A stretch of 64,000 bases of DNA from Pseudoalteromonas prydzensis. GTDB taxonomy: Bacteria; Pseudomonadota; Gammaproteobacteria; Enterobacterales; Alteromonadaceae. Made by a program: the position numbers and the translations under genes. Shown here piece by piece: positions 1-64,000 of the stretch; positions within the stretch are counted from its first letter, which is position 1; each line of letters starts with the position of its first letter. The notes beneath the pieces are model-generated. The model was not told the DNA's origin. It saw only the letters and a program-made list of their open reading frames with translations, and did not search any database. The stretch lies in assembly GCF_011050055.1 (NCBI RefSeq), contig NZ_DRGM01000076.1, positions 1-64,000 of the forward strand, read 5' to 3'.

Positions 1-1
1 A

Positions 2-1066
2 AACGCCTTAGTGAGCATGTCAAAAGCCGTATCATCGGTAATTGGTTTTGCAAATGACGGAATATCGTTTTTATTCGGTTCGCTTGCTAGCCAAGATACC
101 TTAGGGTTTATTTTTGCCATACAAGTTTTGCCCGTTATTGTGTTTTTCTCTGCTTTGGTTGCAGTGCTCTACCACATTGGCATTATGGATTGGATCATTA
201 GGATCCTCGGCGGTGGCTTACAAAAGCTATTAAATACATCACGAACAGAGTCACTATCAGCAACGGCTAATATTTTTGTTGGCCAAACTGAAGCGCCGCT
301 GATTGTAAAGCCATTTATTGCAACCATGACTAAATCGGAGTTGTTTGCGGTAATGGTCGGTGGCTTAGCGACTGTAGCAGGCTCGGTAATGGCCGGTTAT
401 GTCATTATTGGGGTTGAGCTTAAGTATTTAATTGCAGCCAGCTTTATGGCAGCACCAGGTGGATTTTTAATGGCCAAGATGATTGTGCCAGAGACAGAAA
501 CGCCTAAAGATACTTTAGCTGACTTAGACGATATTGAAGATAAACCGGTTAATGTGATTGATGCAGCAGCATCAGGTGCGGCTAACGGCATGCATTTAGC
601 ATTGAATGTAGGTGCAATGTTACTGGCATTTGTAGCACTTATCGCATTATTAAACGGGTTGTTAGGTGGAATTGGTGGTTGGTTTGATTACCCAACCCTG
701 ACACTACAAGAAATTTTAGGCTATATATTTGCGCCGGTTGCCTGGTTACTTGGCGTACCCTGGAGTGAAGCAATTATAGCCGGTAGCTTTATTGGTCAAA
801 AATTAGTAGTTAATGAATTTGTTGCTTATTTAGACTTTATAAATTATCGCGATACGTTAAGCGCACACACACAAGCGATTGTCACATTCGCGTTATGTGG
901 GTTTGCTAACTTATCATCGATAGCCATTTTACTAGGTGGATTAGGCGGTATGGCGCCTAGTCGGCGAAAGGATATCGCACGCTTAGGGCTCAGAGCAGTG
1001 TTAGCAGGATCTATGGCTAACCTTATGAGCGCCGCAATTGCAGGTTTTTTCCTCTCGCTAGCTTAG
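2..1066 (+). CDS. nupC: NupC-family nucleoside transporter, 5' end cut by window
   Basis: Concentrative nucleoside transporter of the inner membrane that imports nucleosides with a cation. The frame is open to the first base of the window, so the N-terminal part (family members are about 400 residues) is missing; a GTG at 11 is internal, not the start. Two family signatures are visible: [12 protein letters not shown], which lines the substrate site, and [12 protein letters not shown] further downstream, together with several hydrophobic helices and a C-terminal hydrophobic segment. The end is followed by a large inverted repeat and then a clear intrinsic terminator, so the gene ends its transcription unit. 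Family assignment is secure; the exact substrate and cation cannot be read from this part. Confidence 0.93.
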
Positions 1067-1100
1067 AAACTTTGAGATGAGCCTTAGTTGCAAAACAATA

Positions 1101-1132
1101 GGATAAAGCTTTAAGGGGTTAAAGCCTTATCC
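1101..1132. repeat. 32-bp inverted repeat downstream of nupC
   Basis: Two 14-base arms (GGATAAAGCTTTAA and TTAAAGCCTTATCC) are complementary at 13 of 14 positions around a GGGG centre. It lies between the nupC stop and the intrinsic terminator. It has no T-tract of its own, so it may protect the 3' end of the mRNA or be a REP-like element. Confidence 0.6.
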
Positions 1133-1152
1133 GATTTGAACGATACTTCACC

Positions 1153-1180
1153 AAGGGCCGCAAGGCCCTTTTATCGTTTT
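1153..1180 (+). terminator. Intrinsic terminator of nupC
   Basis: A perfect stem AAGGGCC / GGCCCTT with loop GCAA is followed directly by a T-rich run on the plus strand. A short open frame crossing this hairpin (1136-1327) is not considered a gene. Confidence 0.85.
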
Positions 1181-1263
1181 AGCACAAAAACTTTTATTCG
1201 TTTCATCGTACTTTTCTTTGTTATTGTTATACTTAGTATTCTCAATCTTATCTGGGTAAATAA

Positions 1264-1980
1264 ATGCGACTATTCATTAATTTTCTGCTCATTATCAGTG
1301 TTCATGGTGTTGCGCAGCCAAACTTAACGGTTGTCACAGAGCTGTCACCACCGAATCAAATGTTGATAAATAATCAGGTAACCGGCTACAGCACTGAATT
1401 AGTGAAAATGATAATCTCAGAAGCGCAGCTCAATGCATCAATCAGTATGTACCCTTGGGCACGCGCTTATAAGATGGCAAGTCATAACAGCAACACCTTA
1501 ATTTATAGCATGGCACGCACAACAGAGCGAGAAGCGCTATTTCATTGGATAGGCCCAGTCGCACAATTTAAAATGGGCTTTGTGAAGCTTACAGAGCGCA
1601 GTGATATAAACTTTAATGATACAGAGCAAGCTAAACAATATAAGATTGCCGTGCAGCGCCATGATCTTGCATCGCAAGTATTAGTAAAGCGTGGCTTTGA
1701 AGTGTTGCTGACCACTGATATTCAAAAGTCATATCAGTTATTACTGGCAAGAAAAGTTGATATGGTGGTCGACGATGCGAATTACATCGCCGCAATGAGT
1801 GAGCAACTAGCTATCAATGCTAATACACTGACGTTTGTGCATGCCATAGAAGGGCTGACAGTGGCAGGTTACTTAGCCGCAAATATCAATACTGATGAGG
1901 AGGCGGTAAAAGCATTACAGCAGGCATTTTTAAAGGTTAAAAATACTGAAAAATACCATCAATTGATAACGGCTAATTAA
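1264..1980 (+). CDS. Periplasmic solute-binding (SBP_bac_3-like) protein
   Basis: A 238-residue exported protein of the type 3 extracellular solute-binding fold. Residues 1-18 form a hydrophobic signal peptide ending near GVAQ. The mature part begins with LTVVTELSPPNQM and contains MYPWARAYKMA and TTEREALFHWIGPV, the pattern of the small stand-alone amino-acid-binding-like proteins common in Shewanella and Pseudoalteromonas. No ABC permease or ATPase gene is adjacent, so a transport role is unproven; such orphans may instead feed a sensor or another transporter. No strong ribosome-binding site precedes the ATG. It is convergent, 4 bases apart, with a homologous gene on the other strand. Confidence 0.8.
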   Translation: MRLFINFLLIISVHGVAQPNLTVVTELSPPNQMLINNQVTGYSTELVKMIISEAQLNASISMYPWARAYKMASHNSNTLIYSMARTTEREALFHWIGPVAQFKMGFVKLTERSDINFNDTEQAKQYKIAVQRHDLASQVLVKRGFEVLLTTDIQKSYQLLLARKVDMVVDDANYIAAMSEQLAINANTLTFVHAIEGLTVAGYLAANINTDEEAVKALQQAFLKVKNTEKYHQLITAN

Positions 1981-1984
1981 TTCG

Positions 1985-2731
1985 CTATTTTACATAACGA
2001 TGCCGATAAGCATCAAGGTTATCAACCGCTCTAAGTTTTTCTAATTGCTCATTGAAGCGCTCAACTATTGCAATAGGCATCTCTTTATTAAACACTAAAT
2101 AGTTACCCTGTAATGCATTTAGTGGCAGCTCAACTAGTTTGACGACTTCTTTACCACCGTGACCAAATTGCTGTAGTTGATAATCCAACGTTAATTCAGA
2201 GCTGAGTATTAAATCGATTTTGTTTTTAAAAAATAAGTTCATATACTCATAATGATGAGCCACTGTTAAAAGATTTTTATCTTTTTCAAAACCGATCCCC
2301 GCCACTAACTCTTCGTAAATATTGCCTCTAACAACCCCTAAAGTATATGCACTTACTTGAGAAATATCAGTTGGGTTAATGTGCTTATTACTCGTAAGTC
2401 GATAAAAAAATGTACGTGCAGAAAGCAACGGACCGACCCAATAAAATAACTCTTCGCGCCCAGCACTACGCGCGGTTGATACTAACCCTGAAAGTGGCTT
2501 TTTTTGCACTAAATCGTATGCACGATCCCAAGGTAACAGCTCAAATTTGCATTCCACATCGGCAAGCTCGCACAAGGTACGCACAATATCTAAATTGATC
2601 CCTTGCAGCTGCCCTTTATTGGAAAAATTATAAGGGGGAAACTGTTCAGTAAAAATAGTAATCGTTGCCTTTGCAGTGCAAGTAAAAGTGGATCCAAGGC
2701 TAAATATGAGGATAAGTAGTCGGTAGATAAT
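1985..2731 (-). CDS. Solute-binding-like protein with no canonical start codon
   Basis: A homologue of the neighbouring gene (shared pattern LLPWDRAYDLVQ and REELFYWVGPL). The frame extends well upstream of the first GTG (2584) through the conserved mature start ITIFTEQFPPYNF and a typical signal peptide (IYRLLILIFSLGSTF, cleavage near TAKA). No ATG, GTG or TTG lies between this region and an in-frame TAG at 2732-2734. The options are initiation at the ATT codon 2729-2731, used here for coordinates, or an amber mutation at codon 3 of a gene that began at GTG 2738-2740. The body of the gene is otherwise intact. It may therefore be poorly expressed or an early pseudogene. Confidence 0.65.
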   Translation of the reverse strand: MIYRLLILIFSLGSTFTCTAKATITIFTEQFPPYNFSNKGQLQGINLDIVRTLCELADVECKFELLPWDRAYDLVQKKPLSGLVSTARSAGREELFYWVGPLLSARTFFYRLTSNKHINPTDISQVSAYTLGVVRGNIYEELVAGIGFEKDKNLLTVAHHYEYMNLFFKNKIDLILSSELTLDYQLQQFGHGGKEVVKLVELPLNALQGNYLVFNKEMPIAIVERFNEQLEKLRAVDNLDAYRHRYVK

Positions 2732-2803
2732 CTATCTCACTGCAGAATAATAAGAATAGATAAATAATAGGAGGGAGAGGAAATTACGTCAATTTTCAGA
2801 CAC

Positions 2804-2831
2804 AAAAAAGCAAGCCTTAGCTTGCTTTTTT
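2804..2831 (-). terminator. Intrinsic terminator of the cold-shock gene
   Basis: A 12-bp perfect stem AAAAAAGCAAGC / GCTTGCTTTTTT with loop CTTA. The A and T runs on both sides make it work in either direction; it sits directly downstream of the minus-strand csp gene. Confidence 0.85.
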
Positions 2832-2852
2832 TATTCTACCTAGAAGGTAAAA

Positions 2853-3062
2853 TTAAACAGCAGTGATGTTCTCTGCTTGTGGACCTTTTTGACCTTGTGA
2901 AAGAGTGAACTCTACACGTTGGCCTTCAGCTAAAGTTTTGAAACCTTCGCTTTTGATTGCTGAGAAATGTGCGAAAACGTCTGGACCATTTTCTTGCTCG
3001 ATGAAACCAAAACCTTTAGACTCGTTGAACCACTTAACTGTACCTGATACGATGTTAGACAT
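2853..3062 (-). CDS. CspA-family cold-shock protein
   Basis: A 69-residue single cold-shock domain that binds single-stranded RNA and DNA and acts as an RNA chaperone in the cytoplasm. RNP1 (KGFGFI, residues 16-21) and RNP2 (VFAHFS, 29-34) are intact, and the length is that of the family (67-70 residues). It is monocistronic: its own promoter and a leader of about 155 bases lie upstream and a terminator lies just downstream. The long leader suggests post-transcriptional temperature control as in E. coli cspA, but which paralogue this is (cold-induced or constitutive) cannot be decided from sequence. Confidence 0.95.
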
Positions 3063-3224
3063 AGTAATATCCTGATATAAAAATAAAATAAATTGCTCAT
3101 ATGAGCGGGTGTAGCAAAAAATGAGATGGTACTTTAAAAACTTCAGGACGGTACTACAAGTATTACTTATACAACATCGAAATGGAGATTTATAGCTTTC
3201 ATGCTTTCTTTCTAGCTGCGGCCC

Positions 3225-3252
3225 ACTATATAGAGTTAATTAGCGATGTCAA
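3225..3252 (-). promoter_or_regulatory. Sigma70 promoter of csp with long 5' leader
   Basis: On the minus strand TTGACA (3247-3252) and TATAGT (3225-3230) are separated by 16 bases. Transcription from here would give a leader of about 155 bases before the csp start at 3062, close to the known length of the E. coli cspA leader. A small palindrome GCTCATATGAGC lies in the leader at about 3096-3107. Confidence 0.7.
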
Positions 3253-3553
3253 CCCCTTTGTGGTTTATTTAAATTAGATTAAACGCTAAAAGTAATAAAA
3301 AGCATGGCGACTTTTTATGAAATTTCACCACTTATCGCAGCTAATGATCAGCTTATCGCAACGGATGAGGTCATTAGTGCTCATCCACAGTATGCTCGGC
3401 GATTAACTATCGAGTGGTATCAGCTCCATCTCAGTTCGCTGTGCTGTCATCTTTTGTGCAATTTCATTATCTAACAGCAAGCACTTAGGTTTTAGAGCGC
3501 TCACAGCGCGATATCGACACAATTTAATTTTTAAAAATGACAAGAGAAAAACA
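3253..3553. other. Intergenic region between csp promoter and M3 peptidase gene
   Basis: This 300-base stretch holds the upstream side of the csp promoter and must contain the promoter of the divergent peptidase gene. A 56-codon open frame at 3304-3474 (+) starts MATFYEISPL but has no ribosome-binding site and an unconvincing C-terminus; it may be a gene remnant or chance. No RNA gene was recognised. Confidence 0.4.
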
Positions 3554-5725
3554 ATGAAACACTTATTACTCGCAACCGCGATCAGCTCAGCGTTATTACT
3601 AACGGCTTGTTCTGAACCTCAAACAACAGCCAATAACAATACTCAAACCGAGCAACCCACAACAGCCGCCGAAGTACAGCAAGCAAATCCACTGTTCGTG
3701 AAAAGCGTTTTGCAATACCAAACGCCTGACTTCAATGCGATTAAAGACAAACACTTTATGCCTGCGTTTAATAAAGGCATGACAGAGCAAATGACTGAAG
3801 TGCAAGCGATCATCAACAATGCTGCAAAGCCTGATTTTGCCAATACGATTGTTGCACTTGAAAAAAGTGGTGAGCTTTTAACCCGCACTCGCAGCATTTT
3901 CTATAATCTAGCAGGCAGTGACTCAAACCAAACGCGTCGAGAAATACAAAAAGAGTTAGCTCCTAAAATGGCCGCGCACAACGACAATATATTCTTAAAT
4001 AAAGCATTATTTGATAAAGTAGCGGCGATCCATGCGCAGTCAGAGACACTGGCACTTAGCGCTGAAGAAACACGCTTACTCGACGTTTATTACAAACGCT
4101 TTGTACGAGCGGGTGCGCAGTTAAACGATCAACAAAAACAACAAATTCGTGATATCAACACCAAGCATTCAAGCTTAACCACACAGTTCTCGCAAAACTT
4201 ATTAGCACTGACTAACAGCAATGTTGTACTCGTTGCAGATAAAGCTTTGCTTGACGGTTTACCAGCGGGTCAAATTGAACAGCTTGCCAATGCAGCCACA
4301 CAAGCGGGCCACCCGGGTCAGTACCTGATCAAAATCACTAACACAACACGCCAGCCAATTTTAGCAATGCTGAAAAACCGTGAGCTACGTGAAAAAGTAT
4401 GGCGCGCATCTGCAGAGCGTGCGCTATCGGGCGAGAATAATAACCGCGAAATTGTGGCTGAGCTTGCTCAGTTACGCGCTCAAAAAGCAAAATTACTTGG
4501 TTACGATAACTGGGCTGCATTTGGTTTAGAGTCACAAATGGCGAAAAAACCAGAAGCCGTCTTTGATATGTTTGCCAGCATGATCCCTGCGTTGATGCAA
4601 AACGTTAATGCTGAAGCTGCTGCGATCCAAGCGAAAATCGATGCCTCTGGTGAGCAATTTAAACTACAGCCTTGGGACTGGTTATTCTATGCAGAGCAAG
4701 TACGTACGGATAAGTACAACCTAGACGAAAATGCAGTGAAAGAATACTTTGAATTTAACCGTGTTTTAGAAGACGGCGTGTTCTTCACCATGAACCGCTT
4801 ATATGGCATTACTTTCAAACCACGCACTGATATTCCGGTTTATCACCCAGATGTTAAAGCGTATGAGTTATTTGATGCCGATGGTAAGAGCCTTGCGATT
4901 TTCTTTGCTGATTACTTTGCTCGTGAAGGTAAACGTGGCGGCGCGTGGATGAGCTCGTTTGTCAAACAATCTGGCTTAAAAGAGCAAAAACCGGTGGTTG
5001 TGAATGTCATGAACATCCAAAAAGGCGCCACAGGTGAGCCAACGCTTATTAGCTATGATGAAGCGACTACTATCTTCCACGAGTTAGGTCACGGTCTACA
5101 TGGCATGTTCTCGAAGGTGAAGTACCCTACGTTATCGGGCACGTCGGTGTCTCGTGACTTCGTTGAGTTCCCGTCAACGTTTGAAGAAGATTGGGCGATG
5201 CACCCTGAAGTTATCGCAAACTATGCGAAACACCACGAAACAGGTGAGCCAATTCCTGATGAGTTACTGACTAAAGTAATTCAATCACGTAGCTTCAACC
5301 AAGGCTACGATACCTTAGAGTACGTTGCTGCTGCACTGCTAGATATGGAATGGCACTCATTAGCTGCTGATGCGCCATTACAGGATATTGAGAAGTTTGA
5401 GCAACAAGCCCTAACTAAGCACGGCGTGAACGTACCATTTGTACCACCGCGTTATAAGTCAGCGTTCTTCTCACACTCAATGGGGGGCGGTTACTCAGCG
5501 GGCTACTATGCATACATGTGGAGTGAGATTTTAGCGGCCGATGCCTTTGCTTACGTACAAGAGCAAGGTGGTTTAAGCCGTGAAATGGGTGATAAGTACC
5601 GTAAAGAGATCTTAGAAGTCGGTAACTCACGAGACCTAATGGAGTCGTTCAAAGCGTTTCGTGGTCAAGAGCCAGACACCTCAGCATTATTGAAACGCCG
5701 TGGTTTAAAAGCAACGGTTCAGTAA
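3554..5725 (+). CDS. dcp: M3 family peptidyl-dipeptidase (Dcp-like) lipoprotein
   Basis: A zinc metallopeptidase of family M3 that removes C-terminal dipeptides from oligopeptides. Residues 1-19 are a lipoprotein signal with lipobox LLTAC (Cys19), so the enzyme is anchored to a membrane on the periplasmic side; E. coli Dcp has no such signal. The helical N-terminal half leads to the catalytic motif FHELGHGLHGMF with zinc ligands His509 and His513 and catalytic Glu510. The 723-residue length fits Dcp plus signal. A strong shared terminator follows. Oligopeptidase A (PrlC) is the closest alternative, but the exported form and motif context favour Dcp. Confidence 0.92.
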   Translation: MKHLLLATAISSALLLTACSEPQTTANNNTQTEQPTTAAEVQQANPLFVKSVLQYQTPDFNAIKDKHFMPAFNKGMTEQMTEVQAIINNAAKPDFANTIVALEKSGELLTRTRSIFYNLAGSDSNQTRREIQKELAPKMAAHNDNIFLNKALFDKVAAIHAQSETLALSAEETRLLDVYYKRFVRAGAQLNDQQKQQIRDINTKHSSLTTQFSQNLLALTNSNVVLVADKALLDGLPAGQIEQLANAATQAGHPGQYLIKITNTTRQPILAMLKNRELREKVWRASAERALSGENNNREIVAELAQLRAQKAKLLGYDNWAAFGLESQMAKKPEAVFDMFASMIPALMQNVNAEAAAIQAKIDASGEQFKLQPWDWLFYAEQVRTDKYNLDENAVKEYFEFNRVLEDGVFFTMNRLYGITFKPRTDIPVYHPDVKAYELFDADGKSLAIFFADYFAREGKRGGAWMSSFVKQSGLKEQKPVVVNVMNIQKGATGEPTLISYDEATTIFHELGHGLHGMFSKVKYPTLSGTSVSRDFVEFPSTFEEDWAMHPEVIANYAKHHETGEPIPDELLTKVIQSRSFNQGYDTLEYVAAALLDMEWHSLAADAPLQDIEKFEQQALTKHGVNVPFVPPRYKSAFFSHSMGGGYSAGYYAYMWSEILAADAFAYVQEQGGLSREMGDKYRKEILEVGNSRDLMESFKAFRGQEPDTSALLKRRGLKATVQ

Positions 5726-5740
5726 CAATTTATATTAATT

Positions 5741-5776
5741 AAAAAGCCCTTGCAGTACGCTGCAAGGGCTTTTTTT
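5741..5776. terminator. Bidirectional terminator between dcp and M36 protease
   Basis: A perfect 15-bp stem AAAAAGCCCTTGCAG / CTGCAAGGGCTTTTT with loop TACG lies between two convergent genes, flanked by A and T runs in both directions. Confidence 0.9.
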
Positions 5777-5796
5777 ATCACTGTAAACTATTAAGA

Positions 5797-8700
5797 TTAA
5801 CGCTTACGGCGGCGACCTAATAATGCTAATGGAGTAAGCAATAACATCAAGAAGCCAAAACTACCACTGCTTGATTTAGGTTTCGGCTGCTCAACCACAG
5901 GTTCAGCTTCGTTACCCACAGCAACAGTTACTTGCTCGGTAACCGATACTTGACCATCACTTACCACGACTGCGAATACAACGTCTTCGTCACTTGTGAT
6001 TGCGCCAGGAGTAAAGCTCAGTACTGCTGTATCTGCATTGGATAGAGTTGCTGATGTGCCACTTACTTGTGTCCATGAATAAGTAAGTTCATCGTCATTT
6101 CTATCCGAAGCTACGGCAGTTAAAGTGCTCGTTGCTGATTCAGTAACGCTATTTTCACCTGTAATTGTTACAACAGGCGCTGCGTTATCACACGCTACGC
6201 TATCGCCGGCAACCACTGTTGAGAAGATAGGTGTTGTAACATTATTAAATGTAAGGTTATCTATCCACCAACCAAAATCGCTTACAGCGCCATCTGATGA
6301 AAGGCGGAAACGTAGTTTTGCTCTGTTGCCATTCAGCTCAGTACCAAAATTAATTGTTTCGTAGTTACCGTACACATCACTATCATCAATATTATTACCT
6401 GTGAACGTATCGCGATTTTGAATAGCTTGTGATTCGTTCTCAATTAGCGGGCCATCATAGCCTCGATTAAATGTACCGCCCATCTCAGTCACATCAACCC
6501 AGTTACCACCATTTACGCTGATTTCAACAACGCCACCATCCCATTCATTTTCGATAAGATAAAAATGCCAGAATGACACTTCAAAATTACCGGAGAAACC
6601 AATATCAAAAGCTTTCGTTTCTACAGCCACATCTGATTCAAAATCATTGTTTTGGAGGAACATTGTTTGTTCGCCAAGAGCAAAGCCAAAGCTATTGAAA
6701 AAGGCAACATTGTCATCAGCAGCCATGCTTTGCGTACCTTTGGCTAAATCACCGCCGGTCATTACATTTTCTTTTAGGTCAAACAACGACGCAGCCGCTA
6801 CTTCCATGTTATCCATAGTTTGCGCACTAACAGGCTGTTTTTCTTCAAAGCCCATGTTGACCGTATATGTAAATGTCTCACTTGCCGCTTCAACAATTTC
6901 ATCATCAGCAGATAGCTCTGGGAATGAGACTTCGATTTCTAAGGTTTCGGCTGTTCCTGATTCATTTAAGATAAACTCAATAGGTGAGCTCGTTGTCGAA
7001 GCAAATGGCATTGTATCGGCAAATGTTACTAAGCCATCATTTTCAAATGTAACATCATGACCACTGACTACTGTCAGTTGAGCTTGAGTACCACTAAGCA
7101 GTTTATTACCAGTATTTGTAATGCTTACTGTTAATGTAGCCGTTTCTCCCTTATCAACTATACCGTCGTTTGAACAAAAACCTAGCTCTGCACCATTGTA
7201 GTTTGCATCAATAGCCACATCTTTGAGGTTAAAGCTAGCCAGTTCCATCTTGTCAGATTCTACAACGCCCGTTAAATCTGCACTGAAACGATCTGGCGCT
7301 ACAGCACCTAAACCCATGCCGCGTTTAGCAAATGCACCTAAAATCAGCTCATAATCTTTGGTATCAACAGCGTATGCCGCCGCTAATATCGCATCACGTG
7401 CTTCAGTATATAAAGGCGCAATTGGTGTTAGTTTATAGCCCGCAACAAGGTAGTTAGCCATGCGATTTTGTGCTTCTTCAAAACCATGTTCATTGATTAA
7501 TGCTACATAACTTTCCCAAAGCATGGTCGCCCAAATTTCACCCGCAGCATGTGGAGAGGCTACGCTGGTTGGTGAAATGCCCACATCTGCACCTGCATTT
7601 TCAGTAATGTGACGGAATGAAAGTGGGTTAACTTCTTTGTTTGTCGAGTATGGTACACGACGAATACCGTAGTAGAAGTCTTCAACAAACGTACCGCTAC
7701 CATATGCTTTTTGGAATTTGTCATTACCTGTAATGTTTATGTCGTCCGCTTTTGCGATAAACATAAGTGAGTGGAAATCCCCCCAACCTTCGCCCATTGC
7801 CCGGCCTTGGAAGTTAATTAGCCCCGAAGAGTTACCAACAAGACGGTTACTAATATAGTGACCCCACTCGTGAGCAATGATACCGTTATCAAGTGTGCCA
7901 TCTTTTAATGTAGCATTGTTGAACATATTAACAGTAACAGTGTTACCAGCATCGATAGAGTCATATATCAAGTGGCCATCAACGAAGTTAAGACCCATGT
8001 TAGGAATTAACACCGCATCATCTTCACCACCCATAGGAGCGGGCTCAGCTGAATCTGGGTCGTTATTTACAACAATAGCGCCAATAGCACCCGCTTCTTG
8101 CGCATGCAAAACTTTTGCAGTGAAATTACACGAACCACGATCAACTAAAGCAATTTTCCCAGCTAACTCTGCGCCATTCGTTGCAGGCTCACAACCATCG
8201 AAAAAACTACCTGAATCTATATCATTACTATCAACTAATCTTACAACTTCAGCGGCAATATCTGAGAACTGAGCTTGACCAAAGCCTGATACTTTTGAAG
8301 AGTCAAGAAGACCAATACCTGCATCAGAGGTAACCACAACGCCAAAATCAATACCGACTACAGCATCTTTACTATTGTATAAATACATTTGCATACGCGG
8401 GCTTGCGCCATCAGCTGGTGTTGACATATTAGCGTTATTTAAACCGCTATTATCTTGTGCTTGTGCCTCAATTGGGTCACCTTCAACACCACCACGTTCA
8501 TAGTTAGAAAGCTGAGCTACGTTCGAAGTTTCATCAAAGCCATGATCATAAAAGAAATCATGCAAGAAATTGTTCATGTAGAACAAGTTAACAATTGCTG
8601 CCTTACGGTTATCGTAGCTGTTCGCTACTTGATCAACTTGATATGGATAATCAAATGTAAAATCAGATGTTGTTTCAGCAGTAAAGTCACCTTCAGTGAA

Positions 8701-9804
8701 ACCCTGTGGTGCAATAACATCCGCATATGCAAATACGTTATTACCAGATGTAGTCGTAGCGTCATCAGCAAGCCATGGATCCATGGTGCTTAACTTACTG
8801 TAATAAGAAAGGCTAACCAAAGGCGCAGCAAGAATTTCGGTTTCATCTATTTGATCTGGGCCATCGGCGGGGATCACATCGCCATGAGGGCCTTCCCAAG
8901 GATAACCATCCGCATCAGCCCAGACACGGTAGTTAAAATCAGCTGCATGCGCTTTTAAGTCTTTTTTGAAATATACTTTGCTGTTTTGTGCGCCAATAAC
9001 ATAACTGAAATAGTCACTTTCTAGGCTGTTTTGATCAGCAACTTCAACCTCAACATAATATGCTGATTCAAGCTTGCCATTTACCTCAAAGAATACTTTT
9101 TTAGCGCGCGGCTGACCAAGTACAACTTTATCACCACTTTGGCTCGTTACATTATATTTAACGTAATCGCCTTGTTCAGCTGACTTAGTCAGTGATACGT
9201 TAATATCTGCAAGCTTTTTAATCGCTTGCTTGATGCTTTGCTCAGCTCCAACAAAATCAGCTAATGGCGCTAATGAACGATTAGCATTTGAGCTTGTATT
9301 AGCGAAGTAACCAGATCCTGCAACTAAGTTATGTTCCTTATCCATGATAAGGTTATATTCTCGGTTAAATACTTCAACACCATGTACTTGTTGTTTATAT
9401 TTAGCAGTTATAGAGCCACGCTTTTGCTCTGACAAATCGGTTAGTACCGCACTTACAACACCTTTTTTAGCAGTACTAACGCCTGTTAATGCATTTAGAT
9501 AGAAATCTGCAGCATAAGCATTACGTTGTTCAGGTAAAACAACTGACATGTTAGGTTTAGCTTGACCTACAGCTTGCCAAAGAAAAGTTGCCTTGCCAAG
9601 CTGAGCATCAAAAATTGAATTGTGCCCCGAGACTGTTCTACGTTCTGCTAATGCTCGTTGCTGTGTCATTTGAGGATTAAATTGTACTTGAGAGCTGACA
9701 CTTGGCGCATTAAAAAATCGAGTTTGTTCACTCGCTTGTATTTGACTCGATGCCAAAATAGCAGTGACCATAGTAGCAACAGCTGTTACTTTAAATTGAG
9801 ACAT
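5797..9804 (-). CDS. Rhombosortase-dependent M36 (fungalysin-like) metalloprotease
   Basis: A secreted zinc protease of 1335 residues. Order of parts: signal peptide 1-24 (ends QIQA); a long propeptide (FTP/PepSY-type) to about residue 290; M36 catalytic region with HEWGH (His645, Glu646, His649); a PA domain inserted before the catalytic motif (about 490-640, with GKIALVDRGSCNF); a C-terminal CARDB-like/beta-rich region; a PKD-like domain with TAVASDRNDDELTYSW (about 1230-1300); and a GlyGly-CTERM tail with SSSGSFGF, a hydrophobic stretch and RRRKR. That tail is known to be cut by rhombosortase during type II secretion and surface attachment. An AGGGAA ribosome-binding site precedes the ATG. 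It is much larger than fungal fungalysins because of the added domains. Confidence 0.93.
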   Translation of the reverse strand: MSQFKVTAVATMVTAILASSQIQASEQTRFFNAPSVSSQVQFNPQMTQQRALAERRTVSGHNSIFDAQLGKATFLWQAVGQAKPNMSVVLPEQRNAYAADFYLNALTGVSTAKKGVVSAVLTDLSEQKRGSITAKYKQQVHGVEVFNREYNLIMDKEHNLVAGSGYFANTSSNANRSLAPLADFVGAEQSIKQAIKKLADINVSLTKSAEQGDYVKYNVTSQSGDKVVLGQPRAKKVFFEVNGKLESAYYVEVEVADQNSLESDYFSYVIGAQNSKVYFKKDLKAHAADFNYRVWADADGYPWEGPHGDVIPADGPDQIDETEILAAPLVSLSYYSKLSTMDPWLADDATTTSGNNVFAYADVIAPQGFTEGDFTAETTSDFTFDYPYQVDQVANSYDNRKAAIVNLFYMNNFLHDFFYDHGFDETSNVAQLSNYERGGVEGDPIEAQAQDNSGLNNANMSTPADGASPRMQMYLYNSKDAVVGIDFGVVVTSDAGIGLLDSSKVSGFGQAQFSDIAAEVVRLVDSNDIDSGSFFDGCEPATNGAELAGKIALVDRGSCNFTAKVLHAQEAGAIGAIVVNNDPDSAEPAPMGGEDDAVLIPNMGLNFVDGHLIYDSIDAGNTVTVNMFNNATLKDGTLDNGIIAHEWGHYISNRLVGNSSGLINFQGRAMGEGWGDFHSLMFIAKADDINITGNDKFQKAYGSGTFVEDFYYGIRRVPYSTNKEVNPLSFRHITENAGADVGISPTSVASPHAAGEIWATMLWESYVALINEHGFEEAQNRMANYLVAGYKLTPIAPLYTEARDAILAAAYAVDTKDYELILGAFAKRGMGLGAVAPDRFSADLTGVVESDKMELASFNLKDVAIDANYNGAELGFCSNDGIVDKGETATLTVSITNTGNKLLSGTQAQLTVVSGHDVTFENDGLVTFADTMPFASTTSSPIEFILNESGTAETLEIEVSFPELSADDEIVEAASETFTYTVNMGFEEKQPVSAQTMDNMEVAAASLFDLKENVMTGGDLAKGTQSMAADDNVAFFNSFGFALGEQTMFLQNNDFESDVAVETKAFDIGFSGNFEVSFWHFYLIENEWDGGVVEISVNGGNWVDVTEMGGTFNRGYDGPLIENESQAIQNRDTFTGNNIDDSDVYGNYETINFGTELNGNRAKLRFRLSSDGAVSDFGWWIDNLTFNNVTTPIFSTVVAGDSVACDNAAPVVTITGENSVTESATSTLTAVASDRNDDELTYSWTQVSGTSATLSNADTAVLSFTPGAITSDEDVVFAVVVSDGQVSVTEQVTVAVGNEAEPVVEQPKPKSSSGSFGFLMLLLTPLALLGRRRKR

Positions 9805-9938
9805 TATTGATTCCCTATTGTTATATTTTTAATTCCGGTTAACAATCATAACCAAGATTAATGTACCGAACAAAATTAACAAAAAATACACAACAGTGTA
9901 AATGAAAGTAAATGAACACGAGATAAAAGCGAGGAAAA

Positions 9939-10439
9939 ATGAAAAACAAACATAAATTACAAATAGTTATACTTTCAATTGCATTGATGGGTGGGTGTAA
10001 AAAAAATGCAACGCAAGTTGATAGAGGTGATGAAACAGTCAATTCAAGTGCATTAAAAGAACAAGAGCAAGCTCTTAACTCTTCGAAAAAGCAGCATAAC
10101 CCTGTCGAAAAGCAATTAATCAGCAAATCCATTAATAATAATGGGGATAAAATTAGCTATAAAACAGATAAATTACTCAAAGGGACAATCGTTTTTAATC
10201 ATGCAACAGCAGAGCAAGGCATTGTTACAGGGACAGTTTTCATCACTTTGAGAGACGATATACTGCCATTGGAACTTAAAAATACATACGATGTTAAAAA
10301 AGTTACAAAGCATACGTATCGATTTTTAGTCGATAAAAATACCGACTTAAAATTAACTATAAGTGATTTAAAACAATTTGCATCTATTGAAAGTACTGAA
10401 ATCGCTGTTAACTACTCACCGATAGAAGAGCAATTTTAA
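9939..10439 (+). CDS. Small lipoprotein divergent from the M36 protease
   Basis: A 166-residue protein with a lipoprotein signal (lipobox LMGGC, Cys20, followed by Lys-Lys, which favours the outer membrane). A low-complexity Gln/Ser/Asn/Lys linker (21-75) leads to a compact C-terminal domain (about 85-166: GTVFITLRDD, YRFLVD, ISDLKQFASI, IAVNYSPIE). The strand-helix-strand pattern of that domain is reminiscent of protease propeptide/I9-type inhibitor folds, but this is judged by eye. It is transcribed divergently from the M36 protease over a 134-base spacer and ends next to the stop of the dipeptidase gene. I do not recognise the family. A chaperone or inhibitor of the neighbouring protease is an inference only. 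Confidence 0.7.
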   Translation: MKNKHKLQIVILSIALMGGCKKNATQVDRGDETVNSSALKEQEQALNSSKKQHNPVEKQLISKSINNNGDKISYKTDKLLKGTIVFNHATAEQGIVTGTVFITLRDDILPLELKNTYDVKKVTKHTYRFLVDKNTDLKLTISDLKQFASIESTEIAVNYSPIEEQF

Positions 10440-11153
10440 TCACTGCACCACAAAATCAAAATAGGTATTCGGGTAGGCTTGTGGCTGATAGGTAAAATGC
10501 CACCACTCCATAGCGTAAGGCGAAAATCCAGCGGCCAGCATAAGATTTTTTAACTTATACCTATTCGCTTGTTGTTCTGGGGTTACACGCGGATCGTCGG
10601 TATTTGAAATGGTATCGAACATATCAAACAGCGAGCCCATATTAAGCGCTTTACCTTGGCTATCCGTCAAAGTTAAATCAATCGTTGAGCCGCGGCTGTG
10701 GCCTGATTTAGCCGCGATGTAGTCACCTAGCAACTGGTCTTTACCTAAGTTGGGATAATACGCGGCTTTGGTTTTTGTGTCGGTTTCGTCATTAACCCAG
10801 CGCACAAAGTGATCTACCGCACGTTGCGGCCGATAACAATCATAAATTTTAAAATTATAACCAGCTTGCTCCGCCTGAGAATGTGCTTTTAGCAGCGCTG
10901 CAGCTGCTGTTTTATGGAGTAAGCATTTAGGCGCGTTATAACCTGCAATTGGCTCACCGACAAAGTTTCGCTCGCTAAAGTAGCGGATATCAAATAATGC
11001 GGTCGGTATTAAGGTTGCCACATCAACAAACTCACTGCGATGGCTTTGAGCCGGGTCAACATTTGTATTGTTAGCTTCGCTGGCAATTGCCGCACAACTA
11101 AACGTACCAACACCCAGCAGTGAGATTAATTTAAAACTGATATTTAACAACAT
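10440..11153 (-). CDS. ddpX: D-alanyl-D-alanine dipeptidase (VanX/DdpX family, M15D)
   Basis: A zinc dipeptidase that splits D-Ala-D-Ala into two D-Ala. A 237-residue protein with an N-terminal signal peptide (1-24, ending IASEA). The family fingerprint is complete: YDCYRPQRAVDHF, then SGHSRGSTIDLTL with zinc ligands His and Asp, and EWWHFTY near the C-terminus with catalytic Glu and the third zinc ligand. Export points to periplasmic use of cell-wall dipeptide rather than vancomycin resistance, since no vanHA genes are nearby. The product D-Ala could feed the D-amino-acid aminotransferase encoded at 21.8 kb. Confidence 0.9.
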   Translation of the reverse strand: MLLNISFKLISLLGVGTFSCAAIASEANNTNVDPAQSHRSEFVDVATLIPTALFDIRYFSERNFVGEPIAGYNAPKCLLHKTAAAALLKAHSQAEQAGYNFKIYDCYRPQRAVDHFVRWVNDETDTKTKAAYYPNLGKDQLLGDYIAAKSGHSRGSTIDLTLTDSQGKALNMGSLFDMFDTISNTDDPRVTPEQQANRYKLKNLMLAAGFSPYAMEWWHFTYQPQAYPNTYFDFVVQ

Positions 11154-11274
11154 AGTTGTGGCTTTGAATATTAAAAACAGGCTATTAATATTGCATAATT
11201 AAAAACCATTGCCAATAAATTATTCCATGGAACTTGACATAAAAATAAAATCAGCGGAATACTCTATCAGCATA

Positions 11275-12873
11275 TTATTGCTGTTCGACAAACTCAGATT
11301 GGATAAGCTGAGAATCAATAATACACCGATTACGACCCGTTTTTTTCGCTTTGTATAAAGCCTGATCCGCCTGTTTGAGTATATCTTCAACACTTAATTG
11401 CATTAGTGGCCAGCCAGATATACCTATCGATATGTTGATACTTCCTACTGGTTCGATGATTGTTTCTGATACCCGCATACGTAGTCGTTCCGCGAGTAAA
11501 TAAGCTGATTTGGCGTTAATATTAGGTAATATAACAATAAACTCTTCACCCCCCGTACGTGCAACAAAATCATTTTCACGGGTTACATCAACAATAATTT
11601 TAGCCAACGACTGTAAAACAATATCACCAATATCATGGCCAAATTCATCATTCACACGTTTAAAAAAATCAATATCGATAGCAAGCACAGTGAATGGCGT
11701 TTGCTGTAAAGTGAGTTGCTCTAACATGAGCTCCAGACTACGTCGATTATGCAAGCCTGTAAGGGGATCTGTTTGTGCTTCATGTTTTAATAAACCAATC
11801 TGGTTTTGTAATAAACCAACCCCTTTTAGCATCGCTAAACGCAGTTCAGAGCTTTCATAATACCAAGAGCGTACTTGCTTTAACTGCTGCGATGTAGACG
11901 GGTTATCAAGTGTTTTTGCGGTTTCTGCTAGTTGCCGTAAAGGCTTTGCAATTAACCGAGCTAACACCCAAATAAACACAAAGGTTGCCAATCCAACCGG
12001 CAGAGTTCGATATAAAACATTCATCATTAAATCGTCTAATGGCGCAAATGTAGCGTCTAATGGTCGTTGCGTAACAATGCCCCAAGAAGCACTTTTTAAT
12101 GGTGCATAACCTGCCAACATCACTATGTTTTGACTATTGGTTAACTGCCTAGTGCCACTTTCACCTCTTAGCACCGCTTCGATCACTGGATTGTTAAAAA
12201 CTTGCTCACCGACCCGAGAAACATCTGGGTGATAAAGTAAGCGTCTACTTTTATCAACTACATAAATATAGGAACCGTCTTTATGAAAATGTACTTGCAG
12301 TAAGTCATGTAAAATTCCTTTTTGCTTGAGATATAAGGTCCCTCCTATATAGCCAAGGTATTCATTTTGAAGGTTAAATATAGGATGCGAAATAAATATT
12401 ATGAGGTTGCCGGTGACAGAAATATAAGGCTCACTGATCATTGGTTTTTTATACGCCAACGCTTGTTTTGCACCATCACTTTCTAATAGTTGCCCTTTTA
12501 TCTTTAGACTCAATGGCGAAAGTCCTAATACCACACCATTTTTATCGACGATCACCGTTGAGTTAAAGCTATCAGTTTGCAACCTAAGTCGCTGCGCCTC
12601 TTGCGCGAGCGTGTTTGCATCATTAAATTCAGTCGCAAGGACTTTTGCTGAATAAGCGAGTTGCTGTTGCGATGCCAATAAAAACCGATCCGTTGCAGAG
12701 ACGAGTTTAGCCGCATACGCATTATGATTTTTTAAGGTCTGGGATTGCAGTTGCTGCTTTTGTACTTGGTAGCTGGAATAAAAGCTATTTAAAAAGGTGA
12801 TCATCGTCACTGAAATAGCTAAAAACAAGATTAATTTTTTTAAATCAAGGTTGATATTAATAAGGCTTCGCAA
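11275..12873 (-). CDS. Membrane diguanylate cyclase with Cache sensor domain
   Basis: Makes cyclic di-GMP from two GTP. Transmembrane helix about 13-31, periplasmic double-Cache (dCache) domain about 38-285 with VDKSRRLLYHPD, second helix about 293-315, short linker, then GGDEF domain about 370-525 starting TDPLTGLHNRRSLE. The active-site motif is GGEEF (441-445), and the inhibitory I-site REND lies five residues before it, so product feedback is expected. The start is TTG; no better start exists because the first helix begins at once. No EAL domain. The ligand of the Cache domain is unknown; the neighbourhood of cell-wall and D-amino acid genes makes an amino acid ligand possible. Confidence 0.93.
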   Translation of the reverse strand: MRSLININLDLKKLILFLAISVTMITFLNSFYSSYQVQKQQLQSQTLKNHNAYAAKLVSATDRFLLASQQQLAYSAKVLATEFNDANTLAQEAQRLRLQTDSFNSTVIVDKNGVVLGLSPLSLKIKGQLLESDGAKQALAYKKPMISEPYISVTGNLIIFISHPIFNLQNEYLGYIGGTLYLKQKGILHDLLQVHFHKDGSYIYVVDKSRRLLYHPDVSRVGEQVFNNPVIEAVLRGESGTRQLTNSQNIVMLAGYAPLKSASWGIVTQRPLDATFAPLDDLMMNVLYRTLPVGLATFVFIWVLARLIAKPLRQLAETAKTLDNPSTSQQLKQVRSWYYESSELRLAMLKGVGLLQNQIGLLKHEAQTDPLTGLHNRRSLELMLEQLTLQQTPFTVLAIDIDFFKRVNDEFGHDIGDIVLQSLAKIIVDVTRENDFVARTGGEEFIVILPNINAKSAYLLAERLRMRVSETIIEPVGSINISIGISGWPLMQLSVEDILKQADQALYKAKKTGRNRCIIDSQLIQSEFVEQQ

Positions 12874-13175
12874 AATAGGTCTTCTCTATGCTGGCCTTGT
12901 ATTTCCTTGGCGATTATCTAAACAACCCATACTAGCAAGTTACTTTCACCAGCTCCAATTCAATTTGCTCTAAACTTGATTTAGCACAAGTTAACAGTGT
13001 ATTTATTAACTTTTACTTGTTTTAATCGCTTACGCCAAGCGATTGCTGTTTCCCCCCATGCAAAAATCGACTCATAAGCTGGCGTCTTTTTAACAAAATA
13101 AGTGAAGAAAATTTACCTTGCGCCAAAAGAATAAATTATTACAATGAGTAGATAAATAACAAATAAAAGAACATT
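12874..13175. other. Divergent promoter region, cyclase / NagX-like gene
   Basis: An AT-rich 302-base gap between divergent genes. It must hold both promoters. No RNA gene, repeat or convincing operator was seen. Confidence 0.4.
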
Positions 13176-14366
13176 ATGGTTAAACATCACTGCCAAAAAA
13201 TATTACAGCAATTACCCAGTCATCGGTTGCTCGCCTTAGACGTGATGCGAGGGCTGACTATCGCGGCGATGATTTTAGTTAATAACCCAGGAAGTTGGTT
13301 ATATCTATACTGGCCGCTTAAACATGCTGATTGGCATGGCCTCACACCCACTGATTTAATTTTCCCATTTTTTATTTTTATTGTTGGGATGTCGATCACG
13401 CTATCGGTTAATGCCATGCAGGCCAAAGCAATTACCAAGCAAAGCATACTCAGAGCTGGCGTAATACGTACGCTAAAGCTAATTGCATTAGGTTGGTTTT
13501 TAGCCCTGTTTTACTACAATTTTCGCGACCCTAATTTCAGCTGGCTAGATGAACGTTTAGCAGGTATTAGGATCATGGGCGTTTTACAACGCATCGGTCT
13601 AGTTTATCTCGTTGCCTTAGCTTGTTACCTTTATATAAAACCAAGGTATATTGCACTCACCTTTGTTAGCTTATTAATCGGGTACGGCACATTAATGGTA
13701 TATATGCCCTATTCATTGCCTAACGGCGAAATCGTTAAAGGGCTGTGGTTACATGGTAATAATCTCAGCGCTTGGCTCGATAATTTACTACTTGGCGCAC
13801 AACATGTTTACTATGCCAATGCTGAGCCTTTGCCGTTTGATCCTGAAGGTCTACTCTCAACCTTACCAGCCATAGCAACGGCGTTATCAGGGGTATTATG
13901 CGGATACTATATAAGTACTGAAAAAAACCTTGGCAAACAAGTCAAAATATTTACCATAGTGGCTATTACAAGCATTGTTTGCGGGTGCTTACTTTCATTT
14001 TTAACACCAATAAATAAAGCGCTATGGACGCCAAGCTATGTAATGATCAGCTCAGGACTCGCGATGTTGTGCTATGCACTGTGTAGCTATATTCTCGATA
14101 TTCGTAAAGTTCGCTTATGGAGTGCGCCTTTTTTAGTGTTTGGTGCCAATGCGATTTTATTTTTTATGTTTGCCGGTGTGATTGCACGTATTCTAATTAT
14201 GATCCCGGTTGGCGAAACGAGCTTAAAAGGTGTTATTTTTAGCAAAGCCCTGCAACCACTGTTAGGCAATTATTTAGGCTCATTTACCTTTTCATTGCTG
14301 TTTTTATCGCTTTCTTATTTAGTGATGTATGCCTGCTATAAACGCGGTATTTTTTGGAAAGTCTAA
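13176..14366 (+). CDS. nagX: NagX-like transmembrane acyltransferase (DUF5009)
   Basis: A 396-residue polytopic inner-membrane protein of the heparan-alpha-glucosaminide N-acetyltransferase-like family (COG4299, DUF5009). The N-terminal signature LALDVMRGLTIAAMILVNNPG and HGLTPTDLIFPFFIFIVGMS is characteristic, followed by about ten hydrophobic helices. In Shewanella and relatives nagX sits in N-acetylglucosamine utilisation clusters; here an exported GH3 beta-N-acetylhexosaminidase lies 3 kb away, which fits amino-sugar metabolism. The exact acyl acceptor is not established. It is convergent with the next gene and the two share a small hairpin. Confidence 0.85.
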   Translation: MVKHHCQKILQQLPSHRLLALDVMRGLTIAAMILVNNPGSWLYLYWPLKHADWHGLTPTDLIFPFFIFIVGMSITLSVNAMQAKAITKQSILRAGVIRTLKLIALGWFLALFYYNFRDPNFSWLDERLAGIRIMGVLQRIGLVYLVALACYLYIKPRYIALTFVSLLIGYGTLMVYMPYSLPNGEIVKGLWLHGNNLSAWLDNLLLGAQHVYYANAEPLPFDPEGLLSTLPAIATALSGVLCGYYISTEKNLGKQVKIFTIVAITSIVCGCLLSFLTPINKALWTPSYVMISSGLAMLCYALCSYILDIRKVRLWSAPFLVFGANAILFFMFAGVIARILIMIPVGETSLKGVIFSKALQPLLGNYLGSFTFSLLFLSLSYLVMYACYKRGIFWKV

Positions 14367-14382
14367 GCCTCATTAAGAGGCT
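14366..14382. terminator. Short hairpin between convergent nagX and dld
   Basis: AGCCTC / GAGGCT with loop ATTAA overlaps the stop codons of both genes. There is no long T-tract, so terminator strength is doubtful. Confidence 0.4.
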
Positions 14383-17237
14383 ACTTGGCTCACTTTATCC
14401 AGTAAATACAACACGGATTGATAATTAACGCCGCTGTGTTGGGTTAAGCCAATTTCACAGCTGCGACTATTAGAAATCCCCGAGCTGCAATTATTAGGCA
14501 CTTGGCTGCGCAGTGTTTTTAATGCATTAGCGTTTAGCTCTGGTAAGTTAAAGCCTTTATCGCCGGCAAAACCACAACATTCAATATCGGCTGGAATAAT
14601 CACCTCACTGCAACACGCTTTTGCTACATCCACCAATTGCTGTTCGCTGCCACGGCGTTTACTGCTGCACGTGACATGCAGCATTACCGGCTCTGATTGT
14701 GCTGTGAGCGTTAATTTAGGCAGTAAATATTGGTAAGCAAATTCGGCGCTTTCAAGCACAGTTAAGCCGCGCTGTTGCGCTGCTGCTGAGGTGGTTAACG
14801 CACATGGGCTGGCGTCAAAAATAATCGGATAACGGCCATGTTCAGAAAGTTGTTCAGCAATAGTGAGTAGCTGTTCAGCCTTGCTGGTTGCTTGTTTCGG
14901 CAAGCCTTTACTCGCAAATGGCATACCGCAGCATAGCTCGTTGACTTGCTCTGGTAGTAATAATTCAATTCCTGCTTTGCTCGTTAAACTGTGCATGACT
15001 TGCATGATTGAGCGTTGATCCAGCGCAGTTTCATCTGGGGCAAAGACGCGACTAGCACAGCTTGGCAAGTACACCACTTTATCAAGCTGCGTTGATGCAA
15101 TGTCGTTACGGTTAATTGGCTGCTCACCTCGCGGCCACGCGGAATAATAAAGCGGTGTGCCAAGCAACTTGTTTGCAGGTTTAGTTAAGCTGCGCAGCAT
15201 TGGCGCACCAATAATATTACGTATCACAGCCAGACTGGTTAAGCCAAACCGTGCCGTGCTGGCAACTGCTGCAAAGTGTTTTACCGCAAAATTAGCCGCG
15301 TAACGGGCTGTTTTATTATCGCGTAATTGCTGTGTTCGTAATGACTTAATAAATTCGCCTGTATTGATCCCAACCGGGCACTTCATGCCACATAATCCGG
15401 TTGCGGCGCAGCTGTCTATGCCTAAGTATTGAAAGTCATTTTCAATACTTTTTAATTGCCGATTAAGTTGCTGTTTAACGCTTAAGTCGTCGGTTATGGC
15501 TAATGTATTAACTAATTCAGTGCGGCGCCGCCATAAGGTGATCCGCTGGCGAGGCGTTAAGGTCAGCCCTTTTGATGGGCAGACTGTTTCGCAAAAACCA
15601 CACTCAATACATTTGTCGATGATGTCGTCGCTGCTGGGCATGGATTTTAAATGTTGGATGTGGCAATTTTCATCTGCATTGATGATCACCCCTGGGTTTA
15701 AGATATTATCTTCATCAAACAGTTGCTTAATACGCTGCATCACCGCAAAACCATCAGCCCCCCACTCGGTGGCCACAAACGGTGCCATATTACGCCCTGT
15801 GCCATGCTCGGCTTTTAATGAACCATTCAGCTCTACCGCAACCAATTGCGATACATCCTGCATAAATTGCTCATAACGCGCTACTTGCGCTGGTGTATCA
15901 AAAGCTTGAGTAAACACAAAGTGCAAATTACCTGCTAACGCATGACCAAAAATAATCGCTTCATCGTAGCTGTATTTATCAAATAACTGGTGCAGTGCCT
16001 GCACGCCTTGCGCTAACACGTCCAGTTCAAACGCCACGTCTTCGATGATCACTGTGGTGCCATTCTCTCGTACAGCCCCTACAGCAGGAAAAGTTCCTTT
16101 ACGAATATTCCACAAAAGCGCATTGCGTTTTACATCCGTTGAAAACGCCATTGTCACTAATTGATGAGCGCTGAATTTTGCCACTAGTTCATCAACTTGT
16201 TGTTGTAAATCAGCCAACTTAACGGCATCTTCCGCGCGCACCTCAATCAGTAGTGCCGCGCTATCGGCTGGATAACTGTGTACATCTTTAGGCATAATGG
16301 CATGTTGTGCCACCGATATCAGTGAGCGTTTATCCAGTAACTCAACCGCCGCGACATCCAAGCTTGCCAGCTGTTTTACCAATTCACAGACTTGGCTTAT
16401 ATCGTCAAAAATAATAAACGCGGTGCTTTTATGGGCATGTTCAACCACCGTATGATAAGTAATATCAGCAATGAATCCGAGTGTGCCTTCCGAGCCAATC
16501 ATTAAATGTTTAATAATTTCAATGGGATCTTGGTAATCAAGTAACGCATTTAGGCCATAACCAGTGGTATTTTTTAACCGATATTTATGCGCAATGCGCT
16601 GCGCTAACTGAGGATTACTGCTGACCTCGTGGGCAAGTTCAGTGATATCCTTAATAAACTGCTGATGAGTTTGTAAAAATTCAGCACGACTTTGCTGACA
16701 ACGGGTATCAAGTACTGCGCCGTCAGCGAAGATTAAGGTCATGTCCTTTACTGTATGGTAACTATTTTGTGCAACCCCACAACACATACCAGAGGAGTTA
16801 TTAGCCGCCATACCGGCAATTTTACAACTATTGATTGAGGCCGGATCAGGGCCAATTTTACGGCCAAAAGGGGCCAGCAACTGATTAACGCGAGCACCAA
16901 TAATGGCAGGCTCTAAGCGAATAGTATGACCTTGGTTTTCAATTTCATAACCTGACCATGAGTCGGCAAGTAATACCAACACTGAGTCAGTGATAGCTTG
17001 CCCAGATAAACTGGTGCCCGCGGCGCGAAAAGTAATCGCGATTTTATGCGTGGCGGCGGCACTAATAACTTGTTGCGCTTGACGTTGATCGCTAACTAAT
17101 ACCACTAATTGCGGCACTAAACGATAGAAACTAGCATCGGTGCCAAAAGCATAGCGCCTAGCGTAATCTTCAATAAACGCCGAGGCAGGCAGCTTATCAC
17201 TGAGTTGTTGTTGAAATAGTGTCAGTGCTGTTGCCAT
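14373..17237 (-). CDS. dld-II: FAD/Fe-S D-lactate dehydrogenase, Dld-II type
   Basis: A 954-residue oxidoreductase joining a FAD-binding domain and a ferredoxin/CCG domain in one chain, the layout of the Shewanella Dld-II respiratory D-lactate dehydrogenase. FAD_binding_4 about 40-200 (FRAAGTSLSGQA), FAD-oxidase C-terminal domain about 220-515 (HGTGRNMAPF), a 4Fe-4S motif CIECGFCETVC from Cys543, a second cluster around CAATGLCGMKC, and two CCG motifs (CCGMPF, CCGFAGDKGF). It should pass electrons from D-lactate to quinone at the membrane. The related YdiJ proteins (about 1020 residues) act on D-2-hydroxyglutarate, so a different D-2-hydroxyacid substrate is possible. Monocistronic. Confidence 0.88.
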   Translation of the reverse strand: MATALTLFQQQLSDKLPASAFIEDYARRYAFGTDASFYRLVPQLVVLVSDQRQAQQVISAAATHKIAITFRAAGTSLSGQAITDSVLVLLADSWSGYEIENQGHTIRLEPAIIGARVNQLLAPFGRKIGPDPASINSCKIAGMAANNSSGMCCGVAQNSYHTVKDMTLIFADGAVLDTRCQQSRAEFLQTHQQFIKDITELAHEVSSNPQLAQRIAHKYRLKNTTGYGLNALLDYQDPIEIIKHLMIGSEGTLGFIADITYHTVVEHAHKSTAFIIFDDISQVCELVKQLASLDVAAVELLDKRSLISVAQHAIMPKDVHSYPADSAALLIEVRAEDAVKLADLQQQVDELVAKFSAHQLVTMAFSTDVKRNALLWNIRKGTFPAVGAVRENGTTVIIEDVAFELDVLAQGVQALHQLFDKYSYDEAIIFGHALAGNLHFVFTQAFDTPAQVARYEQFMQDVSQLVAVELNGSLKAEHGTGRNMAPFVATEWGADGFAVMQRIKQLFDEDNILNPGVIINADENCHIQHLKSMPSSDDIIDKCIECGFCETVCPSKGLTLTPRQRITLWRRRTELVNTLAITDDLSVKQQLNRQLKSIENDFQYLGIDSCAATGLCGMKCPVGINTGEFIKSLRTQQLRDNKTARYAANFAVKHFAAVASTARFGLTSLAVIRNIIGAPMLRSLTKPANKLLGTPLYYSAWPRGEQPINRNDIASTQLDKVVYLPSCASRVFAPDETALDQRSIMQVMHSLTSKAGIELLLPEQVNELCCGMPFASKGLPKQATSKAEQLLTIAEQLSEHGRYPIIFDASPCALTTSAAAQQRGLTVLESAEFAYQYLLPKLTLTAQSEPVMLHVTCSSKRRGSEQQLVDVAKACCSEVIIPADIECCGFAGDKGFNLPELNANALKTLRSQVPNNCSSGISNSRSCEIGLTQHSGVNYQSVLYLLDKVSQVAS

Positions 17238-17554
17238 TATTTGCCCCTTTGCGTTCTATTAATTAACTCGCTTGGCGACCCACCAAGCATTATGGAATAT
17301 ATTATTACTTGAAATAAGAGCGAATTACCATTAATAAAAGCCTATGTAATATTAATTTTTTTCATCTAAATAACTATTACGCCTTAATATTTATGTAATG
17401 TTAAGGCAAGCATGTGATTCGTCGGTGGTTTTTGCAGTTCTGAAAAAAAACCGTTAACGTGGCAAAAATATGTTGTATTTTAATCCAAAATGGCATTACC
17501 ATCAGGAATAAAATATTCACAATTAAAATAAGCAATTCAGCTTTGGAGCCTACT
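17238..17554. other. Intergenic region with inverted repeat, dld / GH3 operon
   Basis: Holds the promoters of the divergent dld gene and the GH3 operon. A perfect inverted repeat GCCTTAA-N13-TTAAGGC lies at 17381-17407, placed between the genes where an operator would be. An open frame continues upstream of the chosen GH3 start to 17459 but has no ribosome-binding site. Confidence 0.5.
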
Positions 17555-19429
17555 GTGTTAAATAAGTTTGCCATATCATCAATTCTCTTTGGATTAGGGT
17601 GTTTATTACCAATGAAATCGACCTTTGCAGCGACCAATTTAACCCTTGAGCAACAGCTTGGCCAAAAGCTGATGCTCGATTTTCGTTATTATTGTGAGCA
17701 AGACAGCGAGCACACACCTGAGCAAAAATGCCGCAATGCAGTGACTGAATTACCTGCAGATTTAGCCAAACTGATCACTAAACATAATATTGGTGGTGTG
17801 ATTTTATTTGCTGAAAATATCGATAATATTGCACAAATCGTTAAATTAAATAATGCGATGCAGCAAGCTGCAGCACAGTCGAGCTTAGGTGCACCGCTAT
17901 TTATCTCAATTGACCAAGAAGGCGGACGTGTTGCACGTATTCCTCGTGATGTCGCCACCTCATTTACCGGTAATATGTCAATTGGCGCAAGTTATGCGGT
18001 TCACGGCACCAAGTTTGCTACACAATCTGCGCAAGTGATTGCAGATGAATTAAAAGCCATTGGTGTTAATGTTAACTACGCACCGACTGTTGATGTCAAT
18101 ATGAATCCTGATAACCCGGTTATTAATGTACGCTCATATGGTGAAGATCCGACACTAGTGAGCATCTTAGGCGGCGCACAAGTTGCTGGTTTTGAAAGCA
18201 ATGGCGTAATTACCTCACTGAAGCATTTTCCGGGTCACGGCGATACCAACGTGGATAGTCATACTGGCTTACCAAAAGTAATGCATGACAAAGAAACTAT
18301 TTGGGAAAAAGATTTACCGCCATTTCAATCGATCATAAAAAATCAAAACCCAGGCATGATCATGACTGCGCATATTCAATACCCTGCACTGGATAGCAGT
18401 ACTTTTGTTAGTAAAGATGGCAAAACCATGATCAAACCCGCCACCATGTCGCATAAAATCATCAGCGAATTATTACGTGATGAAATGGGCTATCAAGGTG
18501 TGGTGATCACTGATGCGCTAGATATGGCCGGTATTAGCCACTTTTTTGAGCCAATCGAAGCGGTTGTGAATACCTTTGCCGCGGGTGTCGATATTGCATT
18601 AATGCCGATTGAAATTCGCAGTCGAAAAGATTTAGTGGTACTTGATCAACTCATTACTCGCTTAGTCAGTGAAGTTAAAAACGGTAATTTAAACGCCGAT
18701 GAAGTCGCCACATCGGCACAACGCATCATCAATTTAAAAAATAAATTTAAACTCTCGACTGAACTTGACGAATCAGTAGCCATGCAAAAAGCGCAGCTTA
18801 TTTTAGGTGATGAAAGCCATCGTAACATAGAAGCTGAACTAGCACTTGCTGCCATTACTGAAGTTAAAAATGACCAGCACACTTTACCAATTAAGCTGAG
18901 CACGAACAGTAAAGTACATATCATCATGCCCGATACCCGTAAGTGTCTCGCGTTACAGCAAGCAATGCAGGAACACACGCAGCAGCTCGTTTCGTTTAGT
19001 TGTACCAGCTTGCAAGGCTTTGAACCGATTGCAACATTAAAAGCGCTTAACGAAGCAGATATCATCATCGCGGGTCATGCTTCACCAAATCAAAGTGCGG
19101 TTGAAGTGGGAGGGATGGATGATCTCTCAGACAATCCAAGCTTCGCGATTGCTCAAGCAGAACAAGGTCCGGCACTTGAAAAACTGCTTCAGCAAGCGCA
19201 ACAGGCCAATAAGAAAACCGTTTTTGTGAGCTTGCGGGCACCGTATGATATTGCCACATTTGGCCAATATGCGGATGCAATTTTAGCAACTTATGCGTAT
19301 AACATAGATGTAGATAATAATGTTAAAGTAGCAGGACCGGCTTTTACAGCCCTTGCAAAAGTACTAGTTGGGAAAAAACCAGCACAAGGTACTTTACCTG
19401 TTACCGTAAACGGCATTAATAACAACTAA
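17555..19429 (+). CDS. Exported GH3 beta-N-acetylhexosaminidase
   Basis: A glycoside hydrolase family 3 enzyme related to NagZ that removes terminal N-acetylglucosamine from chitin oligomers or cell-wall fragments. I place the start at GTG 17555, preceded by GGAG at 17545-17548, because it begins a clean signal peptide (LNKFAISSILFGLGCLLP, cleavage near TFAA). NagZ itself is cytoplasmic and about 340 residues; this protein has 624, with the GH3 C-terminal domain present. Motifs: SIDQEGGRVARI, KHFPGHGDTNVDSHTGLP (catalytic His loop of the NagZ type) and VITDALDMAGI (nucleophile Asp). First gene of a five-gene operon; 15 bases separate it from the next gene. Confidence 0.9.
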   Translation: MLNKFAISSILFGLGCLLPMKSTFAATNLTLEQQLGQKLMLDFRYYCEQDSEHTPEQKCRNAVTELPADLAKLITKHNIGGVILFAENIDNIAQIVKLNNAMQQAAAQSSLGAPLFISIDQEGGRVARIPRDVATSFTGNMSIGASYAVHGTKFATQSAQVIADELKAIGVNVNYAPTVDVNMNPDNPVINVRSYGEDPTLVSILGGAQVAGFESNGVITSLKHFPGHGDTNVDSHTGLPKVMHDKETIWEKDLPPFQSIIKNQNPGMIMTAHIQYPALDSSTFVSKDGKTMIKPATMSHKIISELLRDEMGYQGVVITDALDMAGISHFFEPIEAVVNTFAAGVDIALMPIEIRSRKDLVVLDQLITRLVSEVKNGNLNADEVATSAQRIINLKNKFKLSTELDESVAMQKAQLILGDESHRNIEAELALAAITEVKNDQHTLPIKLSTNSKVHIIMPDTRKCLALQQAMQEHTQQLVSFSCTSLQGFEPIATLKALNEADIIIAGHASPNQSAVEVGGMDDLSDNPSFAIAQAEQGPALEKLLQQAQQANKKTVFVSLRAPYDIATFGQYADAILATYAYNIDVDNNVKVAGPAFTALAKVLVGKKPAQGTLPVTVNGINNN

Positions 19430-19444
19430 GTTTAAGAGGATACT

Positions 19445-20242
19445 ATGCAACATAACGCATCACTTACGACGCCTTACGCTATTCGAAATATGATCCGTAA
19501 TGAAGATTACACCGGTCATACGTCAGGGTTTGTGCCTGGTTTTGTACAAGCTAATTTAGTGATTTTACCCCAGAAGTATGCGTTGGATTTTTTACAATTT
19601 TGCCAAGCGAATAAAAAGTCATGCCCGATTATTGCAACCAGCCGATTAGCGGGTGCTACCAGTATTCCTAATGTCGCTCATGATTTAGACATTCGTACTG
19701 ATTTACCGCGCTACCACATTTTTAAGAATGGCCAATTGATTAAAGAGGTCACTAATATCAAAGAGCAATGGCGCGATGATTTAGTCACTTTTTTAATTGG
19801 TTGCTCATTCTCATTTGAAGAGCCATTAAAAGCAGCAGGAATAGAAATACGCAATATTACAGAAAATAAAAATGTGCCTATGTACATGACCAATATTCCG
19901 TGTGAAAGTGCCGGCATATTCCACTCTAACATGGTAGTGAGTATGCGACCGATGAAACCTGCGGATGCGATTCGTGCGATTCAAATTTGCAGTCGCTTTC
20001 CTGATGTACATGGGGCACCGGTGCATTTCGGCGATCCTGCGGCAATTGGCATTAAAGATATTTACCGCCCTAATTTTGGTGAGTCTGTCACCATTAAAGA
20101 AGGCGAAGTGCCGGTATTTTGGGCGTGTGGCGTCACTCCTCAAATAGCCATAGCGAATGCCGCGCCTGATTTTTGTATCACACATAGCCCCGGGCATATG
20201 TTGATCACCGATATTCAAAATGCCCATATTTCGGCTTTTTAA
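19445..20242 (+). CDS. ycsI: DUF1445 putative hydro-lyase (YcsI; D-glutamate cyclase N-half)
   Basis: A 265-residue cytoplasmic protein of the DUF1445 family. In animals the mitochondrial D-glutamate cyclase DGLUCY carries a DUF1445 domain fused to a DUF4392 domain; here the two halves are separate genes in one operon. Family patterns seen: YTGHTSGFVPGFVQANLVIL near the N-terminus, FLIGCSFSFEEPL, NIPCESAGIF, and PVFWACGVTPQIA with ITHSPGHMLITD at the C-terminus. In Bacillus subtilis ycsI also lies in the same cluster as the 5-oxoprolinase genes. A GAGGA ribosome-binding site precedes the ATG. The reaction of a stand-alone bacterial DUF1445 protein is not established. Confidence 0.9.
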   Translation: MQHNASLTTPYAIRNMIRNEDYTGHTSGFVPGFVQANLVILPQKYALDFLQFCQANKKSCPIIATSRLAGATSIPNVAHDLDIRTDLPRYHIFKNGQLIKEVTNIKEQWRDDLVTFLIGCSFSFEEPLKAAGIEIRNITENKNVPMYMTNIPCESAGIFHSNMVVSMRPMKPADAIRAIQICSRFPDVHGAPVHFGDPAAIGIKDIYRPNFGESVTIKEGEVPVFWACGVTPQIAIANAAPDFCITHSPGHMLITDIQNAHISAF

Positions 20243-20254
20243 ACGGAAACAATA

Positions 20255-20986
20255 ATGAAGCTCAATTGTGATTTAGGTGAAAGCTTTGGCGCATGGCAAA
20301 TGGGTCTTGATAAAGAAGTCATGCCGCATATTGATATGGCAAATATCGCCTGTGGTTTCCATGGCGGTGATAGCGATGTGATGGCCAACACCTTGAAGCT
20401 CGCTAAACAACATAAGGTACTGATTGGTGCTCACCCAAGCTACCCTGATAGACAAGGGTTTGGCCGTCGCTCGATGGCGTTAACAGCGCAAGAGCTAAGC
20501 AACTGCCTACATTATCAAATAGCCGCTATTGAAGGCATGGCAAAAGTACAAGGCCTCACTTTAGAGTACGTAAAGCCACATGGCGCTTTATACAACGATA
20601 TGATGGTTGATGAAACATTATTGACCACTGTGATGCAAGCTGTTGCCAGTTATCCAAGTGCATTAAAGTTAATGATACTTGCTAGTGCAAACGCTGAGCA
20701 GCATCAGCAATTGGCCCAGCAATACCAACTGGAGTTAATTTTAGAAGCGTTTGCTGATCGCCAGTACACCGATGAAGGCCTGCTCGTTTCACGAAAAATG
20801 GCTGGCAGTGTGCATGATAAGCCTGCATTGATCGCACAAGTTAAACAGTTACTTGCTACAGGCTGTGTAACTACCCGCTCTGGTAAGCAATTACCACTGC
20901 ATGCCGATAGTTTATGCGTACACGGCGATAACGCCGCAGGTATTGCCCTCATTGCAGAGATCAAAGCACTATGTCACAGCAACTAA
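20255..20986 (+). CDS. pxpA: 5-oxoprolinase subunit PxpA (LamB/YcsF family)
   Basis: A 243-residue cytoplasmic protein. Family signature is intact: MKLNCDLGESFGAW at the N-terminus, ANIACGFHGGDSDVM, GAHPSYPDRQGFGRR, VKPHGALYNDM, and CVHGDNAAG near the C-terminus. PxpA works with PxpB and PxpC to open 5-oxoproline to glutamate at the cost of ATP; PxpB and PxpC are not in this window, so they must be elsewhere or absent. It lies 12 bases after the DUF1445 gene and overlaps the DUF4392 gene by 16 bases, so the three are translated together. Confidence 0.95.
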   Translation: MKLNCDLGESFGAWQMGLDKEVMPHIDMANIACGFHGGDSDVMANTLKLAKQHKVLIGAHPSYPDRQGFGRRSMALTAQELSNCLHYQIAAIEGMAKVQGLTLEYVKPHGALYNDMMVDETLLTTVMQAVASYPSALKLMILASANAEQHQQLAQQYQLELILEAFADRQYTDEGLLVSRKMAGSVHDKPALIAQVKQLLATGCVTTRSGKQLPLHADSLCVHGDNAAGIALIAEIKALCHSN

Positions 20987-21840
20987 GTGATGTGCAATTC
21001 AGCCAAGTAATCGAAACCATGATGGTTGAACAAAACCTTCGGGGCATGCAAACTCTCTATGCTCATCAGCAGACAGGGACTTACCTACGCGCTGCAAAAT
21101 CGTTGTTTGCAGCAAAAAACACGGTGCTAATTGGTACCGGCTTTGCGGTAAAACAAACCTTTGAAACCGACGGCCCAGTTGGTGCTATTGCTTTATACAA
21201 TGCATTGCAGGCGCTTGGCAAACACCCCATATTAGTGTGTGGCAACCCCCTTTACAGTGCGTTAAAAGCTGATTTTAACTGCTTTGAATTACCACTTAAT
21301 AACTTTACCGACGCAATGACCTTTAGCCAAAAGGCGCTGACTGAATTAAAGCCAGACTGCGTACTTTCAATCGAGCGACCGGGGCTGTGTCATGGTAATA
21401 AATACTACAACATGCGTGGTATCGATATCTCTGCTGATTGTGGCTGCTTTGATTTTTTTATTACTCAAGCCCCCTGCCCTACCGTTGCAATTGGTGATGG
21501 TGGCAATGAAATTGGCATGGGCAACTTATCTCAGTATATGACTGAGCTGAGCATTATGCCGAGCCTAACCTGTTGTGATGAATTGTTATTGGCTGATGTC
21601 TCAAACTGGGCAGCCTACGGCATCATTGCGTTGTTAAGCCGCTGGTGTGGCCAAGATTTACTCGCAGCTGTCGCCCCCCTCGCCATCCTGCAATACTTGA
21701 GTGAACGCGGCAGCATTGATGGTGTTACCCACAAGAATGAATTAACCGAAGATGGCCTGCATGCGATGCATGGTCAACAACTCATCGCAAGACTACGTCA
21801 GCTTAGCGGTGATGCCAATCAGAATGAGGATTTACAATGA
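20971..21840 (+). CDS. DUF4392 protein (D-glutamate cyclase C-half)
   Basis: A 289-residue protein of the DUF4392/glutamate cyclase-like family, the C-terminal half of animal DGLUCY. Visible family features: VLIGTGFAVKQTFETDGPVG near residue 50, a glycine-rich CPTVAIGDGGNEIGMGN about two thirds along, and SNWAAYGIIALL. The start overlaps pxpA by 16 bases, and its stop overlaps the next start as ATGA. Together with DUF1445 it is expected to convert D-glutamate and 5-oxo-D-proline; whether the bacterial proteins form one complex is an inference from the animal fusion. Confidence 0.88.
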   Translation: MSQQLSDVQFSQVIETMMVEQNLRGMQTLYAHQQTGTYLRAAKSLFAAKNTVLIGTGFAVKQTFETDGPVGAIALYNALQALGKHPILVCGNPLYSALKADFNCFELPLNNFTDAMTFSQKALTELKPDCVLSIERPGLCHGNKYYNMRGIDISADCGCFDFFITQAPCPTVAIGDGGNEIGMGNLSQYMTELSIMPSLTCCDELLLADVSNWAAYGIIALLSRWCGQDLLAAVAPLAILQYLSERGSIDGVTHKNELTEDGLHAMHGQQLIARLRQLSGDANQNEDLQ

Positions 21841-22694
21841 GCACGGTGTATTTAAACGGCGATTATATGAGTGCTGAGCACGCAAAAATATCACCAATGG
21901 ACAGAGGATTTTTATTTGGTGATGGCATCTACGAAGTGATCCCAGCCTACCATGGCAAGATGCTTGGTTTTGCGGCACATATAGAACGCATGAATAACGG
22001 TTTAAATGAGCTGGAAATTAACTTAGATTATACAACCGATCAATGGCGTGAAATCTGCCAGCAACTGTGCGAAAAAAACCAAGGTGATAACTTAGGTATT
22101 TATTTACATGTTAGTCGCGGCGCTGATACCAAGCGTGCTCATGCTTATCCTCACGGCATAACAGCAACAGTATTTGCTTACGCGTTCGAAATTCCAGCAC
22201 AGCCTGTTTGCGACATAGACAAAGCTAAAACCTATACGGTATCCGTTGAGCAAGATAAGCGCTGGCAACGTTGTCACATCAAATCAACCGCTTTGCTTGG
22301 CAATGTTATTCACTATCAACATGGTGCGGCAGCGGGTAACAATGAAACTATTCTATTTAACCGCTTAGATGAACTTACCGAAGCAAGTTCAAGCAATGTA
22401 TTTATTGTTAAAGATGGCGTGATCAGCACACCACCTCTGGATAACCAAATATTACCGGGGATCACTCGCTGGTTAATTTTGACGATATTACATAGCCACA
22501 GTGACTTTAAGGTCCAACAGCGCATTATTACTAAGCAGGAGTTATTTGCTGCCGATGAAGTGTGGATCACCAGCGCCACAAAAGAAGTTGGCCCAGTGGT
22601 AAAACTCAACGGGCACCCGGTTGCTAATGGCAAGCCAGGCAAAATATGGCAACAAGTGCAAAGCTTATTTACTAAGCATAAGTTTGATTATTAA
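21837..22694 (+). CDS. dat: D-amino-acid aminotransferase (class IV)
   Basis: A 285-residue pyridoxal-phosphate enzyme that exchanges amino groups between D-amino acids and 2-oxo acids, for example D-Ala plus 2-oxoglutarate to pyruvate plus D-Glu. Fold-IV features: GDYMSAEHAKISPMDRGF with GDGIYEVIPAY, catalytic lysine within HIKSTALLGNVIH, the cofactor-phosphate region LTEASSSNVFIV, and WITSATKEVGPVVKL. The length matches D-alanine transaminases; ADC lyase or branched-chain aminotransferases are less likely. It overlaps the DUF4392 gene by four bases and ends the operon. It links D-alanine to D-glutamate and so to the cyclase genes upstream. Confidence 0.9.
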   Translation: MSTVYLNGDYMSAEHAKISPMDRGFLFGDGIYEVIPAYHGKMLGFAAHIERMNNGLNELEINLDYTTDQWREICQQLCEKNQGDNLGIYLHVSRGADTKRAHAYPHGITATVFAYAFEIPAQPVCDIDKAKTYTVSVEQDKRWQRCHIKSTALLGNVIHYQHGAAAGNNETILFNRLDELTEASSSNVFIVKDGVISTPPLDNQILPGITRWLILTILHSHSDFKVQQRIITKQELFAADEVWITSATKEVGPVVKLNGHPVANGKPGKIWQQVQSLFTKHKFDY

Positions 22695-22695
22695 T

Positions 22696-22758
22696 AGCGG
22701 TAAGCGGTAAGCGGTAAGCTGTAAGCTGTAAGCTGTAAGCTGTAAGCTGTAAGCTGTA
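22696..22758 (+). repeat. Nine tandem heptamers after dat
   Basis: Three copies of AGCGGTA are followed by six copies of AGCTGTA without interruption, starting two bases after the dat stop. Copy number may vary by slippage. They lie between the operon end and the terminator hairpin. Confidence 0.95.
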
Positions 22759-22765
22759 ATTATAA

Positions 22766-22794
22766 AAGCCGTGTTTGTTAAATCAACACGGCTT
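22766..22794. terminator. Terminator hairpin between convergent dat and WD40 genes
   Basis: AAGCCGTGTT and AACACGGCTT form a perfect 10-bp stem with a 9-base loop. On the minus strand a TTTTAT run follows, so it best serves the WD40 gene, but it can stop both. Confidence 0.7.
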
Positions 22795-22817
22795 ATTAAA
22801 TCCAATTAAATGCTGAC

Positions 22818-23810
22818 TTACTTAGGCTGATACGGCCAAACTTCTCGTACTCCATCACTGTTTTCGCTGACCATGTTTTTATTTTCTTTATCATACGCAA
22901 CCGCTAAAACTGAGCCACGAATGCGCTGTTGTGCTGCTTTATATTCAGCGAGCAATGTACCGTCTTGCACCCGCCATAATTGCAATGTGCTGTTTGGCGA
23001 ACCCGTTAAAAACCACTTATTATTATTGATAAATCGCGAATGATTAAACTCGATAAAATTAGCAAATATATTTAACTGCGCTTGCTCAGTGCCCGTTTTT
23101 AAATCAACAAATACACGATCATCAACAGAATCAATGGCAAAACCTAACGTTGCATTTTCGTTCATGCTAACGTGGTTAACACGTGTCGCTAATTTAAATT
23201 TTTGCAAAATAGCGCCATCATCAGTTGACCATAAATAAGCAAATTTATCGCTGGAACCCGTGAATGCTGTTTGGCCATCAGCAGATAACGCGACAGAATT
23301 AATATCCAGACGATGTATTTGAAATAGCGTATTTTGCTTAGTGTTGGTGTTGATCACATCAGCTTCACCGCTGCGATAAGCGACCACCATTAATTGACCA
23401 TTTGCTGATAGTGCGATATCACGGGCAATGTTTTGCCCTGTTGACCAACTACCAAGTAACTGCCCAGTTTTAACCGAAAATAAGTGCACTGACATCCGGT
23501 TAGAAATATAAAATTTAGTTTTATCATCGCTAACCCCAACCAACTCAACATGCTTAGCATCATCACCGGTTATACAGTTAAACAAGGTCTTCTTAATCGT
23601 GTTGTCCCATACACACACCTTACCTTGCTCTGAAACAACACTTAGCTGGCCGTCATTCGATAATGCGACTGACTCAACAATCTCTTGCGTATGACGAAAT
23701 TGTGATGTTGACGAAGCTTCAAAGACAGGCTCACCTGAGCAGCCAACCAGTACTGATAAAATCCCTGTTAAGCCGAGTTTTGAAATATAAAAACGCACAC
23801 CTATTCTCAC
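22818..23810 (-). CDS. WD40-repeat lipoprotein
   Basis: A 330-residue beta-propeller protein with a lipoprotein signal (LVGCS, Cys24). Several degenerate WD40 repeats are visible, for example VALSNDGQLSVVSEQGKVCVWD, IALSANGQLMVVAYRSGEADV, VALSADGQTAFTGSSDKFAYLW and STLQLWRVQDGTLLAEY. It is probably a periplasmic face outer- or inner-membrane scaffold. WD40 lipoproteins of this length are common in Pseudoalteromonas and Shewanella, with no established function. Single gene with its own downstream terminator. Confidence 0.85.
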   Translation of the reverse strand: MRIGVRFYISKLGLTGILSVLVGCSGEPVFEASSTSQFRHTQEIVESVALSNDGQLSVVSEQGKVCVWDNTIKKTLFNCITGDDAKHVELVGVSDDKTKFYISNRMSVHLFSVKTGQLLGSWSTGQNIARDIALSANGQLMVVAYRSGEADVINTNTKQNTLFQIHRLDINSVALSADGQTAFTGSSDKFAYLWSTDDGAILQKFKLATRVNHVSMNENATLGFAIDSVDDRVFVDLKTGTEQAQLNIFANFIEFNHSRFINNNKWFLTGSPNSTLQLWRVQDGTLLAEYKAAQQRIRGSVLAVAYDKENKNMVSENSDGVREVWPYQPK

Positions 23811-23884
23811 TTATATTATTGTTATTAGACGCGGCTCTAAACTCTTACAAGCTATCAAAGTACCGCGATAGCAACGCTATATTC

Positions 23885-24457
23885 TCATTTCATCGCCATT
23901 TTAGCTATCTGCTTTAACCACTTAGCCCGCTGCTCTGTGGTTGAACTGATTATTGGGCCAATATACGTCATCGAAACAACTTTAATGCCACAAAAGCCTA
24001 AAATAGTGTGTTTTAACTGCTTTGTCACAGAGTCGCCTTGAAAATAACGATAATAAAACGGAGGTGTATCAAGCGTTAAAACAACTTCTGCGGTGCGCCC
24101 TTTCAGCAGTTTATCGGGGATGGTTTTATTAGGCTGATATCTAAATGCAAAACCAGATAGAAAAGTACGGTCGATCAAGCCTTTAAATTTGGCTGGTAAC
24201 CCGCCCCACCAAACGGGAATAAACAATACAATATGTTCAGCCCATTGTAACTTTGCTTGAAACTCGACTAAATCCGGCTCCAATCGCTGTTCACTGCTAT
24301 AGCCCTCACTTAAGTCGGGGTTAAACTGCATCGTATTGAGAGAAAGATAGTGCACATCACTTCCACTATGACATGACGCAATATAAGCTGTTCCCAATGA
24401 GCCACAAAAACTGCTGCTTTTTGGATTTGCATCAATCACTAATATATTTTTTTTCAT
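23885..24457 (-). CDS. NAD(P)H:quinone oxidoreductase-like flavoprotein
   Basis: A flavodoxin-fold FMN/FAD protein of the NAD(P)H dehydrogenase (quinone)/KefF-MdaB type (Flavodoxin_2). Start set at ATG 24457 with AAAGGAG eight bases upstream; a longer frame to 24490 lacks one. It has 190 residues. Motifs: VIDANPKSSSFCG for the phosphate loop, HIVLFIPVWWGGLPAKFKGLIDR, the characteristic WWGGLPAKFKGLIDRTF patch, and FAFRYQP. It is co-directional with, and immediately downstream of, a MerR-type regulator gene and carries a MerR-type promoter. A role in reducing quinones or electrophiles under stress is likely. Confidence 0.9.
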   Translation of the reverse strand: MKKNILVIDANPKSSSFCGSLGTAYIASCHSGSDVHYLSLNTMQFNPDLSEGYSSEQRLEPDLVEFQAKLQWAEHIVLFIPVWWGGLPAKFKGLIDRTFLSGFAFRYQPNKTIPDKLLKGRTAEVVLTLDTPPFYYRYFQGDSVTKQLKHTILGFCGIKVVSMTYIGPIISSTTEQRAKWLKQIAKMAMK

Positions 24458-24481
24458 GCTAACTACTCCTTTAAAAGCAGC

Positions 24482-24513
24482 AGCATACACCCTCCCCTAA
24501 AGGGTAGAGTCAA
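24482..24513 (-). promoter_or_regulatory. MerR-type promoter with stretched spacer and dyad
   Basis: On the minus strand TTGACT (24508-24513) and TATGCT (24482-24487) are 20 bases apart, longer than the usual 17, and the spacer holds the inverted repeat ACCCT-N7-AGGGT (24489-24505). A long spacer with a central dyad is the hallmark of promoters activated by MerR proteins. The expected start of transcription lies about 20 bases before the flavoprotein gene. The -35 box is inside the 3' end of the merR-like gene. Confidence 0.8.
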
Positions 24514-24860
24514 GCCTATCTAAACAATTTTTTATATCTTGATGGTAATATTCTAGCAATTTTTCTTGTTCCCGCAGCGCAGCAATAGCGATCAACACTT
24601 GCTGCTTTTTATCTTCTAGCAAAGCCATTACCACAGGCCCAATCTAAGTCATGGCGAGTAACTTTTAAATCTTTTAGCTGAGTTAAGCTTAACCCTAATA
24701 ACTGTGCTCGTTTTATCAGCGTCACAAACTCCACATCAGCGTTTTCATAAATACGGTAACTCCCTTGACGTTTTATGTTCGTCAGTAGACCTATCCTTTC
24801 ATAATGCCTAATTGCTTTAATTGACACTCCTGAACGCTTTGCCATCTCACCAATATACAC
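24497..24860 (-). pseudogene. MerR-family regulator broken by a one-base frameshift
   Basis: Starts at GTG 24860 with AAGGAG upstream. The winged-helix DNA-binding part is intact (YIGEMAKRSGVSIKAIRHYERIGLL), but the frame stops at 24609 after 83 residues. The missing C-terminal dimerisation helix continues in another frame (ALLEDKKQQVLIAIAALREQ) to TAG 24497. Dropping one G in the TGTGGTAATGG stretch (about 24628-24636) would give a normal 120-residue MerR protein reading DWAC-V-MALLEDKK. So this is a recent frameshift, a sequencing error, or a recoded site. The target promoter downstream is intact. Confidence 0.8.
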
Positions 24861-24863
24861 CAG

Positions 24864-25625
24864 TCACTCCTTAGTCTGTTTGTTCATAATATTAATATAG
24901 GAGTCAACATAGTAGCGTTCTTTATTAGCAGCTAAATAGTCTAACAGCTGTGCGTGCGCTGCAACTGATACACTCAAATGATCACCACCGACGCCATGAA
25001 AAAGCATATTAATCAGCTGTACTTCCTCGGGTACATTTTTCACATAATCAATCAATTGTTGCCCAGTTACACTTGATGGCGCCCATAGTACTGAACGGCC
25101 ATTATCGTCATCAAGCCCTTTGATAGCTATAAAATGCGCTCGTAACGGCGCTATGAAGTCGCTTTGGGCAGCTTGGGTATCAAAGCAAGGGGGCGTGAAT
25201 GTACGCTGCGTTTTGCCATCAAGTGCTTGTAAGAATACATTCGCCGTTAGCACTTCACGTATCGCGCGTTCAGCGGTGTAATTATCAAGGTTTTGCTCTT
25301 CGCTAACCCATTCTCGCGATGCTTTGGATGCGCTGCAGGGATGAAATAAACTGTGATTACCAAGTTCATGCCCCTCACTTGCTAGTGCTTGCCATTCACC
25401 CATACGTGATTGCACATTCGCTGAGTTTGGAACTATATAAAATGATGCTTTAAAGTTATATTTATTAAGTGCAGGTACTGCGTTATCGAGCTGACTCGCT
25501 AACGCGTCATCATAAGAAAGGCTAACAGCGATTTTATTGTCTGGCCAGGTTGGTATTCGTTGCGCGTTAGCCGCAGGGAAACTAAACCCTGCGAATAACG
25601 CCATCAAAACCGTTATTTTAGTCAT
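24864..25625 (-). CDS. Exported polysaccharide deacetylase (NodB-like)
   Basis: A carbohydrate esterase family 4-like protein of about 253 residues. The start is set at ATG 25625 because it begins the signal peptide TKITVLMALFAGFSFPAANAQ; a longer frame to 25670 would overlap the upstream VOC gene. Catalytic features: VSLSYDDA (metal-binding and base Asp pair) and HELGNHSLFHP (metal-binding His pair), then TPPCFDTQ. It is likely to remove acetyl groups from chitin or peptidoglycan-type sugars in the periplasm or outside. It lies four bases before the merR-like gene on the same strand. Confidence 0.85.
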   Translation of the reverse strand: MTKITVLMALFAGFSFPAANAQRIPTWPDNKIAVSLSYDDALASQLDNAVPALNKYNFKASFYIVPNSANVQSRMGEWQALASEGHELGNHSLFHPCSASKASREWVSEEQNLDNYTAERAIREVLTANVFLQALDGKTQRTFTPPCFDTQAAQSDFIAPLRAHFIAIKGLDDDNGRSVLWAPSSVTGQQLIDYVKNVPEEVQLINMLFHGVGGDHLSVSVAAHAQLLDYLAANKERYYVDSYINIMNKQTKE

Positions 25626-25648
25626 GCTTTTACCGTTAAATTGCAAGG

Positions 25649-26029
25649 TTATGCAGCGTGGCTGAAACAAAAGACATTCAGTTTATTACCATCTAGATCA
25701 CGGAAATAACCGGCATAAAACCCCGGCATTTCACGCGGTCCAGGCGCACCTTCATCGGTTGCCCCAAGTTCAATTGCTTTTGCATAAAAAGCATCTACTT
25801 GCGCAGGGCTGTCTACAGCAATCGCGATCATAGTGCCATTACCGACTGTTGCAACATTACCATCATATGGTTTAGTGATGGCAAAACCAGGTTGCTGAGG
25901 ATCAACACTCCAAGCGACAAAATTATCTGTTTCTAAAAAACGTTGCGCATTGAGTAAAGAGAATAGTTCATCGTAAAATGCCACTGCATTTGGCAATTTA
26001 TTGGTGCCTAACATTGTATAGCCAATCAT
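25649..26029 (-). CDS. VOC (glyoxalase-like) family protein
   Basis: A 126-residue protein with one full vicinal-oxygen-chelate unit pair: MIGYTMLGTNKLPNAVAFYDELF at the N-terminus and GFYAGYFRDLDGNKLNVFCF at the C-terminus, the usual place of the second metal ligand region. The N-terminal metal position is Tyr rather than His, so catalytic metal binding is uncertain. It belongs to the small cytoplasmic VOC proteins often annotated as glyoxalase/bleomycin-resistance like; the substrate is unknown. It heads the minus-strand cluster that continues into the deacetylase gene. Confidence 0.88.
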   Translation of the reverse strand: MIGYTMLGTNKLPNAVAFYDELFSLLNAQRFLETDNFVAWSVDPQQPGFAITKPYDGNVATVGNGTMIAIAVDSPAQVDAFYAKAIELGATDEGAPGPREMPGFYAGYFRDLDGNKLNVFCFSHAA

Positions 26030-26221
26030 CTGAGCTCCTTTGTCTTATTTTGCTTAAATAACAAACTGAATTTAACGCTAAGATCATAGTACGTCTACTG
26101 CTAATAATGCTGATGAGTATTTATTAGCAACTAAATAATCATCGCCTTTACTTTATTTATTAACTTATTAACCCTATTATCAAAGCCTTACTAATGACAC
26201 TAAACTAAACAGCAAAATATT

Positions 26222-26917
26222 ATGGACTTTTCTCTTTATACTAAACTGAGCCCACAACTTCACCATAATAGTTATTGCTGTGAGTTTGATAGTAGCAGTT
26301 TTATTGACAGTGACTTTTTAAATTATCAGATTTTGTTTCCGCAACAACTACAAAAGGCAGTTATTAAACGAAGAGCTGAATACCTCGCCGGCCGTTTTTG
26401 CGCTAAACAGGTGTTAAGTACCCTCAATGTCCCCTGTTTCGATATTATCTCAGGCCCCGATCGCGCCCCCATCTGGCCTGAAAACATTATTGGTAGTATT
26501 ACCCACACCCAGGGCGTCGCAATGGCAATGGCAATGGCGTGTCAGCACACTGATGTCGCTGGAATTGGTATTGATATAGAGCAACTAATGAGTGCAAAGC
26601 AAGAACTAGAGCTACAAAAGCAAATTTTGCATCCTGATGAATATCCACTATTTAGACAATTGGCTGAGCAGCTTTCACACCCATTAACAGTAATTTTTTC
26701 AGCAAAAGAAAGCATTTTTAAAGCGTTATACCCAAGCGTAAAGCAATTTTTTGGTTTTGAAGCAGCCAAGTTAATGGCCTTTGATGAGCAGCAATTGCAA
26801 TTTACAATAACCAACACACTTGCATCAGCAGTGCCTAAAAACACTCAAATTACGGTGTTTTACCAAATAAATGCAAGCATCGTACTCACTGAGTGCGAGT
26901 TTACTATCGCACCTTAA
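26222..26917 (+). CDS. 4'-phosphopantetheinyl transferase (EntD/Sfp-like)
   Basis: Transfers the phosphopantetheine arm of CoA to carrier proteins of fatty acid, polyketide or nonribosomal peptide synthases. Motifs of the EntD group: KRRAEYLAGRFCAKQ, a substrate loop GPDRAPIWP, GSITHTQG, the magnesium site GIGIDIE (about residues 118-124), and FSAKESIFKALYP. 231 residues, normal for EntD. No synthase gene is in the window, so the carrier protein target is elsewhere. A weak hairpin follows the gene. Confidence 0.92.
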   Translation: MDFSLYTKLSPQLHHNSYCCEFDSSSFIDSDFLNYQILFPQQLQKAVIKRRAEYLAGRFCAKQVLSTLNVPCFDIISGPDRAPIWPENIIGSITHTQGVAMAMAMACQHTDVAGIGIDIEQLMSAKQELELQKQILHPDEYPLFRQLAEQLSHPLTVIFSAKESIFKALYPSVKQFFGFEAAKLMAFDEQQLQFTITNTLASAVPKNTQITVFYQINASIVLTECEFTIAP

Positions 26918-26937
26918 CCACTAAAAAGATTGATGGC

Positions 26938-26959
26938 GGCTAGATTCACCTAACTAGCC
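26938..26959 (+). terminator. Weak hairpin after the transferase gene
   Basis: GGCTAG / CTAGCC with a 10-base loop, followed by ACTATTTCATT. Stem and T-tract are both weak. Confidence 0.35.
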
Positions 26960-27074
26960 ACTATTTCATTATTAATTCCTATTCATTTTAAAAGTATTCA
27001 TCGCATCATGGTGTACCTTTGGGTTTTGTTATTCTATAACGGTTAGGTGCGATAATTAATAACAAGGAATTAAA

Positions 27075-29099
27075 ATGAAATTGATTGCCCTCGCTGCCCT
27101 ACTAACCTCACTGTGCTTTTCAGTGTTAGCCAATGATAACCTGCAGACTCTACAACTTGAAAACGTATTCGACCTTGAATATGCCAACCAAATTGAAATG
27201 ACCAATGATGGTAAAACGGTGTACTTTGTTCGCAATCGCATGGACATTAAAAGCGATAGAAAAGTCAGTAATATTTGGTCTGTAGATAGTAATTCAAAGC
27301 AACTACAACCACTTACATCTGGCGTACATATGGACTATGCGCCAGTACTTTCTCCTGACCAATCACGCTTAGCGTTTATTTCCACTCGCGATGGCAGTAG
27401 CCAAATTTATGTTAAGTGGCTAAAAACAGGCGCACTTGCAAAAATTAGTAACCTGACCCAAAGCCCTTCAAATTTGCAATGGGCACCTAATGGACGGCAA
27501 CTGCTGTTTAGCCAATTTGTCCCGAGCAAAGTTAGTGCCCCTATTAATTTACCAGGTAAGCCTGAAGGTGCCAGCTGGGCAGAGCCTGCTAAATTTATTG
27601 ATGACGTATATTATCGCGCCGATGGCGGCGGTTATAGCAAACCTGGTTTTCGTCATTTGTTTACTATTGATGCCAATGGCGGTAATGCTCGTCAGTTAAC
27701 TTCTGGTGACTTTGATCATAGTGGGCCAGTTAGTTTTGCTGATGAAGGAAATACTCTTTATTTTTCGGCAAATCGACATGCTGAATTTAGGCTCAAACCA
27801 ACTAATTCAGAAATTTATCAACTGACATTAAACGACTTACAGATCACCGCAGTTACCGACCGAGTGGGCCCTGATAACCAACCACACGTTTCACCAAATG
27901 GTCGCTACCTCGCCTACACCGGTTATGATGATAAATTGACCAACTATGAAAATAGCCAATTGTATATTCGCGATTTAAAGTCAGGGGAAACCACTAGTTT
28001 AACCAGTGATTTTGACCGTAGTGTCGGGCAAATAAAATGGGCTGATAACTCTAATGGGCTTTATTTTAGCTACGCCAGCGAGGGGCAAACCGTGCTTGCT
28101 TATCAACCACGCAGTGGTAAGCGTAAAGTCATTACCGAAAAAATTGGTAGTGTGTCTTTTGGTCGCCCGTACTCTGGTGGTGATTTTGATATCAGCGCTG
28201 ACGGTGACGTGGCAATCACGCTTGCTGATAGCCAACGTCCTGCTGATGTAGCCATAGTTAAAAATAGCAAAACGCAGCGGCTAACTAAATTAAATGATGA
28301 TGCCTTAGGTAACAAGCAGCTGGCGAAAGTAGAAGAAATTTGGCTGAAATCAAGCCATGACGACTTACCAATCCAAGGCTGGGTTGCTTATCCTCCAGGG
28401 TTTGATAGTAGTAAAAAATACCCGCTTATTTTAGAGATCCATGGCGGTCCTGTGGCCAACTATGGTCCGCACTTTAGTGCTGAAGTACAATTATTTGCCG
28501 CCAAAGGTAATGTGGTTTTATACATGAACCCACGTGGCAGCGATTCCTACGGCAAACAGTTTGCGCAAACCATTCATCACAATTACCCAAGTAACGATTT
28601 TGATGATTTAATGACAGGTGTTGACGCCCTACTTGGCAAAGGTTTTATTGATCAGTCAAAACTGTTTGTAACCGGTGGCTCAGGTGGCGGTGTACTTACG
28701 GCGTGGATTGTTGGCCATACCGACAGATTTGCCGCCGCTGTTGTTGCCAAGCCGGTGATCAATTGGATCAGCTTTGTACTAACTGCTGACTTCTACCCAT
28801 TCTTTGCCGACTACTGGTTCCCAGGTAAACCATGGCAGCATATTGAGCATTATATGCAGCGTTCACCCATCAGCTATGTCGGTAATGTAAAAACGCCAAC
28901 TATGCTATTAACCGGTGAAGCGGATTACCGCACGCCCATTTCTGAGACCGAGCAATTTTACCAAGCACTGAAACTACAAGGGGTTGATACCGCGATGGTA
29001 CGTATTCCTGATGCCTCACATGGTATTACGCAGCGTCCATCAAACTTAATGGCTAAAGTGGCTTATATCCAATGGTGGTTTGATAAGCATAGTAAATAG
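27075..29099 (+). CDS. S9 family serine peptidase (prolyl oligopeptidase-like)
   Basis: A 674-residue exported peptidase. Signal peptide 1-20 (ends FSVLA), then a TolB/WD40-like seven-bladed propeller (about 35-400, with repeats such as APVLSPDQSRLAFISTRDGS), and an alpha/beta hydrolase domain (about 430-670). The catalytic triad can be read as Ser536 in GGSGGG, Asp617 in GEADYRTP and His649 in DASHGI. The layout is that of acylaminoacyl- or dipeptidyl-peptidases. An AAGGAA ribosome-binding site precedes the ATG. It acts in the periplasm. Single gene, followed by a repeat-rich region. Confidence 0.92.
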   Translation: MKLIALAALLTSLCFSVLANDNLQTLQLENVFDLEYANQIEMTNDGKTVYFVRNRMDIKSDRKVSNIWSVDSNSKQLQPLTSGVHMDYAPVLSPDQSRLAFISTRDGSSQIYVKWLKTGALAKISNLTQSPSNLQWAPNGRQLLFSQFVPSKVSAPINLPGKPEGASWAEPAKFIDDVYYRADGGGYSKPGFRHLFTIDANGGNARQLTSGDFDHSGPVSFADEGNTLYFSANRHAEFRLKPTNSEIYQLTLNDLQITAVTDRVGPDNQPHVSPNGRYLAYTGYDDKLTNYENSQLYIRDLKSGETTSLTSDFDRSVGQIKWADNSNGLYFSYASEGQTVLAYQPRSGKRKVITEKIGSVSFGRPYSGGDFDISADGDVAITLADSQRPADVAIVKNSKTQRLTKLNDDALGNKQLAKVEEIWLKSSHDDLPIQGWVAYPPGFDSSKKYPLILEIHGGPVANYGPHFSAEVQLFAAKGNVVLYMNPRGSDSYGKQFAQTIHHNYPSNDFDDLMTGVDALLGKGFIDQSKLFVTGGSGGGVLTAWIVGHTDRFAAAVVAKPVINWISFVLTADFYPFFADYWFPGKPWQHIEHYMQRSPISYVGNVKTPTMLLTGEADYRTPISETEQFYQALKLQGVDTAMVRIPDASHGITQRPSNLMAKVAYIQWWFDKHSK

Positions 29100-29101
29100 A
29101 A

Positions 29102-29174
29102 GTGAGTGAGTTAGTGAGTTAGTGAGTTAGTGAGTTAGTGAGTTTGCGAGTTAGTGAGTTAGCGAGTTTGCGAA
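29102..29174 (+). repeat. Tandem octamers GTGAGTTA after the S9 gene
   Basis: About eight copies of an 8-base unit (GTGAGTTA with GCGAGTTT variants) in tandem, starting at the stop codon of the peptidase gene. The unit is close to the reverse complement of the CTCGCTAAC repeats at 29260-29317, so the two blocks could pair in RNA. Confidence 0.9.
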
Positions 29175-29182
29175 GCATTGTA

Positions 29183-29203
29183 GGCGCGATTTTATATCGC
29201 GCC
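29183..29203. repeat. REP-like hairpin
   Basis: Perfect 8-bp inverted repeat GGCGCGAT-N5-ATCGCGCC, much more GC-rich than its surroundings. A second small hairpin GCGGG-N5-CCCGC follows at 29243-29257. These look like intergenic palindromic elements. Confidence 0.7.
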
Positions 29204-29259
29204 ATATTCGCAACATAAAATAGTCATTTATAAAAACATTACGCGGGGTAAACCCGCTA

Positions 29260-29317
29260 CTCGCTAACTTTACTCTTGCTAACTTTACTCTCGCTAACTT
29301 TCCCCTCGCTAACTTTT
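29260..29317. repeat. Four tandem CTCGCTAACTTTA units
   Basis: Four imperfect copies of a 13-15 base unit (CTCGCTAACTTTA and variants such as CTCTTGCTAACTTTA). A further copy of the same sequence is found 4.8 kb away at 34062-34086, so the unit is dispersed as well as tandem. Confidence 0.85.
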
Positions 29318-29334
29318 TGTAAACCCCCTTTACA
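29318..29334. repeat. Dyad copy 1: TGTAAA-CCCCC-TTTACA
   Basis: Perfect 6-base arms around five C. It is one of five copies in the window (others at 38886, 40338, 47006, 63057). Confidence 0.9.
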
Positions 29335-29393
29335 GCAATAATGTAAGTAACTCCTTACATACTTAAACTAAATATCGGACTTTGTAAAAAATC

Positions 29394-29529
29394 GAGTTAG
29401 TAAAATTTCGGTTTATGACATTTTTGGGTCGCTAAGTTAGTAAAAAATCGGTTTGAGTCACTGTTTATGGCGTTTGAGTTGGTAAAAAAGTGGTTTACTG
29501 TGGTTTCGAGTTGGTAAAAAATCGGTTTA
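29394..29529 (+). repeat. Four degenerate 22-bp direct repeats
   Basis: Copies of GAGTTRGTAAAAAATCGGTTTA start at 29394, 29434, 29476 and 29508, each with one to five mismatches, separated by unrelated AT-rich spacers of 10-20 bases. Spacing is irregular (40, 42, 32), so it is not a CRISPR array. Confidence 0.8.
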
Positions 29530-29641
29530 TATTTTTACTGTAACGACCAATTACAGCTGTTTTTATCTGAAATCGCCCTTGCCAATCGCCAAAAAAGCGA
29601 TTTGATCGCAGTATTTGTTAAAAAATAGCAACCAAAAACTA

Positions 29642-29748
29642 AGCTGGTTAAATACTGATCCAAAAATTTAGACCAAAATAAGCAGCTAGTTAAATACTGA
29701 TCCAAACAATCATTGTGGAATTACCAGCTAGTTAAATAGTGATCTGAG
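29642..29748 (+). repeat. Three 23-bp direct repeats at exact 42-bp period
   Basis: Copies of AGCTRGTTAAATACTGATCCAAA start at 29642, 29684 and 29726. The first two differ at one position; the third is more diverged at its 3' end. Repeated sites of about this size at the end of a longer element recall transposase-binding sites of IS21-type ends, but no transposase remains nearby. Confidence 0.85.
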
Positions 29749-29810
29749 TGGGAAAGTTAGCAAGTTGGAAAGTGTAAAGCTGAATATCCTCTGTAGTTGC
29801 TAGCATCAAA

Positions 29811-29830
29811 AAAGGGCCTTGCGGCCCTTT
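29811..29830 (-). terminator. Intrinsic terminator of aceA
   Basis: AAAGGGCC / GGCCCTTT with loop TTGC; on the minus strand the stem is followed by a run of T. It lies 28 bases after the aceA stop. Confidence 0.85.
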
Positions 29831-29857
29831 GTAACATTGTTGAGTTGGACTGTTATG

Positions 29858-31459
29858 TTAGAACTGGTTCATAGTATTTGCTTCACCGCCGGCTTTAAGG
29901 GCATTGTCACCTGAGAAATACTCTTTGTGTGTATCACCGATGTTAGAACCCGCTAAGTCTTGGTGCTTCACAGAAGCTTGCTCACGACGAATTTCTTGAC
30001 GTTGCACATCACGTACGTAAGCCAGCATGCCTAAGTCACCAAAGTAGCCTTCAGATAGAATATCAGTACTTAACGCGGCTGTATGGTACGTTGGTAAAGT
30101 AATTAAATGATGGAAAATCCCTGCTTCACGTGCGCCATCGCGTTGGAAGTTTTGTACTAACACATCGGCGGCTTGTGCCAATTCAGTATTATCCATTTCA
30201 GGTGCCATCAGTGCCTTATTATCATCAATGCTTGGGTAAGCTGATAAATCTTTACCTTCATCAAGCCACTGTTGATAAACCTGCTCACGGAATTTAAGTG
30301 TCCAGTTAAATGATGGTGAATTGTTGTAAACCAGTTTCGCGTCTGGTACTTGCTGTTTAACACGATTTACCAATTCAGCGATTTGCTTAACGTGTGGTTT
30401 TTCAGTTTCAATCCACAGTAAATCAGCGCCTGACTGCAAGCTGGTCACACAATCAAGTACCACACGGTCCTTCTCTGTGCCTTCGCGGAATTGATAAAGG
30501 CCGTTATCAAGGCGGGTTGGTTTACACAATTGGCCGTTAAGCTTCATTGCCGTGTCGCCTTCGTTTAAGTCCTCTACGCCGTTAATCGGTGTGGTTTCTA
30601 AAAACGCATTGTATTGGCTCGCAAGATCGCCAGGTGTTTGCGATACCGGCACTTTTTGGGTCAAACTTGCACCCAGTGAATCAGTGCGCGCTACGATAAT
30701 GCCGTTATCAATGCCAAGCTCTAAAAATGCATAACGTACCGCATTAATTTTTGCTAAAAAGTCTTCATGCGGTACCGTAACTTTACCTGCTTGGTGACCA
30801 CATTGTTTTGCATCTGACACTTGGTTTTCGATTTGAATGGCACATGCGCCGGCTTCAATCATCTTTTTAGCCAGTAAATAGGTTGCTTCTTCATTACCAA
30901 AACCGGCATCAATATCGGCAATAATTGGCACTACATGACTTTCAAAGTTATCAATTTTATCAAGTACTGCTTGCACATCACCGCCGTTCGCTTTGGCGTT
31001 ATCTAAGTCTTTAAATAAATGGTCCAGTTCGCGGGCATCAGCTTGTTTTAGGAAAGTATAAATTTCTTCAATAAGTGCTGGCACAGAGGTTTTCTCATGC
31101 ATACTTTGATCAGGTAGAGGACCAAACTCAGAGCGCAGTGCCGCGACCATCCAACCACTTAAATATACGTAACTACGCTTGGTGGTCTTTTGGTGACGCT
31201 TAATCGCCATCATCATTTGTTGCGCAGTAAAACCATGCCAGCAGCCTAAAGATTGCGTGTATTGACTGGTATCAGCATCGTATGCCGCCATATCTTCACG
31301 CATAATATCTGCCGTAAATTGTGCGATATCTAGCCCGGTACGAAAGCGATTTTGTAAACGCATACGACTGGCGTACTCAGGGTTAATAGCTTGCCATGGT
31401 TTACCTTGTGCTTGACAAAGAGTTGCTAACGAATCGGTTTCACGTTGATAAGTAGTCAT
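29858..31459 (-). CDS. aceA: Isocitrate lyase
   Basis: Splits isocitrate to glyoxylate and succinate, the first step of the glyoxylate shunt, in the cytoplasm. 533 residues, the length of the larger gammaproteobacterial subfamily (as in Pseudomonas aeruginosa) rather than the 434-residue E. coli form. The active-site segment reads DAKQCGHQAGK (KQCGH in place of the E. coli KKCGH, typical of this subfamily), with PIIADIDAGFGNEEATYLL and IIVARTDSLGA also present. AAAGGA precedes the ATG. It is divergent from malate synthase G over a 258-base spacer, which suggests shared regulation by acetate or fatty acid supply. Confidence 0.97.
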   Translation of the reverse strand: MTTYQRETDSLATLCQAQGKPWQAINPEYASRMRLQNRFRTGLDIAQFTADIMREDMAAYDADTSQYTQSLGCWHGFTAQQMMMAIKRHQKTTKRSYVYLSGWMVAALRSEFGPLPDQSMHEKTSVPALIEEIYTFLKQADARELDHLFKDLDNAKANGGDVQAVLDKIDNFESHVVPIIADIDAGFGNEEATYLLAKKMIEAGACAIQIENQVSDAKQCGHQAGKVTVPHEDFLAKINAVRYAFLELGIDNGIIVARTDSLGASLTQKVPVSQTPGDLASQYNAFLETTPINGVEDLNEGDTAMKLNGQLCKPTRLDNGLYQFREGTEKDRVVLDCVTSLQSGADLLWIETEKPHVKQIAELVNRVKQQVPDAKLVYNNSPSFNWTLKFREQVYQQWLDEGKDLSAYPSIDDNKALMAPEMDNTELAQAADVLVQNFQRDGAREAGIFHHLITLPTYHTAALSTDILSEGYFGDLGMLAYVRDVQRQEIRREQASVKHQDLAGSNIGDTHKEYFSGDNALKAGGEANTMNQF

Positions 31460-31515
31460 AATAAAAATCCTTTGAACGGGTTAAAACAAAATTAATATTG
31501 CTGGTTGTGAGAGAG

Positions 31516-31539
31516 GCTAATGAGTATCAGCTCGTTAGC
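31516..31539. promoter_or_regulatory. Imperfect dyad between aceA and glcB
   Basis: GCTAATGAG-N6-CTCGTTAGC, arms complementary at 8 of 9 positions, about 57 bases upstream of aceA within the divergent promoter region. It is a candidate binding site for a glyoxylate-shunt regulator; no regulator is identified. Confidence 0.4.
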
Positions 31540-31717
31540 GCTTAACTCAACATTAGGCTGATTTTTCAGATTTAGTAAATTTATAGTTGTTATGCTGGCT
31601 ATATACTTTATGAATGGCCAAAACCACACGAGCGGTCGTTTTTGAGTTATGGTTACAGCACGACAATCTACAATCGTCATTTAATTAACACCGCGACCGT
31701 TTAAAAGGATACCGATT

Positions 31718-33895
31718 ATGACCACCTCTCACAGCCAGTTTGGGTTAACTGTAAATAACCAATTAGCCGACTTTATTAACCAACAACTGCTACCTGGCAC
31801 CGGCATTAGCGAACAGCATTTTTGGCAAGGGTTTGCTGATATTATTGATGATTTAAGCCCCATCAACCGCCAACTACTTATTAAACGTGAAGATCTACAA
31901 CATCAGATTGATAGCTACCATGTTGCACACACCCACTGGGATGCTGCGCATTATCAACAGTTTTTAACTGATATTGGCTATTTAGTTGCTGAGCCAGAAG
32001 ATTTTTGCATTGAAACCGATAATGTAGAGCCTGAAATAGCACACACCGCAGGCCCGCAGCTCGTTGTGCCAGTAAGCAATGCACGCTTTGCTCTTAATGC
32101 TGCAAACGCTCGCTGGGGCTCGTTATACGATGCTTTATACGGCACTGATGTGTTAAGTGAAGAGGATGGAGCCGAAAAAGGCAGCACTTATAATCCTGTT
32201 CGCGGCTTTAAAGTAATGGCCTATGCAAGGCAGTTTTTAGATAAAGCCATCCCCCTTGAAAATGGCTCACATATCGAAAGCACTAATTATTCGGTAGTGA
32301 ATGGACAGCTTTTTATCACCTTACGTGATAGCTCACAAACTGGGTTAAAACAACCAACACAACTTGTTGGTTTTCAAGGTGAAGCACAAAATCCAACGGC
32401 TATTTTACTGCTCAGTCACGGCTTACACATTGAGCTACAAATTGACCACAATCACCCAATTGGTAACGCCGATAAAGCCGGTTTAAAAGACGTGGTGCTA
32501 GAAGCCGCATTAACAACCATAATGGACTGTGAAGACTCCGTTGCCGCCGTTGACGGCGAAGATAAAGTGCAGGTTTACCAAAACTGGCTTGGTTTAATGA
32601 AAGGCACGCTGGTTGAATCATTCACTAAAGAAGGTAAAACCATTGAGCGTACACTGGCGCCAGATCGCAACTACAGCGGGGTTAATGGCCAACCGTTGAC
32701 TTTAAAAGGCCGCAGTATGATGTTCATCCGTAATGTTGGTCACTTGATGACTAATCCTGCAATACAAGATAGCCAAGGTCGGGATGTATTTGAAGGCATT
32801 ATGGATGCGGTGATCACAGCCACTGCAGCGCTGCATGACTTACAAGGTAATAGCCCAGTTAAAAACTCCAGCGCAGCCAGTATCAATATTGTAAAACCCA
32901 AAATGCATGGCCCGGAAGAAGTCGCCTTTACAAACACTCTATTTAGCCGCGTTGAGCAGTTACTACAGCTTCCTGCAAACACCGTGAAAATGGGTATTAT
33001 GGATGAAGAGCGCCGCACTTCTGTCAACCTTAAAGCCTGTATCGCAGCAGCAAAAGAGCGCGTTGTATTTATTAACACTGGCTTTTTAGATCGCACAGGG
33101 GATGAAATTCATACTTCAATGCAAGCCGGTGTGGTACTACCAAAAGCAGCAATTAAACAACAACCTTGGATAGCCGCGTATGAAGATCGTAATGTTGATA
33201 TCGGCTTGCAAACCGGCTTAAGTGGCCGCGCGCAAATCGGTAAAGGTATGTGGCCAATGCCTGATAAAATGGCATTAATGATGGAACAAAAAATTGCCCA
33301 TCCGCAATCTGGCGCAAACACCGCCTGGGTGCCCTCCCCGACTGCTGCTACGTTACATGCTATGCACTACCATGATGTTGATGTATTTGCCTGCCAAAAA
33401 GCCATCTCTGAACGTCAACAAGCCAGTTTAACGCAGCTACTCACCCCACCTTTGATGGTCGATCCGAATAGTTTAACTAAAGAAGACATTCAGGCCGAGC
33501 TTGATAACAATGCACAAGGTATTTTAGGTTACGTGGTGCGCTGGATTGACCAAGGCGTTGGCTGCTCTAAAGTACCTGATATTAACCACATAGGCTTGAT
33601 GGAAGATAGAGCAACCTTGCGTATATCAAGTCAACATATGGCTAACTGGTTGCACCACGGAGTGTGTACACAAGCGCAAATAGAAAACACCATGGCCAAA
33701 ATGGCTAAAGTGGTCGATGGTCAAAATGAAGGCGATGCGAGGTATAACAATATGGCTGACTCAGCCCAGAGTTTATCACAAAATATTGCTTATCAAGCCG
33801 CCCTAGCCCTTGTGTTAGAAGGGGTGAAGCAACCCAGTGGTTATACTGAACCATTATTGCATGCGTTTCGTATAAAGTTTAAAGCGCAACAATAA
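31718..33895 (+). CDS. glcB: Malate synthase G
   Basis: Condenses glyoxylate with acetyl-CoA to malate, the second step of the glyoxylate shunt. 725 residues, the monomeric G type. Motifs: [33 protein letters not shown] with active-site Arg, [34 protein letters not shown] (magnesium and substrate residues) and [21 protein letters not shown] precedes the ATG. A strong terminator follows. It is divergent from aceA, so both shunt enzymes are made from one promoter region; no aceK or glc regulator is in the window. Confidence 0.97.
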
Positions 33896-33924
33896 CTCTC
33901 CTTCGAGTTTGTTAGTGTCATATT

Positions 33925-33949
33925 GCCAGCCCTCGGGCTGGCTTTTTTA
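33925..33949 (+). terminator. Intrinsic terminator of glcB
   Basis: GCCAGCC / GGCTGGC with loop CTCG followed by six T. Confidence 0.9.
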
Positions 33950-33998
33950 TTACCTATTCATAACTACAATGAATGGCTAACATTCAGCAACCAACAAA

Positions 33999-34024
33999 AA
34001 AGCGCATTAAAAATAATGCGCTTT
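33999..34024 (-). terminator. Intrinsic terminator of the YebC-like gene
   Basis: AAAGCGCATTA / TAATGCGCTTT stem with a short A loop; on the minus strand it runs into a T-rich tract. Confidence 0.75.
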
Positions 34025-34061
34025 CAAAACAACGGCGTAATCTTACGCAAGATTTATCCTA

Positions 34062-34086
34062 GCTAACTTTACTCTCGCTAGCTTTA
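34062..34086. repeat. Dispersed copy of the GCTAACTTTACTCTCGCTA repeat
   Basis: Nearly identical to 29279-29301 in the repeat island. It ends one base before the stop codon of the YebC-like gene. Confidence 0.8.
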
Positions 34087-34087
34087 C

Positions 34088-34813
34088 TTAACTAACAACC
34101 GTTGCATTGTGATAAACATGTTGTACGTCATCACAATCTTCAAGCATAGTTATAAACTTTTCAAAATTAGCGATGTCGTCCGGATCAGTGATATCGACAT
34201 GGACTTGCGGTACGAAGGTAATTTCGTCAACTTCAAAGTTAATATCTGCAAATGCATCTTCTAGCGCGGTTTTTGCTTTGTAATATTCAGTATGAGGGGC
34301 AAATACAGATACTTTACCGTCTTCCACTTCAACGTCAGTAACATCAACATCAGCCATCATCAGCGCTTCAAGCACCACTTCATCATCATCCCCCGAAAAA
34401 CCAAGCACAGCTAAGTGATCAAACATATGGGCTACACAGCCTGGCGTGCCTATTTTAGAGTCTGTTTTAGTGAACGGTAAGCGAACATCTTTGATAGTAC
34501 GATTTGGGTTATCTGTTAAACAGTCAACTATCACCATGCAATTACCAGGGCCATAACCTTCATAGCGTGCTGTTGAATAGTCTTCCCCGGCACCACCTGC
34601 TGCTTTTTCTATCGCTTTTTCGATTACATGCGCAGGAACTTGATCTCGCTTGGCACGTTCGATTAAACGTTTCAGAGATTGGTTTACTTCTGGATCAGGT
34701 TCACCATTTCTTGCCGCAACGTAAATTTCTTTGCCGTATTTAGAATTAACTTTGGTCTTCGCATTGGCTGTTTTTGCCATGGCGTTTTTACGGACTTCAA
34801 ATGCTCTGCCCAT
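34088..34813 (-). CDS. yeeN: YebC/PmpR-family protein, YeeN-like paralogue
   Basis: A 241-residue member of the TACO1/YebC family. The N-terminus [19 protein letters not shown] and the segment [35 protein letters not shown] resemble E. coli YeeN more than YebC. Later family landmarks are [18 protein letters not shown] and [11 protein letters not shown]. Members have been described both as DNA-binding regulators and as factors that help ribosomes through difficult stretches such as polyproline; which applies here is open. No ruvC/ruvA genes lie beside it, unlike the canonical yebC locus, which supports the paralogue reading. Single gene. Confidence 0.9.
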
Positions 34814-34991
34814 CTTATGCCTCTATTGGAAACTCGATATTGCCGCCATTTTAACAATTCACGCAGTTTTCAGCTAGTGATTAAATGGCTACAAGATTAC
34901 GATTAGATATTTAATTTTTTATGGCTTGGTATTAATAAAAATAAAACAACATGCTATTTAACATAATAATAAAAATTCGTTAAACAGTGGA

Positions 34992-35618
34992 CTATGAGAT
35001 CCGAGATTGTTGCTGTTTTTCACTTAATTGATTTATTAACCCAGGTAATTCAGAAAAGTGCTTTACAATGTAATCGGCTTGATTGGCATACGCAGGAATA
35101 TCGCTCGGTGCATATAAGCAGGCTCGCATATTAGCATTATGTGCGGCTTGGATATCATAAAGGTAGTCGCCTACATAAAGTATATGCTGTTGCTCCATTC
35201 CCCATAATGTTGCAATTGCATTTAAGGCACTAGGATCAGGTTTTGCTGGTGCATCACTGCGAGTGAGTACAGTCTGGATAGGCAATGGGTTTTTTTTTAA
35301 TTTAAGTGCAGCTGCGCGGTCATAATTACGCGTTACGATTGCCATCGGTAGCGCTTGATCTTTTAACCGTGCAATAGCCTGCGCTACACCAGGTAGAAGA
35401 ACGGCGTGTTGAGCATCTATAAGCTCGTGCTGGTGAACAATATTCATTGCTTCTTCACGCATATAGGGCGAAGGCAGCTGGGCTATAAAACTAAGTAAAT
35501 CGAGCTCTGCTGGGCAACCAATTTGTGCCTTTATCAGGGTGAAATCTAACTCCGATGACATAAGCGTGCCATCTAAATCAAAAATGACCCCAGTGACCAT
35601 GCTCTGATGCATATTCAT
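34992..35618 (-). CDS. HAD-family hydrolase (phosphoglycolate-phosphatase-like)
   Basis: A 208-residue cytoplasmic phosphatase of the HAD superfamily, subfamily IA. Motif I is VIFDLDGTL (nucleophile and acid Asp), motif II lies in MAIVTRNYDR, motif III lysine in DAPAKPDP, and motif IV in ILYVGDYLYDIQAA. The small helical cap between motifs I and II fits phosphoglycolate phosphatase-like enzymes. The substrate cannot be assigned. Single gene. Confidence 0.9.
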   Translation of the reverse strand: MNMHQSMVTGVIFDLDGTLMSSELDFTLIKAQIGCPAELDLLSFIAQLPSPYMREEAMNIVHQHELIDAQHAVLLPGVAQAIARLKDQALPMAIVTRNYDRAAALKLKKNPLPIQTVLTRSDAPAKPDPSALNAIATLWGMEQQHILYVGDYLYDIQAAHNANMRACLYAPSDIPAYANQADYIVKHFSELPGLINQLSEKQQQSRIS

Positions 35619-35736
35619 ATCATTCCTTGTATATTACTTCATTTTCATCCGCATAACTTAACTCCCTATAAGATAGTTTAACTAATTGGATATGAAAAGA
35701 AACATATTAATATTTAATATAAAAAATTAATAAAAA

Positions 35737-35761
35737 ACGCGCACAAAACTACTGTGCGCGT
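35737..35761 (-). terminator. Intrinsic terminator of the M1/DUF6702 operon
   Basis: ACGCGCACA / TGTGCGCGT with a 7-base loop, followed on the minus strand by six T. Confidence 0.85.
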
Positions 35762-35785
35762 CGGTTGGGGGACTATTAAATTTGC

Positions 35786-36304
35786 CTACTTAGTTTGCTC
35801 TACCGCTGTATTCGCTGGTTCAAAGCGCGCTTCTAGCCAAGTGTCATCTTGGGTAAAGTGCAGTGTTTTCACTTTGCCTTTACCTTCAACATTAACCATA
35901 TTGACTTGTGCAGGCCATAAATCACGCAGCGCACCATGACTCATACGAATACCTTTAATATCTTTAGGAATGGGCGCTTCTTGGTACACCCAAAAGAACT
36001 TTCCATCTATTTGCGCGCCCACTTCCTGCAATTCTAATGGCTGTCCATCAAGTGTTTGCAGAGCTACATGCGACTCTATATAGTCTGCAAAGCGTTGTTG
36101 ATCTTTTTTATTACTAATAATATCAGCACTGCCAGGGAATAAATGCTCCACAGCATGCTCGGTATCGTGTAAATAAAAACGATGCATCAACTCGATGTTG
36201 TTAGTACGCTTATTAAATAAAACCGTGGTTACAGACGCTTTCAGTTGATGCGCCAGCGCAGGCGCAGCAACTAACATAGCAAGCGTAATGAGCAAAAAAC
36301 GCAT
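35786..36304 (-). CDS. DUF6702 family exported protein
   Basis: A 172-residue protein with signal peptide 1-18 (ends APALA|HQ). The body begins HQLKASVTTVLFNKRTNNIELMHRFYLHDTEHAV, the pattern of DUF6702 proteins, which are found next to M1 peptidase genes in Alteromonadales and Bacteroidetes. It shares one base with the upstream peptidase stop codon (TAATG arrangement), so it is translationally coupled. The function is not known; a partner or chaperone of the M1 peptidase is plausible from context. Confidence 0.85.
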   Translation of the reverse strand: MRFLLITLAMLVAAPALAHQLKASVTTVLFNKRTNNIELMHRFYLHDTEHAVEHLFPGSADIISNKKDQQRFADYIESHVALQTLDGQPLELQEVGAQIDGKFFWVYQEAPIPKDIKGIRMSHGALRDLWPAQVNMVNVEGKGKVKTLHFTQDDTWLEARFEPANTAVEQTK

Positions 36305-38745
36305 TATTGTTGTTCCTTAGCGTCATCTTTCTCTTGATCATTCTTTAATTCAGTTTTGCTATCATGCATGATATCGCGGCTGACTTTCGCTTTACTCTTA
36401 TCACGCTTATACACTTCAATACGTGATGGAATAATACGGCGGGGGTAGTTGTTATTTTCAACATCGACATCAGCCGTTTCCCAGCGAGGGTCAACAGACA
36501 CTGACACAAGTGGCTTATTGTTATCGGTGATAATAAGCTTTTGCACATGCTTATGATTACGACGCCAAATTTCAGCAGGGATATACTGCTCTTCTTTACT
36601 GCCGTCTTCATAAGTCAGTTCAAGTAGAATTGGCATCACTAAGCCACCTAAATTTGAGAACTCCAACACATAGTAATTTTTATCTTCTGCAACGGCGCGA
36701 TCCAGTACTTTCCTTTCCCACGGCTCTAAATCTTTTAAGAACTTGTTATACGCGTTACGCTCTTTATTAGTCACAGTAAAGCGGTCATTGGTGTCATAGA
36801 AATCGGTCACGTCTGGGTTTTCTTCAACCCATAATTTCTTACCTTCGGCTTTATTACGCTCAACGAATAAAGGCATTGGTTTAGCCGCTTCAATATCACG
36901 GAGGCGGTTAAAATCAATATCTGGATTTTTGGTGTCTAAACGCAATTGATAGACTTTATCTAACGAAATATCAACATGATCTGTGCTGTAAAACCAACCA
37001 CGCCAGAACCAATCTAAATCAACACCAGACGCTTCTTCCATAGTACGGAAGAAATCAGCAGGGGTAGGGCGTTTATATTTCCAGCGCTGGGCATATTCTT
37101 TAAAGGCAAAGTCGAATAACTCTCGGCCTAAAATAACTTCACGCAAAATATTCAATGCGGCAGCAGGCTTAGTATAGGCATTAGGGCCTAAGCGCAATAC
37201 GCTGTCAGACTGCGTCATAATAGGCACTTGGTTTTCAGACTTCATATAAGCGACGATATCGCGCGGCTCTACGCCCCATGGAATAGTTGGATCCCATTCA
37301 CGTCCAGCTACACCATCTAAAAAGCTATTTAAGCCTTCATCCATCCAGGTCCATTGCCGCTCATCGGAGTTAACAATCATTGGAAAGTAAATATGACCTA
37401 CTTCATGGATCACCACACCAATTAAAAAGCGTTTTTCGGCCTGCGAATAAGTACGAGAACCATCATCTTGTAGTTTGGTACGTGGGCCATTAAAGGTGAT
37501 CATTGGATATTCCATGCCACCTACAGGGCCATTCACAGATTGCGCAACCGGATATGGGTAGTCAAACGAATAGCGAGAATACACTTGCATGGTATGGATC
37601 ACAGCTTCTGTAGAATACTTTTTCCATAAATCGCCACCTTCCTTGGGGTAAAATGACATCGCCATCACTAAAGGTTGTTCATTACCACCTTGCTGATAAC
37701 CTTTGGCATCCCACATAAATTTACGTGATGAAGCCCAGGCAAAATCACGTACGTTTTCGGCTTTAAAGCGCCACGTTTTGGTTTGGTCTGTGCCTTGTTT
37801 TTCGTTCTCGAGGGCTTCTTCTTCAGTGACAATGAATACAGGACGCTGCGCATTTTCAGCTTGTTCTAAGCGCTTACGCTGAGTACGCGTTAACACACTG
37901 CTGGCATTATCAAGTTTACCAGTTGCTGATACGATGTGATCTGCAGGCACAGTGATCTCAACATCATAATCACCAAATTCAAGGGTAAACTCACCACTGC
38001 CTAAAAACGCTTTGTTAGTCCAAGCTTCATAGTCTGTATATGCGGCTAAACGCGGGAACCACTGCGCAAGCAAAAATATGTCATTACCATCTTCTGCAAA
38101 GTGTTCATAGCCTGAGCGAGCACCGACGGCATCTTCCTCAACAATGTTGAAAGCAAAGTTCATACTGAACTCAACATCTTTACCAGGCTTAAGCGGCTCG
38201 TTCAGATCAATCCGCATTAACGTATCAACCACAGTAACGTTTAACTCTTTACCGCTCTCATCTTTAACATTAGCTACCGTAAAACCTAACTCATTATCGC
38301 TCATAAATTGCTGACGACGAAGTTGAGCTAAGCTTAACTTGGCCGGTTTGTCGTCTGGACGACCTTGTAATTTATCAGCGTTAAAGGTTGTTGTACGTTC
38401 TGCGATTGAATCACTTTTAAAAATATTTTGATCGAGTTGCAGCCATAAATACTTAAGCGTATGTGGCGAGTTATTTTTATATTCAATCGTTTGGCTTGCT
38501 GTTAAACGGCGCTTTTGCTCATCTAAAGTAACGTCAATATCGTAATTAACTTTCTGTTGCCAATATTTTTCACCGGGCTCGCCAGCGGCACTGCGATATA
38601 CGTTCGGAGTCGGCAGAGCTTCATCAAGTTGACGAAACTTATCAACATAACTGCCTTTTGTTTGTTCAACTGAAGAAGCCAAAACAGAACTTGAGAGCGC
38701 TAATGGTAAAAACAAAGCCCCTAAAGTTATCACTGCTTTTTGCAT
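36304..38745 (-). CDS. M1 family metallopeptidase
   Basis: An exported gluzincin aminopeptidase of 813 residues. Signal peptide 1-23. An N-terminal beta domain precedes the catalytic domain with VVIHEVGHIYFP (His447, Glu448, His451) and the downstream WMDEGLNSFLDG with the third zinc ligand Glu. A GGMEYPMI segment takes the place of the GAMEN exopeptidase motif. The C-terminus is rich in charged residues (KSKAKVSRD...KDDAKEQQ). It is likely to act in the periplasm on peptides. Forms an operon with the DUF6702 gene, whose start codon overlaps its stop by one base. Confidence 0.93.
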   Translation of the reverse strand: MQKAVITLGALFLPLALSSSVLASSVEQTKGSYVDKFRQLDEALPTPNVYRSAAGEPGEKYWQQKVNYDIDVTLDEQKRRLTASQTIEYKNNSPHTLKYLWLQLDQNIFKSDSIAERTTTFNADKLQGRPDDKPAKLSLAQLRRQQFMSDNELGFTVANVKDESGKELNVTVVDTLMRIDLNEPLKPGKDVEFSMNFAFNIVEEDAVGARSGYEHFAEDGNDIFLLAQWFPRLAAYTDYEAWTNKAFLGSGEFTLEFGDYDVEITVPADHIVSATGKLDNASSVLTRTQRKRLEQAENAQRPVFIVTEEEALENEKQGTDQTKTWRFKAENVRDFAWASSRKFMWDAKGYQQGGNEQPLVMAMSFYPKEGGDLWKKYSTEAVIHTMQVYSRYSFDYPYPVAQSVNGPVGGMEYPMITFNGPRTKLQDDGSRTYSQAEKRFLIGVVIHEVGHIYFPMIVNSDERQWTWMDEGLNSFLDGVAGREWDPTIPWGVEPRDIVAYMKSENQVPIMTQSDSVLRLGPNAYTKPAAALNILREVILGRELFDFAFKEYAQRWKYKRPTPADFFRTMEEASGVDLDWFWRGWFYSTDHVDISLDKVYQLRLDTKNPDIDFNRLRDIEAAKPMPLFVERNKAEGKKLWVEENPDVTDFYDTNDRFTVTNKERNAYNKFLKDLEPWERKVLDRAVAEDKNYYVLEFSNLGGLVMPILLELTYEDGSKEEQYIPAEIWRRNHKHVQKLIITDNNKPLVSVSVDPRWETADVDVENNNYPRRIIPSRIEVYKRDKSKAKVSRDIMHDSKTELKNDQEKDDAKEQQ

Positions 38746-39204
38746 AATTAATCCTGTTAAATTTTCGTGATCTTACTGTGTCAAAATGGCCTGAGTTATT
38801 CAATAAAATAGCGATAAACCGCCGCTTTTATAGGGTAAAAAATGACATATTTGAAAATACAGATTAATTCTACTCGTAAACACCTTGTAAAGGGGGTTTA
38901 CAGTAGCCAATGTATTTTGTCGAAGTAATAGCAGCCTGCGACAAAAAGGGCGCTTGCAATCACTTTCCAAAACAAAATTTAAAACGTAAAACTGGCTTGC
39001 TTTATGCAGTAGTTTGATGGTTATACCCATAACTTTGGGCCCAATTTCGGCTATTTTTAGATTAATCGCTAAATAGCGAATTCTTTAGTTGACCTTTATG
39101 GTCATTTGTATTTAAAATCGCCCACTTTTTTAATTTGAGGGGTTTAAAAGCATGGCTTTTCCTTTCAAATATGTTTCAACATACAAGTAAAATGCGGTGG
39201 GCAT
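38746..39204. other. 459-base intergenic region with dyad copy 2
   Basis: Holds the M1 promoter. A perfect TGTAAA-GGGGG-TTTACA dyad lies at 38886-38902 and a small hairpin TCGCTA-AA-TAGCGA at 39065-39078. A 76-codon minus-strand frame here (39030-38800) lacks coding character. No RNA gene was recognised. Confidence 0.5.
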
Positions 39205-39444
39205 ATGGATTTTTATATCCTAAAAAAACAACAAGAATTGATTGCAATTCCAGCAGATGAACAAAGTTGTAAACAGTATCTAGATTCAGGCTACTTTTAT
39301 ATTGATAAGGTGGCGGCCTGTAATGAAACTAATGCATTAAAAGTGTTACAAGCCAAGCAAACCAAAGCATTAAAATTCCCCTTAGTGATGGCGTTATTGG
39401 CATTACCGATTGTGATTTTTGCTTGGTATAACCTCAGCCCTTAA
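39205..39444 (+). CDS. Small membrane protein with C-terminal anchor
   Basis: A 79-residue protein not assigned to any family. Residues 1-55 are hydrophilic (MDFYILKKQQELIAIPADEQ, two Cys), and residues 57-76 form one hydrophobic helix (FPLVMALLALPIVIFAWY), so it should be tail-anchored in the inner membrane with the N-terminus in the cytoplasm. A GGTGGG stretch lies eight bases before the ATG. It is co-directional with sbcDC 75 bases downstream. It looks real from its codon pattern and membrane segment; its job is unknown. Confidence 0.65.
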   Translation: MDFYILKKQQELIAIPADEQSCKQYLDSGYFYIDKVAACNETNALKVLQAKQTKALKFPLVMALLALPIVIFAWYNLSP

Positions 39445-39519
39445 AGATTGCTACTATGCCCTTGCATCTTATTTTAGCTTGGGTATATTGACGCTCTTAA
39501 CTGATTTTAAGAGCGTGAC

Positions 39520-40761
39520 ATGAAAGTCTTACACACCTCAGATTGGCATCTTGGCCAACAATTTTATGAACATCACCGTGCAGATGAACACCAGCAGTTT
39601 TTTAGCTGGTTGATCGACACGCTCGTCAGTGAAAAAATCAATTTACTGTTAGTTGCAGGTGATATTTATCACACAGCCACACCGCCTGCTAGCAGTGAAA
39701 ATCAACTTTATCAGTTCATCAAAAATGTTAAAAAGCGCTGCCCAACATTACAGATAGTGATTATTGCAGGTAACCATGACTCTGCAAATCGGATCATGAC
39801 CGCAAAACCTTTACTGGCACAGTTTGATACTCACGTAGTAGGGCGTTTTGATGTAAATAACCCTGATGATGTTGTGATCCGCTTAAATACCGACTCAGTG
39901 AACGCTCATATCGTCGCTATGCCATTTTTACGCGCCAGTGACGTTACCACCTTAAGTAATACTGAAAACGGTCATGATTACGCTCAGGGTATTGCTAAAG
40001 CGTATCAACTTAGTAGTGATTGCGCACTCAAAGATAAACCCGCCTCGACACCTTTGATCATCATGGGCCACTTGCATGCTAAAGGTGGCGATATTTCCAG
40101 TGATTCAGAGCGTAATTTAATTATTGGCGGTGAAGAATCGGTCACTGCACAGATCTTTAGTAGCCAGGCAAACTACGTGGCACTTGGGCATTTACATAAA
40201 GCACAGCAAGTCGCAAAGTCTGACACTATCCGCTATAGCGGCACACCGATGCCGATGTCGTTCTCTGAGCGTAACTATAAGCATCAAGTATGCGTTGTTG
40301 AATTCACAGCCACTACCAACAATCATATTGAGGTTACTGTAAACCCCCTTTACATTCCCCGTGCAACTGAGGTTATGCTGTTGCCTGAAGGAGAATGTGT
40401 GCCCCTCGAACAATTATGCGAACAAATAGCGAATTTGGATCTAAGCCGTTACAGCCAAGCGCCGTATTTAAGAGTAAAGCTCAGTGCTGGAGATACCGAT
40501 ACCACCTTTAGAGAACAAATAGAAAAAGCACTGGAAAATAAAGCGGTGAATTTTTGTGGTATAGAACGAGTACGGCAAATAAATAAACAGCAAAACAGCG
40601 CTGTGTTTGAAGATTTAAGCCAAGTCGAAATGCTCAACCCACAAACATTATTAGAGCAAGCGTTCGCAAATAATAAAGACATGGCAGGGCAAAGCGTACC
40701 CGATGCACTAAAAACACTTTTAAACGAGGTGATAAGTGAACTGGCGGAGCAACAACTATGA
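39520..40761 (+). CDS. sbcD: SbcCD nuclease subunit SbcD
   Basis: Mn-dependent nuclease subunit (Mre11 homologue) of the SbcCD complex that cleaves hairpins and protein-blocked DNA ends. 413 residues. Phosphoesterase motifs in order: TSDWHLGQ (Asp8, His10), VAGDIYHTATPP, IIAGNHDSANR, MGHLHAKG and VALGHLHKAQ. The C-terminal SbcD domain follows. The stop overlaps the sbcC start by four bases (ATGA). A copy of the TGTAAA-N5-TTTACA dyad is embedded in the coding sequence at 40338-40354, encoding VNPLY. Confidence 0.96.
   Translation: MKVLHTSDWHLGQQFYEHHRADEHQQFFSWLIDTLVSEKINLLLVAGDIYHTATPPASSENQLYQFIKNVKKRCPTLQIVIIAGNHDSANRIMTAKPLLAQFDTHVVGRFDVNNPDDVVIRLNTDSVNAHIVAMPFLRASDVTTLSNTENGHDYAQGIAKAYQLSSDCALKDKPASTPLIIMGHLHAKGGDISSDSERNLIIGGEESVTAQIFSSQANYVALGHLHKAQQVAKSDTIRYSGTPMPMSFSERNYKHQVCVVEFTATTNNHIEVTVNPLYIPRATEVMLLPEGECVPLEQLCEQIANLDLSRYSQAPYLRVKLSAGDTDTTFREQIEKALENKAVNFCGIERVRQINKQQNSAVFEDLSQVEMLNPQTLLEQAFANNKDMAGQSVPDALKTLLNEVISELAEQQL
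40338..40354. repeat. Dyad copy 3, inside sbcD
   Basis: TGTAAACCCCCTTTACA, identical to copy 1, here read as coding sequence near the start of the SbcD C-terminal domain. Confidence 0.9.
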
Positions 40762-43700
40762 AAATAACCGCAATACGCATTCATAATTTAGCCTCAATTG
40801 TTGATGCTGAAATAGACTTTACCAAAGCCCCCTTAAAAGATGCAGGGTTGTTCGCCATAACCGGCGATACCGGGGCAGGAAAAAGCACCATACTCGATGC
40901 CATCTGCCTAGCCCTTTATGCAAAAACAGCAAGACTCGGCAACGATAAAGGCAATGTCATTGATTTTAATGGCGACACTATTAAGCTCAATGATCCTCGT
41001 AATTTATTAAGACGAGGCACCGGGCAAGGCCACGCAGAGGTTGATTTTGTTGGCCAAGATAAACAGCTGTATCGAGCACGCTACACAATATCGAGAGCGC
41101 GAAGCAAAGCCGATGGCAATCTAAAAATTGCTGAGCATAAACTATCTAGTCTTCCGGATGAGTCGTTACTTGTTAGTAATAAAAGTGCGACCAGTAAAGA
41201 AGTCGAACGTATTATTGGACTTAATTTTGAGCAATTCTCGCGCGCTGTCTTACTAGCACAACACGAGTTTGCGGCATTTTTAAAAGCCACTGGCGATGAG
41301 CGAGCGCAACTTTTAGAATGCCTAACCGGCACCGATAAATTTAGCTTAATTGGTAAGCGTATTTATGAGCGCTATCAAGAGCAAAAAAATAGTTTGGCAC
41401 TACTCAAAGCCAGTTTAGCCAGTTACACCTTGCTTAGCGATGAAGAATTGGCAGCAAAAACTAACCAGCTTACAGAATTAAAACAGCAAATTGAGCACGC
41501 AAAAAAAGCAGCAGCTGACACCGAGCGAGGCGTTAATTGGTATCAACAAGCCAATAGCTTAGCGCAAGCGCTGCACCAAGCACAACAAAACCAACAACAA
41601 GCCCACACCGCTCTTGCAGCTGTAGCAAAACAAAGTGAGCAGGCGCAGCAGGCAAAAAGTGCCCTGGAAATTAAAGACAACCGTAGTCGGTTTGCTAGCT
41701 TAACGGCACAAAATAATGAGCTAAACACCAAGTTAACTGAGTTCAAGAGTATTGATCATACGACATTGATTGCGAACCTTGCCAATTCACTTGCAAAACA
41801 CAGTACAGCCTTGCAAACAGCTAAGCAGCAACAGAAAAGCGCTGAACCACTGATTGCCAAAGCCCGTGAGCTAGATAGCCAATTAGCTATCTATACGCAA
41901 ACTATAACCAGCACCAGCCTACAAACTGAAAAAGAACAAACGCAATTAACGAGTTTACAGCAGCAACTTGAGCAAAGTAAAACAACGCATGCTGAAGCCG
42001 CTAAGCTTAACGCTGAGCAGCAACAATGGTTAAGTCAACACAGCCAACTTAAACCATTAGCGAGTGATTGGGCTTACTTTCAACACAGTTTTAAGCAATT
42101 TATAAGCGCCACCGAGCAATTAAATACAACCGCTGCACAGAGCAAACAATTAGCAGTAGAGCTGTCGAAACACAATGAGCAACTGGCGGCGCAAAATAAC
42201 CAAGTTGCAGTGAGTGAGCAGGCTGTGCTGAATCAGCAAACCGCACTCAACCAGTTAAACCAGCAGCAAAGCCAATTTAATATTGAACAAGGTGATGCCC
42301 AGCTGAAAAATATTGATTACTTAAAAGAGCAGCGCGAACGCTACAAGCAATTTAGCCAAGAGCTAAAACTAAGCACGCAACAACAGAGCAACCTTGTTAG
42401 TGAATTGAGCCAAAGCGAACAACAGCAAACGGCATTAAAGCAAAATTTAGTTACGTGCGAACAAACACTTAAACACAGCGAGAATGCGCTTAACCAAGCA
42501 CGACTGCGCGCCAGTGAAAGTGTTGAGCAGTTACGTGCTCAACTGACACCTAACGAGCCATGTGTTGTCTGTGGCGCTACTGAGCACCCATTTGCAACTA
42601 ATCAAAACCAGCAATTAAATAACTTAATCGCCGACTTTGAAAGTGATTATACGCATGCAAAACAACACTATGAACACGCGCAAGCACAGCTGCACCAGCA
42701 GCAAACTCAGCATGCGCTGTTGGTTGCAGAACATACGCAGCTAAATCAGGCGATACACAATGCGCAGACTAAGCAGCTTGAAATTAACAACACCATGCAA
42801 AGCACGCGCAGTGAACTGAATAATTTAACTGCAGAGCAGTTAGACATGCGCTATGCGCAACTAAACGAACAAAAAGCACAGTATTTTAAGGTGCAACAAC
42901 GCCAGCGTGACTTACAAGAACAAGTAAATCAGCTGCAAAATAGCCTCAAAGCAGAGCAACAGGCTCAGCAGCAGTTACACGGCCAACACGTTGATTTAAC
43001 CCATCAACAAACCCAGCTGAGTAACAAGCACAGTGAGCTAAGTTCACAACTACATGAGTTAACCCATGCCCTAAGTGCACAATTTGCGCAAAGCGACTTT
43101 TGGCAGCAACTGCAAAACAATACGCTCGACCTCAATGAGTTAGCTCAGCGGGTAGGGCAATACCAGCAAACTCAAAGTTTGCTTGAAGAAACTCAAAAAC
43201 AACTCGATAGTAGCGAACAAAAAATCCAGCAACTTAACCCGCTCATTAGTGAAAGCGCACAAACGTTAAAAGCGTTAACAGCGGATTTAGCGAAGGCGCA
43301 GCAGCAACATAGCAGCACTCAAAGTGAGCGTTTGGCATTATTTAATAATGAGCACATCAGCGCAGACGACTACCAAGCAAAACTCGCTGCGCACTGCGAG
43401 CAATGCCAAGCACAACTAACACAAAGCCAACAAGCCCATGACAATGCGATAAAACAGCGTGACGAGCAGGCCATTACAGTTAATAACCATCAGCAACGTT
43501 TACAGGAAAACAGCCAAGAACAAACCACGTTAACAACACGCTACGAGCGATGGTTTGCTGAATTTAAAAGCCAATATGCCGATGCTAGTCACGAACAGAT
43601 CGCTATTTTACTAACTTTAAATGGTGATGAAATTAAAGCGCAATTGCAGCAACATGAGCAATTAACGCAAGCATTAGTCGATGCAAATGCCGCGTTAAAA

Positions 43701-44411
43701 CAACAGCAAAACGCCCATACTCAACATCAAAGTAGTGATAAGCCGCAACAAACAGAGGCTGAGCTTACAGCGCAGTTAACGACACTAACCGAGCAACAAA
43801 ACGCACTGCAGCAATCACAACTGGAGCTCAATACCGCGCTTGCGCAGCATAACCAAAACAGTAAAGCGCTGCAAACCAAACAACAGCAACTCGCCACCTT
43901 GCAACAGCAAGTTGAGCAATGGCATCTGTTAAATAAAGTGCTGGGGGATGCAACGGGTAAGACCATGCGAAATTTAGCACAAACCCAAACCTTAAAAATA
44001 TTACTGCATTATGCCAATAGCCATTTGCGAACACTGAATAAACGCTATGAATTAACAGCCATAGAGCAAAGCTTAGATATTGCGATTGTTGATAAAGACA
44101 TGGCCGATGAACAGCGCTCGGTAAATACGCTCTCCGGTGGTGAGTCGTTTTTAGTGTCGCTGGCACTAGCGTTGGGGCTTGCTTCGCTGTCATCAAATAA
44201 AGTTAGTATTAATTCTTTGTTTATTGATGAAGGCTTTGGTACGTTAGACAGTGAAACACTCAGTATTGCCATGGATGCACTTGATTCATTACAAGCGCAA
44301 GGGCGTAAAGTCGGAGTTATCTCCCATGTCTCACAAATGACCGAACGGGTTGCAACGCAGGTTCATGTAGCCAAAAAGCCCGGTGGTTATTCAACTGTCT
44401 CTATAATTTAA
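40758..44411 (+). CDS. sbcC: SbcCD nuclease subunit SbcC
   Basis: SMC-like ATPase subunit (Rad50 homologue), 1217 residues. Walker A GDTGAGKSTILDAI near residue 36; very long Gln-rich coiled coils; a zinc hook CVVC (Cys602 and Cys605, followed by GATEHPF) at the tip; then the returning coil, signature LSGGESFLVSLALAL (about 1125) and Walker B LFIDEGFGTLDSE. All functional motifs are present. The coiled coil is unusually rich in Gln, which also produces many spurious open frames on the opposite strand. Coupled to sbcD and followed 12 bases later by a methyltransferase gene. Confidence 0.96.
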   Translation: MKITAIRIHNLASIVDAEIDFTKAPLKDAGLFAITGDTGAGKSTILDAICLALYAKTARLGNDKGNVIDFNGDTIKLNDPRNLLRRGTGQGHAEVDFVGQDKQLYRARYTISRARSKADGNLKIAEHKLSSLPDESLLVSNKSATSKEVERIIGLNFEQFSRAVLLAQHEFAAFLKATGDERAQLLECLTGTDKFSLIGKRIYERYQEQKNSLALLKASLASYTLLSDEELAAKTNQLTELKQQIEHAKKAAADTERGVNWYQQANSLAQALHQAQQNQQQAHTALAAVAKQSEQAQQAKSALEIKDNRSRFASLTAQNNELNTKLTEFKSIDHTTLIANLANSLAKHSTALQTAKQQQKSAEPLIAKARELDSQLAIYTQTITSTSLQTEKEQTQLTSLQQQLEQSKTTHAEAAKLNAEQQQWLSQHSQLKPLASDWAYFQHSFKQFISATEQLNTTAAQSKQLAVELSKHNEQLAAQNNQVAVSEQAVLNQQTALNQLNQQQSQFNIEQGDAQLKNIDYLKEQRERYKQFSQELKLSTQQQSNLVSELSQSEQQQTALKQNLVTCEQTLKHSENALNQARLRASESVEQLRAQLTPNEPCVVCGATEHPFATNQNQQLNNLIADFESDYTHAKQHYEHAQAQLHQQQTQHALLVAEHTQLNQAIHNAQTKQLEINNTMQSTRSELNNLTAEQLDMRYAQLNEQKAQYFKVQQRQRDLQEQVNQLQNSLKAEQQAQQQLHGQHVDLTHQQTQLSNKHSELSSQLHELTHALSAQFAQSDFWQQLQNNTLDLNELAQRVGQYQQTQSLLEETQKQLDSSEQKIQQLNPLISESAQTLKALTADLAKAQQQHSSTQSERLALFNNEHISADDYQAKLAAHCEQCQAQLTQSQQAHDNAIKQRDEQAITVNNHQQRLQENSQEQTTLTTRYERWFAEFKSQYADASHEQIAILLTLNGDEIKAQLQQHEQLTQALVDANAALKQQQNAHTQHQSSDKPQQTEAELTAQLTTLTEQQNALQQSQLELNTALAQHNQNSKALQTKQQQLATLQQQVEQWHLLNKVLGDATGKTMRNLAQTQTLKILLHYANSHLRTLNKRYELTAIEQSLDIAIVDKDMADEQRSVNTLSGGESFLVSLALALGLASLSSNKVSINSLFIDEGFGTLDSETLSIAMDALDSLQAQGRKVGVISHVSQMTERVATQVHVAKKPGGYSTVSII

Positions 44412-44423
44412 AGGATTGATTTG

Positions 44424-45089
44424 ATGCCAACATTTACACATGAAGAAGCTAACGAGTACGATTCACGGATCACTCGTTTAGTCCCAGGTTATGATTTATT
44501 ACATACAACAACAGCTGTACAGCTAAAAGCAACTCTGGGCGATAATGCACATATTCTAGTTGTCGGTTCAGGCACCGGAAAAGATATTGCTGAGCTTGCC
44601 GCACTCAATCCAAGCTGGCATTTCACAGCTCAAGATATTTCAACGGATATGCTCAATATTGGTCAAAAACGCTTTGCAGATTTAGGAATAAGTGATCGCG
44701 TAAAGATCCATGTTGGCGCTGTTGAGCAATTAACTGATACTTTTGATGCCGCATTGTGTTTATTGGTACTGCATTTTGTAGCCGATGATGGCGATAAAAA
44801 ATCACTACTTAGAGCCGTTGCCAAACAATTAAAGCCATCTGCGCAATTGTATTTAGCAGATTTAATGCGCCCAGAAACAAGCTTTGAACGTGATGCACAG
44901 TTTAGTCTTTGCCAACAGTTAGGATTAACTGATATTGGGGTAGAGCGAATGAAGCATAATTTTGAGCATGAGTTTTATCCGTTAGACCGATTACGTCTTT
45001 CGGAGCTACTCGATAATGCAGGCTATAATGCGCCTAAATTGTATTTTAAAGCGCTAGGCTTTAGTGGCTATGTAATTCAAAAACGTTAA
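44424..45089 (+). CDS. Class I SAM-dependent methyltransferase
   Basis: A 221-residue cytoplasmic methyltransferase. Motif I is ILVVGSGTGKDIAELA, the acidic residue of motif II is in FTAQDISTDML, and motif IV is in FDAALCLLVLHFV; the C-terminal part LYFKALGFSGYVIQ is typical of small-molecule methyltransferases. ATG 44424 is chosen over the TTG directly before it; AAGGA lies upstream. The gene probably shares the sbcDC transcript. The substrate is not evident. Confidence 0.85.
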   Translation: MPTFTHEEANEYDSRITRLVPGYDLLHTTTAVQLKATLGDNAHILVVGSGTGKDIAELAALNPSWHFTAQDISTDMLNIGQKRFADLGISDRVKIHVGAVEQLTDTFDAALCLLVLHFVADDGDKKSLLRAVAKQLKPSAQLYLADLMRPETSFERDAQFSLCQQLGLTDIGVERMKHNFEHEFYPLDRLRLSELLDNAGYNAPKLYFKALGFSGYVIQKR

Positions 45090-45095
45090 GAGTTT

Positions 45096-45135
45096 TAATA
45101 AGCTCAACCTATACAAGTACTGGTTGAGCTTATTA
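45096..45135 (+). terminator. Long hairpin ending the sbcDC unit
   Basis: A perfect 14-bp inverted repeat TAATAAGCTCAACC / GGTTGAGCTTATTA with a 12-base loop starts seven bases after the stop. The T-tract is short, so it could also stabilise the transcript end. Confidence 0.65.
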
Positions 45136-45277
45136 GTAAACTTTAATGTTGTTAAAACTCAACACACTGGTAATTATGCTAGCGAATTAGTTATTACCGC
45201 CTTACCTGTACCTATAAACTTGACTTCAACTGAAATACTGGTAGGCTATACGTTCATCTTTTACAGGACGTAAACTA

Positions 45278-45862
45278 ATGAAAAAATGGATTTTTATCTT
45301 AGTGGCGCTGAGTTTGTCGCCCTTATACATAGCAACAACTACAGCAAATACTGCACAACCATCATTAAAACCCACGGCTCCCCCCTTAACTGACCCCCTG
45401 TTGTTAACTGATTTAGTTAAGTCCCCCATTGCAGGTTTAACGCTCGAGTCATATTTTCATCACCATTATAAAAAACAAACCGCCTGGCATGAAGTTTATC
45501 GACCGCAACAACGCTGCAACGTGCAGCTAAGCAATGCAGATAGGGCTATTTGGTGCAAAAAAGGGATAGCTGCTGTTACGCCACTGCAGTTAGATAAGCA
45601 ATCGGATAGCACCTCAAAACGCGCAGAAGCTCACCCTGATGATCAGGTATTCGAAATCATCTTGCCCAAACACAAACCACAATCCTTTGATTTTTTAGGC
45701 CAACAGATCACCCAGCAAACACACGTAAGTTTATTACAGCAAGTTTCGCCTTTACTAGGTATTGCGCTTAGCTGTTTATTGATCGTTATTACTGTTGCAC
45801 TTTTTCACTGGCGAGAAACAATAAAATCACGCGCTAATACTGTTCAAAACCAATCAAAATAA
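45278..45862 (+). CDS. Unrecognised single-span membrane protein
   Basis: A 194-residue protein that I do not recognise. Residues 1-23 are a signal peptide (IFILVALSLSPLYIATT, end near TANT), 24-155 an exported Pro/Thr-rich and then mixed region with two Cys (QRCNVQ, IWCKKG), and 160-177 a hydrophobic helix (IALSCLLIVITVALFHW) followed by a basic tail (RETIKSR). The expected topology is type I, with the bulk in the periplasm. AGGA precedes the ATG. It is convergent with another unrecognised signal-plus-helix protein gene, 32 bases away. Confidence 0.7.
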   Translation: MKKWIFILVALSLSPLYIATTTANTAQPSLKPTAPPLTDPLLLTDLVKSPIAGLTLESYFHHHYKKQTAWHEVYRPQQRCNVQLSNADRAIWCKKGIAAVTPLQLDKQSDSTSKRAEAHPDDQVFEIILPKHKPQSFDFLGQQITQQTHVSLLQQVSPLLGIALSCLLIVITVALFHWRETIKSRANTVQNQSK

Positions 45863-45894
45863 CCTTGTCAGCGCGTTTAGCTACAGCATGTAGG

Positions 45895-47325
45895 CTATCT
45901 TTCATCCGTTTTCAATTGTTTTGCTCGTTCTTCAGCAGCGATCAGTTTGGCTGATTTAGGCATTGTTTTTTTCGGCGCTATAGTCGGCTTTTCGGTTGAG
46001 TTTGGATCCCAGCTTGGATCCAGCGATAAGTTCGCAAATGGGTTCGCTTTTTGCTCACTCGACTGTGACTCAGCAGGCTCTGCACACTCATTATTATGGA
46101 GTGCTTGCTCTTGCTGTTCGGCGGCAAGCTCTTGATTAAGCGCTGCAAGTGCTTTCGCAATATCATCATTGCTGTCAGCCGCCGTAGGCTCAGTACTTTC
46201 AAAGTCTTGGCTGCATGAATCATCAAGCAGCTCAACTGCCACCGTGCTGTTAAATATTTGCTCTGAGCCATCTTCATCATTTTCAAGCTCTGTGCCTTCA
46301 GGCTGCTTTGTAGCAACGATTTCAGCGTCTTCATCTGCTGCAAACAGCATGGTATCAATACTGCTTTCATCGACGTTAACAGCCGTTGAAGTGAATGCTG
46401 TTGCAGTGTCAGCAGCAAGCTTAGTTTTGTTAGTTATGGTTGCGTTAGTAATGGTTTCATTGCTTCGTTGCTTTTCAAGCGCTGCACTAGGTTGTTGGCC
46501 AGGTAATGGCGCATCAGGATCAAAAGTACGCACTTCAGGCTCTTTGAAGTCGTGCTCATTACTAAAAATGCGTTGCGTTAGTTTATTTTGGTTTGGTATA
46601 GCTGATTTATTTGGCTGTTCCTCAGCGGTGCTGACGAGCGGGGCAGCTATGTTTGTGTTATTTTCGACTGTTGCAGGTGCTGAATTTTTCTTCGCACGTA
46701 AACGCAGCAATAGCAATCCAGCTAATAACAATACGGCTAATAACAATAAACTTGGCATTAACAATGAACCCGTATCAGCATCGCCACTACTAGCATCAGT
46801 ATTCATAGCCGTAACTGGCGGTAAGGCAATAACAGGGGCTGCATTTAGCCGCTCAGCTTGCTCATTAATAGCCTCATCGCTAAATTCTGCCGCTGGTGTT
46901 GCAACTTCACGCGCTGCTATCGCAGCGTCTGGCACAGCTGCTGATACGGTTTCGCTTGGCGTTGTTTGATTTAACTTTGCTTGTGATGTGCTTGCCTCTG
47001 CGCTGCTGTCAAGGGGGTTTACAGCCGTACTCGGTTGCTCAGTAGCCAAGGTGTTGCTGTCTTCTGCTTGCTTAGTAACTGGCTCCGGCATTGTGCTTTT
47101 TGGTGCTGTGATCTGTGGTTGCGACTGTTCAACTGGCGGCGGATTACTACAGTTTTTATCGTAATCTCTGGCCGCATTACGATAACTGCGACTGCTGGTG
47201 TTATCACTGTATTGCTGCATCTGTTGTTTGTACAAAATGCACATAGCTTCGCTGTATTTTGCAAAGCTATTAAAACTGCAAGTAAGTATAATAAAAAGGC
47301 CAAGCCGTGATAAGTAAGTGAGCAT
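45895..47325 (-). CDS. Unrecognised acidic membrane protein with signal peptide
   Basis: A 476-residue protein with no family I can name. I use ATG 47325, which starts a signal peptide (YLSRLGLFIILTCSFNSFA); a TTG 15 bases upstream is possible. Order: signal 1-22; short Cys-containing segment (MCILYKQQMQQY, YDKNCSNPPP); a Ser/Thr/Ala/Pro-rich linker; one membrane helix about 188-208 (LLMPSLLLLAVLLLAGLLLL) with basic LRAKK after it; and a long acidic low-complexity cytoplasmic tail with many Glu/Asp/Ala. This layout loosely recalls FimV-type and TM-anchor scaffold proteins, but no LysM or TPR was seen. A dyad copy lies in the gene at 47006. Confidence 0.7.
   Translation of the reverse strand: MLTYLSRLGLFIILTCSFNSFAKYSEAMCILYKQQMQQYSDNTSSRSYRNAARDYDKNCSNPPPVEQSQPQITAPKSTMPEPVTKQAEDSNTLATEQPSTAVNPLDSSAEASTSQAKLNQTTPSETVSAAVPDAAIAAREVATPAAEFSDEAINEQAERLNAAPVIALPPVTAMNTDASSGDADTGSLLMPSLLLLAVLLLAGLLLLRLRAKKNSAPATVENNTNIAAPLVSTAEEQPNKSAIPNQNKLTQRIFSNEHDFKEPEVRTFDPDAPLPGQQPSAALEKQRSNETITNATITNKTKLAADTATAFTSTAVNVDESSIDTMLFAADEDAEIVATKQPEGTELENDEDGSEQIFNSTVAVELLDDSCSQDFESTEPTAADSNDDIAKALAALNQELAAEQQEQALHNNECAEPAESQSSEQKANPFANLSLDPSWDPNSTEKPTIAPKKTMPKSAKLIAAEERAKQLKTDER
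47006..47022. repeat. Dyad copy 4, inside the acidic membrane protein gene
   Basis: TGTCAAGGGGGTTTACA, one mismatch from copy 2. Read on the minus strand it encodes AVNPLDS, giving the same VNPL residues as the copy in sbcD. Confidence 0.75.
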
Positions 47326-47399
47326 AATTCTATTAAGCAAAATAACACAATACTCTCAGTTTAATTGTACTGCGCAAATTTATCTAGCTGTGAATTTCA

Positions 47400-48863
47400 C
47401 TAATCAATCACCATTAAAGTCCGATATTCATCATAAGCAAACTGATCAGTCATACCGCTGATATAGTCTTGAATAAAGCGACAGCGATAATAAAATTCGT
47501 ATGCAATCACATGATCCGGCTCAGCTTGCATCGCATCGATGGCGTGCAGATAAGTGTTTAAATGCTTTTTTGACAGTTTTTGCAGCAAACGGGTTTCAAT
47601 TAAGAAGCGGCTATCGCCCTTGATCACTCGTTTAAAGTTATCGTGACTTAACTGGAGTAAGGGCTTATAACAATCCAATAACCCCGTAATAATACGATAT
47701 CCTTGTAACTCTAACTTACCCACTTCTTTGTGAGAAAACACATACTCAAAGGCCACTTGTTTTAAAGTGCTGGTAATAGCGTGCAAATGGCTGCGATCTT
47801 CTAATAATGCTTGATTAAAGTCGCCGTGATAGACCGCCTCTATATTATCTATAAACCGTTTTGCAGCATAATTAACTAACGGATGAAGCAAGCTTACCCG
47901 TAAATAAATGAAAAATTCACTGTTGAAGTTATACGACTGTAATTTGGCTTTTTCTAAAGCGTAATTAACTGCTTTATCAACCATATGCTGATGCTCAACA
48001 GCATCAATAGTATAGTTAATGAGTACTTTTTTATAATGTAGTTTAAGTTTATCGCAAAGTAGCTCAACGCTAATAATGCCTTTTTCCACGGCATCTTCAA
48101 TATCCGCTAAACAATAGGAAATATCATCCGCTGCTTCCATAATGTAACTGGCAGGGTGACGACATTGTGGATCTATTTCGAGCTCTTTTTGCAATCGCTC
48201 TACAAAGTTTTTTTCGCTGTAATAAAAACCGACTTTTTTCATCAGATAATCTTTATCACGGGGTATATCTTCTTTAGCCATACTGGCCGGACGCGTGTAT
48301 TTTAAAATAGCCGCGCTTTGGCTGTAAGTTAAATTCAGCGATAGCAACGAATGAATAATACGAATACCTTGCGCGTTTCCCTCAAAGTTAGCTATATCGT
48401 GGGCTAAATGCTTAAAGATCACCCCAATACCGGTATGCGGATCACCGCAACGTGCAGGAGTCAGTGCCGACAAATTTTCCTTAAACCAGTGGTTAATTGC
48501 CGCTTCACCAAAATGACCAAATGGCGGATTACCAATATCGTGCATCAAGCAGGCCATTTCGACTAGGCTTTCCAGTGGTCGCTCCAAACCGGTCAGCCCA
48601 TATTCCGCCTGTTGTTTAGTGGTCAAATTAGCAAAAATACGCTGCACAATAAAACGCCCCACTTGTTGTACTTCAAGTGAGTGGGTAAGCCGAGAGCGCA
48701 CCGCGGCATTGCGCTCAAGTGGAAATACTTGGGTTTTTTGTTGTAAGCGACGAATTGCCGCACTGTTGATAATACGCCCACGATCGCTTTCAAGCGCTGT
48801 TTGTAAATTAGGGGTCGAACGCTGCTCACGTGCAGAGGTGATTTTTTTACTAAAGTCGATCAT
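47400..48863 (-). CDS. dgt: dGTP triphosphohydrolase
   Basis: Hydrolyses dGTP to deoxyguanosine and triphosphate. 487 residues from ATG 48863, which has AAAGGAG five bases before it; a GTG six bases earlier overlaps that site and is unlikely. The HD-domain metal ligands are present: RSRLTHSLEVQQVG (His), ACLMHDIGNPPFGHFGE (His-Asp) and the later YIMEAADDISYCLADIEDAVEKG (Asp). The long insert and C-terminal region match E. coli-type Dgt rather than the shorter type 2 proteins. Single gene. Confidence 0.95.
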   Translation of the reverse strand: MIDFSKKITSAREQRSTPNLQTALESDRGRIINSAAIRRLQQKTQVFPLERNAAVRSRLTHSLEVQQVGRFIVQRIFANLTTKQQAEYGLTGLERPLESLVEMACLMHDIGNPPFGHFGEAAINHWFKENLSALTPARCGDPHTGIGVIFKHLAHDIANFEGNAQGIRIIHSLLSLNLTYSQSAAILKYTRPASMAKEDIPRDKDYLMKKVGFYYSEKNFVERLQKELEIDPQCRHPASYIMEAADDISYCLADIEDAVEKGIISVELLCDKLKLHYKKVLINYTIDAVEHQHMVDKAVNYALEKAKLQSYNFNSEFFIYLRVSLLHPLVNYAAKRFIDNIEAVYHGDFNQALLEDRSHLHAITSTLKQVAFEYVFSHKEVGKLELQGYRIITGLLDCYKPLLQLSHDNFKRVIKGDSRFLIETRLLQKLSKKHLNTYLHAIDAMQAEPDHVIAYEFYYRCRFIQDYISGMTDQFAYDEYRTLMVID

Positions 48864-49024
48864 CGTCACTCCTTTATTAATAACTTTAATCTAACAGCTT
48901 GGAGAATAAATGAGAATTGATAATTAACTTTTAAAATAAAGCCTTATGTATGTCACAAATGCATATTACACTGCACTCTGTCACTTTTTTAACTCAACAT
49001 TGCTTTAACCAAGGTGGTTTCCAA

Positions 49025-50224
49025 ATGAAGTTTTTGGTTTTTTCAGTTCTATTATTTTGCTTTGTCAGTAATGTACATGCATTACAAAACCCAAATAACA
49101 CGGTCGTGCTTATTTCGCTGGATGGCTTTCGCTGGGATTACATTGAAAAACACGACGCCCCTCATTTAGCCGCTATCGCTAAATCAGGGGTTCGAGCAAA
49201 TAAAATGCAGCCAGTGTATCCAACTAAAACCTTTCCTAATCATTTATCTATCATTACCGGTTTGTTACCTATTAACCACGGAGTAGTGGATAATCGTTTT
49301 TGCGACAGCAAACGCAACGACTGCTATAGCATGGGTAAAGGTAAAGACGACAGCACTTGGTTTAGTGGCATTCCACTTTGGAACCTCGCGACTATGCAAG
49401 GGCTAAAATCAGCAAGCTATTTTTGGCCCGAATCAGATGCACGTTTTAATGGTATGACACCTGATTATTACTATCACTATTCAAAACACAGTGATTACCA
49501 AAACCGTATAGAGCAAATTATCCAATGGCTAAAACTCCCTGCACCACAGCGCCCACAATTAGTCATTAGCTATTTTTCATTAGTTGATAGTATGGGGCAT
49601 AAATACGGGCCAGATGCTGAGCAGACAAAACAAGCGGTGCAGCAAGTCGATGCCTTAATGGGGCAATTACAACAGCGCCTAACAGCCCTTGAGCAAGATG
49701 TTAACTTGGTTATTGTCTCTGACCATGGCATGAGCGCCGTTGCGCCAAACCAAAGCATTGCCATCAGTAGCTTACCCAAAGATGATAAATTTATGGTTAA
49801 AAATACCGGCCCACGCGTGCTAATTTATGCCAATGAAAACACCACAGCAGCAGATATCAGCGCTTATAAAGAACGCTTAAACAAAGCGGCGAAAGGCCGT
49901 TACATAGTCCTAACTGATAGCCAGCGAGCGCAGTATCATTATCAAAATAATGGCCGTACTGGCGATATTATTTTACAAACCACAGCACCAAAAACCTTCG
50001 CCGATACTGGCAAAGTTAACTATTTAGGTACCCATGGCTACGCGTACAGCGATGATATGGCGGCAACCTTTATTGCTAATGGCCCCGCATTTAAACAAGG
50101 CATTACCCTTGATAAAGTCAATAATCTCGATATTTATCCTATGATTGCTAAAGTATTAGGGATTGAGGTATTGAGTAAAATTGACAGTGATGGGGCTACA
50201 CTTTGGCCGGCCTTAAATAACTAG
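49025..50224 (+). CDS. Ectonucleotide pyrophosphatase/phosphodiesterase-like protein
   Basis: An exported alkaline-phosphatase-superfamily enzyme of 399 residues. The start is ATG 49025, which begins a signal peptide (KFLVFSVLLFCFVSNVHA) and follows AAGGTGG; a longer frame to 48950 has no such site. Metal and nucleophile region: VVLISLDGFRWDYIEKH and YPTKTFPNHLSIITGLLP with the nucleophile Thr in KTFPNH; later VIVSDHGM and GTHGYAYSDDM supply metal ligands. This is the NPP pattern; likely substrates are nucleotide phosphodiesters or pyrophosphates in the periplasm. Confidence 0.92.
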   Translation: MKFLVFSVLLFCFVSNVHALQNPNNTVVLISLDGFRWDYIEKHDAPHLAAIAKSGVRANKMQPVYPTKTFPNHLSIITGLLPINHGVVDNRFCDSKRNDCYSMGKGKDDSTWFSGIPLWNLATMQGLKSASYFWPESDARFNGMTPDYYYHYSKHSDYQNRIEQIIQWLKLPAPQRPQLVISYFSLVDSMGHKYGPDAEQTKQAVQQVDALMGQLQQRLTALEQDVNLVIVSDHGMSAVAPNQSIAISSLPKDDKFMVKNTGPRVLIYANENTTAADISAYKERLNKAAKGRYIVLTDSQRAQYHYQNNGRTGDIILQTTAPKTFADTGKVNYLGTHGYAYSDDMAATFIANGPAFKQGITLDKVNNLDIYPMIAKVLGIEVLSKIDSDGATLWPALNN

Positions 50225-50248
50225 CCTGAGCTCAGGACAAGCTATCTT

Positions 50249-50326
50249 TAGCGCCAGTGTTCATCGCTATCTGCGTTGCATATACTGGCGCTAGTTAGCG
50301 CCAGTAAAAAGAGCGCAACTGCGCTC
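50249..50326. terminator. Hairpin cluster between convergent genes
   Basis: TAGCGCCAGT occurs at 50249-50258, inverted at 50284-50293, and again direct at 50296-50305. A tight hairpin GAGCGCA-AC-TGCGCTC follows at 50311-50326, with T-rich sequence on the minus-strand side. The last hairpin is the best terminator for the metzincin gene; the first pair can form alternative stems. Confidence 0.65.
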
Positions 50327-50358
50327 AAAAGGGAAAAACAATGTACTAAAAATAACGC

Positions 50359-51102
50359 TTATTTAAAGTTAGCAATACTGTTTTTAGTCTCGTTCACTGT
50401 GCGCCAAGCAAACGACTCGCCAGTTACACCATAAGAAAGACCATTCACGCTCCAACTTGGATTAGAAAAATAATCGTATTGTGTGGCGCTACCAAATACA
50501 TGCGGGTACGCCATTATACTGGCGAATTGATTTTGCACACCATGACCCATACCATCTACATATACACCACCTGAGGTGTCACCTTGTTTACGTGAATGCA
50601 GTAAGCCTTGATTGTGACCCAGCTCATGCACAAACGTTGTCGCCCCACAATCTACTGCTGTAATACTATACATACTGTTACTTGACGAGCTGTATAAACT
50701 CCCGTTACTGCCATTACCAACCCACGCAATACCGCAGGAAATTAGATTACTGCCTGCACTTTGACCAGTACCAAGCACAGCGACCATATCTGCCCCCCAG
50801 CTATTACGTAAACCTTGAATATAGCTACTATTAGTTACTGAGTTTAACCAACTGCTCGAAGGTGTAATAGCATGGTTGCCTAAGTTTTCGCTACCGACTA
50901 AACGTAACGTAATATCAACCCCATTTTGGCTATATACTTGGTTACTAAAGGCAATGTACTGGTTGATTTTAGTGTTAATGTTGGTGGTGGCAGCTGCCGC
51001 TTGATCGGTATATAAAATCGCAATATCAATGGTCGCCGCTTGGCTAGTTGCAGTCATACCTAATGCACAAAATGCAGCTAAAGTGGTTAGTCGTTTGTTC
51101 AT
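50359..51102 (-). CDS. Secreted metzincin (reprolysin-like, M12B) protease
   Basis: A small exported zinc protease of 247 residues. Signal peptide 1-22 (ends TSQA|A). The elongated zinc site HELGHNQGLLH has His159, Glu160, His163 and His169, and the Met-turn is in ASIMAYP; these two together define metzincins. Cysteines at ISCGIAW and AVDCGATT may form a disulfide. It has no propeptide of its own between signal and catalytic domain, which is unusual for this group. The gene immediately upstream on the same strand (51160-51861) encodes a membrane-anchored partner that could supply a pro-domain. Confidence 0.9.
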   Translation of the reverse strand: MNKRLTTLAAFCALGMTATSQAATIDIAILYTDQAAAATTNINTKINQYIAFSNQVYSQNGVDITLRLVGSENLGNHAITPSSSWLNSVTNSSYIQGLRNSWGADMVAVLGTGQSAGSNLISCGIAWVGNGSNGSLYSSSSNSMYSITAVDCGATTFVHELGHNQGLLHSRKQGDTSGGVYVDGMGHGVQNQFASIMAYPHVFGSATQYDYFSNPSWSVNGLSYGVTGESFAWRTVNETKNSIANFK

Positions 51103-51159
51103 CTTATTTCCTTGTTAGTTGTGTTTTATTGGCTTATAAAAATTACGCGTGATGAATTT

Positions 51160-51861
51160 TTATAAGCTATTAGCCTCAGCTTTTGGAGCAAAAGGATCAT
51201 CCCCATCAATGGGCTGAGCAGCGGGTTGATTGGTTACTTGGTGTTCAATATGGTTTTTATAGAGGTCGCGCTTAGCCGCTAACCAGCCATATTGCCCTTT
51301 ACTTTCAAACACGTAATTACCACTCGGGGCAGTAAATTGGCCATATACAGCATCTTTTCCGATAGTCAGCACTGTGGTATGAAAACGTCCATCAGCACCA
51401 ATAACGCTGCCAAATACACTTTTATCGCCATTACTGGCGGCAATCACATTAGTCACTTCGGCGCTAAAAGTTTCAGCCGTCTGCGGGATCGCTAAATCAA
51501 AGCTATCACCTTGCTTAAGCTCTCTAAGTGCAGCCAAGTCAAATTCAACATAGGCTTCATTTTTTAAATCAGTCGGTAATACACCAGCCGCTTTAAGTAC
51601 CTGCTTAGCTTTATCTGATGGACGGTTGATGGCATCAAACTCGCTATCACTTTGCAGCGTATTTGCAGGTGTTGTTGCGCTTACACTCGGTAATGATTTA
51701 CTAGGCAAAGGTTTAGTGACTATTGGTGCTGCAACTACAGCAACATTTTTTTCATTCATTGGCGTAACCGTAGCTGTTTTCACCTCTTCGTGAATAGCGT
51801 ATTCATAGATAAAAAATACACTAAGTGGGACAATGACAATAAATGCAATAGCTGCCTTCAT
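51160..51861 (-). CDS. Membrane-anchored partner of the metzincin protease
   Basis: A 233-residue protein; start ATG 51861 with GAAGAG upstream (a longer frame to 51882 is less likely). Residues 4-21 form an N-terminal membrane helix (AIAFIVIVPLSVFFIYEY), followed by a Pro/Thr/Ser-rich linker to about 90 and a globular domain with LRELKQGDSFDLAIPQT, GRFHTTVLTIGKDAVYGQF, and SGNYVFESKGQYGWLA. The last elements resemble by eye the beta-rich pro-region found in front of bacterial reprolysin-type catalytic domains. It lies 57 bases upstream of the protease gene on the same strand. No family name is claimed. Confidence 0.7.
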   Translation of the reverse strand: MKAAIAFIVIVPLSVFFIYEYAIHEEVKTATVTPMNEKNVAVVAAPIVTKPLPSKSLPSVSATTPANTLQSDSEFDAINRPSDKAKQVLKAAGVLPTDLKNEAYVEFDLAALRELKQGDSFDLAIPQTAETFSAEVTNVIAASNGDKSVFGSVIGADGRFHTTVLTIGKDAVYGQFTAPSGNYVFESKGQYGWLAAKRDLYKNHIEHQVTNQPAAQPIDGDDPFAPKAEANSL

Positions 51862-51881
51862 TTGTTTCTCTTCCAGATCCA

Positions 51882-51904
51882 AAGGTTAATTTGGTGTTAA
51901 CCTT
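51882..51904. promoter_or_regulatory. Palindrome upstream of the metzincin operon
   Basis: Perfect AAGGTTAA-N7-TTAACCTT, 21-43 bases before the first gene of the operon, overlapping the expected promoter. Candidate operator. Confidence 0.5.
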
Positions 51905-52319
51905 AAATCGAAACAAAAAAAATCGCAAGCACAAAACTGTTACCGATAACAAAAACATGAAAATAAATATTTTCAGACTAATCTGAGTGTTAATAATAAG
52001 TTCAGTTGCAATTGTGGAAAAATAATTTGAACGGCCTAAATACCACGCCATTCAATTAACAATAAGTTATCATTTTTACCTTTTTTCGCTTGATTGCTCT
52101 ATTTTCCATTAATGCACTTTTGTAACGCTGTAAATGATGGGTAATTCAAAAAATAAATTATCGTGACGATAAAATTTATTTGTTTTACTACTGATCCGAC
52201 GAGCTTCATACTCCGCGTCTTTTGCCGCAGACTCTGCCCCATCACGAGCGCCGGTGAATATCTATCGCGTAGTGAGCCATTTTTCTGTGAGCTGCGAACT
52301 AAACTCAAGAGGAATAACC
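51905..52319. other. Intergenic region, metzincin operon / rimK-like gene
   Basis: About 415 bases between divergent genes. The left part is AT-rich; the right part (52190-52290) is GC-richer and an open frame extends there, but the ribosome-binding site fixes the rimK-like start at 52320. No RNA gene or further repeat was seen. Confidence 0.4.
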
Positions 52320-53321
52320 ATGCGTGGTTGGATCATTTACAAAGACAGTGCAGGCCTACTTAAACAAGAAACTTACGAAGTAGAGCGCCTATTAGCAGCC
52401 GCTCAGGAAGAGGGCATTGATTTACAAGTTTTCTCACCCGATCAATTTGATTTGACCATCACTCGAGAAGACGGTAAAAGCATTTTGATTGATGGCGTAA
52501 CCACCATTTTACCTGACTTTGTAATTCCCCGCATGGGTGCCAGCACCACCTATTTTGCGCTGGCAATTATTCGCCATCTTGAGCGCTTAGGTGTGTACTG
52601 CGTTAACAGTTCACAATCAATTGAAACCGTAAAAGACAAATTATTTGCACAACAAATTTTAGCCGAACGTAACTTACCAACCCCCAATACGATGCTGGTG
52701 AAATTTCCGGTCAATATTGACTTAGTAGACAGACAAATTGGTTTTCCGGTGGTGATAAAAACGCTGTCTGGTTCGCAGGGCAGTGGCGTATTTTTATCAA
52801 AATCAAAAGGCGAATTTGATGATTTAATGCAGCTGATTGAAGCGGCTAATCCACAAGCGAATATTATTTTACAACAATTTGTTAAATCAAGTCATGGTCG
52901 AGATTTGCGAGTACTTACTATCGGTGGTCGCGCTGTGGCATGTATGGAGCGTAACTCAGGTGGTAAAAACTTCAAAGCGAATGTGAGCGCCGGCGGTACA
53001 GGCAAACCACACCCAATCACGCCCGAAATTGAATGGCTAGCGACCCAAACCGCGAATGTACTAAACCTTGATGTGGCAGGCATTGATTTATTATTTGACG
53101 ATAATCACTTTAAAATCTGTGAAGCAAACTCAAGCCCTGGTTTTGAAGGCTTAGAAGCCGCATTGGGGATTAACGTAGCGCGTGAAATTTTACATTTTAT
53201 TCGTATTCGTTTAGGTATTTTTGACCGTCCTGAGAAGTTAAATTTAAGCTTAGATGAAAGCACTGATACTGTCACCGAATTGCCAACGCCAAAAGCGATT
53301 TTAAGCGCTGTCACTAAGTAA
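52320..53321 (+). CDS. RimK-family ATP-grasp ligase
   Basis: An ATP-dependent carboxylate-amine ligase of 333 residues, related to RimK (which adds glutamates to ribosomal protein S6). Start ATG 52320 with AAGAGG eight bases upstream. RimK N-terminal domain about 1-100 (IPRMGASTTYFALAIIRHLE), then ATP-grasp: FPVVIKTLSGSQGSGVFL, LQQFVKSSHGRDLRVLTIGG, FKANVSAGG, and the magnesium site FKICEANSSPGFEGLE. No S6 gene nearby; the acceptor could be another protein or a small peptide such as a cofactor tail. Its 3' end overlaps the convergent histidine kinase gene by 21 bases. Confidence 0.92.
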   Translation: MRGWIIYKDSAGLLKQETYEVERLLAAAQEEGIDLQVFSPDQFDLTITREDGKSILIDGVTTILPDFVIPRMGASTTYFALAIIRHLERLGVYCVNSSQSIETVKDKLFAQQILAERNLPTPNTMLVKFPVNIDLVDRQIGFPVVIKTLSGSQGSGVFLSKSKGEFDDLMQLIEAANPQANIILQQFVKSSHGRDLRVLTIGGRAVACMERNSGGKNFKANVSAGGTGKPHPITPEIEWLATQTANVLNLDVAGIDLLFDDNHFKICEANSSPGFEGLEAALGINVAREILHFIRIRLGIFDRPEKLNLSLDESTDTVTELPTPKAILSAVTK

Positions 53322-54641
53322 AATTGAGGCACTAAATCCATCACTATCACTGTGTAAATTAAGTTGCAGTTGGTGACGGGAGCAGATTGCCTGCACTGTT
53401 GCCAACCCTAAACCAAAGCCTTCATATTGACGAGCTGGATCGGCACGGTAAAAACGTTTCGTCAGCTGAGTAAGCTGTTCTTGACTCACCCCTTTACCGC
53501 TATCACTGATAGTGATAGAGCGAGGATCGCTATAAATAACGATACTAGCGCCAATCCCCGCATATTTAATTGCGTTATCTAATAGGTTAAACAATGCCTG
53601 AAACAATAGATTTTTATCCCCTTGCAGGTGCATAACCCCATGACTATCAAGCTTAATTGTTTGCTGCTGTTGTTCGGCACTGGGTTGTAACATTTCAATT
53701 AGATCAGTGAGCAGTAACTGGCAGTCAACTTGTTGCATTGCCATTGGAAATTTACCATGCTCGAGCCGTGTTAGTTTTAACATAGCGTCAAAGGTATTAA
53801 TAATAGTGTCAAGCTGCTCAATATCTACGCCCATCTCAGGGTGACGCAGGGCTTGTTGCTCAAGGTTTAGCCGTAATCGCGTTAACGGGGTTTTTAGGTC
53901 ATGGGCAATGTTATCGGTGATCCCTTGCACTAAGGCAAAGTTCTCTTCTAGCGCATCAAGCATGGTATTAATATGCGCACCTAAGCGGTCAAACTCATCG
54001 CCTTTTTGATGGTGTTTAATACGTGCCGATAAATCGCCATTTTGCACTTGTTCCGCCGTATTATTAAAGTAATGCACACGGCGTAAATGCCGTCTGGCAA
54101 ATATATAGCCAAACACCCCAGTTAATAACAAACTAATTAAGCATGCCCATAAAGCAATGGTTTTAAACTCAACAATTAACCGTTGCAGGTGTTCGGTCGC
54201 GGTCGCAAGCACAATATCGCCATGTTGGGTTTGCACTATGCCAGTGGTTAATAAGCGAATTTGCCCACGTTGTGCGTCCAATACCGGAAAAACCACTGTA
54301 CGTGGCAAAGTAGGGATATTCTCTGGCAAAAAACTTAACTGCTGACTTTGCTCGCTCTCACTTTGCCAAAATATAAGTAAATCACCTTCACTACGAAATA
54401 CCTCTAGTTGCGCAAAAAAACTATCTGCAGAGAACTCACTCGCAAGGCCTTCGATCCTAACTTGCTCAGCGGCGAGGCGTCGTTCAACTTGGCGACTTTG
54501 TTCACCTAATAAAAGTTGATAGATCAGCACAACCGTCAATGCCAGCATCACCGCCATAATAACAGCAAAGCCGAGCGTTAAACGCCATACGGAACTATTC
54601 CGCGGATCAAATTGACGCCAAATGGAATCGTTAACCGGCAT
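53301..54641 (-). CDS. Sensor histidine kinase
   Basis: Inner-membrane sensor of a two-component system, 446 residues from ATG 54641; the longer frame upstream lies inside the regulator gene. Transmembrane helix about 21-43, periplasmic sensor about 44-150, second helix about 163-185, HAMP about 187-238, HisKA with DNIAHDLKTPLTRLR (phospho-accepting His247), and HATPase_c with FNLLDNAIKYAG, DSGKG and GFGLGLATV. The start overlaps the response regulator by 11 bases. The ligand is unknown; PepSY and DUF5666 neighbours suggest an envelope or redox signal. Confidence 0.93.
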   Translation of the reverse strand: MPVNDSIWRQFDPRNSSVWRLTLGFAVIMAVMLALTVVLIYQLLLGEQSRQVERRLAAEQVRIEGLASEFSADSFFAQLEVFRSEGDLLIFWQSESEQSQQLSFLPENIPTLPRTVVFPVLDAQRGQIRLLTTGIVQTQHGDIVLATATEHLQRLIVEFKTIALWACLISLLLTGVFGYIFARRHLRRVHYFNNTAEQVQNGDLSARIKHHQKGDEFDRLGAHINTMLDALEENFALVQGITDNIAHDLKTPLTRLRLNLEQQALRHPEMGVDIEQLDTIINTFDAMLKLTRLEHGKFPMAMQQVDCQLLLTDLIEMLQPSAEQQQQTIKLDSHGVMHLQGDKNLLFQALFNLLDNAIKYAGIGASIVIYSDPRSITISDSGKGVSQEQLTQLTKRFYRADPARQYEGFGLGLATVQAICSRHQLQLNLHSDSDGFSASILLSDSA

Positions 54642-55323
54642 AATTTTGCTCTTTAGCAAGGCGATAGCCCACCCCGCGAATGGTTTCAATATGAACTCCG
54701 GCATCGAATTGCTGTAACTTTTTGCGTAGCCGTGCAATGTGAACATCAATAACGTTGGTGCCAGGATCAAAATGGTACTCCCATACAGCTTCAAACAATA
54801 GTGTACGGGTGACGAGCTTACCTTGATGTTCTAATAAAAAGCGTAATAACTTAAATTCTTTTGGCTGTAAGCTCAGTGCTTGTCCAGCGACTTCAGCTTT
54901 GTGATTGGCGTAATCTACCTGTAAGTTTGCTAAACGAAGAATAGTATTAAGCGGTGGGTGAGCAACTTGACGTTTAATCAGATTTTCTGCGCGAATAGCC
55001 AGCTCTGAAAATGCAAAAGGCTTTACAAGGTAATCATCACCACCGGCTTTTAGCCCAGTAACACGATCATCAACTTTATCAAGCGCGGATAAAATCAGTA
55101 CCGGTGTTGTTTTTCCTGTCGCTCGCAAAGCTGCGAGTACTTGCAGACCATCAAGTTTCGGTAACATCCGATCCAGAATAATAATGTCATATTCTTCACA
55201 GGTACTCAGCAATAAACCTTGTTGCCCATCCGCCGCAGTATCAACCGTATAGCCTTGTTCACTAAACGCTTTATAGAGAAAATCACGATTTTGCTTGTCG
55301 TCTTCGATCAGCAGTAATTTCAT
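54631..55323 (-). CDS. OmpR/PhoB-family response regulator
   Basis: A 230-residue transcription regulator. Receiver domain 1-115 with acidic pocket Glu7-Asp8-Asp9, phospho-acceptor Asp51 (IIILDRMLPKLDG) and Lys in DDYLVKPFAF; winged-helix DNA-binding domain about 130-225 (SLQPKEFKLLRFLLEHQG, NVIDVHIARLRKKL). It is coupled by overlap to the kinase gene and follows the PepSY gene by 42 bases on the same strand, the QseB/PmrA-like arrangement. Targets are likely to include the PepSY and DUF5666 genes upstream. Confidence 0.95.
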   Translation of the reverse strand: MKLLLIEDDKQNRDFLYKAFSEQGYTVDTAADGQQGLLLSTCEEYDIIILDRMLPKLDGLQVLAALRATGKTTPVLILSALDKVDDRVTGLKAGGDDYLVKPFAFSELAIRAENLIKRQVAHPPLNTILRLANLQVDYANHKAEVAGQALSLQPKEFKLLRFLLEHQGKLVTRTLLFEAVWEYHFDPGTNVIDVHIARLRKKLQQFDAGVHIETIRGVGYRLAKEQNYAG

Positions 55324-55365
55324 TAGTCAGTTCAACTTAGTTTAATCAATAGACAAAATAGCCGC

Positions 55366-55899
55366 TTAGTTACCCCAACGCAGCAAAGGCAGATCTTTGC
55401 CCGTTGCCAAATCAATGGCTTTTTTATGCCGTCCTTGTGCTGTGATAAAGGTGGCCACCATGTAAGTCACGCCCATATCTTGTTCAAGCTGGGCTTCAAT
55501 AAGGTATTGATGAGCAGGATCATGCATTTTGCGCACTAAGCCTTGCATGGTATAGCCCTTATGACGCATTAACTCTGCCGCGGCAATTTCTTCTTGTTCA
55601 TCAAGCTCAGGGGCGTTGTACTCAAGTTCAATCAAGCTGCCGTTTTGATCTACTAATAACTCAATAAAGCGTGCACTACTAGCTTGATATAATGTGACCT
55701 CATACGTGGTATTGCCTTTTTCAAACTCAAGCTCAAACTCCACGATCACGGCTTTATTACTGTATTCGTTCTCAATTTTTTGTAATATGGCGCTCGGCGT
55801 TGGCGCGTTTGCTTGATCCAGTTTTGCAAAAATAGCGGAGCTGGCAGCAATACTCATTGAGGTGACAAACAATAAGCTAACTAGCAATAATTTTTTCAT
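55366..55899 (-). CDS. PepSY-domain exported protein
   Basis: A 177-residue periplasmic protein with signal peptide 1-19 (ends SIAAS). Two PepSY-like stretches can be seen: a first with ILQKIENEYSNKAVIVEFELEFEKGNTTYEV and LVDQNGSLIELEYNA, and a second with LVRKMHDPAHQYLIEAQLEQ and KKAIDLATGKDLPLLRW. PepSY proteins next to two-component genes are widespread in Shewanella and Pseudoalteromonas and are thought to sense or modulate envelope conditions, in some cases with di-haem cytochromes. Lies between DUF5666 and the response regulator gene on one strand. Confidence 0.88.
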   Translation of the reverse strand: MKKLLLVSLLFVTSMSIAASSAIFAKLDQANAPTPSAILQKIENEYSNKAVIVEFELEFEKGNTTYEVTLYQASSARFIELLVDQNGSLIELEYNAPELDEQEEIAAAELMRHKGYTMQGLVRKMHDPAHQYLIEAQLEQDMGVTYMVATFITAQGRHKKAIDLATGKDLPLLRWGN

Positions 55900-55950
55900 G
55901 TACTTACCTCAAACCACAGCCGTTATTAGCAACGGCTGTGGCATTTTCAA

Positions 55951-57258
55951 TTAATCGTCAAGTCGACATGCTGTAACTTGATCCTCTGCAACCCATTGGC
56001 ATTCAAGTTCAACATACTGATCAAGGTATTGATCGAGTGAGTTATCCTCACTTACATAACCCCATAAGCTAGCTTGCATGTTTTGATCTGCACTGACAAA
56101 ACCAGTTAGATTAAGCGGCTCATTGCCATCCATTAGCTCAACTTCGCTAACGGTTTGTTTATCATCGGCGATAATACCCTCAAGTTCAAGCCATCGGCCC
56201 TCTATGTTATTTAACGTTAAGCCATCATCAAATACGGTTTGGTTATTGAGCATAAATTCAATACCATTGATTGTCGCAACGCTCTGTGTGTAAGTCACTA
56301 ACCCTGTAACTGAAAAAGCGCTGTTGCTGTTCACAACATCATTTGCTGATCCAAACTCAATCTCTTGCGCTACAAACCTGTTATTTGCTTGCTGCCATAG
56401 GGCATCAATCTCAACAAACCGTCCAATCGCTAGATCAGCTACCGTTCCATCATCATAACGCGTTTGCGCATTTAAACTGACTTGCCATTGCCCATTAATA
56501 GTCATTAAGGTTGAATCATTGTTTAGCCACGTAATTTGCCCCGCTAACTGGCTATCCGTGTCATCATCAAAACTACTGTGTTGCTTGGCATCAACTTCGT
56601 TTGCCAACAACTGTTGGCCATTCATAAACCCTTCAACTTCAACGAATTGTCCATTAACAAGAGGCCCATCCACATCTGCTTGTTGATAATTAACCATAAT
56701 ATTCCCTAACGAGAATGTCCTTTGTTGGGTATTAAGTGCAGAGATTACCCCTTCGACTTCAAGCTCAGTTTGGGGATCACTGATTGGCTGCTGGTAGGTC
56801 ACTGTTAACCTGTTGTAAGCACTGTTATAACCACTTACTTCAACTAAATCACCATCCTTTATCGTGCTGCTATCAAATCCTGTTAATCTCACACCAGCAA
56901 TATTAATAACGTTACCTTGAACCTGCACTGGGCCTTTAAAATTAGGATCGTAATCAATTTCCGTCGCGTGGCTGCCATTGGTTTCTACTGCAACCATCAT
57001 GCCTTTTTTCAAGTCACTCAATGAGCCATCTACACCATCAATCTCCACCTCGGCATTACTTGCCGGGATCTCATGCTGATTTACTGTAATTGTTGTTGCT
57101 GTAGTTGCGGTTAGCTCACCAATTAGTACGCTTGGTAACTGTGCTGTAGGCGTAGTAAGCTCATTGCTCTGTGAATTACTACTGCCACAAGCAGTTAATG
57201 CGAGTGTCAGTGCTGATAATGAAATAATCTGAGTGATTGTTTTGTGCTGGCTGTGCAT
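55951..57258 (-). CDS. DUF5666-repeat lipoprotein
   Basis: A 435-residue lipoprotein; start ATG 57258 with GGAG six bases upstream (a frame to 57306 is longer but has no such site). Lipobox LTAC, Cys24. The mature part is a string of small beta-barrel-like DUF5666 units of 60-70 residues, each with a pattern such as GxVxxV...G..VEVEG: for example EIDGVDGSLSDLKKGMMVAVE, ELEVEGVISALNTQQ, GQFVEVEGFMNGQ, GRFVEIDALW and GRWLELEGIIAD. Metal or ligand binding is not known. First gene of the PepSY/two-component group. Confidence 0.88.
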   Translation of the reverse strand: MHSQHKTITQIISLSALTLALTACGSSNSQSNELTTPTAQLPSVLIGELTATTATTITVNQHEIPASNAEVEIDGVDGSLSDLKKGMMVAVETNGSHATEIDYDPNFKGPVQVQGNVINIAGVRLTGFDSSTIKDGDLVEVSGYNSAYNRLTVTYQQPISDPQTELEVEGVISALNTQQRTFSLGNIMVNYQQADVDGPLVNGQFVEVEGFMNGQQLLANEVDAKQHSSFDDDTDSQLAGQITWLNNDSTLMTINGQWQVSLNAQTRYDDGTVADLAIGRFVEIDALWQQANNRFVAQEIEFGSANDVVNSNSAFSVTGLVTYTQSVATINGIEFMLNNQTVFDDGLTLNNIEGRWLELEGIIADDKQTVSEVELMDGNEPLNLTGFVSADQNMQASLWGYVSEDNSLDQYLDQYVELECQWVAEDQVTACRLDD

Positions 57259-57467
57259 AATTAACTCCAAATTTAGTCGGCTGAATAAGCTGTTTATGCC
57301 AAGCACTATAACCGGCCATAAATATCAGCAAGGTGGAGAGAACATTAAATTTTGTTAATGTTTACTTAAGCGAGTAATACCTTAGTCAAAAATAGCTTAC
57401 TGCGACTAGCATCACTGCAATATTTATGTATAACTAGAGCGATAAGACTTATCGCTTTAGGAATTCC

Positions 57468-58625
57468 ATGCAACTTTCAAATCAGCTATTAAATCGCTTA
57501 ACCGCAGGCTTAGTCGCTGTGATCATTGGTTTTACCAGCTCAATCGCTCTTATTTATCAAGTCGTTATTGTACTCGGTGGCACTGCTGACTTAGTTGCCA
57601 GCTGGGTACTGATGTTAGGGCTTGCGATGGGAGTTACCTCAATTGGTTTATCGTATTATTATAAAATTCCTATTTTAATTGCATGGTCAACAACCGGCGC
57701 CGCTTTACTGATCACCAGTGCCCAAGGCTATAGTTTAAACCAAGCGGTGGGCGCATTTATGTTTAGCGCCTTATTAGTGTTTATTTCCGGTATTACTGGC
57801 TGGTTTGCAAAAATAATGGAGCATATTCCCAGCCAAATTGCCTGCGCTATGCTAGCGGGTGTGCTGGTGACATTTGGCATTGATGTATTTAACTTTATGA
57901 GTGAAAAACCGTTACTCATAGGGGTTATGGTATTGGTCTATTTGATCTGTAAACGACTCATGCCACGTTTTACTATGCTCATGGTGCTAATTGCAGGCTT
58001 TGTGATGGCAGGCGTCACAGGGCAAATTGATACCAGCAACTGGCAATGGAAAATGAGTGAGTTTGCGTTTATTAGCCCTGAATTTAATTTACAAGCAATG
58101 ATTAGCGTGGGTATTCCGCTTTATATTGTCACTATGACCTCACAGAACTTACCCGGTATTGCGGTGTTAAAAGCCCATAATTACCCAGCCCCCGTTTCTG
58201 CGGCGCTCAACGTGACCAGCCTTACTAATATTTTGATCGCCCCTTTTGGTGGTTACGCCATTAATTTAGCAGCCATTACCGCAGCAATTTGCATGAGCGA
58301 AGACGCTGACAGCGATCCTAACAAACGCTACTGGGCAAGTATTGCAGGCGGTGGTTTTTATATTTTGATGGCCATTGCAGCAGCGACGTTAGTAGGGTTA
58401 GTCGCAAGTCTACCGCAAGCGCTAATTTTAGCTCTCGCTGGTATAGCCTTATTTACCACCATTGCATCGAGCTTACAGCAAGCGTTGTCAGACAGTTATT
58501 ATACGGAAGCGGCGATGATCACCTTTTTAGTGACGGCTTCTGATCTTACTCTGTTCTCTGTTGGCTCTGCATTTTGGGGCATACTTGCAGGCGGGCTGAC
58601 TTTATGGCTGATCCCACGAAAATAA
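57468..58625 (+). CDS. benE: BenE-family benzoate/proton symporter
   Basis: A 385-residue inner-membrane transporter with about twelve hydrophobic helices. Family features: GFTSSIALIYQVVIVLGG near the N-terminus, IAWSTTGAALLITSAQGYS, IPSQIACAMLAGVLV, VTMTSQNLPGIAVLKAHNYPAP and GGYAINLAAITAAICMSEDAD. No benzoate catabolic genes are close, so the real substrate may be another aromatic acid or unrelated. AGGA precedes the ATG. Single gene with a hairpin downstream. Confidence 0.92.
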   Translation: MQLSNQLLNRLTAGLVAVIIGFTSSIALIYQVVIVLGGTADLVASWVLMLGLAMGVTSIGLSYYYKIPILIAWSTTGAALLITSAQGYSLNQAVGAFMFSALLVFISGITGWFAKIMEHIPSQIACAMLAGVLVTFGIDVFNFMSEKPLLIGVMVLVYLICKRLMPRFTMLMVLIAGFVMAGVTGQIDTSNWQWKMSEFAFISPEFNLQAMISVGIPLYIVTMTSQNLPGIAVLKAHNYPAPVSAALNVTSLTNILIAPFGGYAINLAAITAAICMSEDADSDPNKRYWASIAGGGFYILMAIAAATLVGLVASLPQALILALAGIALFTTIASSLQQALSDSYYTEAAMITFLVTASDLTLFSVGSAFWGILAGGLTLWLIPRK

Positions 58626-58735
58626 CACCCGTAATAAACCAGCTTGCGCATCGTTGAGTAGCCATTGTGCTAATTAGTGTTTATAAACTCACGCCCACAG
58701 TGATCATTATTTAAACACACTTAGTATAACAAGAT

Positions 58736-58778
58736 AATAACCGCCCTAGTGCATAAGGAACTGACTAAGGCGGTTATT
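58736..58778. terminator. Terminator between convergent benE and DUF2955 genes
   Basis: Perfect 10-bp arms AATAACCGCC / GGCGGTTATT, extended inward by a CTAG/CTAA mismatch-containing part, with a large loop. It sits seven bases after the DUF2955 stop and serves both directions. Confidence 0.65.
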
Positions 58779-58784
58779 ATTCAA

Positions 58785-59822
58785 CTATTCAAAAGTATGG
58801 TGACGCGTCACACTAAACCGATTAAGAATATGGTGCATAATATACACCGCACATAAGCTAACGATGATTGCCACAGAAACCGATGAAAATCGATACAGCG
58901 CACTGTAAATCAAGTCTTGCCCAGGCCCAAGTGACTGACCAAATAAAATTCCAAAGGTAGTTATGATACCAAAACCAACACCTGGGATCCCGCCGCCGAT
59001 AATATGATAACGGCTAAATATAAAGGTCAAAATCCACAATATCAGCGCTGGAAAAAGCAAAATATCAGTGTGGTTATATAAAAATAACTGCGACACCAAC
59101 GCTAAGTTACAGCCAATTAGAGTACCGATTGCTCGTTGCCAACCAGCCATACCAGCCGCCTTCCAACACAACGGAAACAAAATTAAAATCGAGGCTGCTT
59201 GCGCTGATATTGAGTCTTGCAAATCAAACACCTGAAACAGTACAAATGACAGCGTCGCGACAGTTGCACATAACAGTACTTCATGGCGAATGCTCTCTTT
59301 TGCTTTAGTTGGCATTACGCGAGCTTGACGCGGGGCAACATCAGGAAACATAAAGTGCATTAATACCGCAGTCAGTACCGTGACTACAACCGCTAAACCA
59401 TTGCTTATAATTAGCGGATAAATACTGGTGCCATTGCCGACATAACTGGCAAAGTGCAATTGAATAGATAAACTCACCACACTCAAAGCACCAAATAAAA
59501 AGTTAGCTCCACGGCTCATTTGATAAAATAAAAACGTAAATGCTAAAAAGCTCAACATGGTCATAACCACAGGTAAATGTGAAAACAACCCTTGCACAAT
59601 CAACACAAATAATGCGCTAAATGCGGCACTGGCAAAAAACTGACGAATAATATGCGCATTTAAAATCGGCACTAAACCAAGTAACAACATAGGATAAACG
59701 GTAAAGAAAATCCCATTAGGCCAATTCATTAACTTACACAAACTAAAGCCTAGGGCACTGCCACCGGCGATACGAAGTGCTTGACGAAGGCCATTTTTAT
59801 CAAGGACATATGGTGCTGACAT
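58785..59822 (-). CDS. DUF2955 membrane protein (FUSC-like efflux component)
   Basis: A 345-residue inner-membrane protein with about ten helices in two sets, related to the DUF2955/FUSC-like group. Patterns seen: LRIAGGSALGFSLCKLMNWPNGIFFTVYPML at the N-terminus and GWQRAIGTLIGCNLALVSQLFL in the second half, where FUSC proteins carry the equivalent repeat. It pairs with the HlyD-type protein upstream by nine bases, a standard DUF2955-HlyD-MarR arrangement in Vibrio and Pseudoalteromonas. The likely role is export of small toxic organic acids. AGGGGA precedes the ATG. Confidence 0.88.
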   Translation of the reverse strand: MSAPYVLDKNGLRQALRIAGGSALGFSLCKLMNWPNGIFFTVYPMLLLGLVPILNAHIIRQFFASAAFSALFVLIVQGLFSHLPVVMTMLSFLAFTFLFYQMSRGANFLFGALSVVSLSIQLHFASYVGNGTSIYPLIISNGLAVVVTVLTAVLMHFMFPDVAPRQARVMPTKAKESIRHEVLLCATVATLSFVLFQVFDLQDSISAQAASILILFPLCWKAAGMAGWQRAIGTLIGCNLALVSQLFLYNHTDILLFPALILWILTFIFSRYHIIGGGIPGVGFGIITTFGILFGQSLGPGQDLIYSALYRFSSVSVAIIVSLCAVYIMHHILNRFSVTRHHTFE

Positions 59823-59831
59823 GACGTCCCC

Positions 59832-60893
59832 TTAATAAATAAAATGCAATAAGCTGATCAAACGAATTTGTGCACTGGCACACCATTGGCCTATTGTAGA
59901 TTCAGGTAATAATTGCACTGTTGCCCGCGCCCCACTTGGTAACTTACTGAGTAATTGCGGCTGTTCTAAATTAATATGAATACGTTGACGCTGCGCATCC
60001 CTCACCCAACGATTGCTATTTTCGGTGCTGCTAAGTAAACCATTCGCACTAAGTTGACCATCACTTACACCCGCTTCAAATGAGCCAATATTGGCGTCAA
60101 AAACCTGCCCAGGGAGTGCATCAAATGTGACTTTAGCTCGACTCCCTAAGGCAAAATTTGCCAATGATTTCTCACGAAAATCAGCCACTAAATCGGCTTT
60201 GTTTGCCACAATGGCTAACATTGGCTGGCCTTTACTAGCAAAGGTCCCCGTGCTCACTTGCAAGTTTGCTACTTTACCATCGGTATCTGCAGTCACTGTG
60301 CTGTACGATAAATTAAGCTCTGCTTGGGCCAATTGATTCCGCGCATGACGCAGCGCAAGGTTGTCATCTCCTAATTGACCTCGTGCTAATTTTGCCTCGG
60401 TTAATTGCGCCTCGATCGCCGCCACATTGGCTTTGCTCGATTGAAAATTAGCACTGATGGTTTCATATTCTTGCTCTGATATAGAGCGTTTTTTCAATAA
60501 GGATTCACTGCGATCAAATAACAATTTTTGCTCATGCAATTTGGCATTACCCGCAGCCAGCTGTGCTTCGATCGCCTTAACACTGCTATCTAAGCGCTGG
60601 TTTTGTAACTGCGCATCGGCAAAAGCCAGTTGTGCTTGCTCAACCGCTAATTGAAATGGTGCCGCTTCAATTAAAAATAATCTCTCGCCTTTGTTTACCG
60701 CTTGATTATTGTTCACCAACACTTGATTAACACGGCCACTAACTTGCGGCGTTACTTGTACAACCGGGTGATAAACTCGCGCTTGTGGCGTCACGGGTAA
60801 ATACATATCAGCCACTACAAAATAGGCAAATAATAAGATAAACCCAACTAATGATATTTTTACATAGCGGGCAAATTTTTGATCTGGTGTCAT
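59832..60893 (-). CDS. HlyD-family membrane fusion protein
   Basis: Periplasmic adaptor of an efflux pump, 353 residues. N-terminal membrane helix about 13-31 (ISLVGFILLFAYFVVADMY), a biotinyl-lipoyl-like half at VTPQVSGRVNQVLVNNNQAVNKG, a long coiled-coil hairpin about 78-190, the second lipoyl half AELNLSYSTVTADTDGKVAN, then a beta-barrel with ARVTFDALPG-like sequence. This is the EmrA type adaptor partnering an inner-membrane component; here that is the DUF2955 protein. It starts three bases after the MarR stop. Confidence 0.93.
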   Translation of the reverse strand: MTPDQKFARYVKISLVGFILLFAYFVVADMYLPVTPQARVYHPVVQVTPQVSGRVNQVLVNNNQAVNKGERLFLIEAAPFQLAVEQAQLAFADAQLQNQRLDSSVKAIEAQLAAGNAKLHEQKLLFDRSESLLKKRSISEQEYETISANFQSSKANVAAIEAQLTEAKLARGQLGDDNLALRHARNQLAQAELNLSYSTVTADTDGKVANLQVSTGTFASKGQPMLAIVANKADLVADFREKSLANFALGSRAKVTFDALPGQVFDANIGSFEAGVSDGQLSANGLLSSTENSNRWVRDAQRQRIHINLEQPQLLSKLPSGARATVQLLPESTIGQWCASAQIRLISLLHFIY

Positions 60894-60896
60894 TCT

Positions 60897-61373
60897 TTAT
60901 TTCTCTTGGCTTAAAAGTGTTAAACAACGGCGCGCATTCTCTTCCATTTGCACTAGTCCATAAGCCATCGTATCTAGTTGTGCTGTGGTTAGTCCTGCAT
61001 ACAGCTGTGTTTTCACTTCCGCCATTATGCCTCTAAGTGCTTCTAATAATTGTAGCCCTTGTTCAGTAAAATAAATTTTACGGCTGCGTTTATCTAGCTC
61101 ATCAACACGACGAACAATGATCGCTTGCTGCTCTAATTGCTTAACAGTGCGTGTTAATGAAGGCATTTCAATGCCGAGGCTAGTCGCGAGCGCTTGCTGT
61201 GTAACACCTTGCTGTAAATGATCAATATGGATCATCGCCGTCCAGCGAGATTGGGTTAACCCCAAAGGCTCAACAGCTAACGTGACGGCGTCACGACAGA
61301 GTCGAAAAACACGGCCCATGCTACCGCACAAGCTGAGATCGAGGGTTTCATGAAAAGGTAAGGGAATAGTCAT
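60897..61373 (-). CDS. MarR-family regulator of the efflux operon
   Basis: A 158-residue winged-helix repressor. The DNA-binding part reads LQQGVTQQALATSLGIEMPSLTRTVKQLEQQAIIVRRVDELDKRSRKIYFTEQG, the classical MarR wing with DxRSR. GGAG precedes the ATG 61373. It is the first gene of the operon with HlyD and DUF2955 genes (gaps 3 and 9 bases), and a perfect inverted repeat directly upstream is its probable operator, giving autoregulation. The inducer is unknown; for such operons it is usually a phenolic acid. Confidence 0.93.
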   Translation of the reverse strand: MTIPLPFHETLDLSLCGSMGRVFRLCRDAVTLAVEPLGLTQSRWTAMIHIDHLQQGVTQQALATSLGIEMPSLTRTVKQLEQQAIIVRRVDELDKRSRKIYFTEQGLQLLEALRGIMAEVKTQLYAGLTTAQLDTMAYGLVQMEENARRCLTLLSQEK

Positions 61374-61388
61374 GATGGCTCCATTTAA

Positions 61389-61426
61389 TTAGCGTGCTAA
61401 CCATTTTAAACTAGTTAGCACGCTAA
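61389..61426. promoter_or_regulatory. Probable MarR operator
   Basis: A perfect 13-bp inverted repeat TTAGCGTGCTAAC-N12-GTTAGCACGCTAA lies 16-53 bases before the marR-like start. Each arm is itself near-palindromic (TTAGC-GT-GCTAA), giving two MarR-dimer sites with centres 25 bp apart, on one face of the helix if 10.5 bp per turn is taken loosely. A TAAAAT -10 candidate lies between the arms. Confidence 0.85.
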
Positions 61427-61487
61427 GTAAATGTTGCCGTGGTACTTTAGCTTTAATAGCCAGCAAGCTGGCCATTAAGTAGCGAAT

Positions 61488-62372
61488 TTAAAAATTAAGT
61501 AGGTTAGCAGGAGAGTATTGATCAGTCAGAATTTTAGTGTCACTTGGCCAGTCTTGATTATTTTTGGTGGACTTCATGCCTTTACTAATCGCTTTAATAT
61601 CCACATCATAAGGGGACAATAACGGACGTAATTTTTTTACACGCTCTGCAATACTTTGCTCTGTTGGCATGTTATCAAAGCCTGCCAAAATAATGCGGTT
61701 ACTGTTTTTTTCAGTGATAACATTAATGAAGTCACCGAATACAGCATGGTAAGTTGCCGATTCATGTTCATACAGCTTACTTGATGAAAACGTATTAGCA
61801 GCCACAATACCATTAGGCGAGAGCACGCTTTTTACTTCCTCAAAAAACTCTTTCGTCAGTAAGTGCTCAGGGATGTAATCACCATTAAAGGCATCGAGAA
61901 TAATCCAATCATATTGCTGCTGCTTAAGTGCGGCGCGTTTTATAAAAATACGCCCATCTTGAACTTTTGAAGTCACTTTATCAGTTTCTTTAAAATCAAA
62001 ATAATCACGCGCGACCTTGATCACCGCAGGGTCTATTTCAACATTTTCAATGTTAGCAGCAGGGTATAGCTCATGGATCACATTTGATAAAGAGCCACCG
62101 CCAAGGCCTATAATCAGTACATTTTGCGGATTATCTATCATCAATAAACTGGCAAAGGTGAGCTTAGTATAGTTAAACACTAACTTTTGAGGCTTGCTTT
62201 TATACATGCAGCTTTGGCTACTGCTACGGGTTTTTTCGTCAAACTTTAAACAACGTAAATCACCGTTTTCTTCCACCAAAATATTACGATAAAGCGAACG
62301 CTCTTGGTGAATAACGTCAGCGTAAGCACTAAAAGCTGTTAACAATAAGGCAGCCATAACCCACTTAAACAT
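61488..62372 (-). CDS. Exported spermidine-synthase-like protein
   Basis: A 294-residue protein with a Rossmann-type spermidine synthase/methyltransferase fold: NVLIIGLGGGSLSNVIHELYP (nucleotide loop), NVEIDPAVIKVARDYFD, VQDGRIFIK and WIILDAFNGDYIPEHLLTKEFF. Residues 1-19 form a signal peptide (MFKWVMAALLLTAFSAYA) so the domain is predicted outside the cytoplasm, which is odd for an enzyme needing decarboxylated SAM. The start overlaps the upstream membrane gene by eight bases; AAGGAG precedes the ATG. In most genomes the two parts form one fused MFS/spermidine-synthase protein. Confidence 0.85.
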   Translation of the reverse strand: MFKWVMAALLLTAFSAYADVIHQERSLYRNILVEENGDLRCLKFDEKTRSSSQSCMYKSKPQKLVFNYTKLTFASLLMIDNPQNVLIIGLGGGSLSNVIHELYPAANIENVEIDPAVIKVARDYFDFKETDKVTSKVQDGRIFIKRAALKQQQYDWIILDAFNGDYIPEHLLTKEFFEEVKSVLSPNGIVAANTFSSSKLYEHESATYHAVFGDFINVITEKNSNRIILAGFDNMPTEQSIAERVKKLRPLLSPYDVDIKAISKGMKSTKNNQDWPSDTKILTDQYSPANLLNF

Positions 62373-62985
62373 GTTTACTCTCCTTGTTAGTTAATTGATT
62401 GACTGCAATCGCCAGCAAACCTAGGAACCCCAAGGTAGTGGCGAAGCCTAAAATAATGGTATTCACATCAAACGCGAGCACCATATAAAACGAGGTAATA
62501 ATAGTGCCGAGCGCACTGCCTAAGGTGCTGACAAAATATAAACCACCCGCAACTTGGCCGCTGTGTTCGCTATCGGTCACTAATAAACGCACTGAATAAG
62601 GAGAGATCATGCCAAGGATGATCGTTGGAATAAAAAATAACGCGGTAGAAGCTAGCAATGAGCCATAGCGGCTATCTTCAATGTGAGTAAAAATAAACGC
62701 CATTATCGGCTCTGCAAACAATGCAATGGGCACCACCATAACACTCGCCAATAAAAATATTAAGCCGTATTTAGTTAACGAAGGGCGTTTAATTGATAAC
62801 TTACCACCAAGCAGATAGCCAAACGATAAACTAAGCATAAACACCGTAATAATACTGCCCCAAATATGCACACTACTGCCAAAAAATGGCGCTAAAATTC
62901 GCCCACCTAACAGTTCAATACCCATGATACTAAAGCCGCTGCTAAAGGCTAAAAAATAAATTAATGCGTTGGTTTTATTTAACAT
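62365..62985 (-). CDS. Membrane half of a fused MFS/spermidine synthase type protein
   Basis: A 206-residue inner-membrane protein with six hydrophobic helices. It opens with LAFSSGFSIMGIELLGGRILAPFFGSSVHIWGS, the signature of the membrane half of fused MFS/spermidine synthases, and ends after the sixth helix with a short basic tail. It is translated together with the exported synthase-like protein by an eight-base overlap, so the two probably act together as the fused proteins do. Confidence 0.87.
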   Translation of the reverse strand: MLNKTNALIYFLAFSSGFSIMGIELLGGRILAPFFGSSVHIWGSIITVFMLSLSFGYLLGGKLSIKRPSLTKYGLIFLLASVMVVPIALFAEPIMAFIFTHIEDSRYGSLLASTALFFIPTIILGMISPYSVRLLVTDSEHSGQVAGGLYFVSTLGSALGTIITSFYMVLAFDVNTIILGFATTLGFLGLLAIAVNQLTNKESKHV

Positions 62986-63056
62986 TCATTTTAGTTCTTA
63001 TTATTTTAAGTAAACTCATCTTATCGTGATGAATAAAAACTGGCCAGCTTTTATAC

Positions 63057-63073
63057 TGTAAAGGGCGTTTACA
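63057..63073. repeat. Dyad copy 5: TGTAAA-GGGCG-TTTACA
   Basis: Perfect arms with a GGGCG centre instead of five G, in the intergenic space upstream of the MFS-like gene. Confidence 0.85.
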
Positions 63074-63129
63074 GATTGTGCTAAGCATTGCTAAATCAAG
63101 CAACATCAGCTTTGTATCAATAAAATAGG

Positions 63130-63150
63130 ATGCAGCCACACAGGCTGCAT
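63130..63150 (-). terminator. Hairpin downstream of the VOC gene
   Basis: ATGCAGCC / GGCTGCAT with a five-base loop, 11 bases beyond the VOC stop on the minus strand. The T-tract is interrupted. Confidence 0.6.
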
Positions 63151-63160
63151 TATTCTCAGT

Positions 63161-63661
63161 TTAATACGCACCTTCGCTATAAATAAGCTCATAACTGTGA
63201 CTGTATATCTCTAGGATATTGCCAAACGGGTCTTCCATATAAATCATGCGGTAGGGCTTTTCGTCTGGGTAATAATAACGCGGCTCTGCCATACGTTTTT
63301 TGCCACCGGCTGCAACAATGCGCTCAGCAAGTTCTTCTAGATGAGGGTCTTGCACACAGAAGTGGAACACGCCGGTTTTCCAATACTCAAAGTTATCGTC
63401 TGGATTTTTTTGGTTTTTAAATTCAAACAGCTCCACACCAATTCGGTCGCCAGTTGATAAATGCGCGATCCGAAATTTATCCCAGTTGGCACCAAATACG
63501 TCAGTACACATTTGCCCAATTGCGCTATCGTCCTCAACTATTTCGGTTGGTTTCATAATTACATACCAACCTAAAACTTGAGAATAAAACTCAACGGCTT
63601 GTTCAAGATTTGGCACTGAAATACCAATGTGTGAAAAATTACGTGGGTAAACGTTGCTCAT
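63161..63661 (-). CDS. VOC-family protein (lactoylglutathione lyase-like)
   Basis: A 166-residue vicinal-oxygen-chelate protein. N-terminal unit FSHIGISVPNLEQAVEFYSQVLGW with a metal His, middle IGVELFEFKN with a metal Glu, second unit GVFHFCVQDPHLEELAERI with His, and C-terminal RMIYMEDPFGNILEIYSHS with Glu; all four metal ligands are therefore present. AGGTT and AGGAG stretches precede the ATG. It is divergent from a LysR gene, which may control it. The substrate is unknown. Confidence 0.9.
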   Translation of the reverse strand: MSNVYPRNFSHIGISVPNLEQAVEFYSQVLGWYVIMKPTEIVEDDSAIGQMCTDVFGANWDKFRIAHLSTGDRIGVELFEFKNQKNPDDNFEYWKTGVFHFCVQDPHLEELAERIVAAGGKKRMAEPRYYYPDEKPYRMIYMEDPFGNILEIYSHSYELIYSEGAY

Positions 63662-63730
63662 AACCTATGCTCCTACTCACCAATATTTATTAGAGTGGTC
63701 ACTTTACGAACAACAATACATTAAGTAAAA

Positions 63731-63749
63731 TTATCATTAAATATGATAA
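63731..63749. promoter_or_regulatory. Palindrome in the VOC/LysR intergenic region
   Basis: TTATCAT-N5-ATGATAA, perfect 7-bp arms, 16 bases before the LysR start and 70 bases before the VOC start. The layout agrees with the T-N11-A type of LysR binding site, so autoregulation and control of the VOC gene are likely. Confidence 0.6.
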
Positions 63750-63764
63750 TGAGTACACTTTGTT

Positions 63765-64000
63765 ATGATAAATCCCGTTTGGCTAAACACTTTTTGCACG
63801 TTAGTTGAAGTAAATCACTTTACCCGTACTAGTGAACGTTTGTTTATGACCCAGTCAGGGGTTAGCCAACATATCAAAAAACTGGAGCAACAACTTGGCA
63901 AACCACTATTAGAGCGTCACGGCAAACAATTTACGCTCACTGCGCAAGGGCAAAACTTGTATCGAAATGGCAGCCAACTACTTAAACAGTGGCAGTTTTT
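63765..64000 (+). CDS. LysR-family regulator, 3' end cut by window
   Basis: The first 78 residues of a LysR-type transcription regulator. The winged-helix part reads [20 protein letters not shown], then [20 protein letters not shown] with the recognition helix, then [19 protein letters not shown]. The effector domain lies beyond the window. Divergent from the VOC gene, with a palindrome between them. Confidence 0.92.

Follow-up and report, generated by a model that had tools for sequence, protein, structure and literature searches.

The question raised by this stretch of Pseudoalteromonas DNA (the window, positions 1–64,000 of a contig of 132 kb, C76) is what purpose is served by a 17-bp dyad, TGTAAA-N5-TTTACA, that recurs in and beside unrelated genes. 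Four exact copies are present: at 29318–29334 on the minus strand (between ORFs, 82.6 kb from parB2), at 38886–38902 on the plus strand (between ORFs, upstream of sbcD), at 40338–40354 on the minus strand (within sbcD, in the codons GTA AAC CCC CTT TAC) and at 63057–63073 on the plus strand (between ORFs, with a GGGCG centre, 48.9 kb from parB2). A copy with one mismatch lies on the plus strand at 47007–47023, within the ORF 45895–47340. An earlier note on this DNA had reported these five copies, and its positions were exact for the first four and one base too far left for the mismatched one; its statement that all five occupy the right half of the window does not hold, as position 29318 falls left of the midpoint. 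The two coding copies encode the same VNPL residues, as that note had observed, within TVNPLY in SbcD and within AVNPLD in the product of the second ORF. A weaker sixth copy with two mismatches, TGTAAAGGGGGTTGCCA on the G-rich strand, was found at 21240–21256 (minus strand, 90.7 kb from parB2, 18.8 bits) by a profile built from 123 sites. On the contig, parB2 occupies 110963–111922 on the minus strand, 49–83 kb from the five reported copies, and a dif-like site is found at 128888.

The expectation that such a 17-mer should not recur by chance was borne out for the strict form of the dyad. Among all dyads composed of a hexamer, five bases and the complementary hexamer, TGTAAA was the most frequent arm, accounting for 4 of 37 in the window, 5 of 65 over the initial 124 kb of the contig and 9 of 416 in a related chromid. 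Spacings from 0 to 15 other than five gave 0–2 copies each. Twenty order-4 Markov sequences of the related chromid contained 0–2 copies each, compared with nine in the real sequence, and none with an all-G/C centre, compared with eight. Genome-wide, 10 exact copies were counted in the source genome against one for a reversed control. When up to two mismatches were allowed, the 10 copies counted in the window did not exceed shuffled sequence (mean 8.4, with 35 of 100 shuffles reaching 10), and significance is therefore limited to the strict form.

The profile, built from 123 distinct sites drawn from C76, a related chromid (W01) and further Pseudoalteromonas stretches, reads TGTAAA-GGGG[G/C]-TTTACA and carries almost no information beyond the 17 bp. 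Because only sites with a centre rich in G or C and no more than one arm mismatch were picked, the G/C character of the profile centre is in part built in; independently of this picking, all 10 exact N5 dyads of the source genome contain at least three consecutive G or C in the centre, and eight of the nine exact dyads of W01 have an all-G/C centre. Scans with this profile, which was trained partly on the two sequences scanned, gave ten positions of at least 18.8 bits in C76 (the next scoring 7.1) and eighteen of at least 18.4 bits in W01 (the next scoring 13.8). Of the 15 profile sites in the W01 array, 10 fall outside the listed genes in a stretch that is 86% coding, although the gene list may be incomplete, and the other five lie wholly inside genes. 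The check for strand bias (C5 versus G5) that had been proposed for this repeat revealed no clear preference, with 68 forward and 67 reverse sites in one scan and 61 and 50 in another.

The DNA of the window matches 11 records of a plasmid collection, all of them Pseudoalteromonas replicons of 0.68–1.32 Mb, and replicons of this kind are called chromids in excerpted text of PMC8496264 and PMC7858055. Judged by its sequence, the window belongs to the second chromosome (chromid) of Pseudoalteromonas. A scan of species genomes for TGTAAAGGGGNTTTACA returned at least 115 stretches, and among the matches listed 74 were from Pseudoalteromonas and 41 were scattered over other organisms. The site is almost confined to the chromid, where it is clustered beside parA2-parB2, and parB2 is present in 11 of 11 chromid records and on C76. 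Near-matches on main chromosomes amount to one each in three of nine genomes (on L291, L292 and L269, the main chromosomes of G012, G025 and G002, respectively), located 19–30 kb from dif1; the G012 and G025 copies are homologous, unlike the G002 copy, and no rule emerged. The source genome is a 224-contig assembly with 8.6% contamination, and no ParB_N-type protein was found in it with TIGR00180 and PF02195; for this reason the main-chromosome parB is probably missing from the assembly, and ParB2 is probably too divergent for these two models. In the circular record NZ_CP142031.1, positions 1–14752 and 777313–792064 are identical over about 14,750 bases, which probably represents an untrimmed overlap.

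The placement of the sites was examined as matches to TGTAAAGGGGNTTTACA with at most one mismatch in 19 chromid records, with distances taken in the reading direction of parB2; the C2 record of G012, which agrees with W11 in length and in site positions, was omitted from the count. All 18 records other than G002, many of which are close relatives, carry 3–12 sites between parB2 and +100 kb and no site between parB2 and −100 kb, and all 18 contain additional sites 116–534 kb from parB2. G011 has 12 sites to one side, with none across 99 kb on the opposite side. The dif2 site lies at −16 to −17 kb from parB2 in 13 of the 18 records and at −139 to −414 kb in W04, W09, G028 and G017; none was detected in W02. 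The GC skew of W01 is positive in all 20-kb bins but three, as expected of a single replication fork. The exceptional record, G002:C2, displays a two-fork GC skew in the 20 pieces read, with dif2 opposite (819 kb; 780 kb from parB2), and within 100 kb of parB2 it carries seven sites to one side and four to the other; farther sites reach −186 and +141 kb, and two single-mismatch copies lie at 488 and 778 kb, the latter 39 kb from dif2. Similarly, in the draft genome G016, which belongs to the same clade and has a ParB2 similar to that of G002, the skew turns at parAB and four and five sites are found per side. According to excerpts of two papers, most of these chromids are copied in one direction, and two-way copying occurs in a clade of three strains with P. 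spongiae (PMC8496264, PMC7858055). The placement of the sites thus seems to follow how the chromid is copied, and the distribution relative to origin and terminus, which the earlier note had wished to see checked, places them on the origin side beside parAB2 and not around dif2. In addition, seven chromids share a single TGTAAAGGGGCTTTACA 192–229 kb upstream of parB2, away from the array (at 218165 in NZ_CP142031.1, and at matching places in W03, W08, G008, G020, G021 and G022).

The copy within sbcD (39520–40761, plus strand) allowed selection on the DNA to be separated from selection on the protein. The exact 17-mer is present in sbcD of 12 of 20 species, and all five codons are identical in all 12. 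Nowhere else in the gene do these 12 species share three or more consecutive identical codons, and of the 204 codons outside the site that specify an invariant amino acid, 13 are identical. Four further species have one changed base (G009, G011, G014, G024) and four have lost the site (G004, G013, G018, G023). A dyad also precedes sbcD in each of the 11 other species with the exact copy in that gene. It had been suggested that the two coding copies reflect the spread of a DNA element rather than protein constraint; codon identity shows selection at the DNA level within sbcD, while spread is not apparent, the sbcD copy being at the same codons in all 12 species.

PHROG and NCBIfam profiles identify ParB2 as a plasmid ParB of the SopB type, although the NCBIfam match, PRK13698, is below its cut-off; no Pfam cut-off was reached, a PADLOC search gave no match, and a profile search of solved structures gave weak matches only. 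A tblastn search with ParB2 returned at least 5000 plasmid records, 4988 of those listed being below 60% identity. In a structural model of middling confidence (pLDDT 67, pTM 0.45), the predicted DNA-binding domain is closest to SopB, P1 ParB and VirB bound to DNA, and the predicted N-domain aligns, with lower scores, with CTP-binding structures of ParB and Noc. An order-wide search matched ParB2 in 46 of 394 genomes at 1e-10, 33 of them in one family (f21), which we infer to be Vibrionaceae and whose ParB homologues are 28–36% identical to ParB2. Loci of 2.5–3.8 kb around 26 ParB homologues contained neither dyad. Sixteen larger regions of 10–40 kb were read: all five f21 regions hold 3–5 copies of TTTACA-N-TGTAAA and that of G046 holds one, G243 and G147 have tandem TGGGAC-N4-GTCCCA arrays beside parB, G203 has three AGTAAACANTGTTTACT flanking parAB on both sides, and seven of the 16 show no telling repeated dyad. 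Either the GTAAA-N5-TTTAC spacing or the same hexamers recur beside parAB of ParB2 homologues in other families, and several members of the ParB2 family therefore have a dyad of their own beside parAB, in some cases with the hexamers seen here.

We consider it highly probable that the 17-bp dyads serve the Pseudoalteromonas chromid as its centromere (parS) and are bound by ParB2. The replicon encodes both ParA and ParB, an inverted repeat recurs several times near ori and parAB, and among the options raised in the earlier note that of a chromosome-organising site is the one supported. The evidence for this reading consists of the sequence of the sites, their distribution, their link with parAB2, their conservation at the DNA level and the family of ParB2; binding, clamp loading, pulling and a role in segregation are proposed by analogy with that family. 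ParB2, encoded with ParA2 beside ori2, would bind TGTAAA-GGGG[G/C]-TTTACA, probably as a dimer in which each helix-turn-helix contacts one half-site, and would load at each site as a CTP-dependent clamp, and the ParA2 ATPase would move the loaded region apart after copying. Most chromids carry 7–12 such sites over 50–100 kb on the early-copied side of ori2, where the single fork would reach a one-sided array early in copying, and chromids copied in two directions carry them on both sides of ori2. Several observations weigh against this reading: the order of the half-sites, which is opposite to that of Vibrio parS2; the scarcity of exact dyads close to parB2; the sites far from parB2, including the two outlying copies of G002; the near-matches on main chromosomes; the altered or lost copies in sbcD; the scores of ParB2 below family cut-offs; and the homologue regions with no telling dyad.

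As a probable second-chromosome partition site, the dyad is comparable to parS2 of V. cholerae chromosome II, and the full Vibrio parS2 consensus is TTTACA-N-TGTAAA. Excerpted descriptions give V. cholerae parS2 as 10 copies, mostly near ori2 (PMC3141006), with TGTAAA as its half-site (PMC3688505), and the TTTACA-N-TGTAAA of the f21 genomes matches these descriptions (PMC3688505, PMC3141006). The half-site TGTAAA is therefore shared, and a homologous ParB would be shared as well if the f21 genomes are Vibrio relatives. However, the half-sites are reversed, with TGTAAA-N5-TTTACA here as opposed to TTTACA-N-TGTAAA in f21, and a G/C-run centre and, in most chromids, a one-sided array also set the present sites apart. 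The Vibrio consensus occurs once in the whole W01 chromid and is absent from the first 124 kb of C76; the sole Vibrio-type dyad of NZ_CP142031.1, TTTACAATGTAAA, is at 509817, 236 bases from a perfect site at 510053. The reversed order may reflect a changed register of the two DNA-binding domains. The closest fold of the modelled ParB2 DNA-binding domain is that of F plasmid SopB, whose sopC is a tandem array; the chromid sites are instead dispersed, with no tandem array of them beside parB, and the short repeats that follow the chromid parB2 carry TGATC, as in ori2, and not the 17-bp dyad. Dispersed short dyads that mark one domain of a replicon are also typical of matS/MatP, and the present sites do so too, but their domain is on the origin side and not around dif, as is evident in G002.

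Several other explanations may be weighed against a centromere. The sites could belong to another protein of the origin domain, such as an SMC loader, a nucleoid protein or a replication-control factor, that merely shares the neighbourhood of parAB2, since distribution alone cannot name a protein. Autoregulatory parS sites are often located upstream of parA2, and in W01 and C76 the profile scan found none there, while 38 of 41 parB2 loci lack an exact dyad within 1.5 kb of parB2. Against this, the homologues of ParB2 have dyads with the same hexamers or spacing beside their parAB, and the ori2 repeats of W01 and C76 have a different sequence, CTGATC; we regard this explanation as unlikely. RepA-type repeats were rejected as the identity of the sites, since the repeats in ori2 of W01 and C76, and those following parB2, carry TGATC and differ from the sites in sequence (at least two after parB2 in 27 of 41 loci, none in 14). 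It is less likely still that the sites serve a transcription regulator, as the earlier note had allowed: two-thirds of the W01-array sites being outside listed genes in largely coding DNA would suit such a role, but the remainder lie wholly within genes, the neighbouring genes are unrelated, and the array goes with the position of parAB2 and the mode of replication.

A terminus macrodomain marker of the matS/MatP type would gain from the short distance between dif2 and parB2 in 13 of 18 records, which brings the two domains close together, and from the G002 mismatch copy near dif2. It was rejected on the layout of G002 and G016, which carry sites on both sides of parB2; in G002, dif2 lies opposite, and yet 11 sites are within 100 kb of parB2. 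The probability left to it is negligible, and the same may be said of a repeat of the mobile or uptake type. The presence of several nearly identical copies within one region would fit such a repeat, but conservation is restricted to the 17 bp without flanks, abundance across the genome is low, the sbcD copy keeps its codons in 12 species, and the near-confinement to one replicon, mostly to one domain, with about even strands does not agree with the uptake site or genome-wide repeat that had been considered. A Tus/ter identity was rejected from the form and place of the sites, which are palindromic, in both orientations and on the origin side. A tandem array of about 3–5 units of 174–180 bp near parB2 (106.8–107.3 kb in C76, 452.1–453.0 kb in NZ_CP142031.1, between a helicase gene and rmuC in W01) was considered as a rival centromere and set aside, as it reads as repeated small transcription units. 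Judged by eye and by one fold, the ends of each unit resemble a promoter and a terminator, as in repeated small-RNA genes; at the gathering cut-off Rfam gave no match in W01, and no such array was found in the first 12 kb of G002:C2.

Returning to the centromere reading, the array also appears to be related to the polarity of KOPS, the motifs that guide FtsK, searched as GGGNAGGG (a motif given in an excerpt of PMC13342612). Between dif2 and a point within the array, KOPS point back through parAB to dif2, and beyond that point they face the opposite way. The turn lies at +52 to 67 kb in W01, +75 to 79 in C76, +66 to 70 in W03, +54 to 68 in G008 and +16 to 21 in G011, with 7–26 motifs per region (W03 and G008 read in part); the motifs that depart from this pattern are one in C76 and one in G011 between dif2 and the turn, and another in G011 past the turn. 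G002, read in part, has six motifs and a turn at +28 to 31 kb, and in G016 all five point leftward and no turn was seen. In the five one-sided chromids the GC skew has a slightly negative value between dif2 and parB2 and a weakly positive one from 0 to +50 kb. KOPS polarity beside ori2 thus seems to oppose the direction of copying, which is a strong lead rather than proof because the numbers are small. We tentatively propose, at somewhat under even chances, that the segregation origin of the chromid is separate from its replication origin; that the parS array, and not ori2, is the point from which KOPS diverge toward dif2, with polarity running against replication over some 20–75 kb next to ori2; and that new parS sites arose on the newly acquired arm when one clade turned bidirectional.

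No centromere sequence of the Pseudoalteromonas chromid is named in the excerpted literature on these chromids; a survey of parS sites reported by Livny et al. in 2007 may contain an earlier mention. The one-sided placement, the reversed half-sites and a KOPS polarity that turns inside the array and not at the origin are new here. With this probable centromere sequence in hand, segregation of the chromid becomes directly testable. The genus offers a natural experiment, in which chromids copied in one direction and in two share one partition system, and which asks whether it is replication or segregation that centromere arrays and KOPS polarity follow. The reversal of the half-sites relative to Vibrio likewise poses the question of how recognition by ParB evolves.
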